Source: a virus
Direction: 5' to 3' (one strand)
Virus record (IMG/VR): IMGVR_UViG_3300042691_033239
Span: 1-64,000 of that record
Length of the DNA stretch: 64,000 bases
Positions 1 to 64,000 of this stretch are shown piece after piece. The notes beneath the pieces were generated by a model that saw nothing but the letters and a program-made list of their open reading frames with translations, searched no databases and was not told the DNA's origin. Position numbers and translations under genes: made by a program. How positions within the stretch are numbered: position 1 is the first letter of the stretch; each line of letters begins with the position of its first letter.

Positions 1-1
1 T

Positions 2-256
2 TTGATGCTTGATACTTGGGCAGAAATCATTCCTGTATCTTTCTATGTGGGAGCAACGGGACGTATGCCAGAAATCAAGAATGCATCATCCATTCAGACA
101 TTCTTCGGAAAGGATGATCTCCAGAAGGATTTTCCTGACATTAGTGTGTCGAAGGATGATGCTGAGGCAACCTTCATTGTGGTAGATAACCAGATGATCT
201 TCACAATCTCAGAAGGAAAGCGATATATTTCCCTCAAGCCAGAACTTTCCGAGTAA
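2..256 (+). CDS. Unknown protein, 3' part (truncated by window edge)
   Basis: An open frame runs from the window edge to a TAA at 254-256. It gives 84 residues if the TTG at position 2 is counted, but the true start probably lies outside the window. The visible part is acidic and mixed in composition, with no membrane segment, cysteine cluster or motif I recognise. It lies 82 nt upstream of the lysyl-tRNA synthetase gene on the same strand and so may share its transcript. A short inverted repeat (267-272 with 281-286) lies in the gap but lacks a convincing T-run. No function is proposed. Confidence 0.6.
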   Translation: MMLDTWAEIIPVSFYVGATGRMPEIKNASSIQTFFGKDDLQKDFPDISVSKDDAEATFIVVDNQMIFTISEGKRYISLKPELSE

Positions 257-338
257 ATAAAAATACGGAAGGTGAAATACCCTTCCATGAAGTTTAGTTT
301 ATTATCAAGCTACGATCTCTTTCTCTCTAAGAGGAAAC

Positions 339-2012
339 ATGAAGACATACGCCGAAAGAATTGCATCTATTTCTCCCCTCATGGTAGAGAATTACGAGAA
401 AATTGAAAAGCTTCGCAATGATGGGAAGAATCCATTCCGCAATGATGCTATGTATTCACATTCATTGGGCATGTTCTATTATAAATACAAAGATCTATCA
501 AAAGAAGCTATTGATACTGAGAATTCGTGTGATTCGGAAGAATGGTCTTTCAATGGAAAGGTTCGTTTTATCCGGAGAATGGGCAAGGCTATTTTCCTTA
601 AGATTCAGAATGAAAATACATTCACCGTAACAAAGCCATCTTACGGAGAGTTTGTTCCAACAGACAATTTCCTTCAAATCTTTGTCTCTAAAGAAACGGT
701 TGGGGAAAGTGTTTTCTCAGACATTGATCATTTAGACATTGGAGACATCATTAGTGTTTCCGGCGTTGCAATGAGAACAAAAACTGGCGAACTTTCTCTC
801 AATGCAAAAAATCTACATGTTCTTACAAAGAGCATTCGATCTCTTCCAAAGGTCAATGGATTTGCAGATGTAGAGACTCGATATCGTCAGCGGTATGCAG
901 ATCTTATCGTCAATGATCTTTCAAGAAAAAGGCTGATAACGAGAACAAAAATCATTTCTATAATCAGAAGTATTTTTTCTGGATATGAATATATGGAAGT
1001 GGAAACACCTATGCTTCATCCAACTTTAGGTGGTGCAAATGCGCGTCCATTTATTACGCATCACAACGCATTGGATATGGAATTCTATCTCAGAATTGCG
1101 CCCGAGCTTTATCTTAAGAGATTGCTTGTTGGTGGATTTGAAAAGGTATTTGAGATCAATCGTAATTTCAGAAATGAAGGAATGAGTACGCAGCATAATC
1201 CAGAATTCACAATGTTGGAATTCTATGCCGCATATAAAGATGTCAATTATCTAATTAATACAATTGAAGATATTTTTATGTCGATTGCGAACAGCATGAG
1301 GTATGGAAAAATTCTTTTCGATCCTCCAGAAGTTGATGAGAATGGAGATCTTCCTAAGAATTGGGGTCTTTTTAGAGATCCTGAAACATATAGTCTTTGT
1401 ATTATTGTTGATGGAAGAAAGATTGAGATCCCGTCAAATAAAAATCTAAGATTCAATAGAATTTCTATCATTGATGAAGTGCAAAAGCTTCTTGGTGTAG
1501 AAGACAGAGAATCAGTTTGGAGTCGCGATACTCTTGTGAACTATTGCAATCAGAATAATGTTCATATTCCCCATGGTGATGAGGGAAATATCATCTATGC
1601 AATCTTTGAAAGTAAGATTGAGAAAAACATTCAAGATCCTACATTTGTATTGGATTATCCGACAAGTGTATCCCCATTGGCAAGAAGGAACGATAAGGAT
1701 CCTAGAATTGTGGATAGATTTGAGTTCTTTATCATGGGAAGAGAAATTGCCAATGGATTCTCTGAATTGAACGATCCGGAGGACCAATACAATCGATTTG
1801 CAGAGCAGCTAAATAATGCGAGAGAGCATGGTGACGCAGAGGCTATGCAGATGGATGAGGATTATATCCGCGCCCTAGAATATGGAATGCCGCCTGCTGC
1901 TGGCGCTGGCATAGGAATCGATAGGCTCGTTATGCTTTTCACTGGTGCTAGCTCGATTCGTGATGTAGTGTTCTTCCCACACATGCGAAAAGAAATCGCA
2001 GAAGGAGAATGA
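339..2012 (+). CDS. lysS: Lysyl-tRNA synthetase, class II
   Basis: Activates lysine with ATP and charges tRNA-Lys. The 557 residues hold the full class IIb layout: an N-terminal anticodon-binding OB fold (about 65-165), motif 1 (about 202-225), motif 2 (268-296, containing RNEGMSTQHNPEFTMLEFY) and motif 3 (about 520-545, containing GIGIDRLVMLF). The LysRS signature GREIANGFSELNDPEDQ is at 468-484. The OB fold excludes the shorter EpmA/PoxA paralogues. Compared with E. coli LysRS (505 aa, from memory) there are about 40 extra residues after motif 2 (about 325-365). All catalytic blocks look intact, so an active enzyme is expected. The ATG follows AAGAGGAAAC, a good ribosome-binding site. A phage-borne LysRS is uncommon. 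It could replace or supplement the host enzyme, or have a second role such as dinucleotide synthesis; the sequence cannot decide. Confidence 0.96.
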   Translation: MKTYAERIASISPLMVENYEKIEKLRNDGKNPFRNDAMYSHSLGMFYYKYKDLSKEAIDTENSCDSEEWSFNGKVRFIRRMGKAIFLKIQNENTFTVTKPSYGEFVPTDNFLQIFVSKETVGESVFSDIDHLDIGDIISVSGVAMRTKTGELSLNAKNLHVLTKSIRSLPKVNGFADVETRYRQRYADLIVNDLSRKRLITRTKIISIIRSIFSGYEYMEVETPMLHPTLGGANARPFITHHNALDMEFYLRIAPELYLKRLLVGGFEKVFEINRNFRNEGMSTQHNPEFTMLEFYAAYKDVNYLINTIEDIFMSIANSMRYGKILFDPPEVDENGDLPKNWGLFRDPETYSLCIIVDGRKIEIPSNKNLRFNRISIIDEVQKLLGVEDRESVWSRDTLVNYCNQNNVHIPHGDEGNIIYAIFESKIEKNIQDPTFVLDYPTSVSPLARRNDKDPRIVDRFEFFIMGREIANGFSELNDPEDQYNRFAEQLNNAREHGDAEAMQMDEDYIRALEYGMPPAAGAGIGIDRLVMLFTGASSIRDVVFFPHMRKEIAEGE

Positions 2013-2018
2013 TTTTTT

Positions 2019-2120
2019 ATGAGCGATGAACAATCCATTAGAATAATTCGAACTATTAACATTGTTATGATATTCGCAGTTTTTATTTTGTTTTTGTATG
2101 CACTTACACTAAGTTACTAA
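2019..2120 (+). CDS. 33-residue single-pass membrane peptide
   Basis: A short frame begins with ATG at 2019, seven nt after the LysRS stop, and ends with TAA at 2118-2120. A GGAG at 2004-2007, inside the end of lysS, is a plausible ribosome-binding site about 11 nt upstream. The peptide has a short polar, charged start (MSDEQSIRIIRT) followed by about 20 hydrophobic residues, so it would be a one-helix membrane peptide. Position and ribosome-binding site suggest co-translation with lysS, but such a short frame in AT-rich DNA could also be accidental. No function can be given. Confidence 0.45.
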   Translation: MSDEQSIRIIRTINIVMIFAVFILFLYALTLSY

Positions 2121-2141
2121 AAAATAATTGGAGATAAATAT

Positions 2142-2594
2142 ATGAGTGAAAAAATTTTTATTGATGCGGATATACTAAGAAAATTGAATTACTCTAAATG
2201 TGTTCTAAGTGTTGATGAGCAAAAATCTATTATTGAGAAAATGTTATTTGATGCGAATGCGGAAATGAGTGAGCTTGAATCCTTCTCAAGTGTATATTCC
2301 TTCTTATTTCATCATAATGATCTTTGGGATTTTGATCCGGAAGACGAAGAAGATAGAAAGAATTATCCTTTGGTAGCTTCCCTTTACGATAATGTTGATA
2401 TCATTTACAGACTAGGCGGATATGAAGGGGAAGGAGATACTGTTTTGGTTCTCTGTATATATAAACCACAAAATATCCTTTTCTTGTTTGATGGATGGTA
2501 TGGTTCGTATAGCGGAATCGAGTGGAATGATGACAATTTAACAATCATTCCAGAAATGAAAGAAACTACGTGCATGGTTTGCACTTTAGATTAA
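2142..2594 (+). CDS. Tandem paralogue family, member 1 of 6
   Basis: First of six adjacent genes coding for related 136-167 residue proteins. This one has 150 residues. The shared plan is an N-terminal helix with the pattern (L)..Y..C.LS..EQ (here residues 10-27), an acidic variable middle, a glycine-rich turn (GGYEGEGD, about 91-98) and a C-terminal block IYKPQNILFLFDGWYGSYSG followed by an acidic tail. GGAG lies about 10 nt before the ATG. It is acidic with no signal peptide or membrane helix, so cytosolic. The tryptophan/tyrosine-rich C-terminal block suggests a small beta-rich binding domain. I do not recognise the family; function unknown. Confidence 0.85.
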   Translation: MSEKIFIDADILRKLNYSKCVLSVDEQKSIIEKMLFDANAEMSELESFSSVYSFLFHHNDLWDFDPEDEEDRKNYPLVASLYDNVDIIYRLGGYEGEGDTVLVLCIYKPQNILFLFDGWYGSYSGIEWNDDNLTIIPEMKETTCMVCTLD

Positions 2595-2621
2595 CAAATA
2601 AATAAACACAAAGAGGAAAAA

Positions 2622-3032
2622 ATGAAAAGAGTTCTTGAAGACAACGCAGTTGAAAAGCTTAATAAGCTCGGATATGAAAAGTGCGAACTTTCTATTCCTG
2701 AACAGCATGATATTATCACGGAATTTCTTCGTTCTTTTAAAGAAGCATTTGAGGAAGAAGGGGGAAATCTGTACTCTGAGCTAAACTGGAGATGTGATGA
2801 AAATTATGGAAATATCAGGGAGAGATTTCCGATCCTAAATGATTACACATGCATTTATAGTTTTGGTGGTGGTGAAGGTGGAGGAGAAAATGTCGAAAGA
2901 CTTTATCTTTACAAGCCTAAAAATATTCTCTTTTATGTATCTGGATGGTATGAATCATATAATGGAACAACATGGGAAAATGAATTTGAAATTGTACCGG
3001 AACTTAAATCCGTAACTTGCCTTACATTTTAA
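2622..3032 (+). CDS. Tandem paralogue family, member 2 of 6
   Basis: 136 residues, the most typical copy. It has the helix with LGYEKCELSIPEQ near residues 14-26, a run of Glu in the middle, the glycine turn FGGGEGGGE (about 82-90), then YKPKNILFYVSGWYESYNG and a short tail ending in TCLTF. The ribosome-binding site AGAGGAAAAA precedes the ATG. It follows member 1 after 27 nt on the same strand, consistent with one transcript. Conserved glycines and aromatic residues and a variable acidic middle suggest divergence of binding specificity after duplication. This is inference; no function is known to me. Confidence 0.85.
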   Translation: MKRVLEDNAVEKLNKLGYEKCELSIPEQHDIITEFLRSFKEAFEEEGGNLYSELNWRCDENYGNIRERFPILNDYTCIYSFGGGEGGGENVERLYLYKPKNILFYVSGWYESYNGTTWENEFEIVPELKSVTCLTF

Positions 3033-3047
3033 AAAATGGAGTAATAT

Positions 3048-3467
3048 ATGCCTGGAAGAATGCTAAATACAAAAAGAGTCGAATGGCTAAAATCGCATGG
3101 ATACACTCCAAATGAACTTCCAATTGAAAAGCAAAAGGAATTCATACTTGAATTGCTCAATTCATTCATGGAAGTGGAAGAAATCAGCGATGAATGTCGA
3201 GATATTTATCACATGATGATGTGTTTTGTAAACGGAAATGATACTGGCAATGACGATCTTCTAAATGAAGCATTTGAAGTTATTTATGGATCTGATCCTG
3301 TGCATGAAGGTGATTATGTATTTAGAGAAGAAGCTCTGATTCTTCATAAGGAAACCAATATCCTTTTCCTCATTCATTACTTTACTTCTTCTTATGACGA
3401 AGATGAAGCGGGGAATGATTTTGATATTATTCCAAGACTAAATGAAGTAACTACATTCGACTTTTAA
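3048..3467 (+). CDS. Tandem paralogue family, member 3 of 6 (degenerate glycine turn)
   Basis: 139 residues. The N-terminal helix pattern is clear (LKSHGYTPNELPIEKQ), and the C-terminal block survives as KETNILFLIHYFTSSYDE, but the glycine-rich turn of members 1, 2, 5 and 6 is lost and the WY pair is altered. The tail still ends in the family pattern TTFDF. GGAG lies about 9 nt before the ATG, and the spacing from member 2 is 15 nt. The altered turn places this copy with member 4 in a subgroup. Function unknown. Confidence 0.82.
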   Translation: MPGRMLNTKRVEWLKSHGYTPNELPIEKQKEFILELLNSFMEVEEISDECRDIYHMMMCFVNGNDTGNDDLLNEAFEVIYGSDPVHEGDYVFREEALILHKETNILFLIHYFTSSYDEDEAGNDFDIIPRLNEVTTFDF

Positions 3468-3479
3468 AAAAGAAATAGA

Positions 3480-3896
3480 ATGACCAAAAATACCAGAATA
3501 CTAACAGAAGAACAGTCAAAGATATTGATTGCTCATGGATATGAAGCAAGTCAACTTTCCCTAGATAAACAGAAAGAATTTGTGATATCTCGGCTAAACC
3601 AACTTTATGAAAATGATGAAGTTCAAGAAGAATCTGATGATATCTATGATATGTTAGGAAAATTTGGATTCGGCTGGTATGGAAATGATGAAATAGAAGA
3701 ATCCCTCATGGTTGTTCATGAATATACAGGAGAAGAGTATGGATTTCGCAAGAAAATAGAATTTCTCTTTCTTTGCAAAGAGAATAATATTCTTTTTTCA
3801 GTCAAAGGATACTATTCATCTTATGATGGCCTTGATATTGAAAAAGATATCACGATTGTTGAAAGATTGCACGAAATTAAAACATTTAGATATTAA
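3480..3896 (+). CDS. Tandem paralogue family, member 4 of 6
   Basis: 138 residues. It has the helix pattern LIAHGYEASQLSLDKQ near residues 15-30, and a C-terminal block with KENNILFSVKGYYSSYDG and a final TFRY. Like member 3 it lacks the GGxEGGGD turn, so members 3 and 4 look like the most recent duplication or a shared subgroup. The ribosome-binding site is weak (AAAGAAATAGA), and the gene starts 12 nt after member 3, so it may rely on coupling to the upstream cistron. Function unknown. Confidence 0.82.
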   Translation: MTKNTRILTEEQSKILIAHGYEASQLSLDKQKEFVISRLNQLYENDEVQEESDDIYDMLGKFGFGWYGNDEIEESLMVVHEYTGEEYGFRKKIEFLFLCKENNILFSVKGYYSSYDGLDIEKDITIVERLHEIKTFRY

Positions 3897-3911
3897 GAGA
3901 GGATGATAGAA

Positions 3912-4406
3912 ATGGAAAACGGAGAAAATTATTCTTATGAAGTGGCGCCAAGTTATATCATTCATAATCTTTACACAGTGTATAATTATACGCCCTGTGA
4001 TCTTTCAGAAGAAGAGCAATTGGCGGCAATTAAATTGGGATGGGATCTGTTTGTTATTAAGGAAACAGATGCCAGGGAAGCAAAAGCCAAAAAAGGATAT
4101 ATCGGTTATGTAAATGAACTTAATTTATCACAAAAAAGTTTTCCTCACCAACTAATGGATAATAGCGATCTGTTTACATATGGATGTCAGGATATGGGAA
4201 AAACCGATTTTGTATGCATATGGCAAATCGGAGGGACAGAAGGAGATGGGGAATTCTACAAAAAATATATTCTTTATAAGCCGCTCAATATCATATTCTC
4301 ATTTCAAGGGTATTATGAATCATATTCAGATGCAATTTGGTATCCAGATACATTAAAATTCATTAAAGGGACAAAGAAAATTACAGTGGATGCCTTTGTA
4401 TTTTAA
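3912..4406 (+). CDS. Tandem paralogue family, member 5 of 6
   Basis: The longest and most divergent copy. I place the start at the ATG at 3912 (164 residues) because GAGAGG at 3897-3902 lies 9 nt upstream. The alternative ATG at 3903 would directly abut that ribosome-binding site. It keeps the helix pattern (YNYTPCDLSEEEQ), the turn (IGGTEGDGE) and the block LYKPLNIIFSFQGYYESYSD, and adds residues in the variable middle. It follows member 4 by 15 nt. No membrane segment or signal peptide. Function unknown. Confidence 0.82.
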   Translation: MENGENYSYEVAPSYIIHNLYTVYNYTPCDLSEEEQLAAIKLGWDLFVIKETDAREAKAKKGYIGYVNELNLSQKSFPHQLMDNSDLFTYGCQDMGKTDFVCIWQIGGTEGDGEFYKKYILYKPLNIIFSFQGYYESYSDAIWYPDTLKFIKGTKKITVDAFVF

Positions 4407-4421
4407 GAAGGAGTAAAAATC

Positions 4422-4862
4422 ATGAGTACAGAAATTAATTTAGATAATTTAAAAGATATTTCGCCAAGAGATATAATAAGCGCAAAGAGAGTTAAGTATC
4501 TATTTGATACTCTTGGGTATACGCCATCTACATTGAGCGTCAGTGAGCAAAAAGCTACTCTAAAAAGAGTGTGGGAAAGATGGGAAGCAGATCATCAAGA
4601 AGATTATGAAGAATTCGGTAATTGGGGGCCATTTCCCGGAAATGATGATGATGAAATAAGGAATCCTGATTTTTACACAATATCTACATTCGGGGGGCAT
4701 GAGGGCGGTGGAGATATTGCAACCGGACTTTATCTCTATAAGCCAGAAAATATTCTTTTCTCATTTGAAGGGCATTATAGTTCATATGATGGAACAGAAT
4801 GGCATGAAGATTCACTAGAGATTGTCGAGAATATTCGACCAGTAACAGTATTTATTTACTAA
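4422..4862 (+). CDS. Tandem paralogue family, member 6 of 6
   Basis: 146 residues with all family landmarks: LGYTPSTLSVSEQ near residues 31-43, glycine turn FGGHEGGGD (about 90-98), block LYKPENILFSFEGHYSSYDG and tail ending VTVFIY. It has about 20 extra N-terminal residues relative to member 2. A strong ribosome-binding site AAGGAG lies 9 nt before the ATG. It is the last gene of the plus-strand run; a convergent minus-strand gene ends 59 nt downstream, and I see no good terminator in the gap, only a weak CATGAAA/TTTCATG repeat. Function unknown. Confidence 0.85.
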   Translation: MSTEINLDNLKDISPRDIISAKRVKYLFDTLGYTPSTLSVSEQKATLKRVWERWEADHQEDYEEFGNWGPFPGNDDDEIRNPDFYTISTFGGHEGGGDIATGLYLYKPENILFSFEGHYSSYDGTEWHEDSLEIVENIRPVTVFIY

Positions 4863-4921
4863 TATATTAAGATCATGAAAATTTCATGGAAGAAGTCATG
4901 TATATTCCTAATGTTTTACGC

Positions 4922-5755
4922 TTAATCCACGTAGGATAGTTGCATTACGACCCAACCAACAGATGAATGGTAAATGCATTTGAATTGATCTGCGAATCCA
5001 TCGCAATCAAAGCGCCTGAACGCATTTTTTCTGTTATTTATTGCTGTATCATCTTCACATCTAAATCTTAATTCAAGATCATCATTTTGATTATTATCAA
5101 AAGTGAATATATTGATAGTATCTCCCGTTTGAACTTCCGCTGTAGGAAGATAGATAATACATTCATCAACAACTCCCTCTTCATTAACATCATAATCAAT
5201 ATTGAGTGACCAAATATTCGTATTGAAATCATTTTTGTAAAGATAAAAATCAGGACTATCATCAAAGTAAATCTCGAAATCCCATGATATTTCCATGATC
5301 ATTTCGCCATCACCTGGGTAAACATCAATGTCTGTAAAGACCTGCGAACCTATCTCATCATCAAGAATTGCCAAAGCAAATTTATTTAAAAGATCTTCTG
5401 CACCAATATTTGATTCGGCTGAGATGTAAATTGTCTCATTATTTTCCTCACTGCCATCATTTTCACCTAACGCAAATTCAACACGAAGAATAGCCGTATC
5501 ATCAGGAAATGTAAAATCACTTAGAGCATCGGAAGAAATTCTTATTCTATATGTTCTGTTCTGATTCACGTTTGATAAAACATAATTGGAATTCGCAACG
5601 AGATAATGAGGGCCATCACCAGCATAAAGCAATTCACTTGTGGAAGTGAATGTGTCTCCACCGCCACCGCCAATTCTTGATATAACTGAATTGCCGCCTG
5701 ATTTTCTTTGCACAAATCCTTTCTTTGGATCTATCTCAACAATTATACCCGCCAT
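4922..5755 (-). CDS. Probable virion or fibre-associated protein, unknown
   Basis: 277 residues. A short N-terminal segment (MAGIIVEIDPKKGFVQRK) leads to a glycine stretch (GGGGGD, about 29-34), followed by acidic sequence dominated by alternating polar/hydrophobic residues typical of beta-sandwich phage structural proteins. The final 40 residues hold two cysteines and an aromatic-rich end. No catalytic motif is visible. Composition resembles the beta-rich structural genes at 42-64 kb, from which it is isolated. AGGGG lies about 11 nt upstream of the ATG. The role as a fibre or decoration protein is inferred from composition only. Confidence 0.6.
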   Translation of the reverse strand: MAGIIVEIDPKKGFVQRKSGGNSVISRIGGGGGDTFTSTSELLYAGDGPHYLVANSNYVLSNVNQNRTYRIRISSDALSDFTFPDDTAILRVEFALGENDGSEENNETIYISAESNIGAEDLLNKFALAILDDEIGSQVFTDIDVYPGDGEMIMEISWDFEIYFDDSPDFYLYKNDFNTNIWSLNIDYDVNEEGVVDECIIYLPTAEVQTGDTINIFTFDNNQNDDLELRFRCEDDTAINNRKNAFRRFDCDGFADQFKCIYHSSVGWVVMQLSYVD

Positions 5756-6092
5756 GCTAAATACATCCCCTAATCTATTTCGTGAAAATTAAATTTATTA
5801 AATTTATCAAATGATAAATAAAAAATATCATAATCAGTGATACAGATATTACCATAAAATATTTATATAAATAAGCATAAATAACTATAAATAAAAATAT
5901 CCACAAAATATTTAAATTTAAAAATATCTTAGATATGTTTGATATGTACTTATTATTCTTTATCATATACTAATAATTATATTGACAGATGAATTAAGTG
6001 CGCACATTGATCCAATGCTAATTTGGATTACAAAAATGAAATTGTGAGCTAGGTTAATTCGACCAAGGATAAATTTCTTGTGCTGGTTGCTG
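5756..6092. other. AT-rich intergenic stretch between divergent genes
   Basis: About 420 nt separate the start of the minus-strand gene at 5755 from the start of the plus-strand gene at 6174. The left part is extremely AT-rich. It contains a 63-codon minus-strand frame (5775-5966) encoding two hydrophobic segments but with no ribosome-binding site, so I do not accept it as a gene. Matches to the T4 late promoter box TATAAATA occur on both strands (5860-5867 minus, 5886-5893 plus), which is expected by chance in such DNA. The right end carries a good promoter, listed separately. Confidence 0.5.
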
Positions 6093-6121
6093 TTGACACG
6101 GCGGCATGACTGCGCTAGATT
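6093..6121 (+). promoter_or_regulatory. sigma70-like promoter for the 6174 gene
   Basis: A perfect TTGACA (6093-6098) is followed after 17 nt by TAGATT (6116-6121, 4 of 6 matches to TATAAT). The predicted start point near 6128 gives a leader of about 45 nt to the ATG at 6174, which is preceded by AGGAAG. Position and fit are good for a host-polymerase early promoter. Confidence 0.6.
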
Positions 6122-6173
6122 TTGTACTGTCAAGAATTCCCACTTTTTTACTTTCAGGAAGATAAAAACAACT

Positions 6174-7583
6174 ATGATTATTCAAGGAAGCGAAATCAAA
6201 GTTCATAATAAATACTCTGACATCAGGGATCTGGCTACAATCATTAACGCCAGTAATAATCCGGAAAGGCTTAGTAGATTTTTTGATGAGAAGTTTTCTA
6301 TTAAAAAAGAAAAGAGTCACTTGACTGCTATAATCAGGTTGATGATTGAGAATGTGAAGCCAAAAAGAACATTGACTGAGTATGAAAAAAATGTATTGGC
6401 TAAATTTGAGCAAATGGAATTGCTTGACAAATCCAATATCAACATTGAAAATCATTTTGTAAATTTCTTTGGGTTTTCTTCGTTAGAGGAAGTTATCTCT
6501 ATTAATTATGATAAATTTATTGAAAAAATTGTAAGCACAATTGATCAAAAAAGCAAAGATATTGAGAGGCATTGTTCCAGCAAAGAAAGCTATGATGCGG
6601 ATGAAGACTTCAGAATTATATTAGAAATAATTGATAATTGGGATGAATTTCTTCTGTTCATTTACATTTCCAGAATAAATAATAAAAACTTAGAATTTCT
6701 TCAAAAATACAATGAGACTCATGATCTAGATGAATTGTTAACTGATTCTCTCATTGAAACATCTGGTGGATATTATAATATTAAAAAAGCCTTTGAAAAA
6801 TATTTCGAGAAATACGAAAATTATATTTTCTACGTATCTCAGAGTAATATAAAAAATCCAGATATTGATAATATCATAAACAATATGATTTTATTTTATA
6901 AAAGCTCAATAAATTTCATTGATGAGGCGAAAAATATTAATGACTATTTGTATCCAGTAAGAGATTTAGGATTGGGATTTTATAGTAACTGGAGCAGCGA
7001 TGTTCATAATCGTATGATTACCCTAATCAATGCTATTGATGGGGTTGATTATGAAAATAAGTCAGAATTGATTCATTTGTATTATATATGGAATTTTATT
7101 GCCGAGAATGAAAGGCAATGTCATAGAGTACCAACCTTCTTGCGTGGCCTTGATCACAACAAAGAAATTAAAATTTTTCTAAAATATGCCCAAAGGCATA
7201 TAGATCTGGGGAATCGATATAAAGAAAATGGAACGTTATATCACATAACAAATAAAAGTAATCTAAATTACGAAACTTTATTGGAATTGCATAATGTCAT
7301 CATAAAGATGAAATCTAATATAAAAATTTCATATGATTCTGATATAAAAAATCATCATCGATATCTATACGAATTATATGATAATTTGTCCAAAAATCCC
7401 TGCTTGGGGGCTTGCCCAATTCTTCAATCCGAAGTGTATTCTTTGAATGATAAAAAGCTTAGAACAAAGATTCTGAGATTTTCTAGTGTTATTTGTCCAA
7501 AAGTAAAGAATAAGGCTGAAAAATCTCTTGACCAAAATATCAAAAGTATCATTGCTGAAAGGAAGAACATAGGAACTTGGTAA
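6174..7583 (+). CDS. Unknown helical protein, 469 residues
   Basis: A mostly alpha-helical, Lys/Asn/Ile-rich soluble protein with no membrane segment. The open frame extends upstream to 6078, but I choose the ATG at 6174: it has AGGAAG 12 nt upstream, and a promoter whose -35 box lies at 6093, so an earlier start would lie at or before the transcription start. The extra N-terminal residues also look unlike the rest. Cysteines cluster near the C-terminus (CLGAC and VICP), which might bind metal. No known domain is recognised. Its strong promoter and position in an accessory region suggest an early host-interaction gene, but this is only inference. Confidence 0.7.
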   Translation: MIIQGSEIKVHNKYSDIRDLATIINASNNPERLSRFFDEKFSIKKEKSHLTAIIRLMIENVKPKRTLTEYEKNVLAKFEQMELLDKSNINIENHFVNFFGFSSLEEVISINYDKFIEKIVSTIDQKSKDIERHCSSKESYDADEDFRIILEIIDNWDEFLLFIYISRINNKNLEFLQKYNETHDLDELLTDSLIETSGGYYNIKKAFEKYFEKYENYIFYVSQSNIKNPDIDNIINNMILFYKSSINFIDEAKNINDYLYPVRDLGLGFYSNWSSDVHNRMITLINAIDGVDYENKSELIHLYYIWNFIAENERQCHRVPTFLRGLDHNKEIKIFLKYAQRHIDLGNRYKENGTLYHITNKSNLNYETLLELHNVIIKMKSNIKISYDSDIKNHHRYLYELYDNLSKNPCLGACPILQSEVYSLNDKKLRTKILRFSSVICPKVKNKAEKSLDQNIKSIIAERKNIGTW

Positions 7584-7588
7584 AAAGG

Positions 7589-7618
7589 TTGACGAAGTTA
7601 GTCCTCACGGCCTAAAAT
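7589..7618 (+). promoter_or_regulatory. sigma70-like promoter for the 7689-11155 gene run
   Basis: TTGACG (7589-7594), an 18 nt spacer, then TAAAAT (7613-7618, 5 of 6). A second GGTTGAC box lies 39 nt further on (7626-7632), but no -10 at normal spacing follows it, so it may be a duplicated half-site or a regulator site. The promoter fills the 105 nt gap before five closely spaced plus-strand genes. Confidence 0.5.
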
Positions 7619-7688
7619 ATCGAGAGGTTGACTTAGGGCTCAAGATGGGTAAGACTAGATCTATCATAACAGCAAAAGGAAAGCAAAT

Positions 7689-8636
7689 ATGAATATAGTA
7701 GCAATAGCAACATTGATCATTGTCGTAATATCTACAGTCATTATGATTCTTAATTACAACTTTCACTCAAGCTCATTGGGATTTATTGAAAACAAGATTG
7801 AAAAATTTTTCTCTGGATGGAAAAATTCCGAAGAGAAAAATAATGCTAAATTTGATCAGATTAAGGCATCGGCAGATGAGATAGTAAAGAGCGCATCTGA
7901 AATTGCCGAAGTGGCAAAAGAAAATGCAGAGGATTATGCATTATTTATTGATAAATCAAAATCCTCTTTGCAAGATCTTGAATCAACAATTACAACTGTA
8001 AAGAAAGCAATAACAAAGTCATCGAAAGAAATCAATCAGGCTATTACGGATGTAGAGAGAGAAAAGATTCGCGCAGAAATAATGAAAGAAGAAACATACA
8101 TTCGATCCATGGAAGATCGAATTAAAAGATTGCAGAAAATAAAGGATTCAAGAGATCTTGAGGTAGTATCAGTAATATCAAGATTGAGAATATCTGAGAT
8201 TGAATTGAGGCTAACAGGCATTAAGGAGATTATTTCTAAATCCATAGCAAGCATTGAACATGGACATATTCAGGTTATTTATAATGGAGTAAACTTGAAT
8301 AAATGTAAGAAAATCATGACTGAGTTGTATAAGTTGCAGCTAGGGAAAAGAGAAATTAATCACGCTGAGATTGTAGATCCTGGTGAAGAAACTTCATGGC
8401 TTGAAGTCAATAGCTATATCAATGTTTCTTCTGTGAAAAAGAATAAGGTTACATATTCATGTACAAAAGAACAATACGATAACTTTATATCTCTCTATAA
8501 CAATGTGAATGAAAGTAAATCATCAGATGTCGAAAAAATAGAAAGAATGATCGATGATCTTTCCCAACAATTTTCTCATCTTCTTCATGAATCAGAGTCG
8601 ATTGCAAATCAAATTGACGTAAGTGATGTAATCTAA
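7689..8636 (+). CDS. Membrane-anchored coiled-coil protein
   Basis: 315 residues. Residues 3-24 are a strong hydrophobic helix (IVAIATLIIVVISTVIMILN) that would act as an uncleaved signal anchor. Residues about 35-190 are Lys/Glu/Ala-rich with heptad character (coiled coil), and the C-terminal part is mixed with another helical stretch near the end. The ribosome-binding site AAGGAAAG precedes the ATG. It is first in a plus-strand run following the promoter at 7589. The architecture suits an inner-membrane scaffold or inhibitor, but no family is recognised. The function is unknown. Confidence 0.75.
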   Translation: MNIVAIATLIIVVISTVIMILNYNFHSSSLGFIENKIEKFFSGWKNSEEKNNAKFDQIKASADEIVKSASEIAEVAKENAEDYALFIDKSKSSLQDLESTITTVKKAITKSSKEINQAITDVEREKIRAEIMKEETYIRSMEDRIKRLQKIKDSRDLEVVSVISRLRISEIELRLTGIKEIISKSIASIEHGHIQVIYNGVNLNKCKKIMTELYKLQLGKREINHAEIVDPGEETSWLEVNSYINVSSVKKNKVTYSCTKEQYDNFISLYNNVNESKSSDVEKIERMIDDLSQQFSHLLHESESIANQIDVSDVI

Positions 8637-8676
8637 ATAATCCTTCCAACAAAACCACTCAAAAAGAGGAAAGAGT

Positions 8677-9114
8677 ATGTCAGCACAAAAAACAAAAGAA
8701 TATCTTGATGAATGTCTCGATAAGCTTCGCAGCATCAATGCAGAGTTAAAGACCATTGTATGTAACATCACGCACAATGGGATCAATTACGATGCCATTA
8801 ATAATGTTACGTCGCATCTAGAAGTCAAGAAGTCTAGAAATCTGTTTATGACATTTGAAGACATCATTGAGGATTATGAATATATCTCGGTAAATGATAT
8901 TCGATATTGTCTTGAGAATAAATTTTGGGCAACATTCGAGAAGAATGGGCAGACATATTTTGAATGCGGCCCGAACATTGATCATCTGCACGAAATTTTC
9001 CAGAATCTTAATGATGAGATTATGACATCTCGGGCAGCAAGGGAACTATTGGATGAACTTCTTAGAACTGCTCAATTATGTACCGACAAATTCACCGCAA
9101 TGTATGAGGAATAA
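8677..9114 (+). CDS. Unknown small acidic protein, 145 residues
   Basis: A soluble, mostly helical protein with six scattered cysteines and no clear metal-binding pair. AGAGGAAAGAGT precedes the ATG. It lies 40 nt after the coiled-coil gene and only 2 nt before the next gene, whose ribosome-binding site overlaps its 3' end (GAGGAATAAGAATG), implying translational coupling. No domain is recognised. Confidence 0.75.
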   Translation: MSAQKTKEYLDECLDKLRSINAELKTIVCNITHNGINYDAINNVTSHLEVKKSRNLFMTFEDIIEDYEYISVNDIRYCLENKFWATFEKNGQTYFECGPNIDHLHEIFQNLNDEIMTSRAARELLDELLRTAQLCTDKFTAMYEE

Positions 9115-9116
9115 GA

Positions 9117-9521
9117 ATGTTCAAAAAAGAAGAAATAGTAGAAAAAATTGCGAAACATATTGCGACAGAATCCAAATTAAATCCAAGTTTGAAAAATTCT
9201 ATCTGGGCCAAAAATCCAAATGTAATTTGCTTTACAATTGAAAAAGATCATTATTACAACGATAATTTTTATGTTCCATATTCAGAATTAACAATAACGT
9301 ATGTAAATACAGAAACCGAAGATACAAGTATGGGCACTATTCATTTCGGAAAATATGGAAGTATTGTTATTGGGGATCAGAAATTAAGAAAATATATCAT
9401 GGATCAAAAGAAACTTCGTGAATTTCTTGAAAAATTCGTGGAAGAAGATTTAAAATACATTAACTTTTCATCAATTACTATCTGGAAAGATGGTACAGTA
9501 GAGATGCATCAAAGGAGATAA
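9117..9521 (+). CDS. Unknown protein, 134 residues
   Basis: The start ATG lies 2 nt after the preceding stop, with AGGA 8-9 nt upstream in the end of that gene. The middle is rich in aromatic and beta-forming residues (about 40-80), flanked by lysine-rich helices; the C-terminus ends in basic residues (HQRR). No signal peptide or membrane helix, and no known motif. It is part of the same plus-strand operon as its neighbours. Confidence 0.72.
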   Translation: MFKKEEIVEKIAKHIATESKLNPSLKNSIWAKNPNVICFTIEKDHYYNDNFYVPYSELTITYVNTETEDTSMGTIHFGKYGSIVIGDQKLRKYIMDQKKLREFLEKFVEEDLKYINFSSITIWKDGTVEMHQRR

Positions 9522-9528
9522 TCATATT

Positions 9529-10125
9529 ATGAAGCCATACATTCACGCTACAGCATCCGCAAAGAGGTTCGGGGGAAAACCTGAAGATTATCATGATATC
9601 CATCAATTCATGGATTCATCGAAAGCACACATTGCTGATCATAGACATCGAGCGATATTTCACAATTCATTTGGATGCTTCATTATTGAATCTGTCTTTG
9701 GAATTACGAGAATAAATTCAGCAGGCAAGGTTTATTCTACAAGAGATATCGCTGAGCAGCATATCATTGAGGATCTTGGTCATATTCCTACGGTACAAGA
9801 TTATTTACGTCACATGGAAATCCAACCATGGATGGGCGAGAGGATGACGCCCGAGAAATTCAACGAGCTATCTAAAAATACGAAGGGAAGTTCCAGTGGC
9901 GAGCCATTCAATGAGAGCGAAAATGAATCTGTGAGAACATGGATTCCATTTGAAGAGTTTGCGAATTCTGAGAAGGAAGATGAAAATACCGAAGAATTAA
10001 AGGAAGATGAAGGCCAGAAGGTTTGTCCTTCCCCGGCTTTCGACATTGATCTGGTAGAAAAAATAAGAAAAGTAAAAGATATAATTCCAAAACATAGAGA
10101 TCCGTATAGCCGTTTGATTGACTAA
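9529..10125 (+). CDS. DUF6915-like phage protein
   Basis: 198 residues. The first 110 residues match, from memory, the DUF6915 family of phage and bacterial proteins. They begin MKPYIHATASAKRFGGKPED, then carry FMDSSKAHIADHRHRAIFHNS (about 27-47), the segment RDIAEQHIIEDLGHIPTVQDY and PWMG near residue 103. Conserved histidines in the first block could bind a metal. The biochemical role of the family is not known to me. The C-terminal third is acidic and disordered-looking (runs of Glu/Asp), an addition beyond the family core. AAGGAG lies about 12 nt upstream. The stop lies 16 nt before the next gene. Confidence 0.8.
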   Translation: MKPYIHATASAKRFGGKPEDYHDIHQFMDSSKAHIADHRHRAIFHNSFGCFIIESVFGITRINSAGKVYSTRDIAEQHIIEDLGHIPTVQDYLRHMEIQPWMGERMTPEKFNELSKNTKGSSSGEPFNESENESVRTWIPFEEFANSEKEDENTEELKEDEGQKVCPSPAFDIDLVEKIRKVKDIIPKHRDPYSRLID

Positions 10126-10141
10126 TATAAAAAGGAATCAT

Positions 10142-11155
10142 ATGAATATGATTATTCCAACTCCTCCGGTGCAAAGACTAAGCGAGTCATTTCCTCTAAA
10201 GAGATATGTACTTGCCGGATCCTATCCTCTTCAAATCAGAAAGAGTAAGGACATTGATCTTATTGCATACAGAAAAGATGTTGAAGAGGCATTTCCTCAT
10301 TTCAATATTAGTAATGATTATATTCATTCCACAGAGTATGATGGAAGAAGGTATGAATTTTTGTTTGCAGATAAAATGCCTACCTTTCAGAAGATCATGG
10401 AAGAAGCAGAAAAGGATGGCTACAAAACAACCTATGAAATTCTCTATCTCATAAAGTCTGGTCATATCAAGGTTAATCCAACAATGAATGCGGAGAAACA
10501 TATTAATGATCTTCACATTTTAAAAAGAATCCTCAATGAATACGAAGGAAAGACATCTCCATATCCGATCAGAAGAAATCTGATCAAGGAGATAGAGAAA
10601 GATCATGTTGCTATGCTAGCCGCACGTAATCAGCGTTCTGCTGCTGGTAAGCTGAATCTCAAACAAGATACAAACAGGTTCTTCAAAGATAATGTGCAAA
10701 GATACATAGAACATGATGATATTCATTTGTTTTACAAAAAATACGACGTTCCTATGTATAAAAAGATACAAGAAGAGGGAAGTCAAGTTCTTTGTTCAAA
10801 GAAACTATGGAATAAGCTATCCTTTGAGGATAAAATTAATACCGTGCATGAAGAGTCCTATGTGATTGCCACAGAAAGAATTCTCATACCAGATTTCTTG
10901 CATAAGCGAAAATCACCCGACCAAGGATCTGCTTATCTTGCATTCAAATATGCAATCTCAAGAATAAGTACAAATCTTACCAAAGGATTCTTTAGAGATT
11001 TCGCTTTTGAGAATTATTACCTAATTGTAAATTCATTCGATGAAAAATATTATGAAAAATTCTTCATCGAAGAGAATATAAGAATCATCCAAGAGAACAA
11101 AAACAAAAATGAGGCCGAAGGGCCTCGAAATAGAATGTCACGGCATGAAGTCTAA
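10142..11155 (+). CDS. Nucleotidyltransferase-like protein
   Basis: 337 residues from the ATG at 10142, which has AAGGAA 4 nt upstream. The ATG at 10148 is also possible, and the earlier in-frame ATG at 10118 would overlap the previous gene. Residues 22-41 read YVLAGSYPLQIRKSKDIDLI, the GS...DxD signature of the polymerase-beta-type nucleotidyltransferase fold (Gly26-Ser27, Asp37, Asp39). Such enzymes transfer a nucleotide to RNA, protein or a small molecule; the substrate here is unknown. Residues 116-128 (NAEKHINDLHILK) and the basic helical remainder resemble the substrate-binding part of phage homologues. The 3' end contains the terminator of the convergent minus-strand gene. Confidence 0.7.
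   Translation: MNMIIPTPPVQRLSESFPLKRYVLAGSYPLQIRKSKDIDLIAYRKDVEEAFPHFNISNDYIHSTEYDGRRYEFLFADKMPTFQKIMEEAEKDGYKTTYEILYLIKSGHIKVNPTMNAEKHINDLHILKRILNEYEGKTSPYPIRRNLIKEIEKDHVAMLAARNQRSAAGKLNLKQDTNRFFKDNVQRYIEHDDIHLFYKKYDVPMYKKIQEEGSQVLCSKKLWNKLSFEDKINTVHEESYVIATERILIPDFLHKRKSPDQGSAYLAFKYAISRISTNLTKGFFRDFAFENYYLIVNSFDEKYYEKFFIEENIRIIQENKNKNEAEGPRNRMSRHEV
11099..11126 (-). terminator. Rho-independent terminator inside the convergent gene
   Basis: On the minus strand a 6-bp GC-rich stem (GAGGCC/GGCCTC, 4-nt loop, 11111-11126) is followed by ATTTTTGTTTTTG. It lies about 37 nt beyond the stop of the minus-strand gene at 11163. It is placed within the last codons of the plus-strand nucleotidyltransferase gene. 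Confidence 0.75.
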
Positions 11156-11162
11156 CTAAAAA

Positions 11163-11510
11163 CTAAGGAAGATAGCATTCTTCCGGAAGATTCGGAATGT
11201 TCTCGGGCTCAATGTCATTTTCGGAGGAAAGCAACTTGTAATCCATATTGATCTTTTTCATATCATATGAAATCAGAACTTCCGTCATGCTCTTCGACAT
11301 AATCTCCGACCAATACCCGATATTTACCATTACTTCATACATGCGACAAGCTTCAATCCATGAATTCGTCATTGTATTGATGTGGTAAAGCAAATCATCC
11401 TTTTCTGACGGATAGGATTCCCCCATAAAAGAATAGATATAAAAACTATTCAAGATGGAATAAATCATCTTGCTATCCGGAGACTGATTTGGTGAAGCGG
11501 TGTTTGTCAT
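11163..11510 (-). CDS. Unknown protein, 115 residues, with own promoter and terminator
   Basis: I choose the ATG at 11510, which has CGGAGAA 6-7 nt upstream. The in-frame ATG at 11558 lacks a ribosome-binding site and lies at or before the predicted transcription start of the promoter at 11559-11588. The protein begins MTNTASPNQSPDS, then is helical with several aromatic residues, one cysteine in the middle and one near the end; no membrane segment. It forms a complete single-gene unit, with promoter, gene and terminator, inserted convergent to the nucleotidyltransferase gene, as moron genes often are. Function unknown. Confidence 0.72.
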   Translation of the reverse strand: MTNTASPNQSPDSKMIYSILNSFYIYSFMGESYPSEKDDLLYHINTMTNSWIEACRMYEVMVNIGYWSEIMSKSMTEVLISYDMKKINMDYKLLSSENDIEPENIPNLPEECYLP

Positions 11511-11558
11511 GGGAATTCTCCGCGAAAAAACATTAGAGAAGAGGGAGGGAACATCCAT

Positions 11559-11588
11559 AGCGTATCACATGAAGGGATCGTGTGTCAA
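11559..11588 (-). promoter_or_regulatory. sigma70-like extended -10 promoter for the 11510 gene
   Basis: On the minus strand TTGACA (11588-11583), an 18 nt spacer ending in TGA, then TACGCT (11564-11559). The TGATAC sequence forms an extended -10 element. The same arrangement recurs at 35392-35421. Confidence 0.55.
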
Positions 11589-11639
11589 CAAAAATAGACA
11601 GTCCACGGTGAAATTACTGTTGGGTGATACGGATTTATA

Positions 11640-11668
11640 TTGACAAATATTTGGAAATAAAAGATAAT
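11640..11668 (+). promoter_or_regulatory. sigma70-like promoter for the 11725 gene
   Basis: TTGACA (11640-11645), exactly 17 nt, then GATAAT (11663-11668, 5 of 6). It is one of the best promoter matches in the window. The start point would be near 11676, with a leader of about 50 nt containing AGAGG before the ATG at 11725. It is divergent from the minus-strand promoter at 11559-11588, so about 50 nt separate the two -35 boxes. Confidence 0.65.
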
Positions 11669-11724
11669 TACTTATACATAGGACATATGTATACACATTT
11701 TATCGAAAGAGGTTACAGCTAAAC

Positions 11725-12291
11725 ATGAAAATAAGCAGATTTAATATTGGTTTTATCAAAGCGTACAAAGAACAGAATGGTCATTTCCCGCCGTCAGAGC
11801 TTGCGCCGGGAGAAGCTGCTGTAAGCGCCCCTGTTGCGCCTGAAGTTGAAGACCGTAGCGTGGAAGAGTTCTTTCTTGTGGACGCTCTAAAATCGCGTCA
11901 GGAAGCGTTACTGAGTGAATTGTCCCAGCTATCAGAAGTGGTCGAAGAGGTTGTAGAGAAATCACCTGTCATGGTTATTCCGGAAGAAAAAGAAGTTGTG
12001 GCAACTCTTCCTGATTTTGAATTAGAAGACGAAGAATTAGTAAGTGATAATTCATTCCATCCTCTTGATAGGGATCATGATGGTGACATTGAAGATGATT
12101 CGTTTGATGGAATGGCATATCCAATTAAGTTTGATCTTGTTGAGATGGGAGAAGATCATGCAGAAGAATTAGCAAGAAAGCTTGGCAAGAAGCATAAGAT
12201 TGGCCAGTGGCATGTAAGGAAACTAAATACTCTTCTTAGAGAATTGGCGAATGTTGGTATTGTAGAGTGGAATGAGAGCGATCCTTCTTAA
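11725..12291 (+). CDS. Acidic protein with EF-hand-like calcium loop
   Basis: 188 residues. Residues 115-126 (DRDHDGDIEDDS) fit the EF-hand loop D-x-D-x-D-G-x-I, with Asp at positions 1, 3 and 5 and Gly at 6, but position 12 is Ser instead of Glu, so calcium binding would be weakened or dockerin-like. The N-terminal 95 residues are Glu/Val/Pro/Ala-rich and probably extended or coiled; the C-terminal 50 residues are a basic helical segment. The first 200 nt look richer in GC than the surrounding DNA, which may mean acquisition from elsewhere. It has its own promoter. The last 56 nt overlap the end of the convergent phosphoesterase gene. No family assignment. Confidence 0.7.
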   Translation: MKISRFNIGFIKAYKEQNGHFPPSELAPGEAAVSAPVAPEVEDRSVEEFFLVDALKSRQEALLSELSQLSEVVEEVVEKSPVMVIPEEKEVVATLPDFELEDEELVSDNSFHPLDRDHDGDIEDDSFDGMAYPIKFDLVEMGEDHAEELARKLGKKHKIGQWHVRKLNTLLRELANVGIVEWNESDPS

Positions 12292-13000
12292 TAAAGTTGA
12301 TTAGCCATTCGCCTTCCCTTTCCTCTGTTATATATGAATTACTATCTACGAAGTCCCCTGAATTGATATAGAGCCTTCCGGCCGCATAATCAAAGCAAGG
12401 GATATGTGTATGCCCACAGATGATAATATCATAATCATTCTGTATCGCATATTGTATTACTTTATTATTAAAATTTGATGTTGTATTTACAATATGTTTT
12501 ACTTTATCTATAATAAATTCAGCAAATTTCTGCATATATTTCTTTTTTGATATATATGAATGAAATATAAAATCACTTACCTTTGCTATGGAATCCAATT
12601 TAGATGAAAATACATCAAAACTGTCTCCATGAATCACACAGCATTTGCGATTTAATTTATCAGTAAAAATATATTTATCTACAAATTTTATATCATTAAT
12701 AACAAATGGGGTAAAATTTCTAATAAGATCATCATGATTTCCGGTCACATAAATAACATTACTATAATTTGTTAATTCTATTATTCTTGATATAATATCT
12801 AAATGTTTTTTTGTAATTACTTTATCTTTCTCATTAAAAGGATAATAAAACATTTTCCAGAAATCAAATATATCACCATTGAATATCCAAGTATTAGCAA
12901 CATATGTATCCAATATATATTCAATAGCATCCAAGTTCTCTAAAGAACTTCCCATGTGAATATCAGAAATAATAATTGTATTTACATAATGTTTATTCAT
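12236..13000 (-). CDS. LpxH-like calcineurin-type metallophosphoesterase
   Basis: 254 residues with all five metallophosphoesterase motifs: DIH (Asp13, His15), GDIFD (42-46), GNHD (87-90), HGD (His124) and GHTH (196-199). The pattern NGDIFDFW and the late YINSGD (211-216) resemble UDP-2,3-diacylglucosamine hydrolases (LpxH family), which act at the membrane in lipid A synthesis. The metal-binding residues are complete, so an active enzyme is likely, but substrate assignment from motifs alone is uncertain. It is the last gene of an overlapping minus-strand operon, starting 6 nt after the acetyltransferase stop. The end overlaps the convergent gene at 11725-12291 by 56 nt. A role in changing lipid A metabolism of a Gram-negative host is inference. 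Confidence 0.8.
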   Translation of the reverse strand: MNKHYVNTIIISDIHMGSSLENLDAIEYILDTYVANTWIFNGDIFDFWKMFYYPFNEKDKVITKKHLDIISRIIELTNYSNVIYVTGNHDDLIRNFTPFVINDIKFVDKYIFTDKLNRKCCVIHGDSFDVFSSKLDSIAKVSDFIFHSYISKKKYMQKFAEFIIDKVKHIVNTTSNFNNKVIQYAIQNDYDIIICGHTHIPCFDYAAGRLYINSGDFVDSNSYITEEREGEWLINFIKKDRSHSTLQYQHSPIL

Positions 13001-13006
13001 ATATCA

Positions 13007-13507
13007 TTAAATATCTCTTGTCATGATATGTTCGTATCCATGAATTCCATCAATTTCAAATCCTTTTCTTTTTAACATATTAACTATATTTGGATTTACA
13101 ACATGCAATCTAATGTAGTCTTTCCTTTGCTCATCATCTTCATCAACTTCATCATACATATTTTGGTATACGCCTGAATTATGCTGTTCTTTGCAGAAAT
13201 CTATAAATTCATCAATAAGCTTAGAGCCTATGCCTTTTCTTTGATAATCAGATCTAATGGCAAGATCGGCCATATAACAATTATCTTCAAGATTATGTCT
13301 ATAATAAAGGCACCCAACTATTACCGGATCTGTATCTTCATATTCATCACTGTCATCCTCGGGTTTTACTGATGCATCCTCTGCATAAAGCAACAAATCA
13401 TAAGATGAACTTATTTTATTTTGAACCATGATTATTTCACATTGCCTTGCAATTGAACTGGTTCCAGGTTCATCTTCGTAATATTGTAATATTAATATGT
13501 TATTCAT
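13007..13507 (-). CDS. GNAT-family N-acetyltransferase
   Basis: 166 residues from the ATG at 13507, which overlaps the stop of the upstream gene by 8 nt (ATGAATAA), implying translational coupling; the longer frame to 13549 lies wholly inside that gene. Motif A of the GNAT fold is clear: LAIRSDYQRKGIGSKLIDEF (about 82-101), with QRKGIG binding the acetyl-CoA pyrophosphate. The later NPNIVNMLKRKGFE (about 138-151) is the usual motif B. An acidic insert lies near residues 48-60. The enzyme would transfer an acyl group to an amine; the target is unknown. It sits between an effector-like protein and the phosphoesterase, so protein or antibiotic modification are both possible. Confidence 0.85.
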   Translation of the reverse strand: MNNILILQYYEDEPGTSSIARQCEIIMVQNKISSSYDLLLYAEDASVKPEDDSDEYEDTDPVIVGCLYYRHNLEDNCYMADLAIRSDYQRKGIGSKLIDEFIDFCKEQHNSGVYQNMYDEVDEDDEQRKDYIRLHVVNPNIVNMLKRKGFEIDGIHGYEHIMTRDI

Positions 13508-15197
13508 TTGCAGAAAATCTCTCCAATTCATCTTGAGACATATGACCAAGTTTAATTAGATTTTTTCCTAAAACAGTTGAAAAGTCATATTTATCTTTTT
13601 TTAAATTTTCAATAACCTTATTTTTAAGTTTATTTATAGTCTCATTTGTTATACTTGGGTTTTCCAGCATATTTAGAATAAAACTGTTTTTGTTGTTTTC
13701 GTAATTTATATTTAAATCAAATAAATCAACAATTTTATCTTGAATTTCTTGACTTAAATTAAATTCCTTAAAAAATATATTTGAATAAAAAATTACATTT
13801 TCTTTCGGAATTGGAACATGCACAAGTGTTGTATAAATATAATTATTAATTTTGTCATTATTTATATTTGCATTTATAAAATATTGCATTTTAAAATAAG
13901 AAAGCGATATTCTGATCAAATATTCAAATGTAGCATAGGGCAAGTCATTGAATCTGGGCGAAAAATAATAATATATAGTATCCATTATTTTTGACGAATA
14001 ATAAGTTCCATATTTAGCCCTACTTCCGAATTGATTCAAAACGGGTAAAAATATAAAATTTAAATCCGGAACGTCTAAGAAAATTCTGATGTATTTGTTG
14101 ATATCTTCAAAATTCATTTTATTGAATAATTTAAACAATATAACACTATTATTTTTATATTTGTCATGTATTAAATTTATAATTTGGTCACTGTAATTTG
14201 AAGTATTATCAATTATTATAGAAGCAAGCCCGTCATCCAAATTGGGATTTCTTAAAAAGAACAATGCCTCGTCTGAAGAAAATCCAGAATTATCTTTTAA
14301 ATAATTAAAAACTTCCATTTGGACTTCTTTAATGGAAGAAGTTTCAGCGACATTAAGTAAATTTTGATACTCCATAAAATTAGGATGGAATCCAATCTTG
14401 TAAGATGATCTTGCTAACTGCTCAACTATTATATTGTAATTTTCTCGACCATAATAATTGATAATATCGTCTTCTGTGATGACCTGATCCATTGCGTCAA
14501 CAACTGTCCCATCATTCTCATAGGTAATGCCTTCATCTTCTGAATAACCAAGAGCAATTTTATAAAATGGGTTTTCCATACTGTCATTTTTTTTATCAAA
14601 AACAAAATAAATAAAATTATTTCCTTTTGTTGTGTAATAATCAAACATATTATCTTTTTTTGCTGATATACACCATTTAGTGTTAGCGCCTAGCTTAACC
14701 GATCCCATAACATTTTCCGGGAAGTAAATAGTAAGACGCTCATTTTCATATATTTTTTTATATTTAGGTTTTTGGTTCATCATCAATGAACTCATCTGAG
14801 CGAACTTATCTATCTCATATCGAAGATCCGCAACCGTCTTATATACAAGCTCTTTAGTCTTTGGATTGATAGCTAAAATATTCTTTTCTTTTAATGATTT
14901 TTTGGTATCCACAAATGAATCAAGTATTTTAAAAAATAATTCTTTATAAGAAATGCCTTCTGTAGAAACTTGTTCTTTTAGATATTTCAACACCCATTGC
15001 TTAATTGAGCTATCATATTTATGAATATTTGAAGATAAATCTCTACGCATATCCTCTTCAGACATTTGCTCTAAAAAATCAGGCTTGTTCTTTTTTATTA
15101 GATTAACAATAAGATCAACATACTCAGTATCTTTTCTTGATAATTGCTCTAATATTAACTCTTTAATAAATTTTTTTAATACAATGATATTATTCAT
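13500..15197 (-). CDS. WC-motif protein with capsid-targeting-like N-terminus
   Basis: 565 residues. Residues 8-19 (KKFIKELILEQL) belong to a recurring N-terminal amphipathic peptide with an (L/I)xE-type site, seen in at least four other proteins here. Residues 152-230 hold a domain with LGANTKWCISAKKDNMFDYY (169-188) followed by beta strands (FIYFVF) and an acidic turn; the same WC(I/V)S core occurs in the three genes at 49.6-53.3 kb. The remaining 330 residues are helical and rich in Asn/Ile/Tyr. The ATG overlaps the upstream stop (ATGA). No enzymatic motif is recognised. I infer an internal head protein from the N-terminus, but this is not proven. Confidence 0.8.
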   Translation of the reverse strand: MNNIIVLKKFIKELILEQLSRKDTEYVDLIVNLIKKNKPDFLEQMSEEDMRRDLSSNIHKYDSSIKQWVLKYLKEQVSTEGISYKELFFKILDSFVDTKKSLKEKNILAINPKTKELVYKTVADLRYEIDKFAQMSSLMMNQKPKYKKIYENERLTIYFPENVMGSVKLGANTKWCISAKKDNMFDYYTTKGNNFIYFVFDKKNDSMENPFYKIALGYSEDEGITYENDGTVVDAMDQVITEDDIINYYGRENYNIIVEQLARSSYKIGFHPNFMEYQNLLNVAETSSIKEVQMEVFNYLKDNSGFSSDEALFFLRNPNLDDGLASIIIDNTSNYSDQIINLIHDKYKNNSVILFKLFNKMNFEDINKYIRIFLDVPDLNFIFLPVLNQFGSRAKYGTYYSSKIMDTIYYYFSPRFNDLPYATFEYLIRISLSYFKMQYFINANINNDKINNYIYTTLVHVPIPKENVIFYSNIFFKEFNLSQEIQDKIVDLFDLNINYENNKNSFILNMLENPSITNETINKLKNKVIENLKKDKYDFSTVLGKNLIKLGHMSQDELERFSANE

Positions 15198-15880
15198 GAA
15201 GGATCATATCCCCACTCTTGTATGGAGTCTCCGCTATTATATACCTGACTTGCTTTCACGCGCATAGACACAATTTTATATTTGTAGCCAGAACCAACAG
15301 AATGTCCTTTACCATGATCCTCTGCATATTCTTTGGTAATAGCTACCCAATCGCCAGGATTAATTACAAACATCTTTCTTATGCTCTTCTTATATTCACT
15401 ATACTCTTTCTTCAATGATCCATCCAGATATCCAGGCTCAAGTTCAGATAATTCACCATCAATGTAATCTAAAAATAATCCGTAATTAGATTTAACTTCT
15501 CTTGGAATATCTATATGAAATTTTGATGGAATTTTAATAAATCTTTTTGCATAAGATTTGTATTCTGATAATTTTTCATATCTATAATATCCTAATTCTT
15601 TTTCTTTATAGTTATTATAGATTACTGCGCGATATATAACAACCGTCTTATTCGGCTTATCTCGATATGATCGTATTATAGATAAAGCTTCACTATCAGA
15701 TGAATGTGCAGTTAAATAATAACTTGGATTTTCATAAATACCTGGAAAGATGCTTGAAAGATCATAGAGAGGATCACCGCTTTCCTTATCAGGAGCAGTA
15801 TGATCCATTCTATAATCCATATCATTTTGTTCAAACAATAAAGATTTTATATATTTCTTTATTACATCTTTATTATTCAT
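15194..15880 (-). CDS. ADP-ribosyltransferase-like protein, putative internal head effector
   Basis: 228 residues. The segment after residue 78 fits the R-S/T-E class of ADP-ribosyltransferase folds: Arg84 in VVIYRAV, INPGDWVAITKEYAEDHG (173-190, Thr182 in the S/T position) and the C-terminal SIQEWGYDP with Glu222 as candidate catalytic residue. Similar YRA/GDWV/EWGY sets occur in phage proteins, from memory. Such enzymes transfer ADP-ribose from NAD to protein. The N-terminus (KKYIKSLLFEQN, 8-19) is almost the same as that of three WC-motif proteins and ends in LFE, a gp21-type cleavage site. T4 Alt is a precedent for a packaged, ejected ADP-ribosyltransferase. No clear ribosome-binding site is seen. 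The gene is 15 nt after its upstream neighbour and overlaps the next by 4 nt (ATGA). Confidence 0.72.
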   Translation of the reverse strand: MNNKDVIKKYIKSLLFEQNDMDYRMDHTAPDKESGDPLYDLSSIFPGIYENPSYYLTAHSSDSEALSIIRSYRDKPNKTVVIYRAVIYNNYKEKELGYYRYEKLSEYKSYAKRFIKIPSKFHIDIPREVKSNYGLFLDYIDGELSELEPGYLDGSLKKEYSEYKKSIRKMFVINPGDWVAITKEYAEDHGKGHSVGSGYKYKIVSMRVKASQVYNSGDSIQEWGYDPS

Positions 15881-15895
15881 AATGAAATTTATCTA

Positions 15896-16498
15896 TTACT
15901 TTCTAACTCTTTTCTGTGAAAACTTCTTGACCATTTCCTGTTCGATTCTAGATAAAAGGCCGCTCATGAATTTTTCATCAGACATAAGTTTGTCGGCAAG
16001 ATTAGCTTCCGCTGCTTCTATTTCCTGTTCTGCCCAAGCCAAAATTTTATCATTGTTCGCCTCTATTTCACCGCGAAGTTCCGATTCAACCGCTTCCATT
16101 TCTTGCTCTGCCCAAGATAACGTTTTATCTCTGGTCGTATCTAATTCTTTACTGGTGAAATCCTTAGCTTTCTCAAAGTCCTTATCACTTGATTTTTTAT
16201 CAAGCAAAGAAGCCTGAGCTACAGCACTATCATAAGCCGTCGCGCTTGCACCCTTCAATCCAGTATCTTTTCCAGTCTGAAATTCAAAATCATCTTCTTT
16301 CTGTCTGCGAATTGAATCGTAATCCTCATTTTCACCAGCAGGACGACCAGTCTGCATAGATGCCATTTTTTTAGGGTCTATCCCTTTCATTCTATTATAC
16401 AAATTCTGAATAAACTGTTCGTTCATTCCCATTGCTTTTGCTTCTTGAAGAATCAAGCGGTCAATATCTGTCAATCTCAACTTCTTAGTTGCGGTCAT
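15896..16498 (-). CDS. Coiled-coil protein with internal repeat, possible internal head protein
   Basis: 200 residues from the ATG at 16498, preceded by GGAG 12 nt upstream; a TTG 18 nt earlier would swallow the ribosome-binding site. The N-terminus (LTDIDRLILQEAKAMG) again ends in an (L/I)xE-type site (LQE), though it is less like the other candidates. Residues about 120-165 contain a duplicated helical segment (LSWAEQEMEAVESELRGEI, then LAWAEQEIEAAEANLADKL), strongly predicted to form a coiled coil; the C-terminus is basic (SQKRVRK). First gene of the effector-like operon and located just after a terminator, so a promoter should lie nearby, but I cannot identify one with confidence. Confidence 0.72.
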   Translation of the reverse strand: MTATKKLRLTDIDRLILQEAKAMGMNEQFIQNLYNRMKGIDPKKMASMQTGRPAGENEDYDSIRRQKEDDFEFQTGKDTGLKGASATAYDSAVAQASLLDKKSSDKDFEKAKDFTSKELDTTRDKTLSWAEQEMEAVESELRGEIEANNDKILAWAEQEIEAAEANLADKLMSDEKFMSGLLSRIEQEMVKKFSQKRVRK

Positions 16499-16533
16499 TA
16501 TTTTAGTAATCTCCAATAATATAATTTATTTAG

Positions 16534-16574
16534 CTCAAAAATAAATATAGCCAAGCAAAGGTAAAATGCTCGGC
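16534..16574 (-). terminator. Rho-independent terminator after the 16608 gene
   Basis: On the minus strand an 8-bp stem with one G-U pair (GCCGAGCA/TGCTTGGC, 16574-16550, 9-nt loop) is followed by the T-rich TATATTTATTTTTG. It separates the gene ending at 16608 from the effector-like operon. Confidence 0.65.
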
Positions 16575-16607
16575 CATACAATTTTATTCCATATCAATAG
16601 AAAACTA

Positions 16608-17009
16608 TTAGAATGTGAATGATCCGGATGTTCCATTTTCTGTTCCGTCATTTCCTGCGTTCCATCCGTAAGAATCAGAAACGAAGAAGAATTCTCTTGA
16701 AAATAAAGAACCAGAAAGATTTACCGCTGTGGATGCACCATTGATTGCATATGTTCCAGAAACGCCTACCGCAGTTGTCGTTTTACCTACATTCACAATC
16801 GTTACCTTCTGACCTGGTGTTGGATCTACAGGTAATACCACTAAGCAACTTGGCGTTACAAAGCAATATGTTTCTGTTGTCAATGATCCTGTTGCTAATG
16901 CCGCCACAGACGCAAATGAATTCTGCGCAGTTGCAGTAATTACAAATAAATCTTCAGCACTCTGCGTAGTAATTACACCTTTTGAACCAATTTCTGTTTT
17001 TAATCCCAT
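16608..17009 (-). CDS. Small beta-rich virion protein (decoration or fibre tip type)
   Basis: 133 residues rich in Thr/Ser/Gly/Val/Ala with no charged clusters. After a short polar start (MGLKTEIGSKGVITTQSAED) the rest alternates beta strands and small turns and ends in GTSGSFTF. The composition is typical of phage decoration or fibre proteins and unlike the AT-driven Lys/Asn-rich accessory genes. It has a terminator just downstream. GGAG lies about 12 nt upstream of the ATG; a possible TTGTCA-17-TAGCAT promoter lies in the gap to the fusion gene. Virion role is inferred from composition and nearness to the capsid gene. Confidence 0.65.
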   Translation of the reverse strand: MGLKTEIGSKGVITTQSAEDLFVITATAQNSFASVAALATGSLTTETYCFVTPSCLVVLPVDPTPGQKVTIVNVGKTTTAVGVSGTYAINGASTAVNLSGSLFSREFFFVSDSYGWNAGNDGTENGTSGSFTF

Positions 17010-17091
17010 CCCATTTACCGTCTCCCATCCTTAATTGTTAAGTCAATATGCTATTAAATAGATTCATTGTTGACAATTCATATTTAATGGA

Positions 17092-19545
17092 TCATTGTAT
17101 ATGTTTATTAGAGAGTATAAAAATATGTTCATACTTAGAATTTGACTTATCGCCAAAGTGATTTGTATTTAACATTAATTTATATTCATCCTCTATAAAC
17201 CAATTTTTATGATTATTCAATATTACATTTATCATATCTTTTCCTATGGTTTTCTTACCTAGTGAATATTTTGATATATTTAGAATTATTCTTGAGTCTG
17301 GTGCCATAAGAACATTCATATTATCAACTACTTTCTTCCACCAAACATTAATGAATGTATCATATTTATAATCACTCAAAGCAATTGACTGGCCTTCCAT
17401 AGATAAATGATCGTATATCTCTGTGTCAAAATAAGGCGGGGAAGAAAAACATAATTTAAATTTACCTATAAATTTAGGATCAATGTAATCTAACATTTTT
17501 TCTGCGCCAACTGAATACATATGTAATCTGTCGATATGAATATCCTCAATTTTTTGATTATCTATTAAAAATCTATGCATAGAATTAATAGAATCAATAT
17601 TTGATCTCCACGGATCAAATCCAACATATGTTAAATTTTTATCTAATAAAGACATTGCGCCAAGATAACGATGACCAAATCCAGATGATATATCCAGAAC
17701 ATTATCATTTTTACTGGCAAATTTATCATATATAGATTTAGCAAATAAAGGATCAAATACGCTTATATTCGCACCCCTCATCACTTTCATTGCCCCACGA
17801 ATCATTGCTCCACTTATGCCAAAATACTCTTTGTTATATGTAATATGCATTCTATTGTGAATGACATCCATTAGATCTTTATCACTATTGAATATCTCTA
17901 TAAATGATTTTCCATTTTTTTTCTTTGTATCGTAATATTGAGGAGAAAAATGATACACAAAATTCCTACCATGATTATGAACCCCTTTATAGCACATACT
18001 ATTATCATTATCTTTATAATATTGATAATCTTTAAAATTACTTACATTATCAAATTCCTTAGATAATTCACCGCCAGATAACTTAATGTATGGAAATCCA
18101 TATTCTCTATAAAAATCAAATACATTATCCGCAACTAATTTTCTGTCATTAATATCAAGCAATCTATCTTTCACAAATTTAGCGTCTAATTTATTTTCAA
18201 AATAATTAATATGTTTATTTGTTCCATATTCGGACTCAAGGCAATGAATATTTTTGTTTATGAAGACATTATCAAATTCATATAAATTATTTTCATTTTT
18301 AAGAATTTTCTTACCCGACTTTTTGCTTTTTATAACTCTATACTTAGTTGAAGTATCTTTAAAAAATAATTTTCCTGCATTAATTTTATCAATCTCTTCC
18401 TTGCTGAATCTCGCCTTTATCTCTATTACTTCATCATTATCCCTACTATAAAAATCTGGAATGTATATTTTATTATCATAAGGTATTCTGAAATTGTGGA
18501 TCTTTGAATATGATCTATTGCTTTCGATACAATTATGAAGAAACATTGATTCCCATCTACTATGCATAAATTCTTTCTGTTCGCTAAATGGATTATATAG
18601 CCATTCAGTAAGATATAACTTACTCGCCAAATCTCCGTTATTTATCCTTCTGATCGTATGCTCTCTCGCAATATTCCTTCTCTCTTCATTGTCTATCCAT
18701 GACTTCAGTGCGGATTGAGATTGCTTCTCTCTAGTTTCAATTGTTCTAGACTTTCCGTAAGAATAGGATTTCTCACCACATAAAGGCTCTTTGCCTGTCA
18801 AAGAATTATGCCCAACAATATATTGATTAAATCTTCTCAGCAATTCTGAATAATTAGTTTCTTTGCCGCAGCCACATTTACACAAGGGAGGCTTACCATC
18901 ATAAACACTATGAATGAGATAATCTTCATAAGAATCGATTTGATGATAATCTTTAATATGATTTTCAAATATTTTAAAACTTCCAATGATATTTAGATTG
19001 CATATTTTACATACTCTGTATGTTTCTACTTTCTCTGATTTTGGATAATAAAAATTAACAGTGTTCTTATCGTAATGCGATAAATGATTAGCCAAAGATC
19101 TTTTAGAATCAAATGATCTTCCGCATATTTTACATACATAAAAACCTAGCTCGCCACTACTATGTTCTTTTGCATAATTTACTAATAAATTGGAAAATAG
19201 TATTTTTAAATGATGAATTGACCAATCTATAGATTTGATCATTTTTATTCTTCTTCTTGCCAATGATAAATGGCTTGGCTGCCTATCCTTACTAAATCCT
19301 TGAATATTTGAATTATGACCATTTACATATTCATTATACTCTTTATTTGATTTATGCCATAGAACTTTCTCATCACATCCACATTTACATAGAGGAATAT
19401 TATTGTTAAAATAATGTTTTAATGTATATTCTTCCATTGTCATTTTATGAAAATTAGACAAATGCATACCCAAAGATCTTTTATTATTTTCCAATATAGA
19501 TCTTCCACACTCTAAACATGTATCTCCATAATTTATTTTATTCAT
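17092..19545 (-). CDS. Zinc finger - PD-(D/E)XK nuclease - DNA methyltransferase fusion
   Basis: 817 residues from the ATG at 19545, which follows AAGAGAG; the frame extends 20 codons further without a ribosome-binding site. Domain order: zinc-finger-like modules with CxxC and histidines (10-80, 138-160, 178-250, each of the first and last ending in a CKCGC loop), a basic linker, then a nuclease-like core with E332 region, IPDF (Asp364) and IEIKA (Glu375, Lys377). At the C-terminus is a methyltransferase with motif I LDISSGFG (617-624) and motif IV SSPPYF (701-706), of the SPPYFD type seen in phage DNA methyltransferases. Together these suggest a self-protecting endonuclease or a homing-like element. 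It lies just downstream of the capsid gene and its terminator, and the zinc fingers resemble those of mobile endonucleases. Confidence 0.8.
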   Translation of the reverse strand: MNKINYGDTCLECGRSILENNKRSLGMHLSNFHKMTMEEYTLKHYFNNNIPLCKCGCDEKVLWHKSNKEYNEYVNGHNSNIQGFSKDRQPSHLSLARRRIKMIKSIDWSIHHLKILFSNLLVNYAKEHSSGELGFYVCKICGRSFDSKRSLANHLSHYDKNTVNFYYPKSEKVETYRVCKICNLNIIGSFKIFENHIKDYHQIDSYEDYLIHSVYDGKPPLCKCGCGKETNYSELLRRFNQYIVGHNSLTGKEPLCGEKSYSYGKSRTIETREKQSQSALKSWIDNEERRNIAREHTIRRINNGDLASKLYLTEWLYNPFSEQKEFMHSRWESMFLHNCIESNRSYSKIHNFRIPYDNKIYIPDFYSRDNDEVIEIKARFSKEEIDKINAGKLFFKDTSTKYRVIKSKKSGKKILKNENNLYEFDNVFINKNIHCLESEYGTNKHINYFENKLDAKFVKDRLLDINDRKLVADNVFDFYREYGFPYIKLSGGELSKEFDNVSNFKDYQYYKDNDNSMCYKGVHNHGRNFVYHFSPQYYDTKKKNGKSFIEIFNSDKDLMDVIHNRMHITYNKEYFGISGAMIRGAMKVMRGANISVFDPLFAKSIYDKFASKNDNVLDISSGFGHRYLGAMSLLDKNLTYVGFDPWRSNIDSINSMHRFLIDNQKIEDIHIDRLHMYSVGAEKMLDYIDPKFIGKFKLCFSSPPYFDTEIYDHLSMEGQSIALSDYKYDTFINVWWKKVVDNMNVLMAPDSRIILNISKYSLGKKTIGKDMINVILNNHKNWFIEDEYKLMLNTNHFGDKSNSKYEHIFILSNKHIQ

Positions 19546-19600
19546 AAACAAAACTCTCTTATTGACACTTAACATTATCATGGACATTGAAAAATCACAA

Positions 19601-19637
19601 GGCAAAAACGAAGAAAGCGGCCATAAAGACCGCTTTC
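19601..19637 (-). terminator. Strong terminator after the major capsid gene
   Basis: On the minus strand a perfect 8-bp stem (GAAAGCGG/CCGCTTTC, 19637-19613, 9-nt loop) is followed by TTCGTTTTTG. It lies about 40 nt after the capsid stop and would end the head operon transcript. Confidence 0.8.
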
Positions 19638-19677
19638 CCTAAGAATTATCTAAGAGTTCACTCCTAGTAGTTATGGC

Positions 19678-21696
19678 TTAGAATACGTTCATATCAAGAA
19701 CATGAACTCTTCCATAGTAATCCGCACGGAGCATCTTCTTACCATATCTTGTCATAACACCCTTTCTTGGCGTGAAATCTTCTGTATCATACAATGTTGG
19801 TGTGATGATAAGAGGAACATAAGGAGCATAAACATAACCTGTTTCCAACCATGTTTGTCCCTTGAATCCAACAAGAATCTGGTTAGGTACAAAGTACGGG
19901 TCTTTGTATACCACGAATCTATTGGAAAGTGATCCCATCGGCTCAACACCAATTGACATTGGATTGCTTACCTGTCCCGCGCCGTCTACGGAGTAGTTTG
20001 GACGGTAATAGGATGAAGCTTCAAGCATTGTGGATACTGCTGGTGAAGTAACCAAGAAGTTACCTGCTCCGCGAAGAGACTTACGGTGAATTTCGTTGGA
20101 AACGTCAATAACAGTTTCGATAAGCGTTTCATACCATTCTCTCTGAGTTCCAACCTGCGTTGGTCCTGGAGCAAGCGTGCTTGAACGAAGAATTTCTTCA
20201 CCAGTCAACTTATTGACAACCTTACCATTTAGACGTGACCAATAGAATACTGCCGCCGAAGCGCCCACAAGAAGGTCATTCAAGATTTCTCTATCGACTT
20301 CAAGTGCGATCTGCTCTGAAAGAACAGATGTTAATTCAAGGTCTGCATCCAATGTGTGATATGCATTCAAGTCCTGAGCAAGTTCTGGCGACCAACGAGC
20401 ACGAAGCTTACGTGTGGATGCTGTTACTGCTACAGATTCAATACGGATATCGATTTCTGGAATTTCAGGCGTAGGCATTCCGTTTGCTGATCCCTGACGG
20501 AAATCAGATTCAAAGGTAGGTACTGCTACTGTCTGACCGTCTGCGTCAACCGTTAATGTCGCTCTTATTGGATAAGAAGCTGAAAGAACCGGAGTTCCGT
20601 TCAACGTTGCTACACCTGGGTTTGCATCTGTAGAATCAGCGAATACGATCAATGCGTAAACATGGTCGGTTCCGATTGTGAAGTTTACTGCCTCTTCGAT
20701 ATCAGCCTCAGTTACTCCATTTCCTACGATTGCAGCAGCCGTAGCTGTTGGTCCCGCAGCAAATAGCTGATTCCATCTACGATACTGAGTTACATCAGAA
20801 CTTCCAGATACAGTTAATTCAGTGATCTTTGTTAAGTCACCTCTTGTCTGCTGTGAACGAGATGTTGGCGTAAATGTTCCCGGATCTGTCGTTGCAAGTG
20901 TCGTAATAATACCTGCTGTATCTCCGGCAGCTACACCACCCCAACCAGCAGGAGCAGCAACAAATCGATTTGTTGCGCCTGGTGTTGCAAGAGGATCTAC
21001 GTTTGCCTGAAGCCTACGTCCATAAGATCCAGAAGAAAGGTCAAGAATTGCATAACGCAATGTTCCCAACGCTGCTGCTGTTTCAAGACGAGGATCGCCT
21101 ACTAATGTTGCGAATGGCAATTCACCTACGCCAGAAGCAGTTCCAGTTACCAATGTTCCTGTATGGGATACCTTGTATACGTTATATTCCCATGGTGAGG
21201 AATATCCCATACGGTAATCATACATACCACCTGTTCCGTCTGCACCTGCACGAACCTTAGCTCCAAGAGGATCGCCAAAGATTGATCTATTTGCATTATA
21301 TGCATTGAACCCTACATTGTTTCCATATGTAAAGTCAAGATAGAACAATAGTCCGGAAGGAAGTGCCATGGACTGCAATGATACCAATTCATTTGCAAGC
21401 AAGCCTGCAAATACTCTACGTACCATTGGGAATGCAATATTGGAGAAACCACGAAGAGTTCCCGAATCTGCACCCAATCCAGTTCCGATTGCGGACTGTT
21501 CCTTGATGATCTGAGCAGCCTGGTTTTCCAAAAGCTGTCCAAGAGCATTCTTAAGTGGTTCGCTTCTAAGTCCGCCTAAAAGACCCGTTGCTTCCCATTT
21601 CTGCATGATCTGCGCACTACGACGCTTTCTTTCCTGATCCGCAGTGATAATTCCCTGTGTTACTGCCCTCATTGGGACTTCATATCTATTACTCAT
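19678..21696 (-). CDS. Major capsid protein, T4 gp23-like
   Basis: 672 residues. The T4 gp23 hallmark region is clear: LLENQAAQIIKE (55-66) and FSNIAFPMVRRVFAGLLANELVSLQSMALPSGLLFYLDFTYGNN (84-127, with the core at 88-120). The LysGlu at 65-66 (IIKE) matches the position of the gp21 cleavage of T4 gp23 at residue 65, so proteolytic maturation is expected. The segment about 415-490 (IDIRIESVAVTASTRKLRAR and onward) matches the conserved core. It is about 150 residues longer than T4 gp23 (521), the extra sequence lying in about 225-400, Thr/Ala/Gly-rich and likely a surface insertion. AGGA lies 7 nt before the ATG. It is the last gene of the head cluster, followed by a strong terminator. Confidence 0.96.
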   Translation of the reverse strand: MSNRYEVPMRAVTQGIITADQERKRRSAQIMQKWEATGLLGGLRSEPLKNALGQLLENQAAQIIKEQSAIGTGLGADSGTLRGFSNIAFPMVRRVFAGLLANELVSLQSMALPSGLLFYLDFTYGNNVGFNAYNANRSIFGDPLGAKVRAGADGTGGMYDYRMGYSSPWEYNVYKVSHTGTLVTGTASGVGELPFATLVGDPRLETAAALGTLRYAILDLSSGSYGRRLQANVDPLATPGATNRFVAAPAGWGGVAAGDTAGIITTLATTDPGTFTPTSRSQQTRGDLTKITELTVSGSSDVTQYRRWNQLFAAGPTATAAAIVGNGVTEADIEEAVNFTIGTDHVYALIVFADSTDANPGVATLNGTPVLSASYPIRATLTVDADGQTVAVPTFESDFRQGSANGMPTPEIPEIDIRIESVAVTASTRKLRARWSPELAQDLNAYHTLDADLELTSVLSEQIALEVDREILNDLLVGASAAVFYWSRLNGKVVNKLTGEEILRSSTLAPGPTQVGTQREWYETLIETVIDVSNEIHRKSLRGAGNFLVTSPAVSTMLEASSYYRPNYSVDGAGQVSNPMSIGVEPMGSLSNRFVVYKDPYFVPNQILVGFKGQTWLETGYVYAPYVPLIITPTLYDTEDFTPRKGVMTRYGKKMLRADYYGRVHVLDMNVF

Positions 21697-21737
21697 AATT
21701 TTATCCTATCCTCCAGTTTATTTTGTGTTATTTTTTC

Positions 21738-23795
21738 TTACTTCGTTCCTGCTAACTGATTCCAACGAGCAAATGTATCTGTTTCAGATCTATTTGCACT
21801 TTCATTTAGCTTAGGAGAGCTAGATCCCGTAACTCGACTGGAGGAACCTGGTCTTACACGGCCCTCATTAATAGTCTGATTATTTCCCTTCTCTACTGAT
21901 GCCTTGAATGCCTCAAATACCATATCCGCTTCGCGAACTGTTTTTGCTTCCTTAAGTTTACCTGCCGCAACCCTCTTCTGCTCCATTGTCAAATTAAGCT
22001 GCGTTAACTTGATTGCATGGGAAAGCTGACGATTTACAAGCTTAGCTTCCTGTAGTTTCCTTCTCAAATCTGCATTTTCTCTACGAAGAGATTCAAATGC
22101 CTTTGGTCCAGCCTTCATATCTGAAGAAGCTGCTAACTCTTCTGCTTCTACTTCTTCTGGATCCTGAATCATCGAGTGAGATGGAAGTGGATAATCCAAA
22201 TGATCCATAAATGGATCTGTCTCGCCAAAAGATGATCTTGTCCTTGGGACTGGTGGAGTTGCTGGCGCACCTGCCCCACCCTTCTCTTCTCTCAAATTCT
22301 GCATTACCCTTTTCTTATTTCTAAGATTCTGAACTGCCTTTGCAACGTCTTTCATATCTACTTCAAATACTTGTTCTCTTGCCATTTTTTTACTTGCCTC
22401 CAAGAGCTTTCTAATTTTGCTCATTCCCTTTTCTTCAACCAATTCATTGTACTCAAATACTATATCGTCAGATTTCATTGGTCCAGTTTGACTATTTTTT
22501 GATAAAACATTTTTTGTCGCAATATGTCCGCCACCAAAATCATCAATTACATTATTAGATTCAGAAACTACTTTTTCATCTTCCTCTTTGGAAGAATCAT
22601 CTTCTTCAATTTCAAAATTTAATTCTGTATTCTCATAAATAGTGAGCGAATTTTTTAAATCGCGATCATATTTCAAACAAATTTCATAAATGCCAGAAAA
22701 TACATCTGATTTTATAGTACCTTGGCCCAATGCTTGCTTGACCGCTTCCCTTAGAGTTTGATTTTCTCTTAGAGTTTCTTGGATCGTGCCCAACTGTGTA
22801 ATTCTAAGATAAGGATCTTCAGTTTCATACAATTGAGAATAAAGTGTCTCCACTCTATTAAGTTGGTCCTTTATATATGCGGAAGAGATGACCTTTTCAT
22901 CTTCTTCGGCAATAATATTCTTTTTATTACGAAGGATACCCGCTGACTCTTCCGTTTGGTCTATCGTTATAAATCCATCGTCTTCTTCTTCCTCTTCTTC
23001 CCCTTCCATATCAGAAGAAATATCCTCAATATTATCCAAAGCAGCAGAAACTCCACTCTGGCCAGAAATTTCTTCATCGTCATCATCATCTTCACTTCCA
23101 ATTAAAGAATCACTGTCTGAAATTCTAATCAAATCATCCTCTGAAGATTCAATTGATGTATCAGAGTCACTTCCATCAGCCTGATCCGCTAATGATTTTA
23201 CTGCACTCAAACTATCGTCAGTATCCTCAATATCATCATCGGAATCACTCATTGAAAGATCATCCGCAAATTGATTAAAATCAAAATCACTTTCTTCGTC
23301 TGATTCTTCGTCTGATTCTTCGTCATCTGCAAATTCAGATGAAAAAGGATCTTTTTCTAGATTTACATTCATCTGCTGTGGTGGCATTTGAACAGGAACA
23401 TTTGCTGCTGCATTTGCCTGCAATTCCAATACGTCTAAATCTAATACAGATGAAGTAGGAGCAGATCCCACTACAACCGAAGTTACTTCTGGGCTTTGAT
23501 ACATTAATGGATTACCCGGAGCTACAACTGGCGTACTAAGACCAATTACATTGCCTCGACTATCTAGTGGAGATACCGGAGAATTCTGTACCGGCTGGCC
23601 TTGATATGGGAATCCCCCCGGACCCACTACCCCCAATTGTTGTTCGCTTAAACTTGAATCAGAATGATGATTAATTTTTGCATCTAAAAATTCTTTAATT
23701 TTTGGACGAAATTGCTCTACAAGTTCATTAGTAACTTTTAATTCTAATGACTCTCTCTGCAACTTCATGTCTTTTAGTATGTCTTTATAACTCAT
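21738..23795 (-). CDS. Prohead core scaffold-like protein (gp22 position)
   Basis: 685 residues, very acidic. The N-terminal 45 residues are helical (MSYKDILKDMKLQRESLELK), followed by a Pro/Gly/Gln linker, then about 200 residues dominated by Asp, Ser and Glu, including SDEESDEESDFDF and a run of Glu/Asp around 265-275. The C-terminal third is helical and basic/acidic mixed (about 465-640). It lies directly upstream of the capsid gene, the place of the T4 scaffold gene 22, and has many Glu-rich helices as scaffolds do. Homology cannot be shown by eye because this class evolves fast. No clear ribosome-binding site was seen at the optimum distance. Confidence 0.72.
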   Translation of the reverse strand: MSYKDILKDMKLQRESLELKVTNELVEQFRPKIKEFLDAKINHHSDSSLSEQQLGVVGPGGFPYQGQPVQNSPVSPLDSRGNVIGLSTPVVAPGNPLMYQSPEVTSVVVGSAPTSSVLDLDVLELQANAAANVPVQMPPQQMNVNLEKDPFSSEFADDEESDEESDEESDFDFNQFADDLSMSDSDDDIEDTDDSLSAVKSLADQADGSDSDTSIESSEDDLIRISDSDSLIGSEDDDDDEEISGQSGVSAALDNIEDISSDMEGEEEEEEDDGFITIDQTEESAGILRNKKNIIAEEDEKVISSAYIKDQLNRVETLYSQLYETEDPYLRITQLGTIQETLRENQTLREAVKQALGQGTIKSDVFSGIYEICLKYDRDLKNSLTIYENTELNFEIEEDDSSKEEDEKVVSESNNVIDDFGGGHIATKNVLSKNSQTGPMKSDDIVFEYNELVEEKGMSKIRKLLEASKKMAREQVFEVDMKDVAKAVQNLRNKKRVMQNLREEKGGAGAPATPPVPRTRSSFGETDPFMDHLDYPLPSHSMIQDPEEVEAEELAASSDMKAGPKAFESLRRENADLRRKLQEAKLVNRQLSHAIKLTQLNLTMEQKRVAAGKLKEAKTVREADMVFEAFKASVEKGNNQTINEGRVRPGSSSRVTGSSSPKLNESANRSETDTFARWNQLAGTK

Positions 23796-23901
23796 ATTTT
23801 TTATTTTATAACCTTTAATACTAATTTATAAAATTATTAGTGCTATTTTGAACTTAAATATATAACTAAAACAATATACTACACGTTTGGATCAAAAAAA
23901 A

Positions 23902-24144
23902 TTACTTGTCAAAGTATTTTGGCTTCTTTTCCTTCGCTTCTCTCTTATATCGTCTCCACATAAATTCCTTGAAAACGCCCTCTTTCTTAATCATTCTTGT
24001 CAATTTTCTCATTGCTCTTTCGAGAGCGGCCATATCATTAGGAAAATCTACCTTAATTTCTAATGGCTGAAGATGGTCATCAAAATTTCCCTTTCTATTA
24101 TCTCTCTTGTCATTCCTATCGTATCTATTTCTATTCTCTCTCAT
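23902..24144 (-). CDS. Ribosomal protein bS21-like
   Basis: 80 residues. After a 20-residue Arg/Asn/Asp-rich tail, residues 28-74 resemble bacterial bS21: a short strand (EIKVDFPND), then ALERAMRKLTRMIKKEGVFKEFMWRRYKREAKEKK, which follows the bS21 pattern of a helix, the KxxGV turn and a second basic helix with an RRRxxKxxxxKKK-like end. In ribosomes bS21 lies on the 30S platform next to the anti-Shine-Dalgarno sequence. Phage-encoded bS21 is known from several phages and may replace the host copy to favour phage mRNAs. Here it lies inside the head gene cluster (107 nt before the scaffold, 27 nt after the 24171 gene), so it is probably expressed late. The assignment rests on pattern, without alignment. 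Confidence 0.8.
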   Translation of the reverse strand: MRENRNRYDRNDKRDNRKGNFDDHLQPLEIKVDFPNDMAALERAMRKLTRMIKKEGVFKEFMWRRYKREAKEKKPKYFDK

Positions 24145-24170
24145 TTATCACCTATTTGTTCTTGAGTTTC

Positions 24171-24644
24171 TTATTTTCTTACCATTCTTAAATTTGGTCT
24201 TGGCCTATCTGGAAATCCTGTTGATATATCTTCTGATATGGCCGCAACATCTGGTCCCGACTTTAGCTTATCTCTCGTTAATTGATACTTATCAGACAAT
24301 AAATTCTGATCATATCCTTCTGCTGCTGCTGGAATACCCTGATCACCCGCCGATCCGCCAAATGCTGACTGCGGATTCCATTCTGCTTCTCCCATTGGTT
24401 TTACTGGCTTGTTATTAACAAACTGTATTCCATCTATTCTATTAACTTCATCTGGATAAGATGCCTGAACATCTCCACGCAACTCTTCATTCATTTGATT
24501 AGAAGATAATCCATCTCCCGCTTTCGTGGGATCAAAAACATCCAAAGATGCAATTACTCCCGTAGAATCAGGATACATCACCACAACTCTATCATTTGCG
24601 GTTTTGATTGATAATGAAAATGGTCTTTTTTCTACTGGTGGCAT
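24171..24644 (-). CDS. Head-cluster protein, unknown
   Basis: 157 residues. The first 35 residues look like a small beta domain (FSLSIKTANDRVVVMYPDS); the rest is Gly/Asp/Asn/Pro-rich and probably extended, with a basic end (RPRPNLRMVRK). No cysteines and no membrane segment. GGAG lies about 16 nt upstream of the ATG. It sits between a putative internal head protein and the bS21-like gene in the T4-type head cluster, so a small head or core component is likely. No T4 counterpart can be named. Confidence 0.65.
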   Translation of the reverse strand: MPPVEKRPFSLSIKTANDRVVVMYPDSTGVIASLDVFDPTKAGDGLSSNQMNEELRGDVQASYPDEVNRIDGIQFVNNKPVKPMGEAEWNPQSAFGGSAGDQGIPAAAEGYDQNLLSDKYQLTRDKLKSGPDVAAISEDISTGFPDRPRPNLRMVRK

Positions 24645-24673
24645 ATATACATCTATTCTCCAATCTTTATCAT

Positions 24674-24707
24674 AATACTATTTTTCTATCTAAAAGTAAA
24701 TAGTATT
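24674..24707. repeat. 10-bp perfect inverted repeat in intergenic gap
   Basis: AATACTATTT (24674-24683) and AAATAGTATT (24698-24707) form a perfect 10-bp AT-only inverted repeat with a 14-nt loop, in the 77-nt gap between two head genes. No GC-rich stem, so a poor terminator; it may be an RNA-processing or binding site. Confidence 0.4.
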
Positions 24708-24721
24708 TTTATGATATTTTG

Positions 24722-25867
24722 TTATCTACCCGGATCTTTAAACATTCCCGAAACTTCTGAATTGTATGCATGGGCAGTTGCAGACAATTGCCCACTGGAA
24801 ATCATGCTATGATTTGACATATTCATTTTTTCTTGAATTCTCTTCTGTACTTCACTCATTCCACTATTATCATGCGTATTATTTGTTGGTGGAGCTTGAT
24901 TCTTCATTTTTCTTAATTTCATTTCTGGCGAAGATGGATCTACCATTGTAGGAGGAAGTGACATTTCCGTATCTACAGCGCCCATCGGAGGCGGAATGAC
25001 AGGCATTGCTGTATAATTATTATTCTGCATTCTAGGCATTGGAGGTGGCATCATCATTGCCTCATTATTCTGTTGTGGCATATAATGATTTGGATATGTC
25101 GGATCCATCATAGGGTTATTTTGTCTAGGAGCATGATTATGCATTGGCATTGGCGGCATCATTGAAACCGCAGGATCAAATGTCGGCTCCATCATTGAGT
25201 AATCATAGTTATTTTCATTCAACATTTGTCTCTGAGGGACTTGCTGTTGCGCAGCCATTGCCTGCTGCCTTCTCATTTGCTGTTCTCTCATTGCATATTG
25301 CCTTACTTCATTAGCATATTGAACTTGATAGTCATCATCTGGAATCGGTTCTGTTCCCTCAAAGAATGAGGCCATTCCCTTCTTATTGCTTCTAGGAACG
25401 CTAGGGTCGCCAAATGAGGCACCACCACCGCCACCGCCGACACCGCCATATCCATAGCCGCCCATCCCAGAAACTACTTGCTGCATATCAGAATATCCAG
25501 ATTGACGATCTACGCTAAAATCACCATATCCTTCCCCCTCATCTTCAAATACACGAACAAGAGGATCATCATACTCAGATGGCTTATTATTTTTAGGAGG
25601 CTGATTACTTGCCGCTTGTTTTCTTCTTTCCGGAGCATTTGAATTTTGACCATTTTGCGGTCTATTGCTATTCTGCTTTGCGCCCTGCGTGAATTTTCTA
25701 GTAATCTCTTCTTCTTTCTTTTTGAGTAAGCCTCTGATTTCATCAGATATATCTTCGATTACTGCTAATCTTATGGATTCAATCACATCTTCCAGCGTGT
25801 CATCTTCTAGCAAAATTTCTTTTACTATCATTCTAAACTGATCTAAATTTATTTTAAGTGTAGACAT
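24722..25867 (-). CDS. Asn/Met/Pro-rich putative internal head protein
   Basis: 381 residues. N-terminus: MSTLKINLDQFRMIVKEILLEDD, an amphipathic helix ending in LLE, like the candidate capsid-targeting peptides elsewhere in the window. A charged helical region follows (about 25-60, KKKEEEITRKF). Then come glycine-rich (GYGYGGVGGGGGG, about 134-146) and Met/Pro/Gln/Asn-rich stretches (about 190-330) of low complexity. The C-terminal 60 residues contain a charged helix (MSEVQKRIQEKMNMS). AAGGAATAATA precedes the ATG. It lies between the protease and scaffold genes, where T4 encodes core proteins, so a prohead core or packaged protein is the best guess. Confidence 0.68.
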   Translation of the reverse strand: MSTLKINLDQFRMIVKEILLEDDTLEDVIESIRLAVIEDISDEIRGLLKKKEEEITRKFTQGAKQNSNRPQNGQNSNAPERRKQAASNQPPKNNKPSEYDDPLVRVFEDEGEGYGDFSVDRQSGYSDMQQVVSGMGGYGYGGVGGGGGGASFGDPSVPRSNKKGMASFFEGTEPIPDDDYQVQYANEVRQYAMREQQMRRQQAMAAQQQVPQRQMLNENNYDYSMMEPTFDPAVSMMPPMPMHNHAPRQNNPMMDPTYPNHYMPQQNNEAMMMPPPMPRMQNNNYTAMPVIPPPMGAVDTEMSLPPTMVDPSSPEMKLRKMKNQAPPTNNTHDNSGMSEVQKRIQEKMNMSNHSMISSGQLSATAHAYNSEVSGMFKDPGR

Positions 25868-25898
25868 TATTATTCCTTTATTTATTAATGTTTATATA

Positions 25899-26312
25899 TT
25901 ATACACCAGTACCGGATATAAATTCAATAGCAGATGTTTTATTTGCGACTCTAAAAGATGAAACAGATGCAATTAATTCAAAATTGGCATCAGAGCTTGA
26001 AGACATATACAATATGCCAGTTCTAAGAGGCAAAGATACACTTTGCTGTGGAGCCAATGAAAAGTAATTTGAATTCGCTAGCCCAGGCTGAGTAAATCCG
26101 AATTTTATAGAACTTCCTGATCCTGTTAGTTCTGTATTTGTCAATGTTAATGAAATTGTTGCGTAATCAAAAAGCAAATAGCTTAAATAATTACCAGATG
26201 ACGCAGATAAAACAGTAATAGGATCATAACTGCTAGATATTGATGTTGTTACAACATAAGGCAATCCTGGAGTTAAATAAAAACCTGGAGCGCCGCTTCC
26301 ACCAATTGCCAT
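25899..26312 (-). CDS. Small beta-rich head protein
   Basis: 137 residues, Ser/Thr/Gly/Leu-rich with few charges, beginning MAIGGSGAPGFYLTPGLPYV and ending IEFISGTGV. The composition suggests a beta-sandwich that attaches to the capsid surface or is part of a decoration complex, comparable in type to the 16608 product. It starts 5 nt after the protease stop and shares a ribosome-binding region GGAGAATAGG with the end of that gene. No T4 counterpart is recognised. Confidence 0.65.
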   Translation of the reverse strand: MAIGGSGAPGFYLTPGLPYVVTTSISSSYDPITVLSASSGNYLSYLLFDYATISLTLTNTELTGSGSSIKFGFTQPGLANSNYFSLAPQQSVSLPLRTGILYMSSSSDANFELIASVSSFRVANKTSAIEFISGTGV

Positions 26313-26317
26313 ATATA

Positions 26318-27460
26318 TTACCTATTCTCCATTTTTAATCTATTGTAATTCTCAGCAATACGATCAAGTTCATTGTCTAAATAAAAGTTTCTTCCACTCT
26401 CATTCAGATACATTTTTATTTCATCTGGCGTAACTTCCCTTCCTTCCTTGAAAACAAATGCGCCTGGAGTTGATGGTTCTGAAACAATATCCCAACATAC
26501 AAGCATAAAATCATCTTGCACTACGTTAGCGCCATTTACCAATTGGGTAGATCCTAATCCTCTTGAAGAAACACCCAGCGTGCATTCCGCCAAAACTATT
26601 GATTTGACTAGATCTCCCATTGGGGTAGGAATTAGCTCTAATCTGCCCCATAGTTCGTTGGGATTCTCTCTAGACCACCATGTTTCGGTAATAACATGAG
26701 ATGTCTTCTGGATTGAAACAACTACCGAGTCTGGATGATCACAATTTCCAGTAAAAAATGCATCGCCTTCTCTTTTAGCAAGCCAATTTCCAGAAGGAGT
26801 GGTAACGCAATATACCATTCCATCATAATTAACTTTATCTATATTTACATTTTTTCCGCTAATAAAATTAACAGAAAGTCCATATGTTTCATAAAAGATC
26901 TTCTTTTTATTTTTTGATAATAGAGATATTGCTTTTTCATAAAATGGATTTCCATTCTTATCAAAAAATACCATTTTATGACTATCAGTAACGAGTATAT
27001 CAAGATTAGCATCAGAATTAGTAAATCTGATCATATCGCCATGATGCATTCTCTCTGTTTTAGCTAAAACAGGCTCAAGAATAAGTTCTTTGGTATTCAT
27101 ATCCATGGAAAACACCAACTCACCAATCTCTACGTCTTTAAGAAACTTCCATCCGGATCCTGTCATTATCTGAGTTTTATCATCAACACATTCCCCGTAA
27201 CTACTTCTTTGGGCTATAACCCTTTGATAATTATCAACTTCTCTCTTTAGGATTTTATGAGGATATATTCTTTTATTGTGATTTAATGTTTCAGATTTTT
27301 GTAATACTCCCTTTAATATAATTTTACCATTAGAGCGTTTTTCAACATCAGCCGCATAAAATTTTTCGGGAGCTTCCCTTAGTATACGTATAGGATTTTT
27401 ATTTGATGACAATCCGCTAATACTTTCATATTTCTTTTCGCCATTATATGTATCTGACAT
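26318..27460 (-). CDS. Prohead maturation protease (gp21-like) interrupted by a mini-intein
   Basis: 380 residues, of which 91-239 are an intein; the spliced protease would have 231 residues, close to T4 gp21 (212, from memory). The N-extein carries the substrate-binding region (KGVLQKSETLNHNKRIYP, 51-68). The C-extein begins with Cys240, then DHPDS, where His242 is the expected catalytic histidine. The catalytic serine is in LGVSSRG (Ser298 or Ser299). The enzyme cuts scaffold, capsid and internal head proteins after (L/I)xE-type sites during head maturation. AGGAG lies 10 nt before the ATG. The order portal, two unknowns, protease, core, scaffold, capsid follows T4. Protease activity would depend on intein splicing. 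Confidence 0.92.
   Translation of the reverse strand: MSDTYNGEKKYESISGLSSNKNPIRILREAPEKFYAADVEKRSNGKIILKGVLQKSETLNHNKRIYPHKILKREVDNYQRVIAQRSSYGECVDDKTQIMTGSGWKFLKDVEIGELVFSMDMNTKELILEPVLAKTERMHHGDMIRFTNSDANLDILVTDSHKMVFFDKNGNPFYEKAISLLSKNKKKIFYETYGLSVNFISGKNVNIDKVNYDGMVYCVTTPSGNWLAKREGDAFFTGNCDHPDSVVVSIQKTSHVITETWWSRENPNELWGRLELIPTPMGDLVKSIVLAECTLGVSSRGLGSTQLVNGANVVQDDFMLVCWDIVSEPSTPGAFVFKEGREVTPDEIKMYLNESGRNFYLDNELDRIAENYNRLKMENR
26744..27190 (-). other. Mini-intein in the prohead protease
   Basis: 149 residues spanning Cys91 to Asn239 of the protease frame. The N-terminal splicing block starts CVDDKTQIMTGSGWKFLKDV; block B has the T..H pair in TDSHKMV (about residue 158-164); the C-terminal blocks read YDGMVYCVTTPSGNWLAKRE and end FFTGN followed by extein Cys. 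The penultimate residue is Gly instead of His, as in other phage inteins I recall. The length leaves no room for a homing endonuclease. Cys1, Asn at the end and Cys+1 are all present, so splicing should be possible. The insertion is beside the catalytic DHP motif. Confidence 0.93.
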
Positions 27461-27485
27461 ATTTAAAATTCTCCTATAATAAACT

Positions 27486-27908
27486 TTACTTACTATCCAT
27501 TATATTAACTATAGCATTTGATGATTCTTTAATTTCTTTAATTTTTCTCTTTATTATTGGAGACTTTATTATACTATTAAAATATATTTTTGCTATTTTC
27601 ATTGCTTCTTTACTACCATTTAAATATAAGTAAAACTTACCATTAATTTTTGGAACAATTCTTGAATATGATTTCTTCAGACCTGCCCTATCTTTCAAAG
27701 TAAAATAAACACTTGGAAATTCAGGATCTTCTTCAAAAGAATCTTTAACCATCTCTATCCAATCCATAGATGTCATTTCAGAGTAAATTAAAGAACAAAT
27801 TTCTGTTCTTTTCATATAATTTTTTTCTATTGCATTTTGAAGATCTTTTGGAATTGCCCCAATGTATGAATTGATCTTTTGAGATATATCGTCATTTATT
27901 TTATTCAT
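27486..27908 (-). CDS. Head-cluster protein, unknown, 140 residues
   Basis: A helical N-terminal half (about 1-60), a central strand-rich part (FPSVYFTLKDRAGLKKSY) and a Lys/Ile-rich C-terminus. One cysteine; no motif recognised. It starts 7 nt after the stop of the gene at 27916 and lies 25 nt before the protease gene. T4 has small core genes 67 and 68 between portal and protease, so a core role is possible by position, but sequence resemblance cannot be judged by eye. Confidence 0.65.
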   Translation of the reverse strand: MNKINDDISQKINSYIGAIPKDLQNAIEKNYMKRTEICSLIYSEMTSMDWIEMVKDSFEEDPEFPSVYFTLKDRAGLKKSYSRIVPKINGKFYLYLNGSKEAMKIAKIYFNSIIKSPIIKRKIKEIKESSNAIVNIMDSK

Positions 27909-27915
27909 ATTATTA

Positions 27916-28782
27916 TTACAATATTTTTTCCAAATTTAATCCTTCTAATATATGTTCTGTCGCAGCATCAACAGACAGTTCGGATATTGATTCATTTGTG
28001 TATGAATTTTTAATATTAAGTATTTTATCTGATAGTTCAGGTGAAGTAGATACAGAATTATTATATGCTGTATCTATAAATTCATATATTTTTTCTATTT
28101 TTTTAGATAAAAATTTTCTATACGTTGATTCATCAAGATTGCCCATATCATAAGCACTCCAATTATCAATAACATCAGATTGATACTTAGTTAAGTTCTC
28201 TGTCTCATTCAAGATATTTTCTGCCAAAGTCTTTATGAACTCATCTGATTGAACCATCTTCATTTCTTCTTCATTAAGATTCTCAATTTCTTTTTTCTTT
28301 TCGCTTTTTGAATTTAAATTTTCATATATTAAATTTTCATAATGCGCTATTGAATCATAATTGCTCTTTTCCATAGATTCAATTAGCCCATATATCGATG
28401 CAAATAATCTATAGTTATCAACATCTTTATCATACAATGAATTTGACAATGTGTGATTTATTTCTTTGATAAGATTTGATTTTTCTATATATGATTGTCT
28501 CAAATTTATAGACTTTATATTTTCTTTAAATTCTTTTATAGACATTGCTCTGAGAATATCATTACTGAATTTAGATTCAGTAAGAGATCTAACCGCATTA
28601 AGTTCTTTTCCTAATTCTGTGTTTTTGTCAAAATATCTAATTGCAATGTCAATAGCAAGATCTGCCGATGCCTTATCGTTTTTGACAGAAACCATCTCAG
28701 CTATATAAGATGTAATCCACTCAAAAAGTAATCCGGCATTTCTCTTTTTATTGTGCCTTATGCCTGTTTCTAACTGTGGCAT
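27916..28782 (-). CDS. Conserved head-cluster protein between portal and protease
   Basis: 288 residues from the ATG at 28782, preceded by a very strong GAGGAGGAA and only 4 nt after the portal stop; the longer frame to 28827 overlaps the portal gene and was rejected. The N-terminus MPQLETGIRHNKKRNAGLLF resembles proteins I recall from T4-like marine phages (pattern HNKKRNxGLxxEF), where they occupy the same place. The rest is helical and charged, with an acidic stretch around 175-200. Probable core or portal-associated protein; exact function unknown. Confidence 0.7.
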   Translation of the reverse strand: MPQLETGIRHNKKRNAGLLFEWITSYIAEMVSVKNDKASADLAIDIAIRYFDKNTELGKELNAVRSLTESKFSNDILRAMSIKEFKENIKSINLRQSYIEKSNLIKEINHTLSNSLYDKDVDNYRLFASIYGLIESMEKSNYDSIAHYENLIYENLNSKSEKKKEIENLNEEEMKMVQSDEFIKTLAENILNETENLTKYQSDVIDNWSAYDMGNLDESTYRKFLSKKIEKIYEFIDTAYNNSVSTSPELSDKILNIKNSYTNESISELSVDAATEHILEGLNLEKIL

Positions 28783-28786
28783 AGTA

Positions 28787-31387
28787 TTATTCCTCCTCAT
28801 TGATCTTAAATCTAAATATACTGCCATTTCCGTCTGTCAATTTTTTATTTTTCTTGCTTTCTCTAATTTCTGCTTTTTTGGCATCCATTTGAGATTTTGC
28901 AGAATTTTCATTATTATTTTTTGAAGCTTCCTGTGATTTCATCACTTGTCTAACCGCATCCAATTCAATCTTCTTCTTACTTTCCTTCTCTTGTCTTTTC
29001 TGAATCACATCCTGACTTGTCATTGTTGTTGTCGTTGGTTTTGTAGCCGATTGCGTTGCCGTATTATTTTCAGGTTCTTTTGTCTCCTTGGAATCCGCAT
29101 TATTAATAATTTTTTCCATTTTTTCTGTAGTATCATCCAAGAATGATTCAATAGTCCCATTTTTACCAGAAACCAACTCAGACAAATACTCTAAGTTTAT
29201 TTCATTGATAATATCCTGGTCATCTATATTATTATCTAATTCATTTTCCATTAGTTTGACATTGAACATCATACTATCAATCTGATCATCAAATTTCCTT
29301 GCGTATTTTCCGCTTTCTGATCGTAATATATCTTCAATGGATTTTTTATTTGGTCTTACCTTTGAATCATTTATAAATGGCTTTTGCCTTACCGCATCAT
29401 TGTGTCTTCCTGTATCAACAGATATATGTCTTCTGCCAGTTCCATGATTGTCTTTACCGGATATTCTAGCTGAACTCCCCGGCTCTATTTTTCTGCCAGC
29501 CCCAGGCGCTCTCTTTCTGTCTTTTGTGTTTCTTGCTGTAGGTTCTCTATATTCACCATCTTTTCTCTTTAGATCATCATCTTCTCTTGGAGGAACTAAA
29601 TCAGACATAGGGGCAATGGCAATTGCATCCCTAATATCTTTCTTCAATGTTTGCTTCCTTCTTCTATCGAATTGAGCTAAATCATCTTTGGATTTGTAAA
29701 CTTTATTTCCTTCCGGATCAAATGGGCCTTGGAAAAGATCTTCGATTTCACTTGAAGGTTCTGCCTCAGCATCACCGCCAGTGTCACCGCCAGTGTCACC
29801 ACCAGTGTCATCTCCACCGAAATCATCGGTTCCTAAATCGTCAAATCCACCACCAATGTCACCACCGCCGAAATCATCTCCACCCGAATCATCGGTATTA
29901 TCTTCCATAGGGTCGGATAATCCAAATTCAGACCCGGCACCGCCCAATTCATCAAAAGCGCCATCCTTAAGTTTGCCCAATATTCCTTCAAGCTTAGCTT
30001 CTCTGATTTTATCTTGCGTTACTTCTTCAATTTCATCGTCATCCCATCCCATTACTCTCTTATACAAATATCTTTGAGGAATGCCAGCAGGAGCAGAAGA
30101 TAATATCTCAAACTTCTGTCTGAAAATTTCCATTCTCTGTTGCTGTTCTAATAATGAAGATGAAGCTAAAGTAATATCAAAATCTCTAAGTGCATCTTCG
30201 GGTGAAAATCCGTGAAAAGTTAAGTGAATTAATGCTATTTTTTTAAGCTCTGAAACTATTAGTTTTTGAATGCGCATAATCTGCTGAGCGAACATAATGT
30301 TTAAACCCGTCAATGCTGTTTTTGCAGCGTCGGATGAATCTGTGTAATTCAAATAAGGCTTTGGTACGCCAACAGCAGTAAATAATTGGGCCTGTAAATA
30401 CTCCAAATCGCTTGTGCCGTCCGTCCACTGACCTCCCGGTAGTGTTTCAATGGTTGTGCCTTCGCCGCCTCTAACACCCACATAATAATCATTCTCAAGA
30501 GACAATGCACTATGTCTAAGATCCAGTCTTCCGGTATCATTGTCCTGCAAGATCTGATTCTTCATTCTTGTCTTTTGTAATTCGATGAATGTCTCGACAT
30601 CTTCTGGCGGAAGATTGCCAACATCAATCTTAAAAACTCTTCTTTCTGGTGCTCTAACAATTCGATATACCATCAAAGCATCTTCAAGAAGATTAATCAT
30701 TCTCCATATTTTTCGGGAAGATTCTAGAACAGACGTTCCATAAGGTAAAAACTCATCACTAAACTTAAGTCTAAAATGAACCATTTGCGAGGCATCAATG
30801 ACTCCCGCGCCTTCTGCATTTACTCTGTATTTTACTTCCCATAAACCTGTCTGTTTATTGTGGTATTCTTCTCTTTCCACTGAGTCTACAGGCAATGGTC
30901 TTGCGCCAACTACGCCATAATCCCCTTCTATTTGAAGATACATGAAATAGTCGCCATACTTACATAAGTTTCTTGCAAGAGGATATAGTTCCGTAGACAT
31001 ATTTAATATATCTTCAAATAAAACATTCAATATGTTTTTTATTCTAGGATTATTTGATTTAATAATAATGGTTCTGCCCATCTCATCCATTCCAGAAACA
31101 GATGTGGCGTAAACGTCAAGAGCCCTGGCAATAATTGGAGTAAATTCCATTACACCAAAGTCCTGATAGCGGTATCCTCTGGTTACTGCATTTCCATTAT
31201 AATAATAAGGATCTCTTACTCCTAAGAAATTGGAATCATGAAGAACCCTTCCTAATTCTGCTTTTTTCTCACTCCTCAATTCCTTGGGAACCCTCATTCT
31301 TACTTTAGGGCCGTTATTGAAGATTCTTTGAAATGTATTTATGAAATCTGCTGTATTATTCTTTGGTCTTTTTTTCTTTTCTGCCAT
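28787..31387 (-). CDS. Portal protein (gp20-like) with long low-complexity C-terminus
   Basis: Forms the dodecameric portal at one capsid vertex through which DNA is packaged. I choose the ATG at 31387 (866 residues), with AGGAAGG 14 nt upstream; the ATG at 31414 has none. About the first 490 residues resemble T4 gp20 in order and character, with LEYLQAQLFTAVGVPKPYLN (about 345-365) and an adjoining helix (ALTGLNIMFAQQIMRIQKLI) typical of portal proteins. T4 gp20 has 524 residues. Here the C-terminus adds over 300: a Gly/Asp repeat (DDFGGGD, TGGDTGGD, about 515-565), a basic segment and a Lys/Glu-rich end. The extra part may lie inside the head. It follows the terminase gene directly. Confidence 0.93.
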   Translation of the reverse strand: MAEKKKRPKNNTADFINTFQRIFNNGPKVRMRVPKELRSEKKAELGRVLHDSNFLGVRDPYYYNGNAVTRGYRYQDFGVMEFTPIIARALDVYATSVSGMDEMGRTIIIKSNNPRIKNILNVLFEDILNMSTELYPLARNLCKYGDYFMYLQIEGDYGVVGARPLPVDSVEREEYHNKQTGLWEVKYRVNAEGAGVIDASQMVHFRLKFSDEFLPYGTSVLESSRKIWRMINLLEDALMVYRIVRAPERRVFKIDVGNLPPEDVETFIELQKTRMKNQILQDNDTGRLDLRHSALSLENDYYVGVRGGEGTTIETLPGGQWTDGTSDLEYLQAQLFTAVGVPKPYLNYTDSSDAAKTALTGLNIMFAQQIMRIQKLIVSELKKIALIHLTFHGFSPEDALRDFDITLASSSLLEQQQRMEIFRQKFEILSSAPAGIPQRYLYKRVMGWDDDEIEEVTQDKIREAKLEGILGKLKDGAFDELGGAGSEFGLSDPMEDNTDDSGGDDFGGGDIGGGFDDLGTDDFGGDDTGGDTGGDTGGDAEAEPSSEIEDLFQGPFDPEGNKVYKSKDDLAQFDRRRKQTLKKDIRDAIAIAPMSDLVPPREDDDLKRKDGEYREPTARNTKDRKRAPGAGRKIEPGSSARISGKDNHGTGRRHISVDTGRHNDAVRQKPFINDSKVRPNKKSIEDILRSESGKYARKFDDQIDSMMFNVKLMENELDNNIDDQDIINEINLEYLSELVSGKNGTIESFLDDTTEKMEKIINNADSKETKEPENNTATQSATKPTTTTMTSQDVIQKRQEKESKKKIELDAVRQVMKSQEASKNNNENSAKSQMDAKKAEIRESKKNKKLTDGNGSIFRFKINEEE
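29773..29808. repeat. Three 12-nt tandem repeats in the portal gene
   Basis: CACCGCCAGTGT at 29773-29784 and 29785-29796, then CACCACCAGTGT at 29797-29808, encode the TGGD repeats of the portal C-terminal extension. Such units expand by slippage, so copy number may vary between related phages. Confidence 0.7.
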
Positions 31388-31465
31388 GTGTTCTTTATCT
31401 GCCTTCCTATTCATGAAGTTGGCTTGTAATATCTTTTATTACACACTTTTCTTGATTATCTATAT

Positions 31466-31494
31466 TATATAGCATTTATGCAGCCGCAAATCAA
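31466..31494 (-). promoter_or_regulatory. Possible promoter upstream of the portal gene
   Basis: On the minus strand TTGATT (31494-31489), a 17 nt spacer, then TATATA, overlapping a perfect TATAAT two nt later. It lies in the 137-nt gap between terminase and portal genes, the largest gap in the head cluster. It could be sigma70-like or a phage-type late promoter; AT-richness makes chance matches likely. Confidence 0.35.
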
Positions 31495-31524
31495 CGAAAA
31501 ATAATCATTTTACCATCCAATGCT

Positions 31525-33252
31525 TTAGTATTTTGGTATCCAATGGTTTAATTTTTTCTTTGTCTGCGGATTTGTGCCGCCTGATCCCCCAAGAATATCC
31601 ATCACAAAATCATTTACAACGCCGCTTCTTTCAGTAAACCCATTCAATGCTGATTTATTTGTGTAAACTCCCGAATGCTGTTTATAAGGATCATCAATAA
31701 ATTTTGTATGTGGCATGGAGTCTGATCTTGTATTGACAATTGAAATTGAGTTTCCTAATGCCTTTGTCATTTCTAATTTTGTTTTTGCATATCCCATTGC
31801 TGTTTCTCTACACCATATAGCAAATGCAAAAGCCATTACTAAGTCGTCGTTACATCCCTTCGCTGCCTGTAATTTTGAATTTTTCCAAATAAATGTATTA
31901 AATTCATCCATTAGTCTTTCTGAGAATGGTGTATATCTTCTTTTCTCTAATTGCTGTATCATTTCAGTGATAAGCCTTTTTCTTGACTGATCTTGTGTAT
32001 TAAATCCAATTGAGTAATCATCATTATCATAGCCAGCATATACATTAACAACCGTAGGCATACCCCTTTTATCTTCAGCATACATATTTGGATATCCATA
32101 TTCTTTAATTTTTACAATTGTAACCTGAGCTACCGAGTTATTTTCTATACATATTGTTGCATTATTCCAATAATGACCAATTCCTATTAATAATTTTGCA
32201 AAATCTTCTGGTAATATTTTTCCTTGGAATTCTGCAACCTGCATTCCATTGCCAGCATTAATAACTTGAATAGTTGAATAGTCATCACTTTTACCTCCGG
32301 AAACGTCCGCTCCGATTACATAAGTTTCATCCCCAACCGGCCTATCCCATTCATAATATTTATTATGAGGAATCATAGGATTATTCAATCCTTTTCTTTT
32401 TATTAAACCATAATGATCTCTTAATTCAGATGAAAGAACAGCATCACCCGAAACAGCAAAGCTACAGAAGAATTCCTGCTGAATAATATTTTCATCCTGA
32501 ATCATGTTCCTTTGTTTTTCTAGCCATGCCGCATCTCTTGAAGGATCTACATCCCAAGGCAATTCCATCCACGTCCAGTCATTCTGCCCATTCTTTGCAC
32601 CAATAAATAAAGTATAAAATTGTCCTGACGTTCCATTTGGAGAGGACAACATCATAATTTTACCACCCGTAGAAATTGCAGGAGCGATAGATGCCCAAAT
32701 GCCATCAGGACCATCAAAGCCATCAATAAATGCAGCTTCGTCAACAATAAGATATGCAATTGCTTGACCACGCAAAGATCCAATACTCGATCCCGTTGCC
32801 ATAACCTTAGATCCATTTAGCCAAGATATTGCAGTTGCATTGTTTTCTTTAATTGGATATAACTGCTTAAAATGATTAGGAAGATAATCGTAAGCAAACT
32901 GCACTTTGGCTAGGAAGTTCTTCGCTGTTGTCAAGTTCGTAGCAATTGCGGCCACCAACTGTGAATCATGAAATAGACAATACCATAGACAAAATGCTGC
33001 ACCAACCGTGGTAACACCCAACTGTCGAGATTTCGCAATGATTGTTTTATCCTTACTCTTCATGTTTCTCAGAATATCTTTCTGATATGGGTGAAGAGTA
33101 AATGGAATTGTTCCGCCCTTATTGGGAGACTGAATCTTTACATATTTTTGAATAAAGAAAATAGGATCGCTTTTGCATTTTATAATGTCATCTGCGATTT
33201 CTTTCGTAAATTTCGGTGTAGGCCCGCCGCCTCTATTTGATTTTGTTGCCAT
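31525..33252 (-). CDS. Terminase large subunit (gp17-like)
   Basis: 575 residues. The packaging ATPase/nuclease that drives DNA into the prohead. ATPase: Walker A-type AKSRQLGVTT (73-82), Walker B YLIVDEA (167-173), coupling motif SSPNG (203-207). RNase-H-like nuclease: GADVSGG with Asp316, CIENN with Glu370 and NDDLVMA with Asp469/Asp470. Length is close to T4 gp17 (610). The adenine-binding segment HPYQKDIL (54-61) is also present. GGAG lies 14 nt before the ATG. The protein looks complete and active. In T4 the sheath and tube genes follow the terminase; here the portal gene does. Confidence 0.97.
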   Translation of the reverse strand: MATKSNRGGGPTPKFTKEIADDIIKCKSDPIFFIQKYVKIQSPNKGGTIPFTLHPYQKDILRNMKSKDKTIIAKSRQLGVTTVGAAFCLWYCLFHDSQLVAAIATNLTTAKNFLAKVQFAYDYLPNHFKQLYPIKENNATAISWLNGSKVMATGSSIGSLRGQAIAYLIVDEAAFIDGFDGPDGIWASIAPAISTGGKIMMLSSPNGTSGQFYTLFIGAKNGQNDWTWMELPWDVDPSRDAAWLEKQRNMIQDENIIQQEFFCSFAVSGDAVLSSELRDHYGLIKRKGLNNPMIPHNKYYEWDRPVGDETYVIGADVSGGKSDDYSTIQVINAGNGMQVAEFQGKILPEDFAKLLIGIGHYWNNATICIENNSVAQVTIVKIKEYGYPNMYAEDKRGMPTVVNVYAGYDNDDYSIGFNTQDQSRKRLITEMIQQLEKRRYTPFSERLMDEFNTFIWKNSKLQAAKGCNDDLVMAFAFAIWCRETAMGYAKTKLEMTKALGNSISIVNTRSDSMPHTKFIDDPYKQHSGVYTNKSALNGFTERSGVVNDFVMDILGGSGGTNPQTKKKLNHWIPKY

Positions 33253-33413
33253 TTATAATACATATTCTCCAATAAACATTCTATATTAAATATAGAGATT
33301 AATTAGATAATGTGTTTATCCGCAAATTTACATATAAAATTTACACACAAATTCATGGTCAATAATTTTCTCATTAGGGATCCAATACCATATGGATCCA
33401 AAAATATTGATTA

Positions 33414-33872
33414 TTATTCTTTGTCGGATGGAGATGTAGCTTTGAATGTCTGTGAAAGTCTAAGTAGATATGAGCTAGCCATGACATCCGCATTGACTAT
33501 GAATCCGCCCCTTGCATTTGCAGTATATTGCGCACCAATCATATCGGAGAAATCCTGAATAGGTGTTTCTGATTTAAGATTCACTTCTTCATGAAAGGAA
33601 ATTTCATACTCTTCTTTCACTTTCTCAATAATATCTTTGTATCTTTTTGTAGCTTCTCTTACTGCGAACATTTTTTGAGAAGGATTCTTTTCATAAGAAT
33701 GATAAACAATCTGAACTCTTTCTTCTGGATCGGCCGCATCCTTTTCGCTTGAGCCTACCGTAAATACTTTTGCGGTTACTCCGGTATTTGATACCACGCT
33801 TGATCCCACCCTCATTCTTACAGAATCGACAATTTGCTTTACTCTATCTGCTGTGCTATTTCCGTTGCCCAT
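33414..33872 (-). CDS. Unknown protein before the terminase gene (small terminase candidate)
   Basis: 152 residues. A helical start (TADRVKQIVDSVRMRVG), a central beta part and a charged helical segment around 85-105 (TKRYKDIIEKVKEEYE). AGGAAGG lies 10 nt upstream of the ATG. In T4 gene 16 (small terminase, 164 residues) lies just upstream of gene 17; the position and size would fit, but I see no helix-turn-helix or coiled-coil core that supports this. The gap to the terminase is about 160 nt. It could equally be a neck or head-completion protein. Low certainty on function, fair on being a gene. Confidence 0.65.
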   Translation of the reverse strand: MGNGNSTADRVKQIVDSVRMRVGSSVVSNTGVTAKVFTVGSSEKDAADPEERVQIVYHSYEKNPSQKMFAVREATKRYKDIIEKVKEEYEISFHEEVNLKSETPIQDFSDMIGAQYTANARGGFIVNADVMASSYLLRLSQTFKATSPSDKE

Positions 33873-33941
33873 ATTTCAATTACCTTCCTATATAATTAAC
33901 GACAGTAAATTATTTGTTATTACTATCATTAATTATATAGA

Positions 33942-34310
33942 TTAGCAACCAAAATGACCATTCATGCGAATACCCTCCTCAATCATTTGCCTAAGCAAGT
34001 CTTCTGTATAGAAGATTCCCGTAATGTAGCCTGGGCATGAATTTAGATATTCCACGGAATCACGTTCATCATAAACGCCATATTCAGACAATGTGATAAA
34101 TATTTGTTCTAGATTTACGGGAGAATTATGAGCAACCGCATAGATTGCGTCATTAATGCTCATTCCGCTTTCAATAAGCATTGTGTAGATATGTCGCTCA
34201 TCGTCTGCCAATGAGAATATTTCGCAATCTACGGGTTCATGATGTTGAGCATTCAGATTAGAAGTCGGTAGAAACAAAAATATCGTTGTCAGAATAGCTA
34301 AATATTTCAT
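33942..34310 (-). CDS. Small secreted protein with signal peptide
   Basis: 122 residues. Residues 1-21 form a classical signal peptide (MKYLAILTTIFLFLPTSNLNA) with a likely cleavage after NLNA; no lipobox. The mature part is acidic with three cysteines (one early, two late) that may pair in the periplasm. GGAGAG lies 6 nt before the ATG, within the end of the HD-domain gene, and the first 53 nt overlap that gene. It is the last of a three-gene cassette with its own promoter. Export to the periplasm suggests a role in superinfection exclusion or envelope change, but this is inference. Confidence 0.7.
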   Translation of the reverse strand: MKYLAILTTIFLFLPTSNLNAQHHEPVDCEIFSLADDERHIYTMLIESGMSINDAIYAVAHNSPVNLEQIFITLSEYGVYDERDSVEYLNSCPGYITGIFYTEDLLRQMIEEGIRMNGHFGC

Positions 34311-34884
34311 CGAGTTCTCTCCATGCTTGCACTAGGCGTCGGGTTGATGAGGGCATTAGGATATTCCGAAAGAAGAAGTATTCCTTCTTATACATTTCAT
34401 ACATAGATGAGTTATTCTGCATTGAGAATCTAGCGTTTGCTATTCTGTCCGCAAGTTTCAACGCAATATGAAGATCATATCCGGGATTATGTAAAAACAC
34501 ACTTTCCATATGTGAATATGTTACATAATGTCGTGATTTTCTATTTTTAAGCTCATTACCATATTGATCTTCTGTGTGATCAGTTACGCATTCAACCAAG
34601 AAAGCAACTTCTTCCCCAAAGTAAGATGAAATATCTTCATAAGTAAGAGATGTGTCTTCTAGTGAATCATGAAGAAATGCCGCAATATGAAGCATCTCCA
34701 ACTCTTCTGTGCAGAATCCATTTGTTTCATCATAAAGTCTATCGACAACGCGATAAGTATCATCAAGATGAACTACATAATCATATGTATTTGCGTATTT
34801 ATTTTGATGAACAATTGTTGATAATTCAACCGCATTCATCAATGTGTTATAAAAATTACTTTCATCTACTAAAATTCCATTCAT
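34258..34884 (-). CDS. HD-domain phosphohydrolase, SpoT/MESH1-like alarmone hydrolase candidate
   Basis: 208 residues. The HD-domain pattern matches the RelA/SpoT hydrolase type: His26 and His39 in an H..K(Y)...YDYVVH segment, AAFLHDSLEDT (68-78, His72-Asp73 and Glu76-Asp77) and KLADRIANAR with Asp146. The LHDxxEDT and KLADRxxNxR motifs are specific to (p)ppGpp hydrolases. No synthetase domain is present and the size is that of small alarmone hydrolases. Expected action: removal of pyrophosphate from ppGpp, lowering the stringent response. It starts immediately after the upstream stop (TAAATG). A different nucleotide substrate is possible. It belongs to the cassette behind the promoter at 35392. 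Confidence 0.82.
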   Translation of the reverse strand: MNGILVDESNFYNTLMNAVELSTIVHQNKYANTYDYVVHLDDTYRVVDRLYDETNGFCTEELEMLHIAAFLHDSLEDTSLTYEDISSYFGEEVAFLVECVTDHTEDQYGNELKNRKSRHYVTYSHMESVFLHNPGYDLHIALKLADRIANARFSMQNNSSMYEMYKKEYFFFRNILMPSSTRRLVQAWRELDEIFSYSDNDIFVSTDF

Positions 34885-35349
34885 TTATTCACCTATATTT
34901 TCAGTGGATTCCTCTTCTGATAAATCTATCAAATCATTGTTTCTGAATTTGGTAAACTCATCATAGTGAGACATCGCGATCATTGCAGCTTTAATCCTAA
35001 TATCAGGCGTCGCCATCGTCAATAGGATTATCATCTTATTTCGGTCTTCCTCATCATCATACCAATTATCCATCATCCATGATGCCATCTCCAAGGCGTT
35101 TTCATGGCGATTTCTTGTAGCCTTATGGTGCGACTTTGTTCCCTTGTATTCTTTATACAAAGAAATGAATTGCAAAACTTCTACGAATTTATCAACAAGA
35201 TTATCTTGCTTAACCTTATCTTCAAAAAGTCGGAAGATATCTCTTTCATTTTTCTTCTCCCCGTTATTCACATGAGGAAAATAAGTATCCATAGCGTACT
35301 TGTAAAGATCTAGCTGAGCCAGTCTGTTTAGAATATATTTGATACCCAT
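34885..35349 (-). CDS. Unknown helical protein, first gene of accessory cassette
   Basis: 154 residues, strongly helical and charged, with two tryptophans near residue 90 (MASWMMDNW) and a basic stretch with histidines just before (KGTKSHHKATRNRHENA). No cysteine and no signal peptide. AGGA lies 6-7 nt upstream of the ATG, and a good promoter lies 45-70 nt upstream. The stop abuts the start of the HD-domain gene, so the two proteins may act together. The function is unknown. Confidence 0.72.
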   Translation of the reverse strand: MGIKYILNRLAQLDLYKYAMDTYFPHVNNGEKKNERDIFRLFEDKVKQDNLVDKFVEVLQFISLYKEYKGTKSHHKATRNRHENALEMASWMMDNWYDDEEDRNKMIILLTMATPDIRIKAAMIAMSHYDEFTKFRNNDLIDLSEEESTENIGE

Positions 35350-35391
35350 TTGAATTCCTACTATTGAAGTCTAAGGATCTTGACTAGGATC

Positions 35392-35421
35392 ATGGTATCA
35401 CACGTGATAGGCAGGTGTCAA
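35392..35421 (-). promoter_or_regulatory. sigma70-like extended -10 promoter with dyad in the spacer
   Basis: On the minus strand TTGACA (35421-35416), 18 nt ending in TGA, then TACCAT (35397-35392). The spacer and -10 contain TATCAC/GTGATA arms (35396-35409) separated by 2 nt, a possible operator for a repressor. Layout is the same as the promoter at 11559-11588. Confidence 0.6.
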
Positions 35422-35450
35422 GGGCAAAGCGCATGGCAAGAGTTATATTT

Positions 35451-35879
35451 TTATTTCATCTTCGGTCTTTTCTGGTTAGATTTGTTAATATCTTCCTTTG
35501 AGGGTCGGATGCCACTATTCCATTGATCCTCAAATCCCTCAACAAAATCTATATAACACCATCGACAACATCCATATTTTCTATAATAGGATGAATCTAA
35601 TTGATAGTCATACATACCATTATTGCACACAGGGCAAATGAATGGAGTAGACATCTGCGCACGAATAATCCTTCTAGGATGATTTGGTGGCAAATCTATC
35701 GACCAACTACCATCATAGGGATCTTCGGAATCAGGGTTGGGATTCCAAACTCTAATTCTACCAGAGCCATCATTTAGTGGCTCCCAATATCCATTGGTTT
35801 TATATGGAAGGGAACATATTGTCCATTGCTCAGCACTGTATTTTTCGGAATCAACTACCTTTAAATCTTTCTCAGACAC
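35451..35879 (-). CDS. Zinc-ribbon-like protein, unknown
   Basis: 142 residues. Two CxxC pairs, CPVC (about 82-85) and CRWC (about 105-108, preceded by another Cys), 20 residues apart, form a probable zinc ribbon. The part before it is Pro/Asp/Trp-rich (NPNPDSEDPYDGSW) and the C-terminus is basic (KSNQKRPKMK). It starts 3 nt after the stop of the membrane protein gene at 35883. No known function; nucleic-acid or protein binding is likely from the ribbon and basic tail. Confidence 0.68.
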   Translation of the reverse strand: MSEKDLKVVDSEKYSAEQWTICSLPYKTNGYWEPLNDGSGRIRVWNPNPDSEDPYDGSWSIDLPPNHPRRIIRAQMSTPFICPVCNNGMYDYQLDSSYYRKYGCCRWCYIDFVEGFEDQWNSGIRPSKEDINKSNQKRPKMK

Positions 35880-35882
35880 AAA

Positions 35883-36821
35883 TTACCTCATGCTTCTTGT
35901 TCTTCTAAATGGCCTAAATGTAGCGCCTACCGTAGCATTCCATTCTACTCTAGGAGAAACCAAAGCACCAGCAAAAACATAAGAACGATTTCCAATTTCA
36001 CCAGAAATAACGGGTCCAGCAAGAAATTCTGTCTGACCAGCAACGCCTGCAACTCCAATCCCAAATCTTTCATACCACCTTTCTTCCCTAACATGAGGAT
36101 TTACCATCAACTGTGATATATCTAATTCCAACATATCATTTTGCTCTGCAACAAAAGCAGACCATTCTCCATCTCTATCTTGAGCAACAACAAGATCTAT
36201 AACAAAAGGTTCCTGCTGGGTCAAGTCTAATTCAGCATAGGATGGATTTGTTGTTGTAAACCCTACTGCTCTAAATGGAGATTGCTCAAGATCAAAGTCA
36301 ACTCTTATATTTGGCATATCTTCATTGGAAATAACTGTCTCCCCATCAACAACTGTAGCCACAGAATTAGACTGCACGCATTGCCTTCCATTAGAAATAA
36401 CCGTTGATGTAACTCTTGAATTTGTATTATTACTTGAAAACTCAACTTCTCTTAATCTCGCATTAATCTGAATTAAATCTTCTATTTTATATTCTCTATC
36501 GGAAATGACTTCCCCTAATCTTGTGTTTTCCCCAAGAACATCTTCTAGCCTTCTGTTAAGGTTTCTATTTTCTTCTGCTGCTCTTTGATATACTCCATTA
36601 GAAACTTCAATAGTGCCTTGAACTCTGGCCAATTGATTTCTTGTTTCATTGTAATCTCTCTCTAATTTTCTTTTTGAAAGAAGAGAGTCTATTGCTATAA
36701 AAGACATCAATACAACAGCAAGGCCAGCCAAAGCCAACGAAATCATAACCAAATTTTTTTCTATATATTTATAGAAAAATTTCTTGATAAAATATTTTAC
36801 ATTTTCAATTATTTTTTTCAT
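35883..36821 (-). CDS. Single-pass membrane protein with periplasmic coiled coil
   Basis: 312 residues from the ATG at 36821, which has GGAG 9 nt upstream; the start at 36848 lies within the preceding gene. After a basic N-terminus (KKFFYKYIEKN) comes a membrane helix (VMISLALAGLAVVLMSFIAI, about 25-44). A coiled coil follows (about 50-140, RKLERDYNETRNQLARV), and then a beta-rich C-terminal domain ending in short strands with glycine (GIGVAGVAGQTEF) and FRPFRRTRSMR. Membrane anchor plus periplasmic coiled coil recall inner-membrane spanins, though the protein is longer and its beta domain is unlike Rz. It is next to a small two-helix membrane protein, so a lysis role is possible. Confidence 0.68.
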   Translation of the reverse strand: MKKIIENVKYFIKKFFYKYIEKNLVMISLALAGLAVVLMSFIAIDSLLSKRKLERDYNETRNQLARVQGTIEVSNGVYQRAAEENRNLNRRLEDVLGENTRLGEVISDREYKIEDLIQINARLREVEFSSNNTNSRVTSTVISNGRQCVQSNSVATVVDGETVISNEDMPNIRVDFDLEQSPFRAVGFTTTNPSYAELDLTQQEPFVIDLVVAQDRDGEWSAFVAEQNDMLELDISQLMVNPHVREERWYERFGIGVAGVAGQTEFLAGPVISGEIGNRSYVFAGALVSPRVEWNATVGATFRPFRRTRSMR

Positions 36822-36825
36822 AATA

Positions 36826-37251
36826 TTATTCTCCACCCGCATTATCATCTGGAATCGTATATGTTGCCTGCGTGTTTCTTCTCGGGCTATTATTATTTGA
36901 CGGAATTGGCGGCGGCGTTGCTGTTCTCTGAGTAGTGCGATTTGATTCGTTCACTTCTGCTATACCTTCAGAGAACTTAGACACAGAATATCTTCTACCA
37001 AAATAAAGAGAAAATGTCGTGCCCAAATATGCAAGAATAATCCCTTCCGATGGGGGCGGCCTTGTTGTTATTGTTTTTTCACCCAATACAACTGTTTCAA
37101 ATATAGACAATATCATCCATCCGGTAATAACCATAAATGATATTGCTGCAAATGTTAAACTTGCGCTTGCTTCCCCGGAAGAATCTCTCATCCAAAACCA
37201 ATTATCTCTTGGCCTTGCGGAAGATTCCTTGATATTTTTTTTATCAGACAT
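36826..37251 (-). CDS. Small membrane protein with two transmembrane helices (holin candidate)
   Basis: 141 residues from the ATG at 37251; the frame continues 47 codons upstream, but that part overlaps the metallophosphoesterase gene and lacks a ribosome-binding site, whereas GGAGAG lies 11-13 nt before 37251. Residues 28-47 (ASLTFAAISFMVITGWMILS) and about 66-82 (SEGIILAYLGTTFSLYFGRRY) are hydrophobic, with a charged end after each and a Pro/Asn/Thr-rich tail. Two short membrane helices, small size and the adjoining coiled-coil membrane protein suit a holin, but no endolysin gene is recognised nearby, so the call is tentative. Confidence 0.6.
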   Translation of the reverse strand: MSDKKNIKESSARPRDNWFWMRDSSGEASASLTFAAISFMVITGWMILSIFETVVLGEKTITTRPPPSEGIILAYLGTTFSLYFGRRYSVSKFSEGIAEVNESNRTTQRTATPPPIPSNNNSPRRNTQATYTIPDDNAGGE

Positions 37252-37321
37252 TAGGATTACGACTCTCCATTCTTCAAATTGTGCCCACCACAATTTTAAA
37301 TAGAGAGTCAAGAATAGATAT

Positions 37322-38656
37322 TTATCGGAAGTTAGATTCCTTAAAAAATGTCTGATATTCTTCTGGTAATGCTGGTGCGATGAGCTTGGCAAACATGCCT
37401 TTTTGCGGATCTAGCAAATAAGCATTAAGGCATTTCTGCGTTGACCCATATCCTTCACCAGAATGATAACGATCTGATCCTGCCAAAGATGGTGCCTGTT
37501 CCCATCTTACATTTGCCCTTACTTCTGTTTTGTCATGATGCCTATCTCCAGTCAGAAAAAGAACCTGTTTGAACGATGCAACCGAAGGGCTATTAGCAAG
37601 ATTTGCAAATAATTCAGATTGAGTTCTTATTCCCATTGCCTGAATCTTGTCTCCGTGGTGAGTTACGATTGCTGTTTCTCCATATTGAACGCTTTGCATT
37701 CTATCATGCGCGCCAGGACTTTGAGGGTCTTTGATTCTTACCAATGGATCATCCTTATACTTTTCCCACAGAACGTTGTATAACGCCATTGTAGCGATTG
37801 TATCGTGATTTCCCTGCATGTTTATGAGAGTGACTGGCGCGATAGATTTAAGGGCCTCTACAAGTTCTAATTTGAGTCTTGTGCCGAACATGAATATCTC
37901 GTCAAATGTTCCATCGCAATCCTGTACCGTTCCCCTTGTTGTTGAATTTGCAAAGTTATCGATATGATACCAGTCAGATCCAAAAGGAAGGAATATTCTT
38001 TCTGGCCTTCCGAACCTCATAACGTTCTCTAGGATTTCATTGAGCTTTTTGTTCAACATATTCACAGCAACATATCTGTTATATGGATAAAGAGTGTGTG
38101 AAAGATCAGAGCCGAACTTCCCATAGTGAAAATCAGTTACAGGAAGGATAAGGCCATATTTCTCTTTCTCGACATAAGAAGGAATTTCTATATTCATTCC
38201 CGAAGGAGTTTGGAAAGCATCAATATGCTCTGCTACCATCATATTGAATGATTCTCTTATCTTTCTCCACTTCATTGCATCCGATTGAACCAATTCATTC
38301 TTCTTCTCACTAATTTGTTTTCTAATAGAAACAACTTCTTTCTCTTTTATCTCGGATGCCAATTGATCTACTGTCTTAGTAGACAACTCTGAGTCTGAGA
38401 AATATTCTGAGTCATGTGTGATATTAAGCATTGATAATATCTTTTTCACTACAGTTTTATTGAGAGACAATAAATCCGATAATTCAGATATTGTTAATCC
38501 ACTTCCCTCATCAGAATATAATTTTCTAATAGCGTCAATACAATCAGGGGAAAGTTCATAAGTCTTTGTTCCCACAACAAGATATGTATTTTGAGGAACG
38601 TAATCCGATCCACTCGATATTGCAGGTAATTCTTTTACTACGATTTTAGAACTCAT
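37322..38656 (-). CDS. Metallophosphoesterase with N-terminal helix-turn-helix-like region
   Basis: 444 residues. Residues about 35-85 (LSPDCIDAIRKLYSDEG, then LTISELSDLLSLNKTVVKKIL) look like a helix-turn-helix. The metallophosphoesterase motifs are VTDFHYGK (Asp173, His175 region), GSDWYHID (about 226-233), QGNHD (about 284-288), THHGDK (about 334-339) and TGDRHHDK (about 370-377). The dimetal site therefore seems complete. Substrate unknown: a nuclease, a phosphatase or a 2',3'-cyclic phosphodiesterase are all possible. It lies downstream of the fused Mre11-Rad50 gene (66 nt gap), which itself starts with another phosphoesterase domain; a role in DNA processing is therefore likely. AGGA lies 10 nt upstream. 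Confidence 0.82.
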   Translation of the reverse strand: MSSKIVVKELPAISSGSDYVPQNTYLVVGTKTYELSPDCIDAIRKLYSDEGSGLTISELSDLLSLNKTVVKKILSMLNITHDSEYFSDSELSTKTVDQLASEIKEKEVVSIRKQISEKKNELVQSDAMKWRKIRESFNMMVAEHIDAFQTPSGMNIEIPSYVEKEKYGLILPVTDFHYGKFGSDLSHTLYPYNRYVAVNMLNKKLNEILENVMRFGRPERIFLPFGSDWYHIDNFANSTTRGTVQDCDGTFDEIFMFGTRLKLELVEALKSIAPVTLINMQGNHDTIATMALYNVLWEKYKDDPLVRIKDPQSPGAHDRMQSVQYGETAIVTHHGDKIQAMGIRTQSELFANLANSPSVASFKQVLFLTGDRHHDKTEVRANVRWEQAPSLAGSDRYHSGEGYGSTQKCLNAYLLDPQKGMFAKLIAPALPEEYQTFFKESNFR

Positions 38657-38700
38657 CTTTTATTTATCCTATGTTATTTTGGAAGTGCCCATCGCTATTA

Positions 38701-38729
38701 TTGACACATGGACACCATCTGTTTATACA
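38701..38729 (+). promoter_or_regulatory. Candidate plus-strand promoter, antisense to the SbcD-SbcC gene
   Basis: TTGACA (38701-38706), 17 nt, TATACA (38724-38729). It lies in the gap after the minus-strand SbcD-SbcC gene and points into it. No plus-strand gene follows, so if active it would make antisense RNA to that gene's 3' end. Confidence 0.35.
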
Positions 38730-41700
38730 TTACCGTATCTTACATTAGAATAGCCTTGGGCGTCAACATTAACATTGATAACATGGTCCACAAGATCTTT
38801 GATGGCGTCTATATGAGAGATAATGACGATGTTTTTGAAGCGAGACTTAAGTGACTCGAACAATTTTCCTATGACCATTCTATTATCATCATCTAAAGCA
38901 CTAAATCCTTCATCTATAATAAGCGTAGAGAACTTAGGCAATGTGCTTATCTTTAACAATGCGACTCTTATAGCCAATGAGGCAATCATCCTTTCAAAAC
39001 CAGAAGCCAATTCAATATATCTTCTTGGCTTATATTCTTCATCAATATAAATTCTAAATTTAGGATCTTTCAAATCAAATAATACAGTAAATGGAACGGC
39101 ATCCGCAAGAATATCATTTATTTCCATATTAATAATATCTTGCATATCTTCCAATACTTTTTGAACAATGCCATTTCTGGACAATGCCTCTATGATTAAT
39201 TCATACACTTGATATTCATCTCTTGCGGATTTAAGATTTGATAATTCTTTTTCCAATACTTCAATTTGTCTTTCTATATTTCCAGACATTTTATTCATAT
39301 TATCTTTATCATTCTTTTCAGACGCTAACATTTTCTTTGCATTGTCTACTAATAATTTAGTATTTTTTATTTTTTCTAATATTTCTTTTTTTTCATTATT
39401 TAAATCTTCTATATCAACAGAGTTTTCTAATTTTTCATTAAAGACTCCAAGTAATTCTGTTTTTGTTTTAATTTGATTAGAAGCCAATTCTAATTTATTT
39501 TCAAAATTAGATATTATATTTTCTGTTTCTTTGATAGACTTATCAAAAGAATAATATCTATTGACCATTTGGCTTTTAATAAGAATATCATTTTGAATAA
39601 ATGATATTTCATTTTCATCAAGAAGAGGATATTGATTTATCTTATCTTCTAGATCCTTAATCTTCCCTCTAGCTTCAAAAGCATTTGAGATAAATTTGCA
39701 TGTTGGGTATTCATTCCCACAAGGAACTTCAGACAAAGGATTCGCAAGCTTTCTTAGATTTTCTAAATCTTTCTTAAGACTATTTACTTTGTTTTTATCT
39801 TCATTATTTTTTGAAATTCTTGCATTATGGTCGATAATAATATCTTCATTTTTCTCTATATCCGAAAAACTAATATTTTCTTTTTCTTTTATCAGAGATT
39901 GAAGTTGCCTTTTACTTTCCTCTACTTGAGAATTTATTTTAGATAATCCGGTTTTTAATATATTGATTTCATTATTACATTTTTCTATATCCGCAATAAT
40001 ATTACTTTTTATATTATTCTTGTGAGATGCAATTTTATCATCAATTGCTTTAAGCTGAAATTCTTCCGTGGCCAAGACACTCATGATTTGATCATAAGAT
40101 GTTGTGAGAATTTCTATCTGTTTATTTTTTTCTTCAATGTCTAGTATATTTTTAGCTAAAGATTGTTTGTTATTTTCTATATCAATCAAAATATCTGATT
40201 CTTGCCTTTTATTATTAGAAACTTTGGATTTAATAGGTGCGGCCATTGATTTAGCAATTTCCATCTGTTGATCAAAGAAATCTAAATCAAGAACATTAAT
40301 CAAATAATCCTTCCTTGGTGATTCAGTCATATATATAAATTTATGAATTTGATCTTGCGGGGATATACTTGTTGTTACATAATCTTCCATAGATCCAATC
40401 ACAGACTGAATCACTGTGTCTGTTTTTTGTCTTTGGATACTGCTTATATCTTCTGAATTCTTATAGATCTTAACATTCGTCTTAGACTTACCACGATCTC
40501 CTGCATCTTTCGCATCGCTTTCTTTCCATTCATAATCTCGTTCTATTGTATATTCAGTTCCGGCAGAATTTAGAGTTAATTTGATAGATCCATAATTACA
40601 CCGATTATTTACCGCATAGGCTGGGCTTGGAATTCTTCGAGAAAGATTGTTGAATGCGCAGAGAAGAATATTATCCACAACAGAAGACTTTCCTATTGCG
40701 TTTGGACCAAATATACCAACAACACCATTAAGAAGTGAGAAGTCAATATAGTTATCTGTTCCATAAGAAAACATATTATCAAATTCAAGTCTGTTTATAT
40801 CAAACATGACATTTCTTATTTGTTTTTCTTTATCTTGCGTTTCGACAGATGAAGATATTTGATGATATATTTCTTCATGAATTTCGAGAACTTTATCTTT
40901 TACTTCGCTTGAAGTATTTTTATATCTACAAAAATCATTTAATAATCTTTTTTGAATATTTAAATCTCTATAATTGATATTATGATCAGAAATGTGGTTA
41001 TTGCCGGCACTTAATTTATCATACTTTTTAATAATTCTTTTTTCTTTTGGTAAGAATTTTGTAATAATCGGAGATATGATATTTTGAATTTCAGCATCAC
41101 TAAGATCATCTTCAATAATGAATCGACCGTATGCATTCTGTGGAGGATCCTGATCTAATGTGCTGTAGGATACTTTACCATTTCTCACTGTATATGTAAT
41201 AAATGGACACATATCATCTATTTTAATAAATTCTTTTTTATATTCAGTTTTAGATGAAATATCCCAAATAAAATATCCTTTGTCATTTGCCTCTCCATAA
41301 TCTTGTTGAATTAAAGATCCGGCATACCAAATGCTATCGTCATTGCCAATAGATTGTTTCTTGTGAATGTCTCCCAAGAATGTATAATCAAAAGGATCAA
41401 ATATATCTGCATTTATTTTTGTTTCTAGCTTATAACCAACATCTGTTTTACTGCCATTGATAGCGCCATGGTACATTCCTATATTAATTTTATCTTCTGA
41501 TAATCTTGAATATACCTTTTCATTCCATTCCTCTGATGAGTCAAGAATGGACAAATTGCAAAAACAAATATTACCAAACTCCGCTATTCCTGAATATTTC
41601 AGATATTGTATTCTATCTGATTCAAGTGCATTGTAAATGGGAGTAATTGCGTCTTGCCTTTTCTGATTAGAAAGATTGATATCATGATTACCCATGATCA

Positions 41701-41923
41701 TAATAAGAGGAGCAATGTCTGATAGATTTTTAATGAAATTTGCCGCCAATTCAAAATATTCAGCAGATAGATTTTCTTTTGTATGCGCAAGATCACCTAA
41801 CATACAGATATAATCTACATTGTTTTCTTTTAATGATCTGTATAGATGATTGAATGAGTATTTGTATCTATCGTGGTATCTAAAATTACGTATATGAATA
41901 TCTGAAATATGTGCTATCTTCAT
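38723..41923 (-). CDS. Fused Mre11-Rad50 (SbcD-SbcC, gp47-gp46) recombination nuclease
   Basis: 1066 residues in one frame. Residues 1-360 are the Mre11/SbcD/gp47 nuclease: SDIHIR (7-12), GDLAH (43-47), GNHD (78-81), YHG (His152) and GDIHKKQ (184-190). From about 370 it is Rad50/SbcC/gp46: Walker A GPNAIGKSS (406-414), a long coiled coil (560-910) with a hook PCGNEYPTC (734-742), signature ELASGFERM (971-979) and Walker B LIIDEGFSALDDDN (1001-1014). T4 uses two genes, 47 and 46. The hook spacing C-x6-C differs from the usual CxxC. The complex resects DNA ends for recombination-dependent replication. The gene overlaps the ruvC-like gene by 4 nt (ATGA). Confidence 0.93.
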   Translation of the reverse strand: MKIAHISDIHIRNFRYHDRYKYSFNHLYRSLKENNVDYICMLGDLAHTKENLSAEYFELAANFIKNLSDIAPLIMIMGNHDINLSNQKRQDAITPIYNALESDRIQYLKYSGIAEFGNICFCNLSILDSSEEWNEKVYSRLSEDKINIGMYHGAINGSKTDVGYKLETKINADIFDPFDYTFLGDIHKKQSIGNDDSIWYAGSLIQQDYGEANDKGYFIWDISSKTEYKKEFIKIDDMCPFITYTVRNGKVSYSTLDQDPPQNAYGRFIIEDDLSDAEIQNIISPIITKFLPKEKRIIKKYDKLSAGNNHISDHNINYRDLNIQKRLLNDFCRYKNTSSEVKDKVLEIHEEIYHQISSSVETQDKEKQIRNVMFDINRLEFDNMFSYGTDNYIDFSLLNGVVGIFGPNAIGKSSVVDNILLCAFNNLSRRIPSPAYAVNNRCNYGSIKLTLNSAGTEYTIERDYEWKESDAKDAGDRGKSKTNVKIYKNSEDISSIQRQKTDTVIQSVIGSMEDYVTTSISPQDQIHKFIYMTESPRKDYLINVLDLDFFDQQMEIAKSMAAPIKSKVSNNKRQESDILIDIENNKQSLAKNILDIEEKNKQIEILTTSYDQIMSVLATEEFQLKAIDDKIASHKNNIKSNIIADIEKCNNEINILKTGLSKINSQVEESKRQLQSLIKEKENISFSDIEKNEDIIIDHNARISKNNEDKNKVNSLKKDLENLRKLANPLSEVPCGNEYPTCKFISNAFEARGKIKDLEDKINQYPLLDENEISFIQNDILIKSQMVNRYYSFDKSIKETENIISNFENKLELASNQIKTKTELLGVFNEKLENSVDIEDLNNEKKEILEKIKNTKLLVDNAKKMLASEKNDKDNMNKMSGNIERQIEVLEKELSNLKSARDEYQVYELIIEALSRNGIVQKVLEDMQDIINMEINDILADAVPFTVLFDLKDPKFRIYIDEEYKPRRYIELASGFERMIASLAIRVALLKISTLPKFSTLIIDEGFSALDDDNRMVIGKLFESLKSRFKNIVIISHIDAIKDLVDHVINVNVDAQGYSNVRYGNV

Positions 41924-42486
41924 TTTAACCCGTATTTTGCTAGTATATAACTATCGGCCCTATCTCCACACCATATAGCCCAATTATCATGACTTGTCTT
42001 CTTAAATCCTAGTTCCTCCGATGATTGCTCCGATAGGCAAAAGTCAATCATAATTCCTTTAATCATTTTCTTACGATCATAATCTGAGACTTCATCGGGA
42101 ATTTGAGGTATCACTATTTTTTGCGCCGCCCTTGCGGTCCTTGAATCCACAAATATAGGATTTTTGCCTAATTGACTTTCTGTATCTCTATAAACATCAT
42201 AGCATATATACCCAACAAGAGAATTAAATCTATGCAGCGTTATCAATGTATTTGTACTTGAAGAAGTGTGCATAGATTTAATTGCGGCTTCTATAATAAT
42301 TTTATTTGGAATTATTTCTAATTTTTTATATTCTAATAATTCTTTTTTAAAAATATCTGTCATTTCATAATGAGAATCAACATCAGATAAATCCAAGTGA
42401 GATATTTTTATTATCTTTTTTTCAGAAGACAAGAGACAAATACCTATTGTTGTTGTTGATGCGTCTATGCCAAGTGAATACTTCAT
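41920..42486 (-). CDS. RuvC-like Holliday junction resolvase
   Basis: 188 residues with the RuvC/RNase-H-fold acidic set: GIDAST (Asp8), IIIEAA (Glu66) and the C-terminal GDRADSYILAKYGL (Asp175, Asp178). Length is close to bacterial RuvC (173). It would cut four-way junctions made during recombination and packaging, replacing T4 endonuclease VII (gp49), which is of another fold. It precedes the fused Mre11-Rad50 gene with a 4-nt overlap, so the two recombination proteins are translated together. Its start overlaps the stop of the fibre-like gene at 42486 by one nt. Confidence 0.88.
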   Translation of the reverse strand: MKYSLGIDASTTTIGICLLSSEKKIIKISHLDLSDVDSHYEMTDIFKKELLEYKKLEIIPNKIIIEAAIKSMHTSSSTNTLITLHRFNSLVGYICYDVYRDTESQLGKNPIFVDSRTARAAQKIVIPQIPDEVSDYDRKKMIKGIMIDFCLSEQSSEELGFKKTSHDNWAIWCGDRADSYILAKYGLK

Positions 42487-43655
42487 TACGTAACAGTAAT
42501 AACATATGCGTTTCTTATTTGCAATATACCATTTCCACTGGTTGTTCTCCTGGAAACAAATCTAACTCTATTCGAAGTTGGCAAGCCCATAGATGAAGTT
42601 GAATTAGATCTTTTATGAGCATGGTATACATTTCCATCACGAAAGATTCTTGCGCCTGCTAATGTTGTTGAAGATCTACCATTGTCTATTACTTCAATTA
42701 AAGAAGGTGAGCTAATTAAAGATGGAAGATATGTTCCCCCAGCGGAACCGCCACCTCCTAAAATACCAGTAACATTTTGTAAATTATTTAAACCGTCCGT
42801 AAATGCAAATTGCACTCCTACCGTTCCATATTGCTCCGCATAAAGAGCAAGTGTTCCGTCGCCCACCTCAAATCCAGTTGCGGCGTCATGCGCAGGTGTT
42901 GCTCTCATTTCCGCGCGAGAATAAATTCGAGTCCCGGATGCCACGAGATTTATTAATGTATCAATAGAGGCAATACCGTTTCCGGATGAAGTGGTAAATT
43001 CCGTATATCCGCTTCCGCCAGAATCTCCAGTTACCGTTCCGTGTGTCTGAACAGTTGTCCATCCTTGCGCCGTTCTTGCCGCTGAATCTTCTGTACCTAA
43101 TAGGTACGCTCTTAAAACCGGACTTGCAGAAGATATATCAGGCGGAATCCATATACTTCTTGATATTGAATCTGGTGTAGATGCGGCTATAAAATTATGA
43201 TATACATATGTTCTATTATTTAAAATTCCATAATCACCTACTGCCACTGCCGGATCAACTGTATTTAAATCCGCTAATTGCCATATTATTCCTTTGCCTA
43301 TTTGAATAAAAACAGATCCGTTGTAATAATATCTGACAGCGGATTGATCATCTACGGCACCTACCGCTATAATTGCGCCACTAACAATAGTATATGTAGA
43401 CTGCAATGTTGCCAAATTTGAAAAATTACTAACTCTGGCTGAGACTAATTCCCAAGTAGATGTTGACCCATTATATGAAAAAATAGCTGGCCCTTCCGTG
43501 GATAAAATATTTGTAACTGTAATTCTATCTCCATCCTCCGCGCCCATGGAAGACGTTGGTAATTCAGAATCGTTAGATATGGTTGGCCATATATATCCAT
43601 AATCCTGTGGTTGCCTTTTTATTCCGCCCGTTCCATTTTTATATATTATTGCCAT
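42486..43655 (-). CDS. Tail fibre or adhesin-like protein
   Basis: 389 residues, Ser/Thr/Gly/Ala/Ile-rich with few lysines. The N-terminal half contains repeated short beta modules of the form (S/T)xLPT..GAEDGDxxTV....YNGSTxTWEL, also seen in the neighbouring 43664 product. The C-terminal half has a Gly-rich segment (GGGGSAGGTYLPS, about 299-311) and ends in IRNAYVITVT. Such modules are common in phage fibres and their attachment domains. It lies next to the 43664 gene (8 nt apart) and overlaps the resolvase start. Receptor binding is inferred, not shown. Confidence 0.68.
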   Translation of the reverse strand: MAIIYKNGTGGIKRQPQDYGYIWPTISNDSELPTSSMGAEDGDRITVTNILSTEGPAIFSYNGSTSTWELVSARVSNFSNLATLQSTYTIVSGAIIAVGAVDDQSAVRYYYNGSVFIQIGKGIIWQLADLNTVDPAVAVGDYGILNNRTYVYHNFIAASTPDSISRSIWIPPDISSASPVLRAYLLGTEDSAARTAQGWTTVQTHGTVTGDSGGSGYTEFTTSSGNGIASIDTLINLVASGTRIYSRAEMRATPAHDAATGFEVGDGTLALYAEQYGTVGVQFAFTDGLNNLQNVTGILGGGGSAGGTYLPSLISSPSLIEVIDNGRSSTTLAGARIFRDGNVYHAHKRSNSTSSMGLPTSNRVRFVSRRTTSGNGILQIRNAYVITVT

Positions 43656-43663
43656 ATTTTATA

Positions 43664-44998
43664 TTATGACCCCACCTGTATGATAGTTTCGGATGTTAAT
43701 GATATATTATATGTATCCATTTCGTCAGTAATAAAACTATTCATATCATCAACAGTATCAAAATAAGCAAATATCAAATCGTATGTTCCTAAAGAACCAT
43801 TTACTTTAACGGTTCCATAAGAATTTGAATATCCTAAATCTAATATTTTTATTTCATCATTATCTAAAATCCACCCACCAGCATTTGCATTAATATTATC
43901 TAAATCTGTTATATTAGGTAAATTATTCCATATAAAAGGAATACCCAAAAATGATCTTTTCCAATCTGTAACGTTAGGGCCACCCTTAATATATGAGCCA
44001 ACAATTATATCATAAGACCATGCGGAAGAAATATCATCTAATGAAAAATATATAGCAGATAAGAATCCTGCATATTCTGTATCGGCAGGGTCAAAGGATA
44101 TAAAATTAAAATAAATATCTATAAGACTTTCCCATTGGGGAGGTTCAATTTCACTATTATAAGAAAATAATTTTACATAATTATTATTTAAGTTATCTTC
44201 CACAAGCCTAAGATCGAAATTAGACAGCGCAACAAGATCATTTGAAAGATCACTATAAGATGTTACTGGATTATCATAATAATAATAACTAACATTATAA
44301 GGAACCCTATCCCACCCATCATTACTTGAATTCCTTATGTAAGGAATCTTGCCGGCAGCAGAAGAATCAAGATCGTTAACTATATATGCTCTGGAAACAT
44401 CAGCGACGGTAGGCTCTGAATATCCATCCATCTCGGAAAACGTATTAAAATATCCTATATTTAAATTCCATATAAAACCATCATACATGGTTAGATAATA
44501 TAAATTACCATCACCCGGATTGACTAAAACTGTATCATTTTGCTCAGCGCCGTCAGAGCTATCAGGAAGAGCAGTAAAATCTGTATAAAAATCTGGAACG
44601 CCCGTATTCCAACCAACACTAGATTTTGTAATATATCTAATCCATGTGTCTTTATCAAAATCAAAAAAATAAGGATTTAGATATTCCTCATCGCCATTTA
44701 TTACAACATATCCGATTGCAAATTCATATAAATTTAATGTAGGAAAATTATTTCTATCAGATTCTCTTACAATTGATATTTCCCATGTATTAATATCATC
44801 ATTGTAGCGATATGTATAGTTATCTGCCATTACCGTGCATAAATCGCCATTTCTTAAATTTTCATTTGGCAATTCTTCAAAAGTGGCAACATCTGCCCAT
44901 ATTGTTGATTGACCTAATTCGCCACCACCAATAATATCTGAAGTTAATTGTCCTTTAACTCCATAGACTCTCTTATATCTGCTTACTAGTATTGCCAT
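43664..44998 (-). CDS. Tail fibre-like protein with repeated beta modules
   Basis: 444 residues, aromatic- and Asp/Asn-rich. Several copies of a 40-50 residue module with the pattern FxxLP....xGDxxxV....YxYxxxxxxW are visible (DVATFEELPNENLRNGDL near residue 36; DFTALPDSSDGAEQNDTVLV near 141). The N-terminus (MAILVSRYKRVYGVKGQLTS) is distinct. The same modules occur in the following gene, so both probably belong to one fibre complex. It starts 13 nt after the 45012 gene. No lytic or enzymatic motif is seen. Confidence 0.68.
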   Translation of the reverse strand: MAILVSRYKRVYGVKGQLTSDIIGGGELGQSTIWADVATFEELPNENLRNGDLCTVMADNYTYRYNDDINTWEISIVRESDRNNFPTLNLYEFAIGYVVINGDEEYLNPYFFDFDKDTWIRYITKSSVGWNTGVPDFYTDFTALPDSSDGAEQNDTVLVNPGDGNLYYLTMYDGFIWNLNIGYFNTFSEMDGYSEPTVADVSRAYIVNDLDSSAAGKIPYIRNSSNDGWDRVPYNVSYYYYDNPVTSYSDLSNDLVALSNFDLRLVEDNLNNNYVKLFSYNSEIEPPQWESLIDIYFNFISFDPADTEYAGFLSAIYFSLDDISSAWSYDIIVGSYIKGGPNVTDWKRSFLGIPFIWNNLPNITDLDNINANAGGWILDNDEIKILDLGYSNSYGTVKVNGSLGTYDLIFAYFDTVDDMNSFITDEMDTYNISLTSETIIQVGS

Positions 44999-45011
44999 AT
45001 ATAATAATTAG

Positions 45012-47660
45012 TTAGAATACCGTAAATGTTCTTACTGTAACTGCGCTTCCTGATAATCTTTGAACAGGCTGAGTTATTCTCACTTTTTCAATAATATTTC
45101 CATTATTATCAAATACATCAATGCCATTAAAAATATCCGTATCGCCATTTAAATTATTTGCAATATATTTTGCATTATTTTTTGGTATTGTATATTCTGT
45201 TTCCTTGATATATGCATTATTCTCGGAAACAAATGATATTTTAATTTGATCTGCATCATCAAACGATCCACTTGAATTTCCCATCCAAAGCATTGTTGGG
45301 TGAGTTATAAAACAAATACCACGATCATAAAATATAGATCCTATATTGTGATATGTAGATTGATTCATATTTACATTTATTTCACTATCTGATTTTACTA
45401 ATCCGCCATATTTATTGTCTCTTAATGTAATTACATAAGGATCGGCCGACACATTATCATAGTCAGAATATATATCACCGAAAGAGCATGGATCCCCGGA
45501 TATCATCATTGGCTGAATTTCTATTTTATAACTTTCTCTTTGTATATTATCTCCCATGATAACTTTTGGCAAATAAAACACACTACTTCCATTATAGGAT
45601 GTATTTGTAAAATGATCAGAATCAGCAAATAATCCTTGCTGCACGGGATTTATTAAAATTGTATCATTATTATAAAATTGAACATATCCATAAAATATAT
45701 CAATGTATTTTTTTGTCTTTGCTGCATCAAATCGATCTCTAAATTCAAAGTCAGAATAGAATAGATCAAGATAGCTTGCCCAACTTTTCACAGATTCATC
45801 TATCCAATTATTTAATATACTAGCATCCGTAGTAAAATCATGATTATCGCTTGGCCAAATTCTCATTGTTGAAGGAGCATAAGATGCGGATGTCAATGAA
45901 GATATCAAATCCATTGGATTCGACGGAATGAATGTTCTTCTCTGCGCTCCCTCTATAGTTCCAGATGCAATAAACACAGGCACCGCAAAGTTTCCATTTC
46001 TTATGTCAACCAATGATAGATTCTGCATCCATTGAGTGCCAAACCCAAGCAAAGGAGATCTATCACTATTCCATTTAATACCTTGGTTATTTCCAAATGA
46101 GGCATTTGACCATATTGTATTCGCAACATCCCCGCCTATCTGTAATACATCCACCTTAGAACTTGAATAAGAACTATCATTGATATTGCCAGCCAATTGA
46201 GCTACAGATAAAATATGAGGCTCTTCAAGGTAAAGGATCTTGCTATCATTCACAATAGAATCAAAATAATTATTTGAATAATAATTTAATGAGTTTGTAA
46301 ATGCAGCAGAACTAAAAACACTAGACACACCATTATCCACTACTCTTGTTCTTGGGGCACTAACAGGAACATAAAAAATGCATGACTTGTCATAAGAAAA
46401 ATCTTGATGCTTATTTTGGTCTATTTCGTCTAATTCCAAAAATCGAGAATGCAAAGATATATCATGAAGTTCTATCAACTTTGCGGAGCCTAATTGAATA
46501 GGATAATCAAATCCAGACGGATGATTTCCGTACAATCTAAATTGCCCCAAGTTTCCTAATGTAATTAATCCATCAATTGTAGTTCTTATACTGCCTATCT
46601 CACTAAAACTAGAAGAAACTAAAGTATAAGGATATGTGGAGTTGATCCAGTTGCCATTGTTCGGGGGCATTGTCAAGCCCGAAGAATTCAGATAGAATTC
46701 CCCAACATTTCTGCCATTTAATAGAAAACTTCCGGTACTATCATTAATACTTTCCTGCCACCTGACACCTATCTGATTCCATTCGCCTAAATTGATATCT
46801 AAAGGGTCAGATTGAGCCTGATATACATCTGTTTGGCCGGATCCTGTCGCTGCTAAAACATAAATCCTTCTATCACCATTTGAATCACGATTAACACCAA
46901 AAGAGAAGCACGCGAATGGCACTTGAAGCCCTGTGATAGTGTTTATATTCGTTGCGGATGATCCAGATGCAAATCCCGACCAAGATGCGGAGAGGATTGT
47001 TAGAACGGGCGATAGGCCACTTGAAACGGATATGTCTGCTGGCGGTGAAGAACCTGTAAAATTTGAACTAGTAAGATCATATACATTATCAGATCCAATA
47101 TCATCTTGAAGTATTTTGATATATGATATTGCTGTAAATCCATTGTCAATAAATGAATAAGCATTATTTTGAGAAAATGCATAGCAAGGAGTTAATATAG
47201 GTCTTGATAAAACCAATGATTGTTTATTTAATGCCGTATTATCAAATCTAGGCCCATAGCTTGCTGCATACTTTGGCATATATACATTTTGCAAGGAATC
47301 TCTCATTTGTCCATACATAGACTGAGAGACATCCGTTGATATATACGTTCCGCTCTGAACCTTGTATATTTCAAGTCTCCTGACTTCATCGTAAGGATTT
47401 AAGGCATTTGCGTAGCCACCGGGATATACATTTGAACTTCCCGCTATAGACTCATCAAAAAATTCAACACCTGGAATTCTTTCTAATGCTCCACGACTTC
47501 CATTCTCTATCGCAAGCGATCCATCTTCCAAATAGCCGGGAGTTGATAATATTTTTTGGCCACCGGAAATACCAGAACTATTAGAAACTATCTCTATGGA
47601 AGTCCTAGTTTTAGAGGAGTAGACCCTACTATCATTTTCGCTAATTTTGAAAAAAGGCAT
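45012..47660 (-). CDS. Large virion protein with LamG-like segment
   Basis: 882 residues, Ser/Asn/Tyr-rich, beta-rich throughout. Residues about 200-390 resemble a concanavalin/LamG-type sandwich, with GEWNQIGVRWQ and the following NGRNVGEFYLN (about 291-325) matching the usual W.....V.W and NG..V.. pattern of carbohydrate-binding domains. The N-terminus is polar (MPFFKISENDSRVYSSKTRT), and the C-terminus ends SAVTVRTFTVF. It lies between two structural genes with gaps of 5-13 nt. The likely role is a tail, baseplate or fibre protein that touches the cell surface. Confidence 0.7.
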   Translation of the reverse strand: MPFFKISENDSRVYSSKTRTSIEIVSNSSGISGGQKILSTPGYLEDGSLAIENGSRGALERIPGVEFFDESIAGSSNVYPGGYANALNPYDEVRRLEIYKVQSGTYISTDVSQSMYGQMRDSLQNVYMPKYAASYGPRFDNTALNKQSLVLSRPILTPCYAFSQNNAYSFIDNGFTAISYIKILQDDIGSDNVYDLTSSNFTGSSPPADISVSSGLSPVLTILSASWSGFASGSSATNINTITGLQVPFACFSFGVNRDSNGDRRIYVLAATGSGQTDVYQAQSDPLDINLGEWNQIGVRWQESINDSTGSFLLNGRNVGEFYLNSSGLTMPPNNGNWINSTYPYTLVSSSFSEIGSIRTTIDGLITLGNLGQFRLYGNHPSGFDYPIQLGSAKLIELHDISLHSRFLELDEIDQNKHQDFSYDKSCIFYVPVSAPRTRVVDNGVSSVFSSAAFTNSLNYYSNNYFDSIVNDSKILYLEEPHILSVAQLAGNINDSSYSSSKVDVLQIGGDVANTIWSNASFGNNQGIKWNSDRSPLLGFGTQWMQNLSLVDIRNGNFAVPVFIASGTIEGAQRRTFIPSNPMDLISSLTSASYAPSTMRIWPSDNHDFTTDASILNNWIDESVKSWASYLDLFYSDFEFRDRFDAAKTKKYIDIFYGYVQFYNNDTILINPVQQGLFADSDHFTNTSYNGSSVFYLPKVIMGDNIQRESYKIEIQPMMISGDPCSFGDIYSDYDNVSADPYVITLRDNKYGGLVKSDSEINVNMNQSTYHNIGSIFYDRGICFITHPTMLWMGNSSGSFDDADQIKISFVSENNAYIKETEYTIPKNNAKYIANNLNGDTDIFNGIDVFDNNGNIIEKVRITQPVQRLSGSAVTVRTFTVF

Positions 47661-47665
47661 TTTTA

Positions 47666-48772
47666 TTAAACATCTAGTCTTGCTGCGCCTCGAAGCGAGG
47701 TTTCTCTTGAATTTCTAAGTGGCCTCGATGGTTTTGCGACTCCCAATGTATTTCCGGCAGCATCATGTAAAGTAAAGGCAGTGATAAATGTCGTAGGATT
47801 ATTTATGTCCGTTCCATTGAGAGTTCTTATATTTCCATTAGAATCAGTAAACGTCGGATTGGATGACAAGTTAAAATCTTCAAATCCAATATCCATTGCA
47901 ATTGTTACAGAATTAACTCTTGTGATGTTCTGGAACTCTAATCCAATATTGAAAGCTCCATCCACAGATCCGGTAAGAAATCTAGTCTCTCTTATCGAAG
48001 TAACAATTTGATCTATTGTCGAACCAGAAAGAACACTCTTCAATGTAGCATTACCTGTCCTTTGGCCCTCAAACCAATAATTAGAATATCCAACATCCAC
48101 CGGATCAGGAGAATCTACTAGCTGAGCGCCATTAAAACTTCTAGAAACATCGAGGACAATAACACCCTGTTCCAAGAACACTAATCCTACCGGAGTTGTT
48201 GTTCCTGTTGTCCCAGAATAAAGCGTTGTTACTTCTGTTTGGATAGGTGTGATATTTGGCCTTCCAAAATTTACATCCGTGGCTGCGTAAGCAAATGTAG
48301 GTTCGGTCGCAACATCAGATCCGGAAGCATAAACAAGATTTGCATACATTGTATTCTGCTTTATCTTATCTCTATGAAATAATCTCTTAATACAAATAAA
48401 AACCGCCTCTGTAACTTGACTGCCTGTTGAACTAGAGAGAAAAGGCACATTGAAGACAGAATCAGCAGAACCTAGAAGAGTCTGAGCAAATTGTCTATAT
48501 ATCTGAATTTTTGGTTCAAGATCTTTTGTATATGTCCCTGTCAATCTAGAACTTTCAGACTGACCATAAGTAATGTCCATGATTTTGTTTGCAGTAATCG
48601 ATGTTATCGACTGGTCATATACAGTTTGAAATGTACCTGATGTGCCTAGCTGCGTATACAACTGAACATTGTTACTTCCAGAAATTTGATCGCCAATAAC
48701 GTCAATTACCTGATTTAACTCACTGACACTAACAGTAATATTTTCTGCCGGAATATCTTTGTATGTACTCAT
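47666..48772 (-). CDS. Tail-region structural protein, unknown
   Basis: 368 residues, Thr/Ser/Val-rich. Helical start (MSTYKDIPAENITVSVSELN), then a region with a short basic helix (ICIKRLFHRDKIKQN, about 126-140), then beta-rich sequence. It ends with a basic tail (KPSRPLRNSRETSLRGAARLDV). The start is preceded at a distance by a possible promoter (48794-48823), and no clear Shine-Dalgarno is present. Genes on both sides are structural. T4 homology cannot be recognised. Confidence 0.68.
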   Translation of the reverse strand: MSTYKDIPAENITVSVSELNQVIDVIGDQISGSNNVQLYTQLGTSGTFQTVYDQSITSITANKIMDITYGQSESSRLTGTYTKDLEPKIQIYRQFAQTLLGSADSVFNVPFLSSSTGSQVTEAVFICIKRLFHRDKIKQNTMYANLVYASGSDVATEPTFAYAATDVNFGRPNITPIQTEVTTLYSGTTGTTTPVGLVFLEQGVIVLDVSRSFNGAQLVDSPDPVDVGYSNYWFEGQRTGNATLKSVLSGSTIDQIVTSIRETRFLTGSVDGAFNIGLEFQNITRVNSVTIAMDIGFEDFNLSSNPTFTDSNGNIRTLNGTDINNPTTFITAFTLHDAAGNTLGVAKPSRPLRNSRETSLRGAARLDV

Positions 48773-48793
48773 AATATATTATTTATACTCTCT

Positions 48794-48823
48794 ATTTTAA
48801 AATTAGCTATTTGTTATTGTCAA
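48794..48823 (-). promoter_or_regulatory. Possible sigma70-like promoter for the 48772 gene
   Basis: On the minus strand TTGACA (48823-48818), in the last codons of the upstream gene, an 18 nt spacer and TAAAAT (48799-48794). A TATAAATA box (48787-48780) follows 6 nt later. The leader to the ATG at 48772 would be only about 15 nt. Confidence 0.4.
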
Positions 48824-49531
48824 TTCTATTGTTTTTGATAAACCAGAATTTTTACCAGTGACCGTGATATGCGTTTTAAGACTATTTCCCGTAACGCCAT
48901 ATCTAGCCGCCTGTGTCGCAAAGTTATTGAATACAGTGTATGCTCTCATTGTTAATGTAGAGCCTTCTGTCGGACTTATCCTTGTGGCAACAAATCTTGT
49001 TGTAGAATTTCTAAAAGAATCCACCGTAAGATCCGCACTCGAAGATTGACCACCAGAAACCAACCTGATTAACTGTGAGTTAAATTCAACTATAAATGAA
49101 TCATCTATCAATGAAGGCTGAACTGTCTGTGATTGGAAATCTTGCTGTAATGTAATTTGAATGTTTGATCCGGCCACCATGCTTATCTGTAATCCCGGAG
49201 TTACATTGTAAACAGGAAGTTTGGTAATTGTAGACAATGCATTAAGTGGCACTCGAATTAACTTAGATCTTGATTGAGTAGAGCCAGCAGAAGCAGGTTC
49301 AAATACCAACTGCCTCCTAACTACCTTCGCAACAACATCTTCAAAGGTAACACCATTTACACCAACCTCATCGAATACTGAATAATCGATGTCATCATCA
49401 GAACATGCAAATTGAACAATATCAAAATCTTGTGTAGATGAAAATGCCTGAGCCAATCTTTGTCTTCCCAAATCTGTCAGAATTACATCCATGACCAACG
49501 AATCCAAAGGATTTCTTGATAGAATACCCAT
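48803..49531 (-). CDS. Tail-region structural protein, unknown
   Basis: 242 residues. The N-terminal segment LDSLVMDVILTDLGRQRLAQ (about 8-27) resembles the start of other phage structural proteins I recall, with an xLTDLGRxxLA helix. The rest is Ser/Thr/Val-rich beta sequence ending KTIELTITNS. No enzymatic motif. An AT-rich gap of 112 nt separates it from the WC-motif trio upstream. Confidence 0.68.
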   Translation of the reverse strand: MGILSRNPLDSLVMDVILTDLGRQRLAQAFSSTQDFDIVQFACSDDDIDYSVFDEVGVNGVTFEDVVAKVVRRQLVFEPASAGSTQSRSKLIRVPLNALSTITKLPVYNVTPGLQISMVAGSNIQITLQQDFQSQTVQPSLIDDSFIVEFNSQLIRLVSGGQSSSADLTVDSFRNSTTRFVATRISPTEGSTLTMRAYTVFNNFATQAARYGVTGNSLKTHITVTGKNSGLSKTIELTITNS

Positions 49532-49643
49532 ATCTTATTTATCTTATCCTCTTAAAAAGAATTATTGCTTTCATTGTATATACTTTAGTAAAACTTTAAC
49601 AATAAGTCAAGTAGTAAAATTAAGTATACATAGATGACTATTT

Positions 49644-50780
49644 TTATCTTCTTACACTTTTAATAAGCTTAAGATAATTGTAAGCCTCTTTGAAAGGAAA
49701 TCCACCTGAGAAATTAATATTTGCCATTAATAGCTCCAAGAAGTCGATCCCATAAGTATTTTCATAGTATTTATCCAGAGTCTTTATTACATCTTTGCCT
49801 ATCTCTTTTAAGGTAAATTCATGTTCGTTGTCAGATATATCCATAGTTTGATGCTCTTCGCCATAATCATGAATTTGAATCATAAATCTTCTAAATCCTT
49901 GTTTTATTATTAATAAAAATATTTTACTATATTGTGAGTAATTTTGAAAATTATTTACCGCTGATTTGGTCGGAGAATTATCTTGCTGGGTTGTTGAAAC
50001 ACACCATCCACTATCAAATCCCAAAGCGCATGATGCCTTTGCTGTTAATACTTCCAATAACATTTTATCACCAGAAGAATAAACCAAATTATAGTCAGTT
50101 CCCCTAACCAAAGCCTCCAGTTTTTTTGAAAAAATCTCTTCCTGCTCTTTGGAATCATATTCATGATAAATTGTAAATGATGCATCGCCTATGTATTCAT
50201 ACCAAGTTTCCATTCTCCCAGGCTCTTTATATTCCTTTTCATAGTAATCAAAAAATTTTTTAATTTTAACCATATCTTCATCTATGAGATTGGTAGATTC
50301 TAACTCTTTATGAAGATCTATAAAAAGATGAATTGTTTCCTCATCAAATTTTTGTAAAATTTGATTCATTTGTCTAAAAAATGCATCTGCGTATTCCGTA
50401 GATTTTTCTTCTAAAAATATATAAATCATATTAATAGATTTACATTCTAATAATTCATCAAAATTTTTATATCTATTTATATCTTTATGTAAGCATCCAG
50501 AAAATTTCTGCTCGGGAAAATGTCTAATCTTGTAGTGAATTTCTAAAAATTCTCCCAATGGTGATAAATTATATGTATCATCATTAATAAGATTATCTTC
50601 TCTTGAATAACACTTACATATCCAGTCTAAATACTTTTTGTTTGGCGAAGGATCATAATAAGAAAGTGATAGGATAACATCTTCACTCATTTTATATTTG
50701 TTTGATAAAAATGATATTTTATTTGATAAATCTTTTTGTTCAATAAGAAGTTTTATATATGATTTAAGTATTTTTATCAT
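49644..50780 (-). CDS. WC-motif protein C, capsid-targeting-like N-terminus
   Basis: 378 residues. The N-terminus MIKILKSYIKLLIEQKD matches the recurrent peptide of the window, ending in LIE. A shared segment DPSPNKKYLDWICKCY (43-58) is found in the two neighbours as DPS...Y.(D/E)W. Residues 225-300 hold the WC domain: SCALGFDSGWCVSTTQQDNS (250-269, Trp259-Cys260) followed by strands and an acidic turn (DYGEEHQTMDISD). The first 17 nt overlap the end of the 50764 gene, so the trio is translationally coupled. No catalytic motif is recognised. A packaged protein is inferred from the N-terminus. Confidence 0.78.
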   Translation of the reverse strand: MIKILKSYIKLLIEQKDLSNKISFLSNKYKMSEDVILSLSYYDPSPNKKYLDWICKCYSREDNLINDDTYNLSPLGEFLEIHYKIRHFPEQKFSGCLHKDINRYKNFDELLECKSINMIYIFLEEKSTEYADAFFRQMNQILQKFDEETIHLFIDLHKELESTNLIDEDMVKIKKFFDYYEKEYKEPGRMETWYEYIGDASFTIYHEYDSKEQEEIFSKKLEALVRGTDYNLVYSSGDKMLLEVLTAKASCALGFDSGWCVSTTQQDNSPTKSAVNNFQNYSQYSKIFLLIIKQGFRRFMIQIHDYGEEHQTMDISDNEHEFTLKEIGKDVIKTLDKYYENTYGIDFLELLMANINFSGGFPFKEAYNYLKLIKSVRR

Positions 50781-52032
50781 TTAAAAATTTATCCCAAATT
50801 TCTTCACCAGATCCTAATTTACGAAGAATATTTCTTAAATTGCTGATAACATCCGGATTTACACTTGATGCCGTATTAACATCTCCAGTATATTTTTCAA
50901 TTCCAGATAAAATGTCATATATATAATCATTAAATTCATTATCAATTAAATTATCTTCCATGTATGATGATAATGCCATTATTGATTGATTTGAAAGGTT
51001 AATAACAACTTCATTATCATATAAATCCTTAAATTGTGTCATTCTCAACAGATCATAATCATATATCGGTAATGATATTAAGTATTTATTTGACTTTTTA
51101 CCTTCTTGTTTTTTCATATAAAAGAATATGAATGAGTCATTGCTATAACTATCAAATATCTGTCTTGCGCTATTTGTAGGCTCACTTTCTTTGGTTGATG
51201 TAGATACACACCAAAAAGAATCTTCTCCTAATTTACATGTTGCGTTGACAGATTTTATGTGAAGAAGAATTTCGCTATCACTTTCATAAACAATAGAATA
51301 ATCAGTATCTTTATTAAGTAATGTTATGATATTTTTAATCTCATCAAATTTTTTCTCTTCTAAATCTGAAGATGCATTTTGTTCGATAAATTCCATAAAT
51401 TTTTGATAATCAGATGTTAAGTCTGGATTTCCACCATATTTTTCAAATAAAATAAATTTTCTTCTCAGGGCACTCGAATCTTCCTGCAATTGTGAAATTT
51501 TTTTATCAATTGTTGTATTGTTAAACAAATATAAATAATGCATTAATATTGTTACGTATGATAAATAAAATTTAGGAAGTATATAATTACATAAATTTAA
51601 AAATTTACTAATTTTTTCATTAGATTTATCACAGAAAAAAATAACTCTCCTTAAAACTTCAGATCCTATCAGGTCATGAAAATTTATATCATATATACTT
51701 CTTGGAAATAATTCAGATGTTTTATTTCTAAAATTTTTACTAGATAATATATTAAAAGTATATAAAAAATTATTTAATTTTCCTAAAGAAAAAGATTCAA
51801 AAAATATTTGATCAGGATTTAAAAGATTAACATATTCTCTTAAAATCCAATCAGAATATATTTTATCAGCAGACGGATCTTGTTCTATTGCATAATCAAT
51901 TAAAAAATTTATTGTATTTTTACTAATTTTACCTTCATATTTTTTCTTAAGGTAATTTATCGTTTTACTATAATTAAAATTACTATTTTCAAATAATAAT
52001 TCTTTTATATATTGTTTAATTAAATTTTTCAT
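50764..52032 (-). CDS. WC-motif protein B, capsid-targeting-like N-terminus
   Basis: 422 residues. N-terminus MKNLIKQYIKELLFENSN, the closest match to the ADP-ribosyltransferase-like protein (YIKSLLFEQN), ending in LFE. The DPSADKIYSDWILREYV segment (52-68) is shared with its neighbours. The WC domain is at about 240-350, with TCKLGEDSFWCVSTSTKESE (265-284, Trp274-Cys275), then SFIFFYMK, an Ile/Tyr strand and DLYDNEVV. The middle is helical and Asn/Ile/Tyr-rich. It starts 3 nt after the 52036 gene stop. Function unknown. Confidence 0.78.
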   Translation of the reverse strand: MKNLIKQYIKELLFENSNFNYSKTINYLKKKYEGKISKNTINFLIDYAIEQDPSADKIYSDWILREYVNLLNPDQIFFESFSLGKLNNFLYTFNILSSKNFRNKTSELFPRSIYDINFHDLIGSEVLRRVIFFCDKSNEKISKFLNLCNYILPKFYLSYVTILMHYLYLFNNTTIDKKISQLQEDSSALRRKFILFEKYGGNPDLTSDYQKFMEFIEQNASSDLEEKKFDEIKNIITLLNKDTDYSIVYESDSEILLHIKSVNATCKLGEDSFWCVSTSTKESEPTNSARQIFDSYSNDSFIFFYMKKQEGKKSNKYLISLPIYDYDLLRMTQFKDLYDNEVVINLSNQSIMALSSYMEDNLIDNEFNDYIYDILSGIEKYTGDVNTASSVNPDVISNLRNILRKLGSGEEIWDKFLNDKNT

Positions 52033-52035
52033 TGA

Positions 52036-53277
52036 TTAATAATCACCTACAGCCTGCCTAAGAATTTGCATGACATTTACATATGTTGTTTCTCCAAATT
52101 CACCAATATCATCAATTTGAAATTTATATTCTTCAAACATTTCAACTACATAATCCGCATCATATCCATTATTATGATACAATAAGTATATTGATCCGAG
52201 TGCATTACTGGAGAATGGAACAATAATGGGCTGATCCTTTATATCCATAAATTGCATATCGTCAAAATTAAAGATCTTTGGTAATGAGATCATATATTTT
52301 GTATTTTGATTTATATAAAATAAAACAAAAGTATTTGCATTATATCTATTAAAGTATTTACTAGAGCTATCTGTCGGGCTCCCATCTGATCTTGATTGAG
52401 ATATACACCATTTTGTTTTCATTCCGGCAGTACATGAAGCCCTAGGGCTTAATAAATGGATAAGGAATTCAATGCCATCATCAAGCAAAATAACATAATC
52501 AACTCCTTCCTTTAGGTTATTTTTTATGTTCTTTTTTGTTTCAATAATATTTTCTTTTGATGAATCTATGGGGGCTTCCTCATCATTAAAATTTTCTACA
52601 TCATAGATTGTGTATGAATAAACATCACCATATTTATATCCACCAAGCTCCTCAAATGTATCGAATGCATCGGTAAATCTATTTTTATCTTCTTCAAATC
52701 TACTTTTTGTATAATTTTTAAGTGTATTCCACAATATAACAACATATTTATGTCTGATAACAGGTAATATTTTTAAAACGCCATCAAGATCGTAACCTAT
52801 CTTCATAATATCATATAATTCCCGAATAACAGGAATAAAATCAGATAAGTCATCAAATGACTCATAAAAATTTATATCAGGATTAAATTCAAATTGTATT
52901 TTATGTCTTGGTATTTTTTTGATAATATTATGAATTTTAAGATAAGATTTTATTCCCAAAATAGAATGTATAGGCTCTCCATCATCTTTTATGAAATTTT
53001 TAACTACCCATTCCGTATAGTCTGAGGCGTTCGAGGGATCGATATTTTCCGCAACAAATTTAATAAATTGTCTTAGTATTTCTTCCGGATTGTCGCCTGC
53101 CTGACTATGACCAGGATAAGTCAAATTTAAGTCTTTATCTATATATTGATATTTATCACTTTGATAGATATTTAAAAATCTTGGTAAATATTTTTTAACT
53201 AAAAAATTTATTTTATTGTCATTAATTCTACCTTCATTTAAAATTAATTTAATATATTCTTTTAAATGATTATTCAT
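52036..53277 (-). CDS. WC-motif protein A, capsid-targeting-like N-terminus
   Basis: 413 residues. N-terminus MNNHLKEYIKLILNEGRIND with LNE as possible cleavage site. The DPSNASDYTEWVVKNF segment (81-96) is shared with the two following genes. The WC domain (about 255-360) contains SCTAGMKTKWCISQSRSDGS (281-300, Trp290-Cys291), then TFVLFYINQ, a strand ISLPKIF and DIKDQPIIV. An acidic region lies near 225-245. It is first of the trio, 14 nt after the structural gene at 53292. No clear ribosome-binding site was seen, so it may depend on the upstream message. Confidence 0.78.
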   Translation of the reverse strand: MNNHLKEYIKLILNEGRINDNKINFLVKKYLPRFLNIYQSDKYQYIDKDLNLTYPGHSQAGDNPEEILRQFIKFVAENIDPSNASDYTEWVVKNFIKDDGEPIHSILGIKSYLKIHNIIKKIPRHKIQFEFNPDINFYESFDDLSDFIPVIRELYDIMKIGYDLDGVLKILPVIRHKYVVILWNTLKNYTKSRFEEDKNRFTDAFDTFEELGGYKYGDVYSYTIYDVENFNDEEAPIDSSKENIIETKKNIKNNLKEGVDYVILLDDGIEFLIHLLSPRASCTAGMKTKWCISQSRSDGSPTDSSSKYFNRYNANTFVLFYINQNTKYMISLPKIFNFDDMQFMDIKDQPIIVPFSSNALGSIYLLYHNNGYDADYVVEMFEEYKFQIDDIGEFGETTYVNVMQILRQAVGDY

Positions 53278-53291
53278 GTTATTAATAAAAA

Positions 53292-55496
53292 TTATGAATT
53301 CAAAGTAATAATAAAAGATGAATTTCTTTTAATAATTTTATCGGATATAAGTCCATTATCCAATACATATTCATAGATATAAATATAGTAAAAAATCTTG
53401 ACATTTTTATCCATGCCCGATTTTTTATTTCCTATAATATCCGACGCAACAAAATCCCTAAATGCAAATTTATTATTAACAACTGGTAATGTGCCTAAGC
53501 TCTCTCTAATAATAGAAACTTCATTGATCGGATTATCTAGAAATGCCGTATCCTGATATACTCTCTCTACTTCCACATAAGGAACATACAGTCCAGAATT
53601 ATTTATAAATTCTGCCTTAATATCATTAAATGGCATATTTGTTTCTGCCTGTCTTGATTGCCTTGATATTACATTAATAGATGGCTTCTGTATTGATACT
53701 TTAGCATATTCTATTTGTATTGCCGATTGCTGAAGTGGTGTTCTTGAAGATACAATATTTTTTATAAAGTCTATCAATGGAACACTTGCATTAAATCTAT
53801 TGTTGTAAATATTCTTAAAATATCTTGCTGCCACATTATCATCAACACTGGATACACTTAGATATGCTGCCAACATTTCAGGTGTTATCTCATAAAATTG
53901 AATCGTGTAAATAACTAAAAGTCCTCTTTCTTTTGATTTATCTAAGAAATCCGTTCTACTTTTAGCTCCAATCATTGCTGCGATAGATGTATTCACATTT
54001 ATATCAGAAACTCTATCTATAAATTTATCCACAGAATAAACACCAACATCTACAGTATTCGATGTCATCGAGTCATATCTTTTTACATGCGCAATAACAA
54101 AGGATCCTCCTTGCCTTCCCCCAAGAATAGGATCTCCATCTCTAAATAACTGTAAGATAGGATCAAGCCCATCTGCCAATTGAAGATCTTTCACTTTGAA
54201 GCCAAGATCAATCATAATGTCATCGCTGGTAGCTAAACTATCAGATATATCAACTTCATATCGACTTCTGTTATCCACCGTAATTGATGTAGTTGTCATT
54301 ACAAGCGCCTGAGACGTTCTGTTATTCATTTGAGCAACGACATTAGGGTTTGATGTAATACTTACCCTCGGCGTTGAATAGCCTAACGTAGAGACGACAT
54401 CGCTTGCATAAATTAATCTCTCAATTCCTAACTCACCATACATTCTCAATCTCACCTTCATTGTTTGACCAGCGAAAGCCAATGGTATTTCAAACATAGG
54501 CAAATTAGATCGAGGATTATCGTCAACTAAGCTTCCCCTTGCTGTTCTTTGATTTGAGAAGAAGTTCTGATCTTCTTTATTCACTCTTCTTGATATTGGA
54601 TTTCTTTGATCTATTCTTATAGCTACATCAAAGCATATATAACCACCAGATGTTGTAAATCCATTGCCTGTCTCTCTATCATTACCTTGAACATTAGCAA
54701 AGAAATAAGATGAAGCGTCAGAAGTTTCAAGATCATTTATTTTTTTAATATTATTTGATGACCAATTAAAATCACCGCTCTTTAATGTCTCTACTTTTAA
54801 TCTAGAAAAATTAGGAGGAAGATTAAGTAACAATATTCTTAATGTTGAATTATTTATATAGTAATAAGAACATGATACATATTTTTCATAATAAGATAGA
54901 TTATTTTTATTAAGATCATTCTGATTTGAATAGACAGGATTATCTATATTTTCTACATCATTCGGCAAAGAACTATTTACTTTTAAATTTCTACTAGGAA
55001 GTTGATTATCATTTGATACAGATCTTTTAGCGCCTAAGTCTGTGTTACCGAATGTTTCAGTTCCTACAACAATATCAGAATTCTCAATGATATTAAGCTT
55101 GAATGTCTCTCCTGGCAATCCAGTATATTCAAATTCTTGTCTTATACTTGCTTCTGCTGTGATAAATGTGGCCCAGCATTCTATAGATGACTCGCCTCTT
55201 GCTGCCTGAAATAATAAGGCGGCTTCACTTGTATTTGCATTGTAACTAAAAGATCCTAAGACAATATCTCTAATTGAATTATTATTTGATGGGCTAACTT
55301 GTTCAAATCTATTGATAGGTAAAGATACTACCTTATCAAATTGACGGACACCATGCTTCATTATTGTGATAATTGCATGTGTGTAAGGACCATTCTTTAT
55401 AGAGGACGGAACATAAAATCTTAGAGAATAGTATTGATTACCGCCCCTAGATTGATCTCCGATAAATGTATATATTTTAGCAGATATTGTTCTCAT
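53292..55496 (-). CDS. Large beta-rich tail or baseplate protein
   Basis: 734 residues. N-terminus MRTISAKIYTFIGDQSRGGN; beta-strand patterning throughout, with Asn/Ser/Arg-rich loops, few cysteines and no enzymatic motif. An Arg-rich middle (about 295-320) and several N-rich turns. It lies between the 55511 structural gene (14 nt) and the WC-motif trio. Size and composition are those of baseplate wedge or tail-associated proteins; no T4 gene can be named. Confidence 0.68.
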   Translation of the reverse strand: MRTISAKIYTFIGDQSRGGNQYYSLRFYVPSSIKNGPYTHAIITIMKHGVRQFDKVVSLPINRFEQVSPSNNNSIRDIVLGSFSYNANTSEAALLFQAARGESSIECWATFITAEASIRQEFEYTGLPGETFKLNIIENSDIVVGTETFGNTDLGAKRSVSNDNQLPSRNLKVNSSLPNDVENIDNPVYSNQNDLNKNNLSYYEKYVSCSYYYINNSTLRILLLNLPPNFSRLKVETLKSGDFNWSSNNIKKINDLETSDASSYFFANVQGNDRETGNGFTTSGGYICFDVAIRIDQRNPISRRVNKEDQNFFSNQRTARGSLVDDNPRSNLPMFEIPLAFAGQTMKVRLRMYGELGIERLIYASDVVSTLGYSTPRVSITSNPNVVAQMNNRTSQALVMTTTSITVDNRSRYEVDISDSLATSDDIMIDLGFKVKDLQLADGLDPILQLFRDGDPILGGRQGGSFVIAHVKRYDSMTSNTVDVGVYSVDKFIDRVSDINVNTSIAAMIGAKSRTDFLDKSKERGLLVIYTIQFYEITPEMLAAYLSVSSVDDNVAARYFKNIYNNRFNASVPLIDFIKNIVSSRTPLQQSAIQIEYAKVSIQKPSINVISRQSRQAETNMPFNDIKAEFINNSGLYVPYVEVERVYQDTAFLDNPINEVSIIRESLGTLPVVNNKFAFRDFVASDIIGNKKSGMDKNVKIFYYIYIYEYVLDNGLISDKIIKRNSSFIITLNS

Positions 55497-55510
55497 AATT
55501 ATTTTATCAC

Positions 55511-56668
55511 TTATAGATTAATGAATGGTATCTGGCTTTGGCCGTCATTCATTTGAATAACTTTGCCAACTTTTACATTTACCTGTGTATTTGACTTTAT
55601 AAAATTTGGCATAAAAAATGATTTTGTCTTTTCTATATTATTAATAAATGGCGTTCTATTTTGAATTTCATGATTTCCGCCAATACCAAAACCAATATTA
55701 GACTTACGAATACTTCTCCTAGAAGATAGTATCGTTGCATAATCTACCCCAATTCTCTTAAAATTAAAAGGATTAATAAAGTATGTCACATAAAGCATAG
55801 GATTTATAGGATTTTCAGTAAATGAAAATATTGCATTGTCTAATCCATTTGCATTATTATTCATAGCGCCAATGATAATGCCATCTTTCATGTTTCTCTG
55901 TAAAACAACATTCCTCTTCAATGTTATCTTAGGAGAAGACTCATTAGAGTTTATATTAATCAAAGGATTGTTTACCGCAATAATAGGAACATCAGAGTAA
56001 GGGGCCGAATTTCTTTTGACTTGCTGATTATACTCTACGATTCTTAACAATCCTTTCTGCTGATTCTGAACAACCGGCATTGGATATGATAAAATATTTT
56101 CATAATAATTTTTAATTAAAGAAAGATTTGATGGTGTAGATCCAAAAAATGAATTTTGAAGTAGAACTTGATTATCTTCCTGCTGAATTGTGTTTGAATT
56201 ATAAACCAATGAATTTCTTGTATCTATCAATGATTCCACAAGACTCATTGCAAAGGCATTCTTCGCAAAGAAATTTTGAAAATTGAAGAACTGAGGGTCT
56301 TGTGAGAATTGACCTTCTGTCTGAAGGAATGTTCTATCAAATCTACGTTTAAATTTAATGTATGCAGAGCGTATTAGCTCTATCTTGTCATCTTCCTGAT
56401 TATTTAGGACAGCACCATTCATAATAAACGGATCAGATACATCATATCCTAAAGATGATATATTTATCATCGTTGGAATATCAGAGACAATCTCTATAGA
56501 GAATTTCTTTGTCCCCGCCGATGGCTGTTCTATTGATTCATAGCCCTGATCCCCCGGTATTAAATAATACAATTGAGCGATGGATTGAAAGCGATTATCA
56601 CTTACAATCACATTTGCTCTCTGTGATGCTGAGTCGGTTATTATCGGTGTTCTAACTAAATTTCCCAT
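55511..56668 (-). CDS. Tail-region structural protein, unknown
   Basis: 385 residues. N-terminus MGNLVRTPIITDSASQRANV; Asn/Ser/Gln-rich with mixed strands and helices and no cysteines noted in a conserved pattern. The C-terminal 60 residues are basic and Ile/Asn-rich (FINNIEKTKSFFMPNFIKS) and end MNDGQSQIPFINL. No good ribosome-binding site is seen upstream of the ATG. It lies on the 3' side of the lipoprotein insertion, and the 57274 product on the other side is similar in type, which suggests that the two were once adjacent. Confidence 0.66.
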   Translation of the reverse strand: MGNLVRTPIITDSASQRANVIVSDNRFQSIAQLYYLIPGDQGYESIEQPSAGTKKFSIEIVSDIPTMINISSLGYDVSDPFIMNGAVLNNQEDDKIELIRSAYIKFKRRFDRTFLQTEGQFSQDPQFFNFQNFFAKNAFAMSLVESLIDTRNSLVYNSNTIQQEDNQVLLQNSFFGSTPSNLSLIKNYYENILSYPMPVVQNQQKGLLRIVEYNQQVKRNSAPYSDVPIIAVNNPLININSNESSPKITLKRNVVLQRNMKDGIIIGAMNNNANGLDNAIFSFTENPINPMLYVTYFINPFNFKRIGVDYATILSSRRSIRKSNIGFGIGGNHEIQNRTPFINNIEKTKSFFMPNFIKSNTQVNVKVGKVIQMNDGQSQIPFINL

Positions 56669-56731
56669 ATACTATTATTTAGTACACGAGAATGATTTTT
56701 ATGTCTAGGGATTAGTTATTGACCAGAATCT

Positions 56732-57163
56732 TCACTGATCAATCTGATCACATGAAAAAATTTCATAAAAAGATCTATCATCATTACGTACAACTGAACA
56801 TCCGTATAAATGACAAGTTCCATTGCCATCATCAATACATTTATTTCCATCACAGTCAAAATTTTCCACAGGAATCAAAATTTCCGGCTCATAGCATCCT
56901 GCAATAAATTCCTCCAGGGCAGTTTTTCCCTCGCCAATGTCTTCTTCAATGTCTTCGACTTCTGGTTCTTCTTCAATGTCTTCTTCAATGTCTTCGACTT
57001 CTGGTTCTTCCGGCAAATCAACTTCACCAGAAGATTCACAAACGTCAGAAGCAGATCCATCACAGCCACTTCCGTCAGTATCAATAATTTCATCCCAATC
57101 CGATCCCGTACAAGCCGAAATCACAGCTACCGAAAAAATCATTGCAAAGATTCGAGTGTTCAT
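56732..57163 (-). CDS. Lipoprotein moron with acidic repeat and cysteine-rich end
   Basis: 143 residues from the ATG at 57163, preceded by AGGAG at 5-6 nt; the longer GTG frame would start inside the promoter. The signal sequence MNTRIFAMIFSVAVISAC carries a lipobox ISAC with Cys18 as lipidation site. The mature part is acidic, with a doubled 13-residue unit (EPEVEDIEEDIEE), then a cysteine-rich end (NFDCDGNKCIDDGNGTCHLY) that may form disulphides or bind calcium. It would be anchored in the envelope of a Gram-negative host, where phage lipoproteins usually block superinfection. It has its own near-consensus promoter within a structural gene block, the pattern of a moron. Function is inferred. 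Confidence 0.82.
   Translation of the reverse strand: MNTRIFAMIFSVAVISACTGSDWDEIIDTDGSGCDGSASDVCESSGEVDLPEEPEVEDIEEDIEEEPEVEDIEEDIGEGKTALEEFIAGCYEPEILIPVENFDCDGNKCIDDGNGTCHLYGCSVVRNDDRSFYEIFSCDQIDQ
56941..57009. repeat. 39-nt tandem duplication in the lipoprotein gene
   Basis: A 30-nt core at 56941-56970 recurs exactly at 56980-57009 with a 39-nt period, encoding the two acidic EPEVEDIEEDI units. It probably arose by a recent slippage or unequal recombination. Confidence 0.75.
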
Positions 57164-57208
57164 GGTGTCTCCTGTGAAAAGAAGCGAACCGCCTTGGTTC
57201 ACATGGTC

Positions 57209-57238
57209 ATTATGCAACACAACGCCAGGCTATGTCAA
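57209..57238 (-). promoter_or_regulatory. sigma70-like promoter of the lipoprotein gene
   Basis: On the minus strand TTGACA (57238-57233), 18 nt, then CATAAT (57214-57209, 5 of 6 matches). The start point near 57202 gives a leader of about 40 nt containing AGGAG before the ATG at 57163. Confidence 0.65.
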
Positions 57239-57273
57239 GTGATTTGTGCGACCCCGCAAGAATCGTCGGTCGA

Positions 57274-58254
57274 TTAGGTGCCGTCCTCGAAGACCAACGT
57301 GAAGATCCTTAGAAACATCGTCGAAGTTATATTTTCTCTATCTTGCATTCTTACAGGAACTATCTTTCCCACAAAAAACAAATTAGCATCATATTGAATA
57401 ACGGTCAAGGGCATTGCGGTTTCAATAACGTATGTGTCTTCCCCAACAATAAAATTAAACCTTCTTCTTTCTATAGGAATCCATCTTGATTTAAATAAAG
57501 CCCCATTTTCATAATCTTCGGATGTCTCAACTTGAACTTCAAAATTTTCATTATTATTTGAAACCAATCTATTTCTAATTGATCTTGGTGTAATTACATT
57601 TGTCTCAAATTCACTGATATCTGAATTTCTCATACTAACCAATGCATTCTGATCGTTTCTTACAATGGGATCCATCTTAAGGCCATTTATATATTGAGAA
57701 AATTCCTGCTGAGCAAGAATATCTGGCTTTTGTATTTCTTGAAAATCTTTGATGACAGAGTTATTACCAAATCCATTAAATGTGTATTTTACTTCAGATT
57801 GGTTTCCGTTAAGAACAATGTCTCCCTGCTTCAATGTGACTAGCTCTTGTCGCTTCCATTGTGAGGATTCGTCATTGTACGTCCCTGTCACCACGCTTCG
57901 CACAAGATCAACCAAACCCACACGAACATTGTCATAATCTGTTAGTACGGACCACTTTTCTTCATTGGAAAAGTCCGATATTATTTGTTCATTTATAGAA
58001 ATTACTCTTACCCAAAATTTCTTCTGTGATGAGTAGCCATTTTGAGCAGAAACATTTAATGGAACATCGAACATAGATGTCAAAGAAACTTTATTAGATT
58101 GATCCGCTGCCATACCAAATCCAGTCTCTTGTATGTTTATGTCTGTATTTGATGCAACCTTGAAATATGTCGGATCGCCGCCATTCAATACAAAGTATTT
58201 TCCTTTATTTGATATAATTGAATCTACTATTCTTGATTTATTATCTAATATCAT
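57274..58254 (-). CDS. Tail-region structural protein, unknown
   Basis: 326 residues. N-terminus MILDNKSRIVDSIISNKGKY, then strand-rich sequence with many Asn/Val/Gln. The segment SRWIPIERRRFNFIVGEDTY (about 267-286) is basic and aromatic, and the end is RIFTLVFEDGT. No enzymatic motif. It follows the 1853-residue gene by 15 nt and precedes the lipoprotein unit. A baseplate or neck-type protein is likely from context. Confidence 0.67.
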   Translation of the reverse strand: MILDNKSRIVDSIISNKGKYFVLNGGDPTYFKVASNTDINIQETGFGMAADQSNKVSLTSMFDVPLNVSAQNGYSSQKKFWVRVISINEQIISDFSNEEKWSVLTDYDNVRVGLVDLVRSVVTGTYNDESSQWKRQELVTLKQGDIVLNGNQSEVKYTFNGFGNNSVIKDFQEIQKPDILAQQEFSQYINGLKMDPIVRNDQNALVSMRNSDISEFETNVITPRSIRNRLVSNNNENFEVQVETSEDYENGALFKSRWIPIERRRFNFIVGEDTYVIETAMPLTVIQYDANLFFVGKIVPVRMQDRENITSTMFLRIFTLVFEDGT

Positions 58255-58269
58255 TTATTTAATATTCTC

Positions 58270-61200
58270 TTATGATCTTGATATTCTTGCCGTTACATTA
58301 GGATTGAATTGATTTTGTGATGGTGCGGTTGTGATAATAGGATCCTGTCCATAAGTAGCCATACCAGCCAAATTTATTACATTCATTCCATGCCCCATTT
58401 GTATTATTGATCTATTTACTCTGGCCCCGATATTTGCACCAAAATCACCAAACGCTACAATAGGAATATCACCATCACAAAGAACTTCATTAAATGAATT
58501 TATTGTATGAAATCCTAGCATAGATCTTAGTGTATGGAATTTATATGAGCCAGCCTCTCCGGATCTATAAAATTGTAAAAATGACAAGCCATATTCACCA
58601 GAGCCAATCGCGTTTGTAAGTCTCAGTATTTGCCTCTTATCAGGAAGATGTTCAAAGAAATCAGCAGGCAAACCATTGATATAATTAGGCCCACCAACGC
58701 CTTCAAAGAATTTAGAATGAAACATGCCAACGGAGCCTATTCTGGCAAAGCAAGGATATTCCCCTCTTGGAATCAATGGGGCGGATAATATTTCTGTGTT
58801 TTCATTTCCATAAAGAATGTATCTATCAGCGGTAACGCCATCCGTAGATTTTGGTATAATGAAGTCTCTAGGTATCTGAGTGTTAGGTCTAAATGATACA
58901 CCTATATCAAGAATATTTTCAAATTGACCCCAATAAATATTATTATCTACATATATATCAATTCTTATTGTTTTGAAGTTCTGTTGATATTCGCCATTAG
59001 CACCAATTTCACCTGGGTTTCCTTCAATATTCATATTTCTCATAGGGGATGTTCTTGGATAAAGAATACCATTGTCGCATGAACTTCCATAAACAGCATT
59101 CAATCCAACATCTAATGGAGAAATTGAAAAGTCATCCACAGGGCGAACTTGTATCGTAACATTAGCTGACAAGCCCTCAACATCATCATAATAAGACAAA
59201 TCATCATTAATACTTGAGCTTATCACACCCTGCACAGATAACAAAGAATCACTTCTGGTGATAGTTGGATTAGATGTGAACAGGGCATTATTTATTTCAC
59301 TTGCCGGTATATTCCAATAAAAATTAGATTGCAAACCATTTTCCTGCGTTGGATTAAACGCATTTATCGTTGCACCTCCAGTCTTTGCCATCTCAGGTAT
59401 TTTCATATCCTGAATATTCAATATAAATGTATATGTACCTGCCGGCAAAACAACCATTGGGGATTCACCTTCCGTTGTTGCGGAAGGATATCTATAGTTC
59501 ACCCCATATTGAGCACTATTTGTCGGTTCCTCGGAATAATAAAAATCACCCCATTTAGAAACCTCTATACCAAAAGACATCTTTCTCGTGATCTGCCTCA
59601 CATTTGAATCTAGCACAGTAGCGGTTCCGAAAAATAAGTCACTTGGTCCAATAGAGTAATTTATATTTTTAGAGTGAAAGCCCTGTATTTGCCCAGGGCG
59701 AGTCTCAAATTTAAATGAACCTTGATAATCATCCATATTTTCACCATCAAGAAGATCGCCAGGAAGTAAATCAAATCCAGTATTATTTCTAAAATTTTTG
59801 TATGCTTCAAAATTATTTAATTCAGGCGATGATAAGCCAGACAATAAATCCGCACTTAGAGTAGAGACTTTAATAGGTACATTTAAAACTCGATTTTGTT
59901 CTACGTTATTGTTATATCTAAAGTAATTAACTGAAAATCCTGTTCTTGAAGAAATGGATCCCGCATTATTTGATGTTCTTGCGCCATCTGATTGAACTTG
60001 TGGGTAAGATACACCAACATCTGATAATGTATAACAAGCCGGTGCGTGTCTTGCTGCATTATTATTCGTAAACCCAATTTTTTCTGTTCTAAATGGAACT
60101 GGCTGAATTGGCTCTTGAATTACATTCAGCAACGTAGATGGATCCTGAGATAATCCGCCCGATTGAACCTTGACAGGCAAGAAATCTCTATACTGAATTT
60201 CAATAATTGAACTTGGTTGCGTTTCAACAAACATATAGTTAAACATTATTTCTTTTGGTTGACCAAAGTAAAAAATTCCATTAAAATTATCATTAATCAT
60301 AGAATTTTTTGGATGAAATAAATTATTTGTTTTTGTGCCGGTATCTAGGTTGTAATTTATTACACCATTATCATAATCTATTTTGTATAAAGAATTTGAT
60401 GTATCATAGAATACAGTTGTTAATGGAAGATAAGAAAAATTAACTGGAGTTGTGCAGTTACCATCATTTAAATTAAAATTAAAAACATTTGATTGATACA
60501 AAATTTGCTCATTTGCAATCGAAACCTCTATACCAAATCCACCTTGAAATTCTGCATTTGGCTGATTATTTCTAAGCATTCCTAGAGGACTTTTAAGATC
60601 CGCCAAAATTGTTCTGAATGCAATCCCGATATTATCCTGATTTACATACATCAATCCTTTTGGTGCAAAATCCTGATATTGTACTAATGAATTTTCAGCA
60701 AGCTCAAACAAAGATAATATTGCTTTGTCAATTACATTTGACCTTGTTTCATTGTATGCATATTGGTGAGCAAATTCATCATCGGTTGGTAAATTCTCTG
60801 GAATATCTATAATAACATCGCCACCTAGAAGTATGGACGTGATATTTCCATTTTCATCATATTCAGGTAATTCATTTATTGGAACGCCAGTTATTCTTGC
60901 TCTACCAAATATATCTGTCTTTGATGTAAATTTGGCTTCGCTTAGCTGCTTGACAGGAACAACATTATCCTCGGCGTACCCAAGATCAATCAAATTTACT
61001 GTCTGGTTGGCATTAATTACCCTAACGTTCTCATTATAGACAAGCCCTTGTCTTAGGAATGGCAAGTTTTTTCTTCTAAAATCAAGCCTACGTGAATTTG
61101 CATAATTATATACAGAATTTACAAGATTTCCGTCAGATATCCTTGGGCGACCAAACATTGGATTATAAATTTGAACATTTATATTTGCGACATTATCTTG

Positions 61201-63831
61201 TTCTACAACAGAAATAATATCTCTTGATATTGGGTATCCAAATGCCGATACATCACCGCCTTCTGATTGTAAAAAACCCGGATCCAATGTGGGCGAATCA
61301 TATGTGCCATTTCTTATTGTGGAGATAGGATCTCGATACATTGAATGAGATAAATGACCATTTTTATTAAAATATTTATACTTAAATGTCATTTCTTGCA
61401 AATGATGAAATATTACATTTGTAGGAAACCCAATGATTTCTTTTATCTGTAATCTTACATACTGGACCTGTGGTCTGAAATTAGGCAAAGATGTATATAC
61501 TGTGGTAAAGCCATCTCTATCAACTAATGATATTGCACTTAATCTAGGATCACTTAGATCAAAGTAATATGTCGATGCAATTTGTGACTGTGTTAGCCCC
61601 AAATCTCTTGAAAGAGAAATAGGGCCGGCCGTTGTTCCTATCACAATATCATAAATTGCATTACTTGCCTCTATGACTTTATATTTGTCTGTGATTGGCG
61701 CTAGCGTTGTTTGCTCCACCTCATCACAGAAATAAAATCGAATAGGATCTCCAATAAATATATTGTCTGGTCTTGCCGGCAAAGATTCACTAAATCTATT
61801 AAATAAATTTGAAGATATAGAAAATTCAACATATGTAGGCAGAACTGCCCTTTCAATAACACCAAATGAAGCCTCATTTTCAGGCTTCATGGCAATATAC
61901 TCACCTGGGCCAAATAATTTTCTTGAGACTGTGTTTGAAGAAAATCTTAATTTATTAATTGTTTTTTGTACGTTAGCGCCGCCAGTTGCCGTAAGCGATG
62001 TGGTTTTTGCTCTCGTATTATATCCAATCATATCATAGGAACCCTGCTCTCCTATGTTTATCATTCTTAGATAATCGGCATAATCCTGTTCTGTATATGT
62101 CGAATAATCATAGGTAGTTGAGTCATTCATATTCAGAGGAAACTCTGATGATCTACCGATTCTATCGGTAAATACAAAAGCACTACTAGGATCATCAAAT
62201 TGGGAAACGCGAACTAAACCATCATCAATATCAAATGATAAGTATCTAGGATCAATATAATCACTAAAATCAGTTAGTGCGAGATTTTCTGGTCTAGGCT
62301 GCGAATTTTCCGCATATTGTGGCCCAAAATTTACTCTTCTCAACGCTGCAAAATTAAATTTAGTTGCATCCAAGTATCCCTGCGATATTAGATAACGCAC
62401 ATAAGAATATTCATCATTCCAAGGAAGCGTTTCATAAACAAAAGCACCAGAACTTACTTCAGATTGCACTTCATCGAAAATATCATCATCTATTCTTAGT
62501 TTTAGTTTATCAACAAATGATTCTGGCTCTGCCTCAAAATCACTTACAGTAAATGGGTAACTTACCGCCTCTTTGTTGTAGGTTGCGCGCATAACAACCG
62601 ATCTGTAATCTTGAACTCGATTAGGATCATTTGTTCTTTCACCTTTTTCATTAGGCAATGTTCTGTCTAAGATAGGAATATCAATTTGTATATCTTTTTC
62701 TGTAGTCCCATCAGGAAGAACCGTAACGGTATAGGTTTCTAATTGACCAAGTTGATTTTCACTTGAATCTAATATCGGAATTGCCCCAATTGTATCTTTA
62801 CTATAAGAAGATTTATTGCTGTTAAATCCAAATCCAAATGGAATATTATTTTTTCCATATTTAAATTTCTGATCATTAGATGGCAATATACTTGAATCGA
62901 CTATTCTTCTTAGTCTTGAGCTAACCCAATATTGTCCGTGAAATCCTCTTAAGTCCGCATCGGAAGTTGCAGGTAATACTTCACCATTTCTTATTCTGGG
63001 CGAATAAGATGTCTGTAATACACCAAATTTACCTGGGTATTGAAGTATATCCGCTTCGTCATTTTCATCTATGACATACACTTCTGTCTTAGGCAATAAT
63101 CCTAATGCCGATAATCCCTTCGCAAATGCTGCTGTATTCGTTTCATTTGAGGCTTGGCCCCTTGTGTCGGCTAACATCGAGCGATACAAATGACCACCAT
63201 CAGGATAAGCCAAACCATCACTTGGATAAGAGAAAGAAGATGTTAATGTGAATGTTGCTATAATTTCAGATAAAACTTCAAGATCTGTTGCTGCGCTTAC
63301 AGAGATAGATATAGAGCTATCAGTATCAAGATACTCCTTGTTTGTTCCGGCCACGGTAACAATAAATTCCGGGTCGATCATAAAAACATTTCCGGCGTCC
63401 GTTCCACCTGAAGGAATTGAACCTATGACCGTATTGTTACCAAGATAATATAGAGGATCCCCAAAAACGTCTATAGATAATCTTGAATCCATAGAATCGC
63501 TAGAACCCGCAATTGTTTCAAGATATTCACCAATTGGCCCTAGTCTTACACATTCAACTTGAGGATTCCCACCAAAAACTGTGTAAAATGTAGAAATAGC
63601 ATTCGTGGCCACTGGCCCTAAATAATGACCAGCGCGATTATATTCCTTGTCGCCAAATGTAGCATTATAATTTGTGTCTACATATCTTCTTTGAAATGCC
63701 GTGGATTGATTGATTGAGTCTGTGCTTGCGCCAGTTCCATTTAGTGTGATAGTCAAATCATGGTCTATGGAGCGAGTAACATGCATTACCAATCCAGTGT
63801 CACTTACTCTTGTGTATTTTTTAGCGCCCAT
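58270..63831 (-). CDS. Very large tail or baseplate protein, 1853 residues
   Basis: The longest gene in the window. It begins MGAKKYTRVSDTGLVMHVTR and shows beta-strand and loop patterning throughout, rich in Asn, Asp, Ser, Tyr and Ile, with few cysteines. It has no coiled coil, membrane helix, peptidase or lysozyme motif that I can see. The last part is Gly/Asn-rich (GHGMNVINLAGMATYGQDPI). Size and composition fit a wedge, hub or tail-fibre network protein. It starts 3 nt after the stop of the partial gene at the window edge. Confidence 0.7.
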   Translation of the reverse strand: MGAKKYTRVSDTGLVMHVTRSIDHDLTITLNGTGASTDSINQSTAFQRRYVDTNYNATFGDKEYNRAGHYLGPVATNAISTFYTVFGGNPQVECVRLGPIGEYLETIAGSSDSMDSRLSIDVFGDPLYYLGNNTVIGSIPSGGTDAGNVFMIDPEFIVTVAGTNKEYLDTDSSISISVSAATDLEVLSEIIATFTLTSSFSYPSDGLAYPDGGHLYRSMLADTRGQASNETNTAAFAKGLSALGLLPKTEVYVIDENDEADILQYPGKFGVLQTSYSPRIRNGEVLPATSDADLRGFHGQYWVSSRLRRIVDSSILPSNDQKFKYGKNNIPFGFGFNSNKSSYSKDTIGAIPILDSSENQLGQLETYTVTVLPDGTTEKDIQIDIPILDRTLPNEKGERTNDPNRVQDYRSVVMRATYNKEAVSYPFTVSDFEAEPESFVDKLKLRIDDDIFDEVQSEVSSGAFVYETLPWNDEYSYVRYLISQGYLDATKFNFAALRRVNFGPQYAENSQPRPENLALTDFSDYIDPRYLSFDIDDGLVRVSQFDDPSSAFVFTDRIGRSSEFPLNMNDSTTYDYSTYTEQDYADYLRMINIGEQGSYDMIGYNTRAKTTSLTATGGANVQKTINKLRFSSNTVSRKLFGPGEYIAMKPENEASFGVIERAVLPTYVEFSISSNLFNRFSESLPARPDNIFIGDPIRFYFCDEVEQTTLAPITDKYKVIEASNAIYDIVIGTTAGPISLSRDLGLTQSQIASTYYFDLSDPRLSAISLVDRDGFTTVYTSLPNFRPQVQYVRLQIKEIIGFPTNVIFHHLQEMTFKYKYFNKNGHLSHSMYRDPISTIRNGTYDSPTLDPGFLQSEGGDVSAFGYPISRDIISVVEQDNVANINVQIYNPMFGRPRISDGNLVNSVYNYANSRRLDFRRKNLPFLRQGLVYNENVRVINANQTVNLIDLGYAEDNVVPVKQLSEAKFTSKTDIFGRARITGVPINELPEYDENGNITSILLGGDVIIDIPENLPTDDEFAHQYAYNETRSNVIDKAILSLFELAENSLVQYQDFAPKGLMYVNQDNIGIAFRTILADLKSPLGMLRNNQPNAEFQGGFGIEVSIANEQILYQSNVFNFNLNDGNCTTPVNFSYLPLTTVFYDTSNSLYKIDYDNGVINYNLDTGTKTNNLFHPKNSMINDNFNGIFYFGQPKEIMFNYMFVETQPSSIIEIQYRDFLPVKVQSGGLSQDPSTLLNVIQEPIQPVPFRTEKIGFTNNNAARHAPACYTLSDVGVSYPQVQSDGARTSNNAGSISSRTGFSVNYFRYNNNVEQNRVLNVPIKVSTLSADLLSGLSSPELNNFEAYKNFRNNTGFDLLPGDLLDGENMDDYQGSFKFETRPGQIQGFHSKNINYSIGPSDLFFGTATVLDSNVRQITRKMSFGIEVSKWGDFYYSEEPTNSAQYGVNYRYPSATTEGESPMVVLPAGTYTFILNIQDMKIPEMAKTGGATINAFNPTQENGLQSNFYWNIPASEINNALFTSNPTITRSDSLLSVQGVISSSINDDLSYYDDVEGLSANVTIQVRPVDDFSISPLDVGLNAVYGSSCDNGILYPRTSPMRNMNIEGNPGEIGANGEYQQNFKTIRIDIYVDNNIYWGQFENILDIGVSFRPNTQIPRDFIIPKSTDGVTADRYILYGNENTEILSAPLIPRGEYPCFARIGSVGMFHSKFFEGVGGPNYINGLPADFFEHLPDKRQILRLTNAIGSGEYGLSFLQFYRSGEAGSYKFHTLRSMLGFHTINSFNEVLCDGDIPIVAFGDFGANIGARVNRSIIQMGHGMNVINLAGMATYGQDPIITTAPSQNQFNPNVTARISRS

Positions 63832-63834
63832 TTT

Positions 63835-64000
63835 TTATCCTACATCAAATCCAGAATCAGGATCATTTCTACCTACATGGTCCATATGAAGTGGCTTAGG
63901 TATTTCTCGTGTATTTAAGAATTGAAATGGATAGACAGAGCCTTCCATTCCCATCGTAATATTAAATATTCCAGATGTTCTAAAATTATAAGTTGTTTCA
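63835..64000 (-). CDS. C-terminal end of a structural protein (truncated by window edge)
   Basis: A minus-strand frame enters from the right edge and stops with TAA at 63835-63837. The 54 visible residues end with VGRNDPDSGFDVG and include FNITMGMEGSVYPFQFLN. It lies 3 nt before the start of the 1853-residue gene on the same strand, so it is part of the tail gene run. Too little is visible to name a function. Confidence 0.6.
   Translation of the reverse strand, partial: ETTYNFRTSGIFNITMGMEGSVYPFQFLNTREIPKPLHMDHVGRNDPDSGFDVG

Follow-up and report, generated by a model that had tools for sequence, protein, structure and literature searches.

The proteins that a phage injects along with its DNA are usually unknown without virion proteomics. 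In T4, the prohead core recruits internal proteins through a 10-residue N-terminal peptide, which gp21 removes after a Glu (PMC9026906, PMC5694885); the first 10 residues of IPIII are enough for packaging (PMC9026906), and the gp21 cleavage sites include ITE and LTE (PMC5694885). IP1-3 have a common leader and share nothing else, each of them blocking a type IV restriction system (PMC12373910), and in relatives of the T-even phages additional internal proteins are known from their leader (PMC9026906, PMC12373910). In phage P1, a reporter enters the head when fused to just the N-terminal 30 residues of DarB (PMC9024508). Two other routes proposed for the injection of enzymes are polyvalent proteins and MuF-fused effectors (PMC5512222, PMC9503650), and the inner head proteins of phiKZ and SPN3US have propeptides that are cut after Glu by the prohead protease (PMC5694885).

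The window analysed here is a stretch of 64,000 nucleotides from the 69.6-kb IMG/VR virus record IMGVR_UViG_3300042691_033239, which belongs to an uncultivated T4-type phage. As in IPI, IPII, IPIII and Alt of T4, a short N-terminal peptide precedes proteins with unrelated mature sequence. On direct reading of the minus strand, gene 15194 starts with MNNKDVIKKYIKSLLFE (15830..15880), at the place where the earlier note had put YIKSLLFE, with a predicted cut before QND. The same arrangement is found in gene 13500 (MNNIIVLKKFIKELILE, 15147..15197, cut before QLS), gene 50764 (MKNLIKQYIKELLFE, 51988..52032, cut before NSN), gene 52036 (MNNHLKEYIKLILNE, 53233..53277, cut before GRI) and gene 49644 (MIKILKSYIKLLIE, 50739..50780, cut before QKD), all on the minus strand and all with cuts predicted; the form in 49644 is one residue shorter than the strict motif. 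A looser version, ending in LDQFRMIVKEILLE before DDT, occurs in gene 24722, and direct reading alone gives a weak candidate in gene 15896, MTATKKLRLTDIDRLILQE (16442..16498, minus strand), which reads LTDIDRLILQE before AKA from an internal ATG.

All of the peptides reported in the earlier note are present near the N-termini. The strict motif [YF]IKx[LI][LI]xE occurs 4 times within the first 20 residues of the proteins of the whole record, against 0 of 21,189 internal positions, so that the equally frequent internal matches that would have spoken against the earlier claim are not seen. Relaxing it to [YF]IKx(1,2)[LI]x(1,2)E gives 5 N-terminal matches and 1 internal match in the record, and shuffling the residues of the N-termini over 2,000 rounds gives a mean of 0.0015 strict matches with a maximum of 1. 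The shared peptide is real, even if the p-values of about 1e-5 for the window are optimistic, since the strict motif was written from these very genes. For that reason the window alone is suggestive, not decisive, and independent evidence is provided by other genomes. No additional carrier was found in the remaining 5.6 kb of the record, beyond the window.

On its minus strand the record carries a head module of T4 type, in the order terminase (31525), portal (28787), protease (26318), 25899, 24722, scaffold-like protein (21738) and major capsid protein (19678), the terminase, portal and scaffold being named by reading and position. The gp21-type protease announced in the earlier note is indeed there: the gene at 26318..27460 (minus strand), split by an intein-like insert, matches Pfam Peptidase_S77 with an E value of 5e-18. 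As in the T4 targeting sequence, the tags end in a gp21-type site (hydrophobic-x-Glu), by sequence match to the site type, in a phage that encodes its own S77 protease. The major capsid protein, of the T4 gp23 superfamily (19678..21696, minus strand), has a predicted maturation site between IIKE (residues 63-66; 21499..21510, minus strand) and QSAIG, corresponding by position to FLTE before A in T4 gp23. The Q after this predicted cut also follows three of the five cargo tags. The inner head proteins of phiKZ and SPN3US differ in belonging with another protease branch (a PF03420 search of phiKZ is negative) and in having an A/S/G-x-E site.

The tags also resemble a protein of the head module. 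Most relatives encode, adjoining the protease gene, a protein of 138-163 aa whose start is like LKxLVKECLxEILxEG, and this slot is occupied in the window by 24722 with its LDQFRMIVKEILLE. This protein, whose N-terminus is MSTLKINLDQFRMIVKEILLE (25805..25867, minus strand), is a head-core candidate by its position in the head cluster and the likeness of its N-terminus to the cargo tags. When compared with the core N-terminus of the same genome, tagged N-termini score above untagged ones (p 5e-4 in the window; 4e-8, 2e-7 and 5e-6 elsewhere), with some N-termini outside the tagged list scoring equally high in G002, G005 and G014; their shared nature as basic amphipathic helices could account for part of the resemblance. 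In a second group, the protein encoded near the protease starts with MDKLKEYIKTLVRELLDE, which is close to the cargo tag itself, and a second pattern scan recovered mostly this head-cluster protein, not cargo.

We consider it very probable that the tags are lineage-specific capsid targeting sequences of the T4 internal-protein type, which the prohead protease would remove. The tag most likely works like its T4 counterpart, as an address by which proteins are loaded into the head for injection. Given the likeness between the tag and the N-terminus of the core protein whose gene adjoins the protease gene, we propose that the amphipathic helix of the tag binds the prohead core during core assembly, which would carry the attached protein inside the prohead. 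The S77 protease would then cut after the terminal (L/I)(L/I)xE of the tag, as predicted for the major capsid protein at IIKE before Q, and the mature cargo, freed in the head, would be injected with the DNA, possibly as an effector. The match to the T4 scheme in everything that sequence can test, except the sequence of the peptide, suggests the same kind of system. Here the tags read LLREYIRELLxE or MKITKRQLRRIIKE, in contrast to MKTYQEFIAE in T4, to which they show no sequence similarity; we therefore claim no homology with the T4 peptide and take the T4 term as resting on function. The P1 case is similar in the use of an N-terminal signal, whereas the Dar N-termini have no consensus (PMC9024508).

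An unlikely alternative is that the peptide sends proteins to another destination (host membrane, replication compartment or tail structure, for example), or that it is an assembly helix whose common partner is not the head core. A short amphipathic helix could serve such a purpose, and genes 49644-53277 do lie among probable tail genes, but the tag ends in the site type of a prohead protease, resembles the head-core N-terminus and occurs in protease-bearing phages.

The sequences behind the tags bear on whether common descent would be sufficient to explain them. The earlier note had described these sequences as unrelated or diverged and as representing several cargo types. This holds for 15194, whose body is unrelated to the W-C proteins 13500, 49644, 50764 and 52036. 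The three tandem tagged genes with an x-x-W-C core (49644..53277, minus strand), among probable tail or structural genes, are instead paralogues, with 26-28% identity over about 300-370 aa (E 1e-18 to 1e-22, the first 22 residues being left out of the comparison). Their G-x-x-[TS]-x-W-C core is weakly matched in 13500 (E 8e-5 with 50764), where sequence and profile comparison places a GANTKWCIS core in the body (13500..15146, minus strand). The window thus holds two unrelated cargo kinds, plus the head-core protein 24722, and five kinds would be an overstatement. One duplicated and spread gene family, with the N-terminus as its best conserved part, would account for most window carriers, which are paralogues. 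Nevertheless, as a full explanation it is refuted by the unrelated bodies behind one tag, and we regard it as very improbable: 15194 stands apart from the other carriers, one tag occurs on 27 unrelated families in relatives, and the excess of similar N-termini described below persists without homologous pairs.

In the fetched genomes, all five W-C proteins have an N-terminal tag, one of them from a different lineage (G018) with the N-terminus MNLTIKQILREG. Relatives of 13500, 50764 and 52036 were not found in cultured phages, nor were relatives of 13500 in IMG/VR, which yields one distant relative of the W-C paralogues. Profile searches with the W-C family and 15194 gave nothing meaningful in PDB and NCBIfam, and the AlphaFold2 models of 15194 (pLDDT 41) and 52036 (pLDDT 45) were too poor for a fold search.

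The body of 15194 (15194..15829, minus strand) has its relatives in a domain that occurs in injected polyvalent proteins (PHROG 2579, E 3.5e-30). Its homologues include a hypothetical protein of Vibrio phage 1.081.O, a protein of a Manatee Spring phage and L006/L004, the homologous part beginning about 4 residues past the E of the tag. In the Vibrio phage homologue, the matching part starts directly after MYSFSEFINLAE, a T4-like N-terminus. The domain is also found inside larger proteins of other phages, such as a 1,959-aa polyvalent protein, and one large polyvalent protein combines it with LPD38 and ART-PolyVal. One body thus stands in three different N-terminal contexts. Possibly the body of 15194 is an ADP-ribosyltransferase, for which Pfam gives no ART match; such enzymes are a known T4 cargo (PMC9026906, PMC5694885, PMC12373910). 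With 228 aa and without several different domains, 15194 is not itself a polyvalent protein; the present system differs from polyvalent and MuF proteins in using single proteins with a small tag, not fusion into one giant or structural protein.

Independent support comes from relatives chosen by their major capsid protein and not by their tags, except G018, which was chosen via the W-C family. We counted similar N-termini among non-homologous protein pairs, homologous pairs being removed, and compared them with an internal null. The excess is largest in G005 (36 observed v 0.5 for the null), followed by G018 (14 v 1.3), G002 (12 v 0.7) and G014 (5 v 0); among contigs fetched later, G010 (9 v 0.2) and G012 (6 v 0) show it and the others do not. 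As a positive control, the test recovers the known MKTYQEFIAE pair of T4 (65416, 65834), the IPII/IPIII tag. The isolated Flavobacterium phage immuto has two tag groups (11 v 0.3), with FDLKKFLVENKLT-like N-termini in the tagged genes 1803, 103806, 117631 and 118632; searching cultured phages with the tag peptides returned only those of immuto itself and one weak uncultured record. No clear excess was observed in G016, G011, P-SSM4 and Mel-JY01, T4-superfamily phages in which tags have expanded little or not at all; an S77 protease thus need not be accompanied by tags. The phages without S77 likewise show no excess of shared N-termini (SPO1 0 v 0.5, phiKZ 1 v 1.2, FelixO1 0 v 0). A generic motif derived from the first genomes gives 20 N-terminal matches, about a third of which are the core protein itself, against about 1 expected in eight contigs outside the derivation set (G003, G004, G006-G010 and G012), and 0 matches in T4.

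The LLREYI(R/K)EL tag is carried by a wide range of cargo. In G005, ten consecutive genes (34094-40240) with varied bodies begin with LLREYIREL or a close variant, in an M-x-LLREYI(R/K)E-like form. A DNA pattern for LLREYI(R/K)EL found 28 stretches in IMG/VR, with 50 sites in 22 contigs, several of which are closely related, so that the sites are not all independent. With a relaxed LLREYIREL tag, we obtained 91 tagged proteins, which fall into 27 mutually dissimilar families; in these related contigs, this bears out the suggestion of the earlier note that the motif is possibly usable for finding further cargo. Recognised LLREYI-tagged cargo includes an RNase_T exonuclease (1.5e-13) and zeta-toxin-like kinases (5e-12 and 1e-12), and other tag types are found on a superoxide dismutase (8e-18), a kinase-phosphodiesterase (AAA_33 plus CPD) and a poly(A) polymerase (PolyA_pol 1.5e-35); these functions rest on Pfam matches, and most families have no recognised function. 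A hydrophobic-hydrophobic-x(1,2)-E site, a match to the gp21 site type only, is found at the tag end in 26 of the 27 families. Nine of the ten pattern-bearing contigs of at least 100 kb encode an S77 protease; carrier contigs below 100 kb are probably fragments.

That a conserved DNA leader, promoter or translation-start region was read as protein is more improbable still than common descent alone. Such an artefact did occur in Vibrio phage 1.081.O, where gene starts set by the simple longest-ORF rule gave one false signal: a conserved upstream leader yields the repeated SFIETQLTENIMT, and the pair excess of this phage was not counted. For the LLREYI tags the explanation is refuted, since the start codon lies directly before the tag, exactly two codons upstream of the pattern, in 50 of 50 sites, and the codons differ synonymously while the residues are kept (199 synonymous v 164 non-synonymous differences between the tags of G005), indicating that selection acts on the peptide. 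Chance is next to negligible: AT-rich genomes often encode proteins with amphipathic helices at their ends, and the hydrophobic moment of the tag is ordinary among the N-termini of this genome, but there are no internal strict matches, shuffles stay near 0 and the scrambled LLREYI(R/K)EL pattern has 0 matches in IMG/VR.

Compared with T4, the capsid targeting proposed here would serve many more kinds of protein (27 families for one tag), in uncultivated distant relatives. We lean towards the broader view that a large branch of uncultivated phages in the T4 superfamily runs a modular cargo system, in which a gene would be recruited to the virion once it acquires a tag of 12-20 residues, a mimic of the N-terminus of the prohead-core protein of that phage. 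In some genomes, at least a dozen tagged proteins may be injected together as a first-strike set, which could comprise RNA repair enzymes, nucleases, kinases, acetyltransferases, superoxide dismutase and ADP-ribosyltransferase-like proteins. If this is true, the tags differ by lineage and the injected proteome of each phage could be read from its genome; more generally, readable tags would make the injected protein set of uncultivated phages predictable from sequence. The tagged proteins, many of which (those with the W-C core among them) belong to no recognised family, provide a list of candidate enzymes for anti-defence and host takeover. All three internal proteins of T4 inhibit type IV restriction enzymes (PMC12373910), which makes counter-defence a good candidate role for tagged proteins of this kind. 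A T4-type mechanism is already known, whereas the tags, lineages and cargo range appear to be new; a literature search found no paper describing these tags. Overall, the interpretation in the earlier note is partly supported.

As address labels, the tags would also be a new means of loading proteins into phage heads. Arginine is often written AGA in these genomes. A scan of genome contigs gave 11 stretches; where the stretch is N-terminal and the ORF complete, the contig looks like one of a phage that was placed in a metagenome bin.

Ten tagged genes, whose products begin with the short shared peptide read as a putative capsid targeting sequence, form an unbroken island in the related phage contig G005 (34094-40240, L125-L126), with products that include GNAT-like, HAD-like, and HELVH metallopeptidase-like proteins. 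In two further related contigs, G014 (125839-126525) and G002 (18296-19003), the tag sits on a protein that resembles iron/manganese superoxide dismutase, with a Pfam assignment covering the G002 copy only; both are candidates for a virion-packaged superoxide dismutase. Several G002 paralogues (L111-L123, e.g. 181405-182730) combine the tag with a VVYHGTG start and by appearance look like ADP-ribosyltransferase effectors; the one paralogue tested has a leucine-rich-repeat-like C-terminus.

Flavobacterium phage immuto (NC_055915) has been isolated and has two tag groups, FDLKKFLVENKLT and ILSEQFxRMQxLAGIITE (genes 1803, 103806, 117631, 118632 and 25061, 111675); it suits proteomics very well. 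One of its tag-bearing proteins is annotated as cobalamin adenosyltransferase. Several genes of Vibrio phage 1.081.O (L280-L291, e.g. 130312, 143514, 144413) are immediately preceded by a conserved sequence, which reads as SFIETQLTENIMT when translated and is probably a common promoter or leader.

An intein-like Hint segment sits between the two Peptidase_S77 halves of the prohead protease gene in the window (26318-27460). The single 570-aa frame at G002 88364-90076 contains two S77 pieces, and their wide separation within one frame suggests the same split arrangement, with an intein-like insert between the halves.

The tandem run of six small proteins (136-167 aa) at 2142-4862 of the window, all sharing a Y-K-P-x-N-I-x-F ... 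G-x-Y-x-S-Y core, is, as judged at the sequence level, a duplication array, possibly immunity-like. The 557-aa protein encoded at 339-2012 is one that we take, by reading, to resemble a class II lysyl-tRNA synthetase.

Follow-up and report, generated by a model that had tools for sequence, protein, structure and literature searches.

The prohead protease gp21 of phage T4 cleaves itself in the prohead, a step that is possibly linked to its activation and is poorly understood (PMC9026906). The intein AceL NrdHF, which has Met at N3:12, Cys at C2:4, Thr at C1:5, and Gly at C1:6 and lacks both catalytic His residues, splices within minutes, and its C2:4 thiol was modelled 3.0 Å from the N-scissile carbonyl (PMC7891396). 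Class 3 inteins are defined by the lack of Cys at position 1, Cys at C2:4, and a WCT triplet (PMC7891396). No description of inteins in gp21, prohead protease, or head maturation protease was found in the openly accessible literature. The precursor described below matched 2,235 records of published phages, of which none covered 80% of it, and the only gp21 inteins that turned up were unannotated ones at a second site (site b). Inteins of this kind are known, and those of gp21 apparently constitute an undescribed family with two insertion sites.

The window analyzed here is the whole stretch of 64,000 nucleotides at positions 1 to 64,000 of the IMG/VR virus record IMGVR_UViG_3300042691_033239. 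Its gp21 gene is surrounded by T4-type head genes in the order terminase, portal gp20, gp21, a 381-aa ORF without a family match, and gp23, as follows.

31528..33252, minus strand: terminase large subunit gp17 (PF03237, phrog_2)
28790..31414, minus strand: T4-type portal protein gp20 (PF07230, E 1.2e-55)
about 27471-27475, minus strand: Shine-Dalgarno-like AGGAG of the gp21 gene (upstream sequence)
26318..27460, minus strand: gp21-type prohead serine protease precursor gene (PF03420, phrog_207)
19681..21696, minus strand: major capsid protein gp23, without an intein (PF07068, E 8.5e-69)

The gp21 ORF encodes a 380-aa precursor made up of the exteins and a predicted intein. It was matched by Peptidase_S77 (PF03420, Pfam) in two stretches (E 5.4e-18), by the head maturation protease family PHROG 207 (phrog_207, E 6.8e-40), and by the T4 gp21 structure 5JBL (E 1.2e-9), and the family profile together with the conserved HP and SSRG motifs places it in the Peptidase S77/T4 gp21 family. 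No match was found to the alternative prohead protease family, PF04586, and this identity was dropped in favor of S77. His242 in the HP motif presumably corresponds to the catalytic His of T4 gp21 (T4 His85), and the SSRG motif is taken to hold the catalytic Ser (T4 Ser140).

Other genes in the window were also inspected. The 381-aa ORF (24725-25867, minus strand), which lies between gp21 and gp23, is rich in Gln, Met, Asn, and Pro, and its position suggests that it encodes the scaffold protein. Compared with the Pfam family, the gp23 protein (672 aa) carries a long insertion in the first half, and its sequence has no intein features. A complete bacterial-type lysyl-tRNA synthetase gene (339-2009, plus strand; NF001756, E 5.9e-178; TIGR00499, above cut-off) is either phage-borne or host DNA at the end of the record, and no tRNA genes were found in the window. 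A 1066-aa ORF (38726-41923, minus strand) has an N-terminal SbcD/Mre11-type metallophosphoesterase domain (PF00149) and matches an SbcC/Rad50-type profile over residues 275-1065, and it is apparently a fusion of the functions of gp47 and gp46, which are separate genes in T4.

In the protease precursor, 149 residues are inserted in frame between Glu90 and Cys240 (SYGE^CDHP), two residues before the catalytic His. Intein-free gp21s are continuous across this point and align with no gap on either side. The junction reads GE-C-DHP in the window protein, GE-L-(D/N/G)HP in the first relatives aligned, and GE-C-DHP in the nearest relatives. The features of the precursor are listed below.

27191..27460, minus strand: N-extein, residues 1-90, ending in SSYGE
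26744..27190, minus strand: predicted mini-intein, 149 aa, residues 91-239, gp21 site 'a' (from sequence, relatives, tree, and fold)
27188..27190, minus strand: intein Cys1 (Cys91), putative first nucleophile, invariant in all site-a inteins
26978..26989, minus strand: TDSH of block B/N3 (T158-D-S-H161), followed by Lys162-Met163 (N3:11 and N3:12), with Met at N3:12 as in AceL NrdHF
26807..26809, minus strand: Cys218 (intein Cys128) at C2:4/F:4, the position of the class 3 internal nucleophile (PMC7891396)
26744..26752, minus strand: intein C terminus Thr237-Gly238-Asn239, the penultimate residue being Gly, not His
26741..26743, minus strand: Cys240, putative +1 nucleophile, a Cys also found in intein-free relatives (GECDHP)
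26318..26743, minus strand: C-extein, residues 240-380 and stop codon, beginning with CDHPDSVVV
26735..26737, minus strand: His242 in the His-Pro motif, which is invariant in gp21 alignments
26564..26569, minus strand: Ser298-Ser299 of the SSRG motif, invariant in the gp21 alignment

The original prediction had placed a 149-residue intein at 26744-27190, and these boundaries proved exact to the base. It had also named Cys1, the block B T..H, the terminal Asn, Cys+1, and a penultimate Gly, all of which were located (Cys91, T158-D-S-H161, Asn239, Cys240, and Gly238, respectively), and its statement that the intein adjoins the CDHP with the catalytic His agrees with Cys240 beginning this motif and with the continuity of the intein-free relatives there. 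The claim that the intein has no endonuclease held as well, since Pfam detected no endonuclease domain in the insert and LAGLIDADG_3 had no match in the whole record. No further inteins were found in the record by the Pfam profile, which also missed the gp21 intein itself. The GC content (31% in the intein, 36% in the exteins, and 34% in the window) is not informative on recent arrival.

Within the insert, the strongest and only notable Pfam match was Hint, with an E value of 3.9e-4 that is below the cut-off. In the AlphaFold model of the precursor, the intein part mostly had pLDDT values of 75–92, and Foldseek of this model gave 45 PDB matches at E<=1e-3, most of them inteins or hedgehog and BIL domains, along with gp21. 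The intein matches had TMt values of about 0.6–0.79; AceL NrdHF ranked second (TMt 0.79), and the top match was the Tetrahymena BIL2 domain. This top match and the sub-threshold Hint match would fit a BIL or hedgehog-type HINT domain rather than an intein, but such an identity is extremely unlikely, as the insert interrupts a conserved enzyme in frame where the homologues run on, ends in Asn followed by Cys+1, and is related to LAGLIDADG inteins of the same site. Blastp against the same-site mini-inteins L152 and L129, with E values set to a 1e8-residue database, gave matches over the full insert length (E 1.7e-32 and 2.8e-30, respectively), and this whole-length similarity to same-site inteins of other phages rules out a chance match. 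By the published definition, the insert is a predicted class 1 cis-splicing intein of the mini type, because it has Cys1, which class 3 inteins, with their Cys at C2:4, lack. Class 3 was ruled out by Cys1 and by Met in place of Trp in the WCT triplet, with Cys at C2:4 and Thr at C1:5 being present.

Inteins at the same site were searched for in IMG/VR with a DNA pattern for T-G-N-C-D-H-P and then by a profile search; the site-a and empty loci are thus the product of motif-directed scans and not a census. An intein was found at the identical point of gp21 in 13 other IMG/VR contigs. The site-a inteins (L129, L133, L139, L140, L142, L144, L146, L152, L155, L162, and L163) share with the window intein the host protein, the insertion point, and Cys1, TxxH, Cys at C2:4, (G or H)-N, and Cys+1, with Cys at C2:4 in all relatives compared, and their splicing domains are 32–45% identical to that of the window intein. 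Most of them have a length of about 355–360 aa and a LAGLIDADG endonuclease, whereas the 149-aa window intein has none. LAGLIDADG PF14528 was detected in both full-length site-a inteins tested, L140 (E 1.6e-5) and L146 (E 3.1e-9), and the remaining full-length ones align along this domain. The other site-a mini-inteins are two, L129 (161 aa) and L152 (163 aa). The full-length inteins of L162 and L163 end with His-Asn, not Gly-Asn.

GECDHP was present in 61 of the 145 uninterrupted gp21 copies collected. Since the empty site of intein-free relatives already reads GECDHP, Cys+1 is older than the insertion. The intein-free gp21s L164-L233 represent a large clade in which Cys is conserved two positions ahead of the catalytic His; T4-like relatives have Leu there. 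In the mini-intein-bearing gp21 of L152 (3995-5122, plus strand), the protease motifs read CDHA for CDHP and SSRA for SSRG, and this protease may be altered or inactive. A close-protein scan with the intein alone retrieved only distant inteins, and a pattern for V-H-N-C-D-H-P matched inteins of another protein only and none in gp21. Likewise, the matches in Escherichia virus TH47 and Prevotella phage Lak-A1 were inteins of proteins other than gp21.

A pattern for ALGEL(D/N)HPxC revealed 24 contigs with an intein beginning one residue after His-Pro (GELDHPx^C), designated site b. This site is also occupied in uncultured phage LR756508 and in Nitratidesulfovibrio phage SRB7757/Desulfovibrio phage 7757, and a close-protein scan with the LR756508 precursor found no inteins. 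Sites a and b are five residues apart and straddle the catalytic His motif. The site-b inteins (L105-L128, LR756508, and SRB7757) resemble the window intein in host protein, in having the HP motif at the junction, and in their related splicing domain, but they sit beyond His-Pro (GELDHPx^C...GN^S) rather than before it. They are almost all full length, in contrast to the window mini-intein, the 154-aa intein of L105 being a mini-intein, and their +1 residue is Ser, except for Cys in L121, whereas that of the window intein is Cys. The splicing domain of one site-b intein, L123 (2875-4623, plus strand), grouped with the site-a inteins. L123 is the one intein carrier of a GEL-reading subgroup inside the extein clade of the site-a carriers, and its gp21 lineage is without the Cys that a site-a intein requires. 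This suggests, with modest support (80/83), that the intein shifted between the neighboring sites.

In the splicing-domain tree, the window intein fell inside a clade of eight site-a inteins (97/93), as sister to the other seven, which comprise full-length inteins and the mini-intein L129. A single clade of the three site-a mini-inteins was rejected (p-AU 0.0015), and a clade of the window intein and L129 alone was borderline (p-AU 0.032). Because a single mini-intein clade was rejected, the endonuclease was most likely lost more than once. In the extein tree, the site-a carriers were scattered in one clade among intein-free gp21s, whose members in this clade mostly read GECDHP, and site-a intein presence changed 9 times, with at least 7 changes forced by well-supported branches. 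With about 50% identity to its closest relative, the window gp21 is divergent, and it lies on a long branch, with L152 as its neighbor in the extein tree; this join may be a long-branch artefact, and the history of gain and loss of the window copy itself is unsure because of this divergence and branch length.

The occurrence of LAGLIDADG inteins at the same site, the position of the window intein within the site-a clade, the scattered presence, and the empty GECDHP sites argue for descent from a homing intein. Very probably, the insert is a splicing-competent mini-intein that descended from a mobile LAGLIDADG intein homing to site a of gp21 and whose endonuclease was deleted; its ancestor would accordingly have carried the endonuclease. 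After translation, the HINT domain would excise itself, with Cys1 attacking the N-scissile bond, Cys+1 accepting the branch, and Asn149 cyclizing. Ligation would restore SSYGECDHP, a motif already found in the relatives without an intein, and the protease would regain its catalytic His loop for head maturation. The unspliced precursor would be inactive, and the intein, which probably confers no benefit, would persist because an imprecise deletion would abolish an essential enzyme.

The window intein lacks the penultimate His and the block-F His, which are usual but not obligatory intein features. Their absence would fit a dead or cleavage-only HINT domain, which does not splice and leaves gp21 inactive or working as two fragments. 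This is very unlikely, as the same residues are absent from most same-site relatives, including endonuclease-bearing ones, and from the well-splicing AceL NrdHF, and as all other catalytic residues are kept despite splicing-domain divergence to about 45% identity. In addition, gp21 is essential in T4 (PMC9026906). The penultimate Gly is no sign of slow splicing, since AceL NrdHF with the same residues splices in minutes, and the window intein would presumably splice, and fast.

The original prediction had further proposed that the intein could delay activation of the protease and thus head maturation. From the position of the insert, it is plausible that the precursor cannot form its active site before splicing. 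The AlphaFold model of the precursor had low confidence at residues 84-89 and 241-252, and the intein-free control, with a mean pLDDT of 48 and a junction below 50, was too poor to compare. Slow or conditional splicing that keeps the prohead protease from acting before head assembly is complete, with the intein kept for regulation, would suit an insert two residues upstream of the catalytic His and the three to four separate endonuclease losses that left splicing domains intact. Nevertheless, the proposal gained no positive support and is unlikely. Close relatives with the identical active site but no intein were interspersed with the carriers, a patchy presence that is against a required timer, endonuclease-bearing selfish forms occupy the same site, and AceL NrdHF, whose C-terminal residues are atypical in the same way, is fast (PMC7891396). 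Descent from a selfish element explains these data without a timer.

A redox trap is possible in principle, as Cys1, Cys C2:4, and Cys+1 would be close to one another. The expectation for Cys1 and Cys C2:4 comes from the location of the C2:4 thiol of AceL NrdHF near the N-scissile carbonyl, and this presumed proximity is the sole structural basis seen for the redox idea; the N-extein has no Cys near the junction to serve as a trap. That the mini-inteins surviving repeated endonuclease loss were co-opted as a switch timing protease activation, for example, a redox-gated one (Cys1/Cys C2:4/Cys+1), is likewise unlikely.

Two intein sites straddle one catalytic His of an essential virion-assembly protease, full, mini, and empty alleles can be compared, and the intein-free relatives already have the required Cys+1. 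These alleles form a natural set for studying how homing inteins select active-site positions and are retained there, and they are suited to asking why endonucleases vanish and whether leftover mini-inteins ever gain a use.

Compared with T4 gp21 (PDB 5JBL), the window gp21 has the same extein family with the conserved HP and SSRG motifs, but T4 gp21 has no intein, and the residue two positions before the His is Leu in T4-like relatives and Cys in the window protein. Among solved inteins, AceL NrdHF (PDB 6ZGQ) was the best sequence match, although a weak one (E 0.023). Both inteins have Met at N3:12, Cys at C2:4, Thr at C1:5, and a penultimate Gly and lack the C2:13 His. AceL NrdHF is a split class 3 intein with Ala1 and Ser+1 in ribonucleotide reductase, and its Arg at N3:11 partly compensates, whereas the window intein has Cys1, Cys+1, and Lys at N3:11 and resides in gp21.
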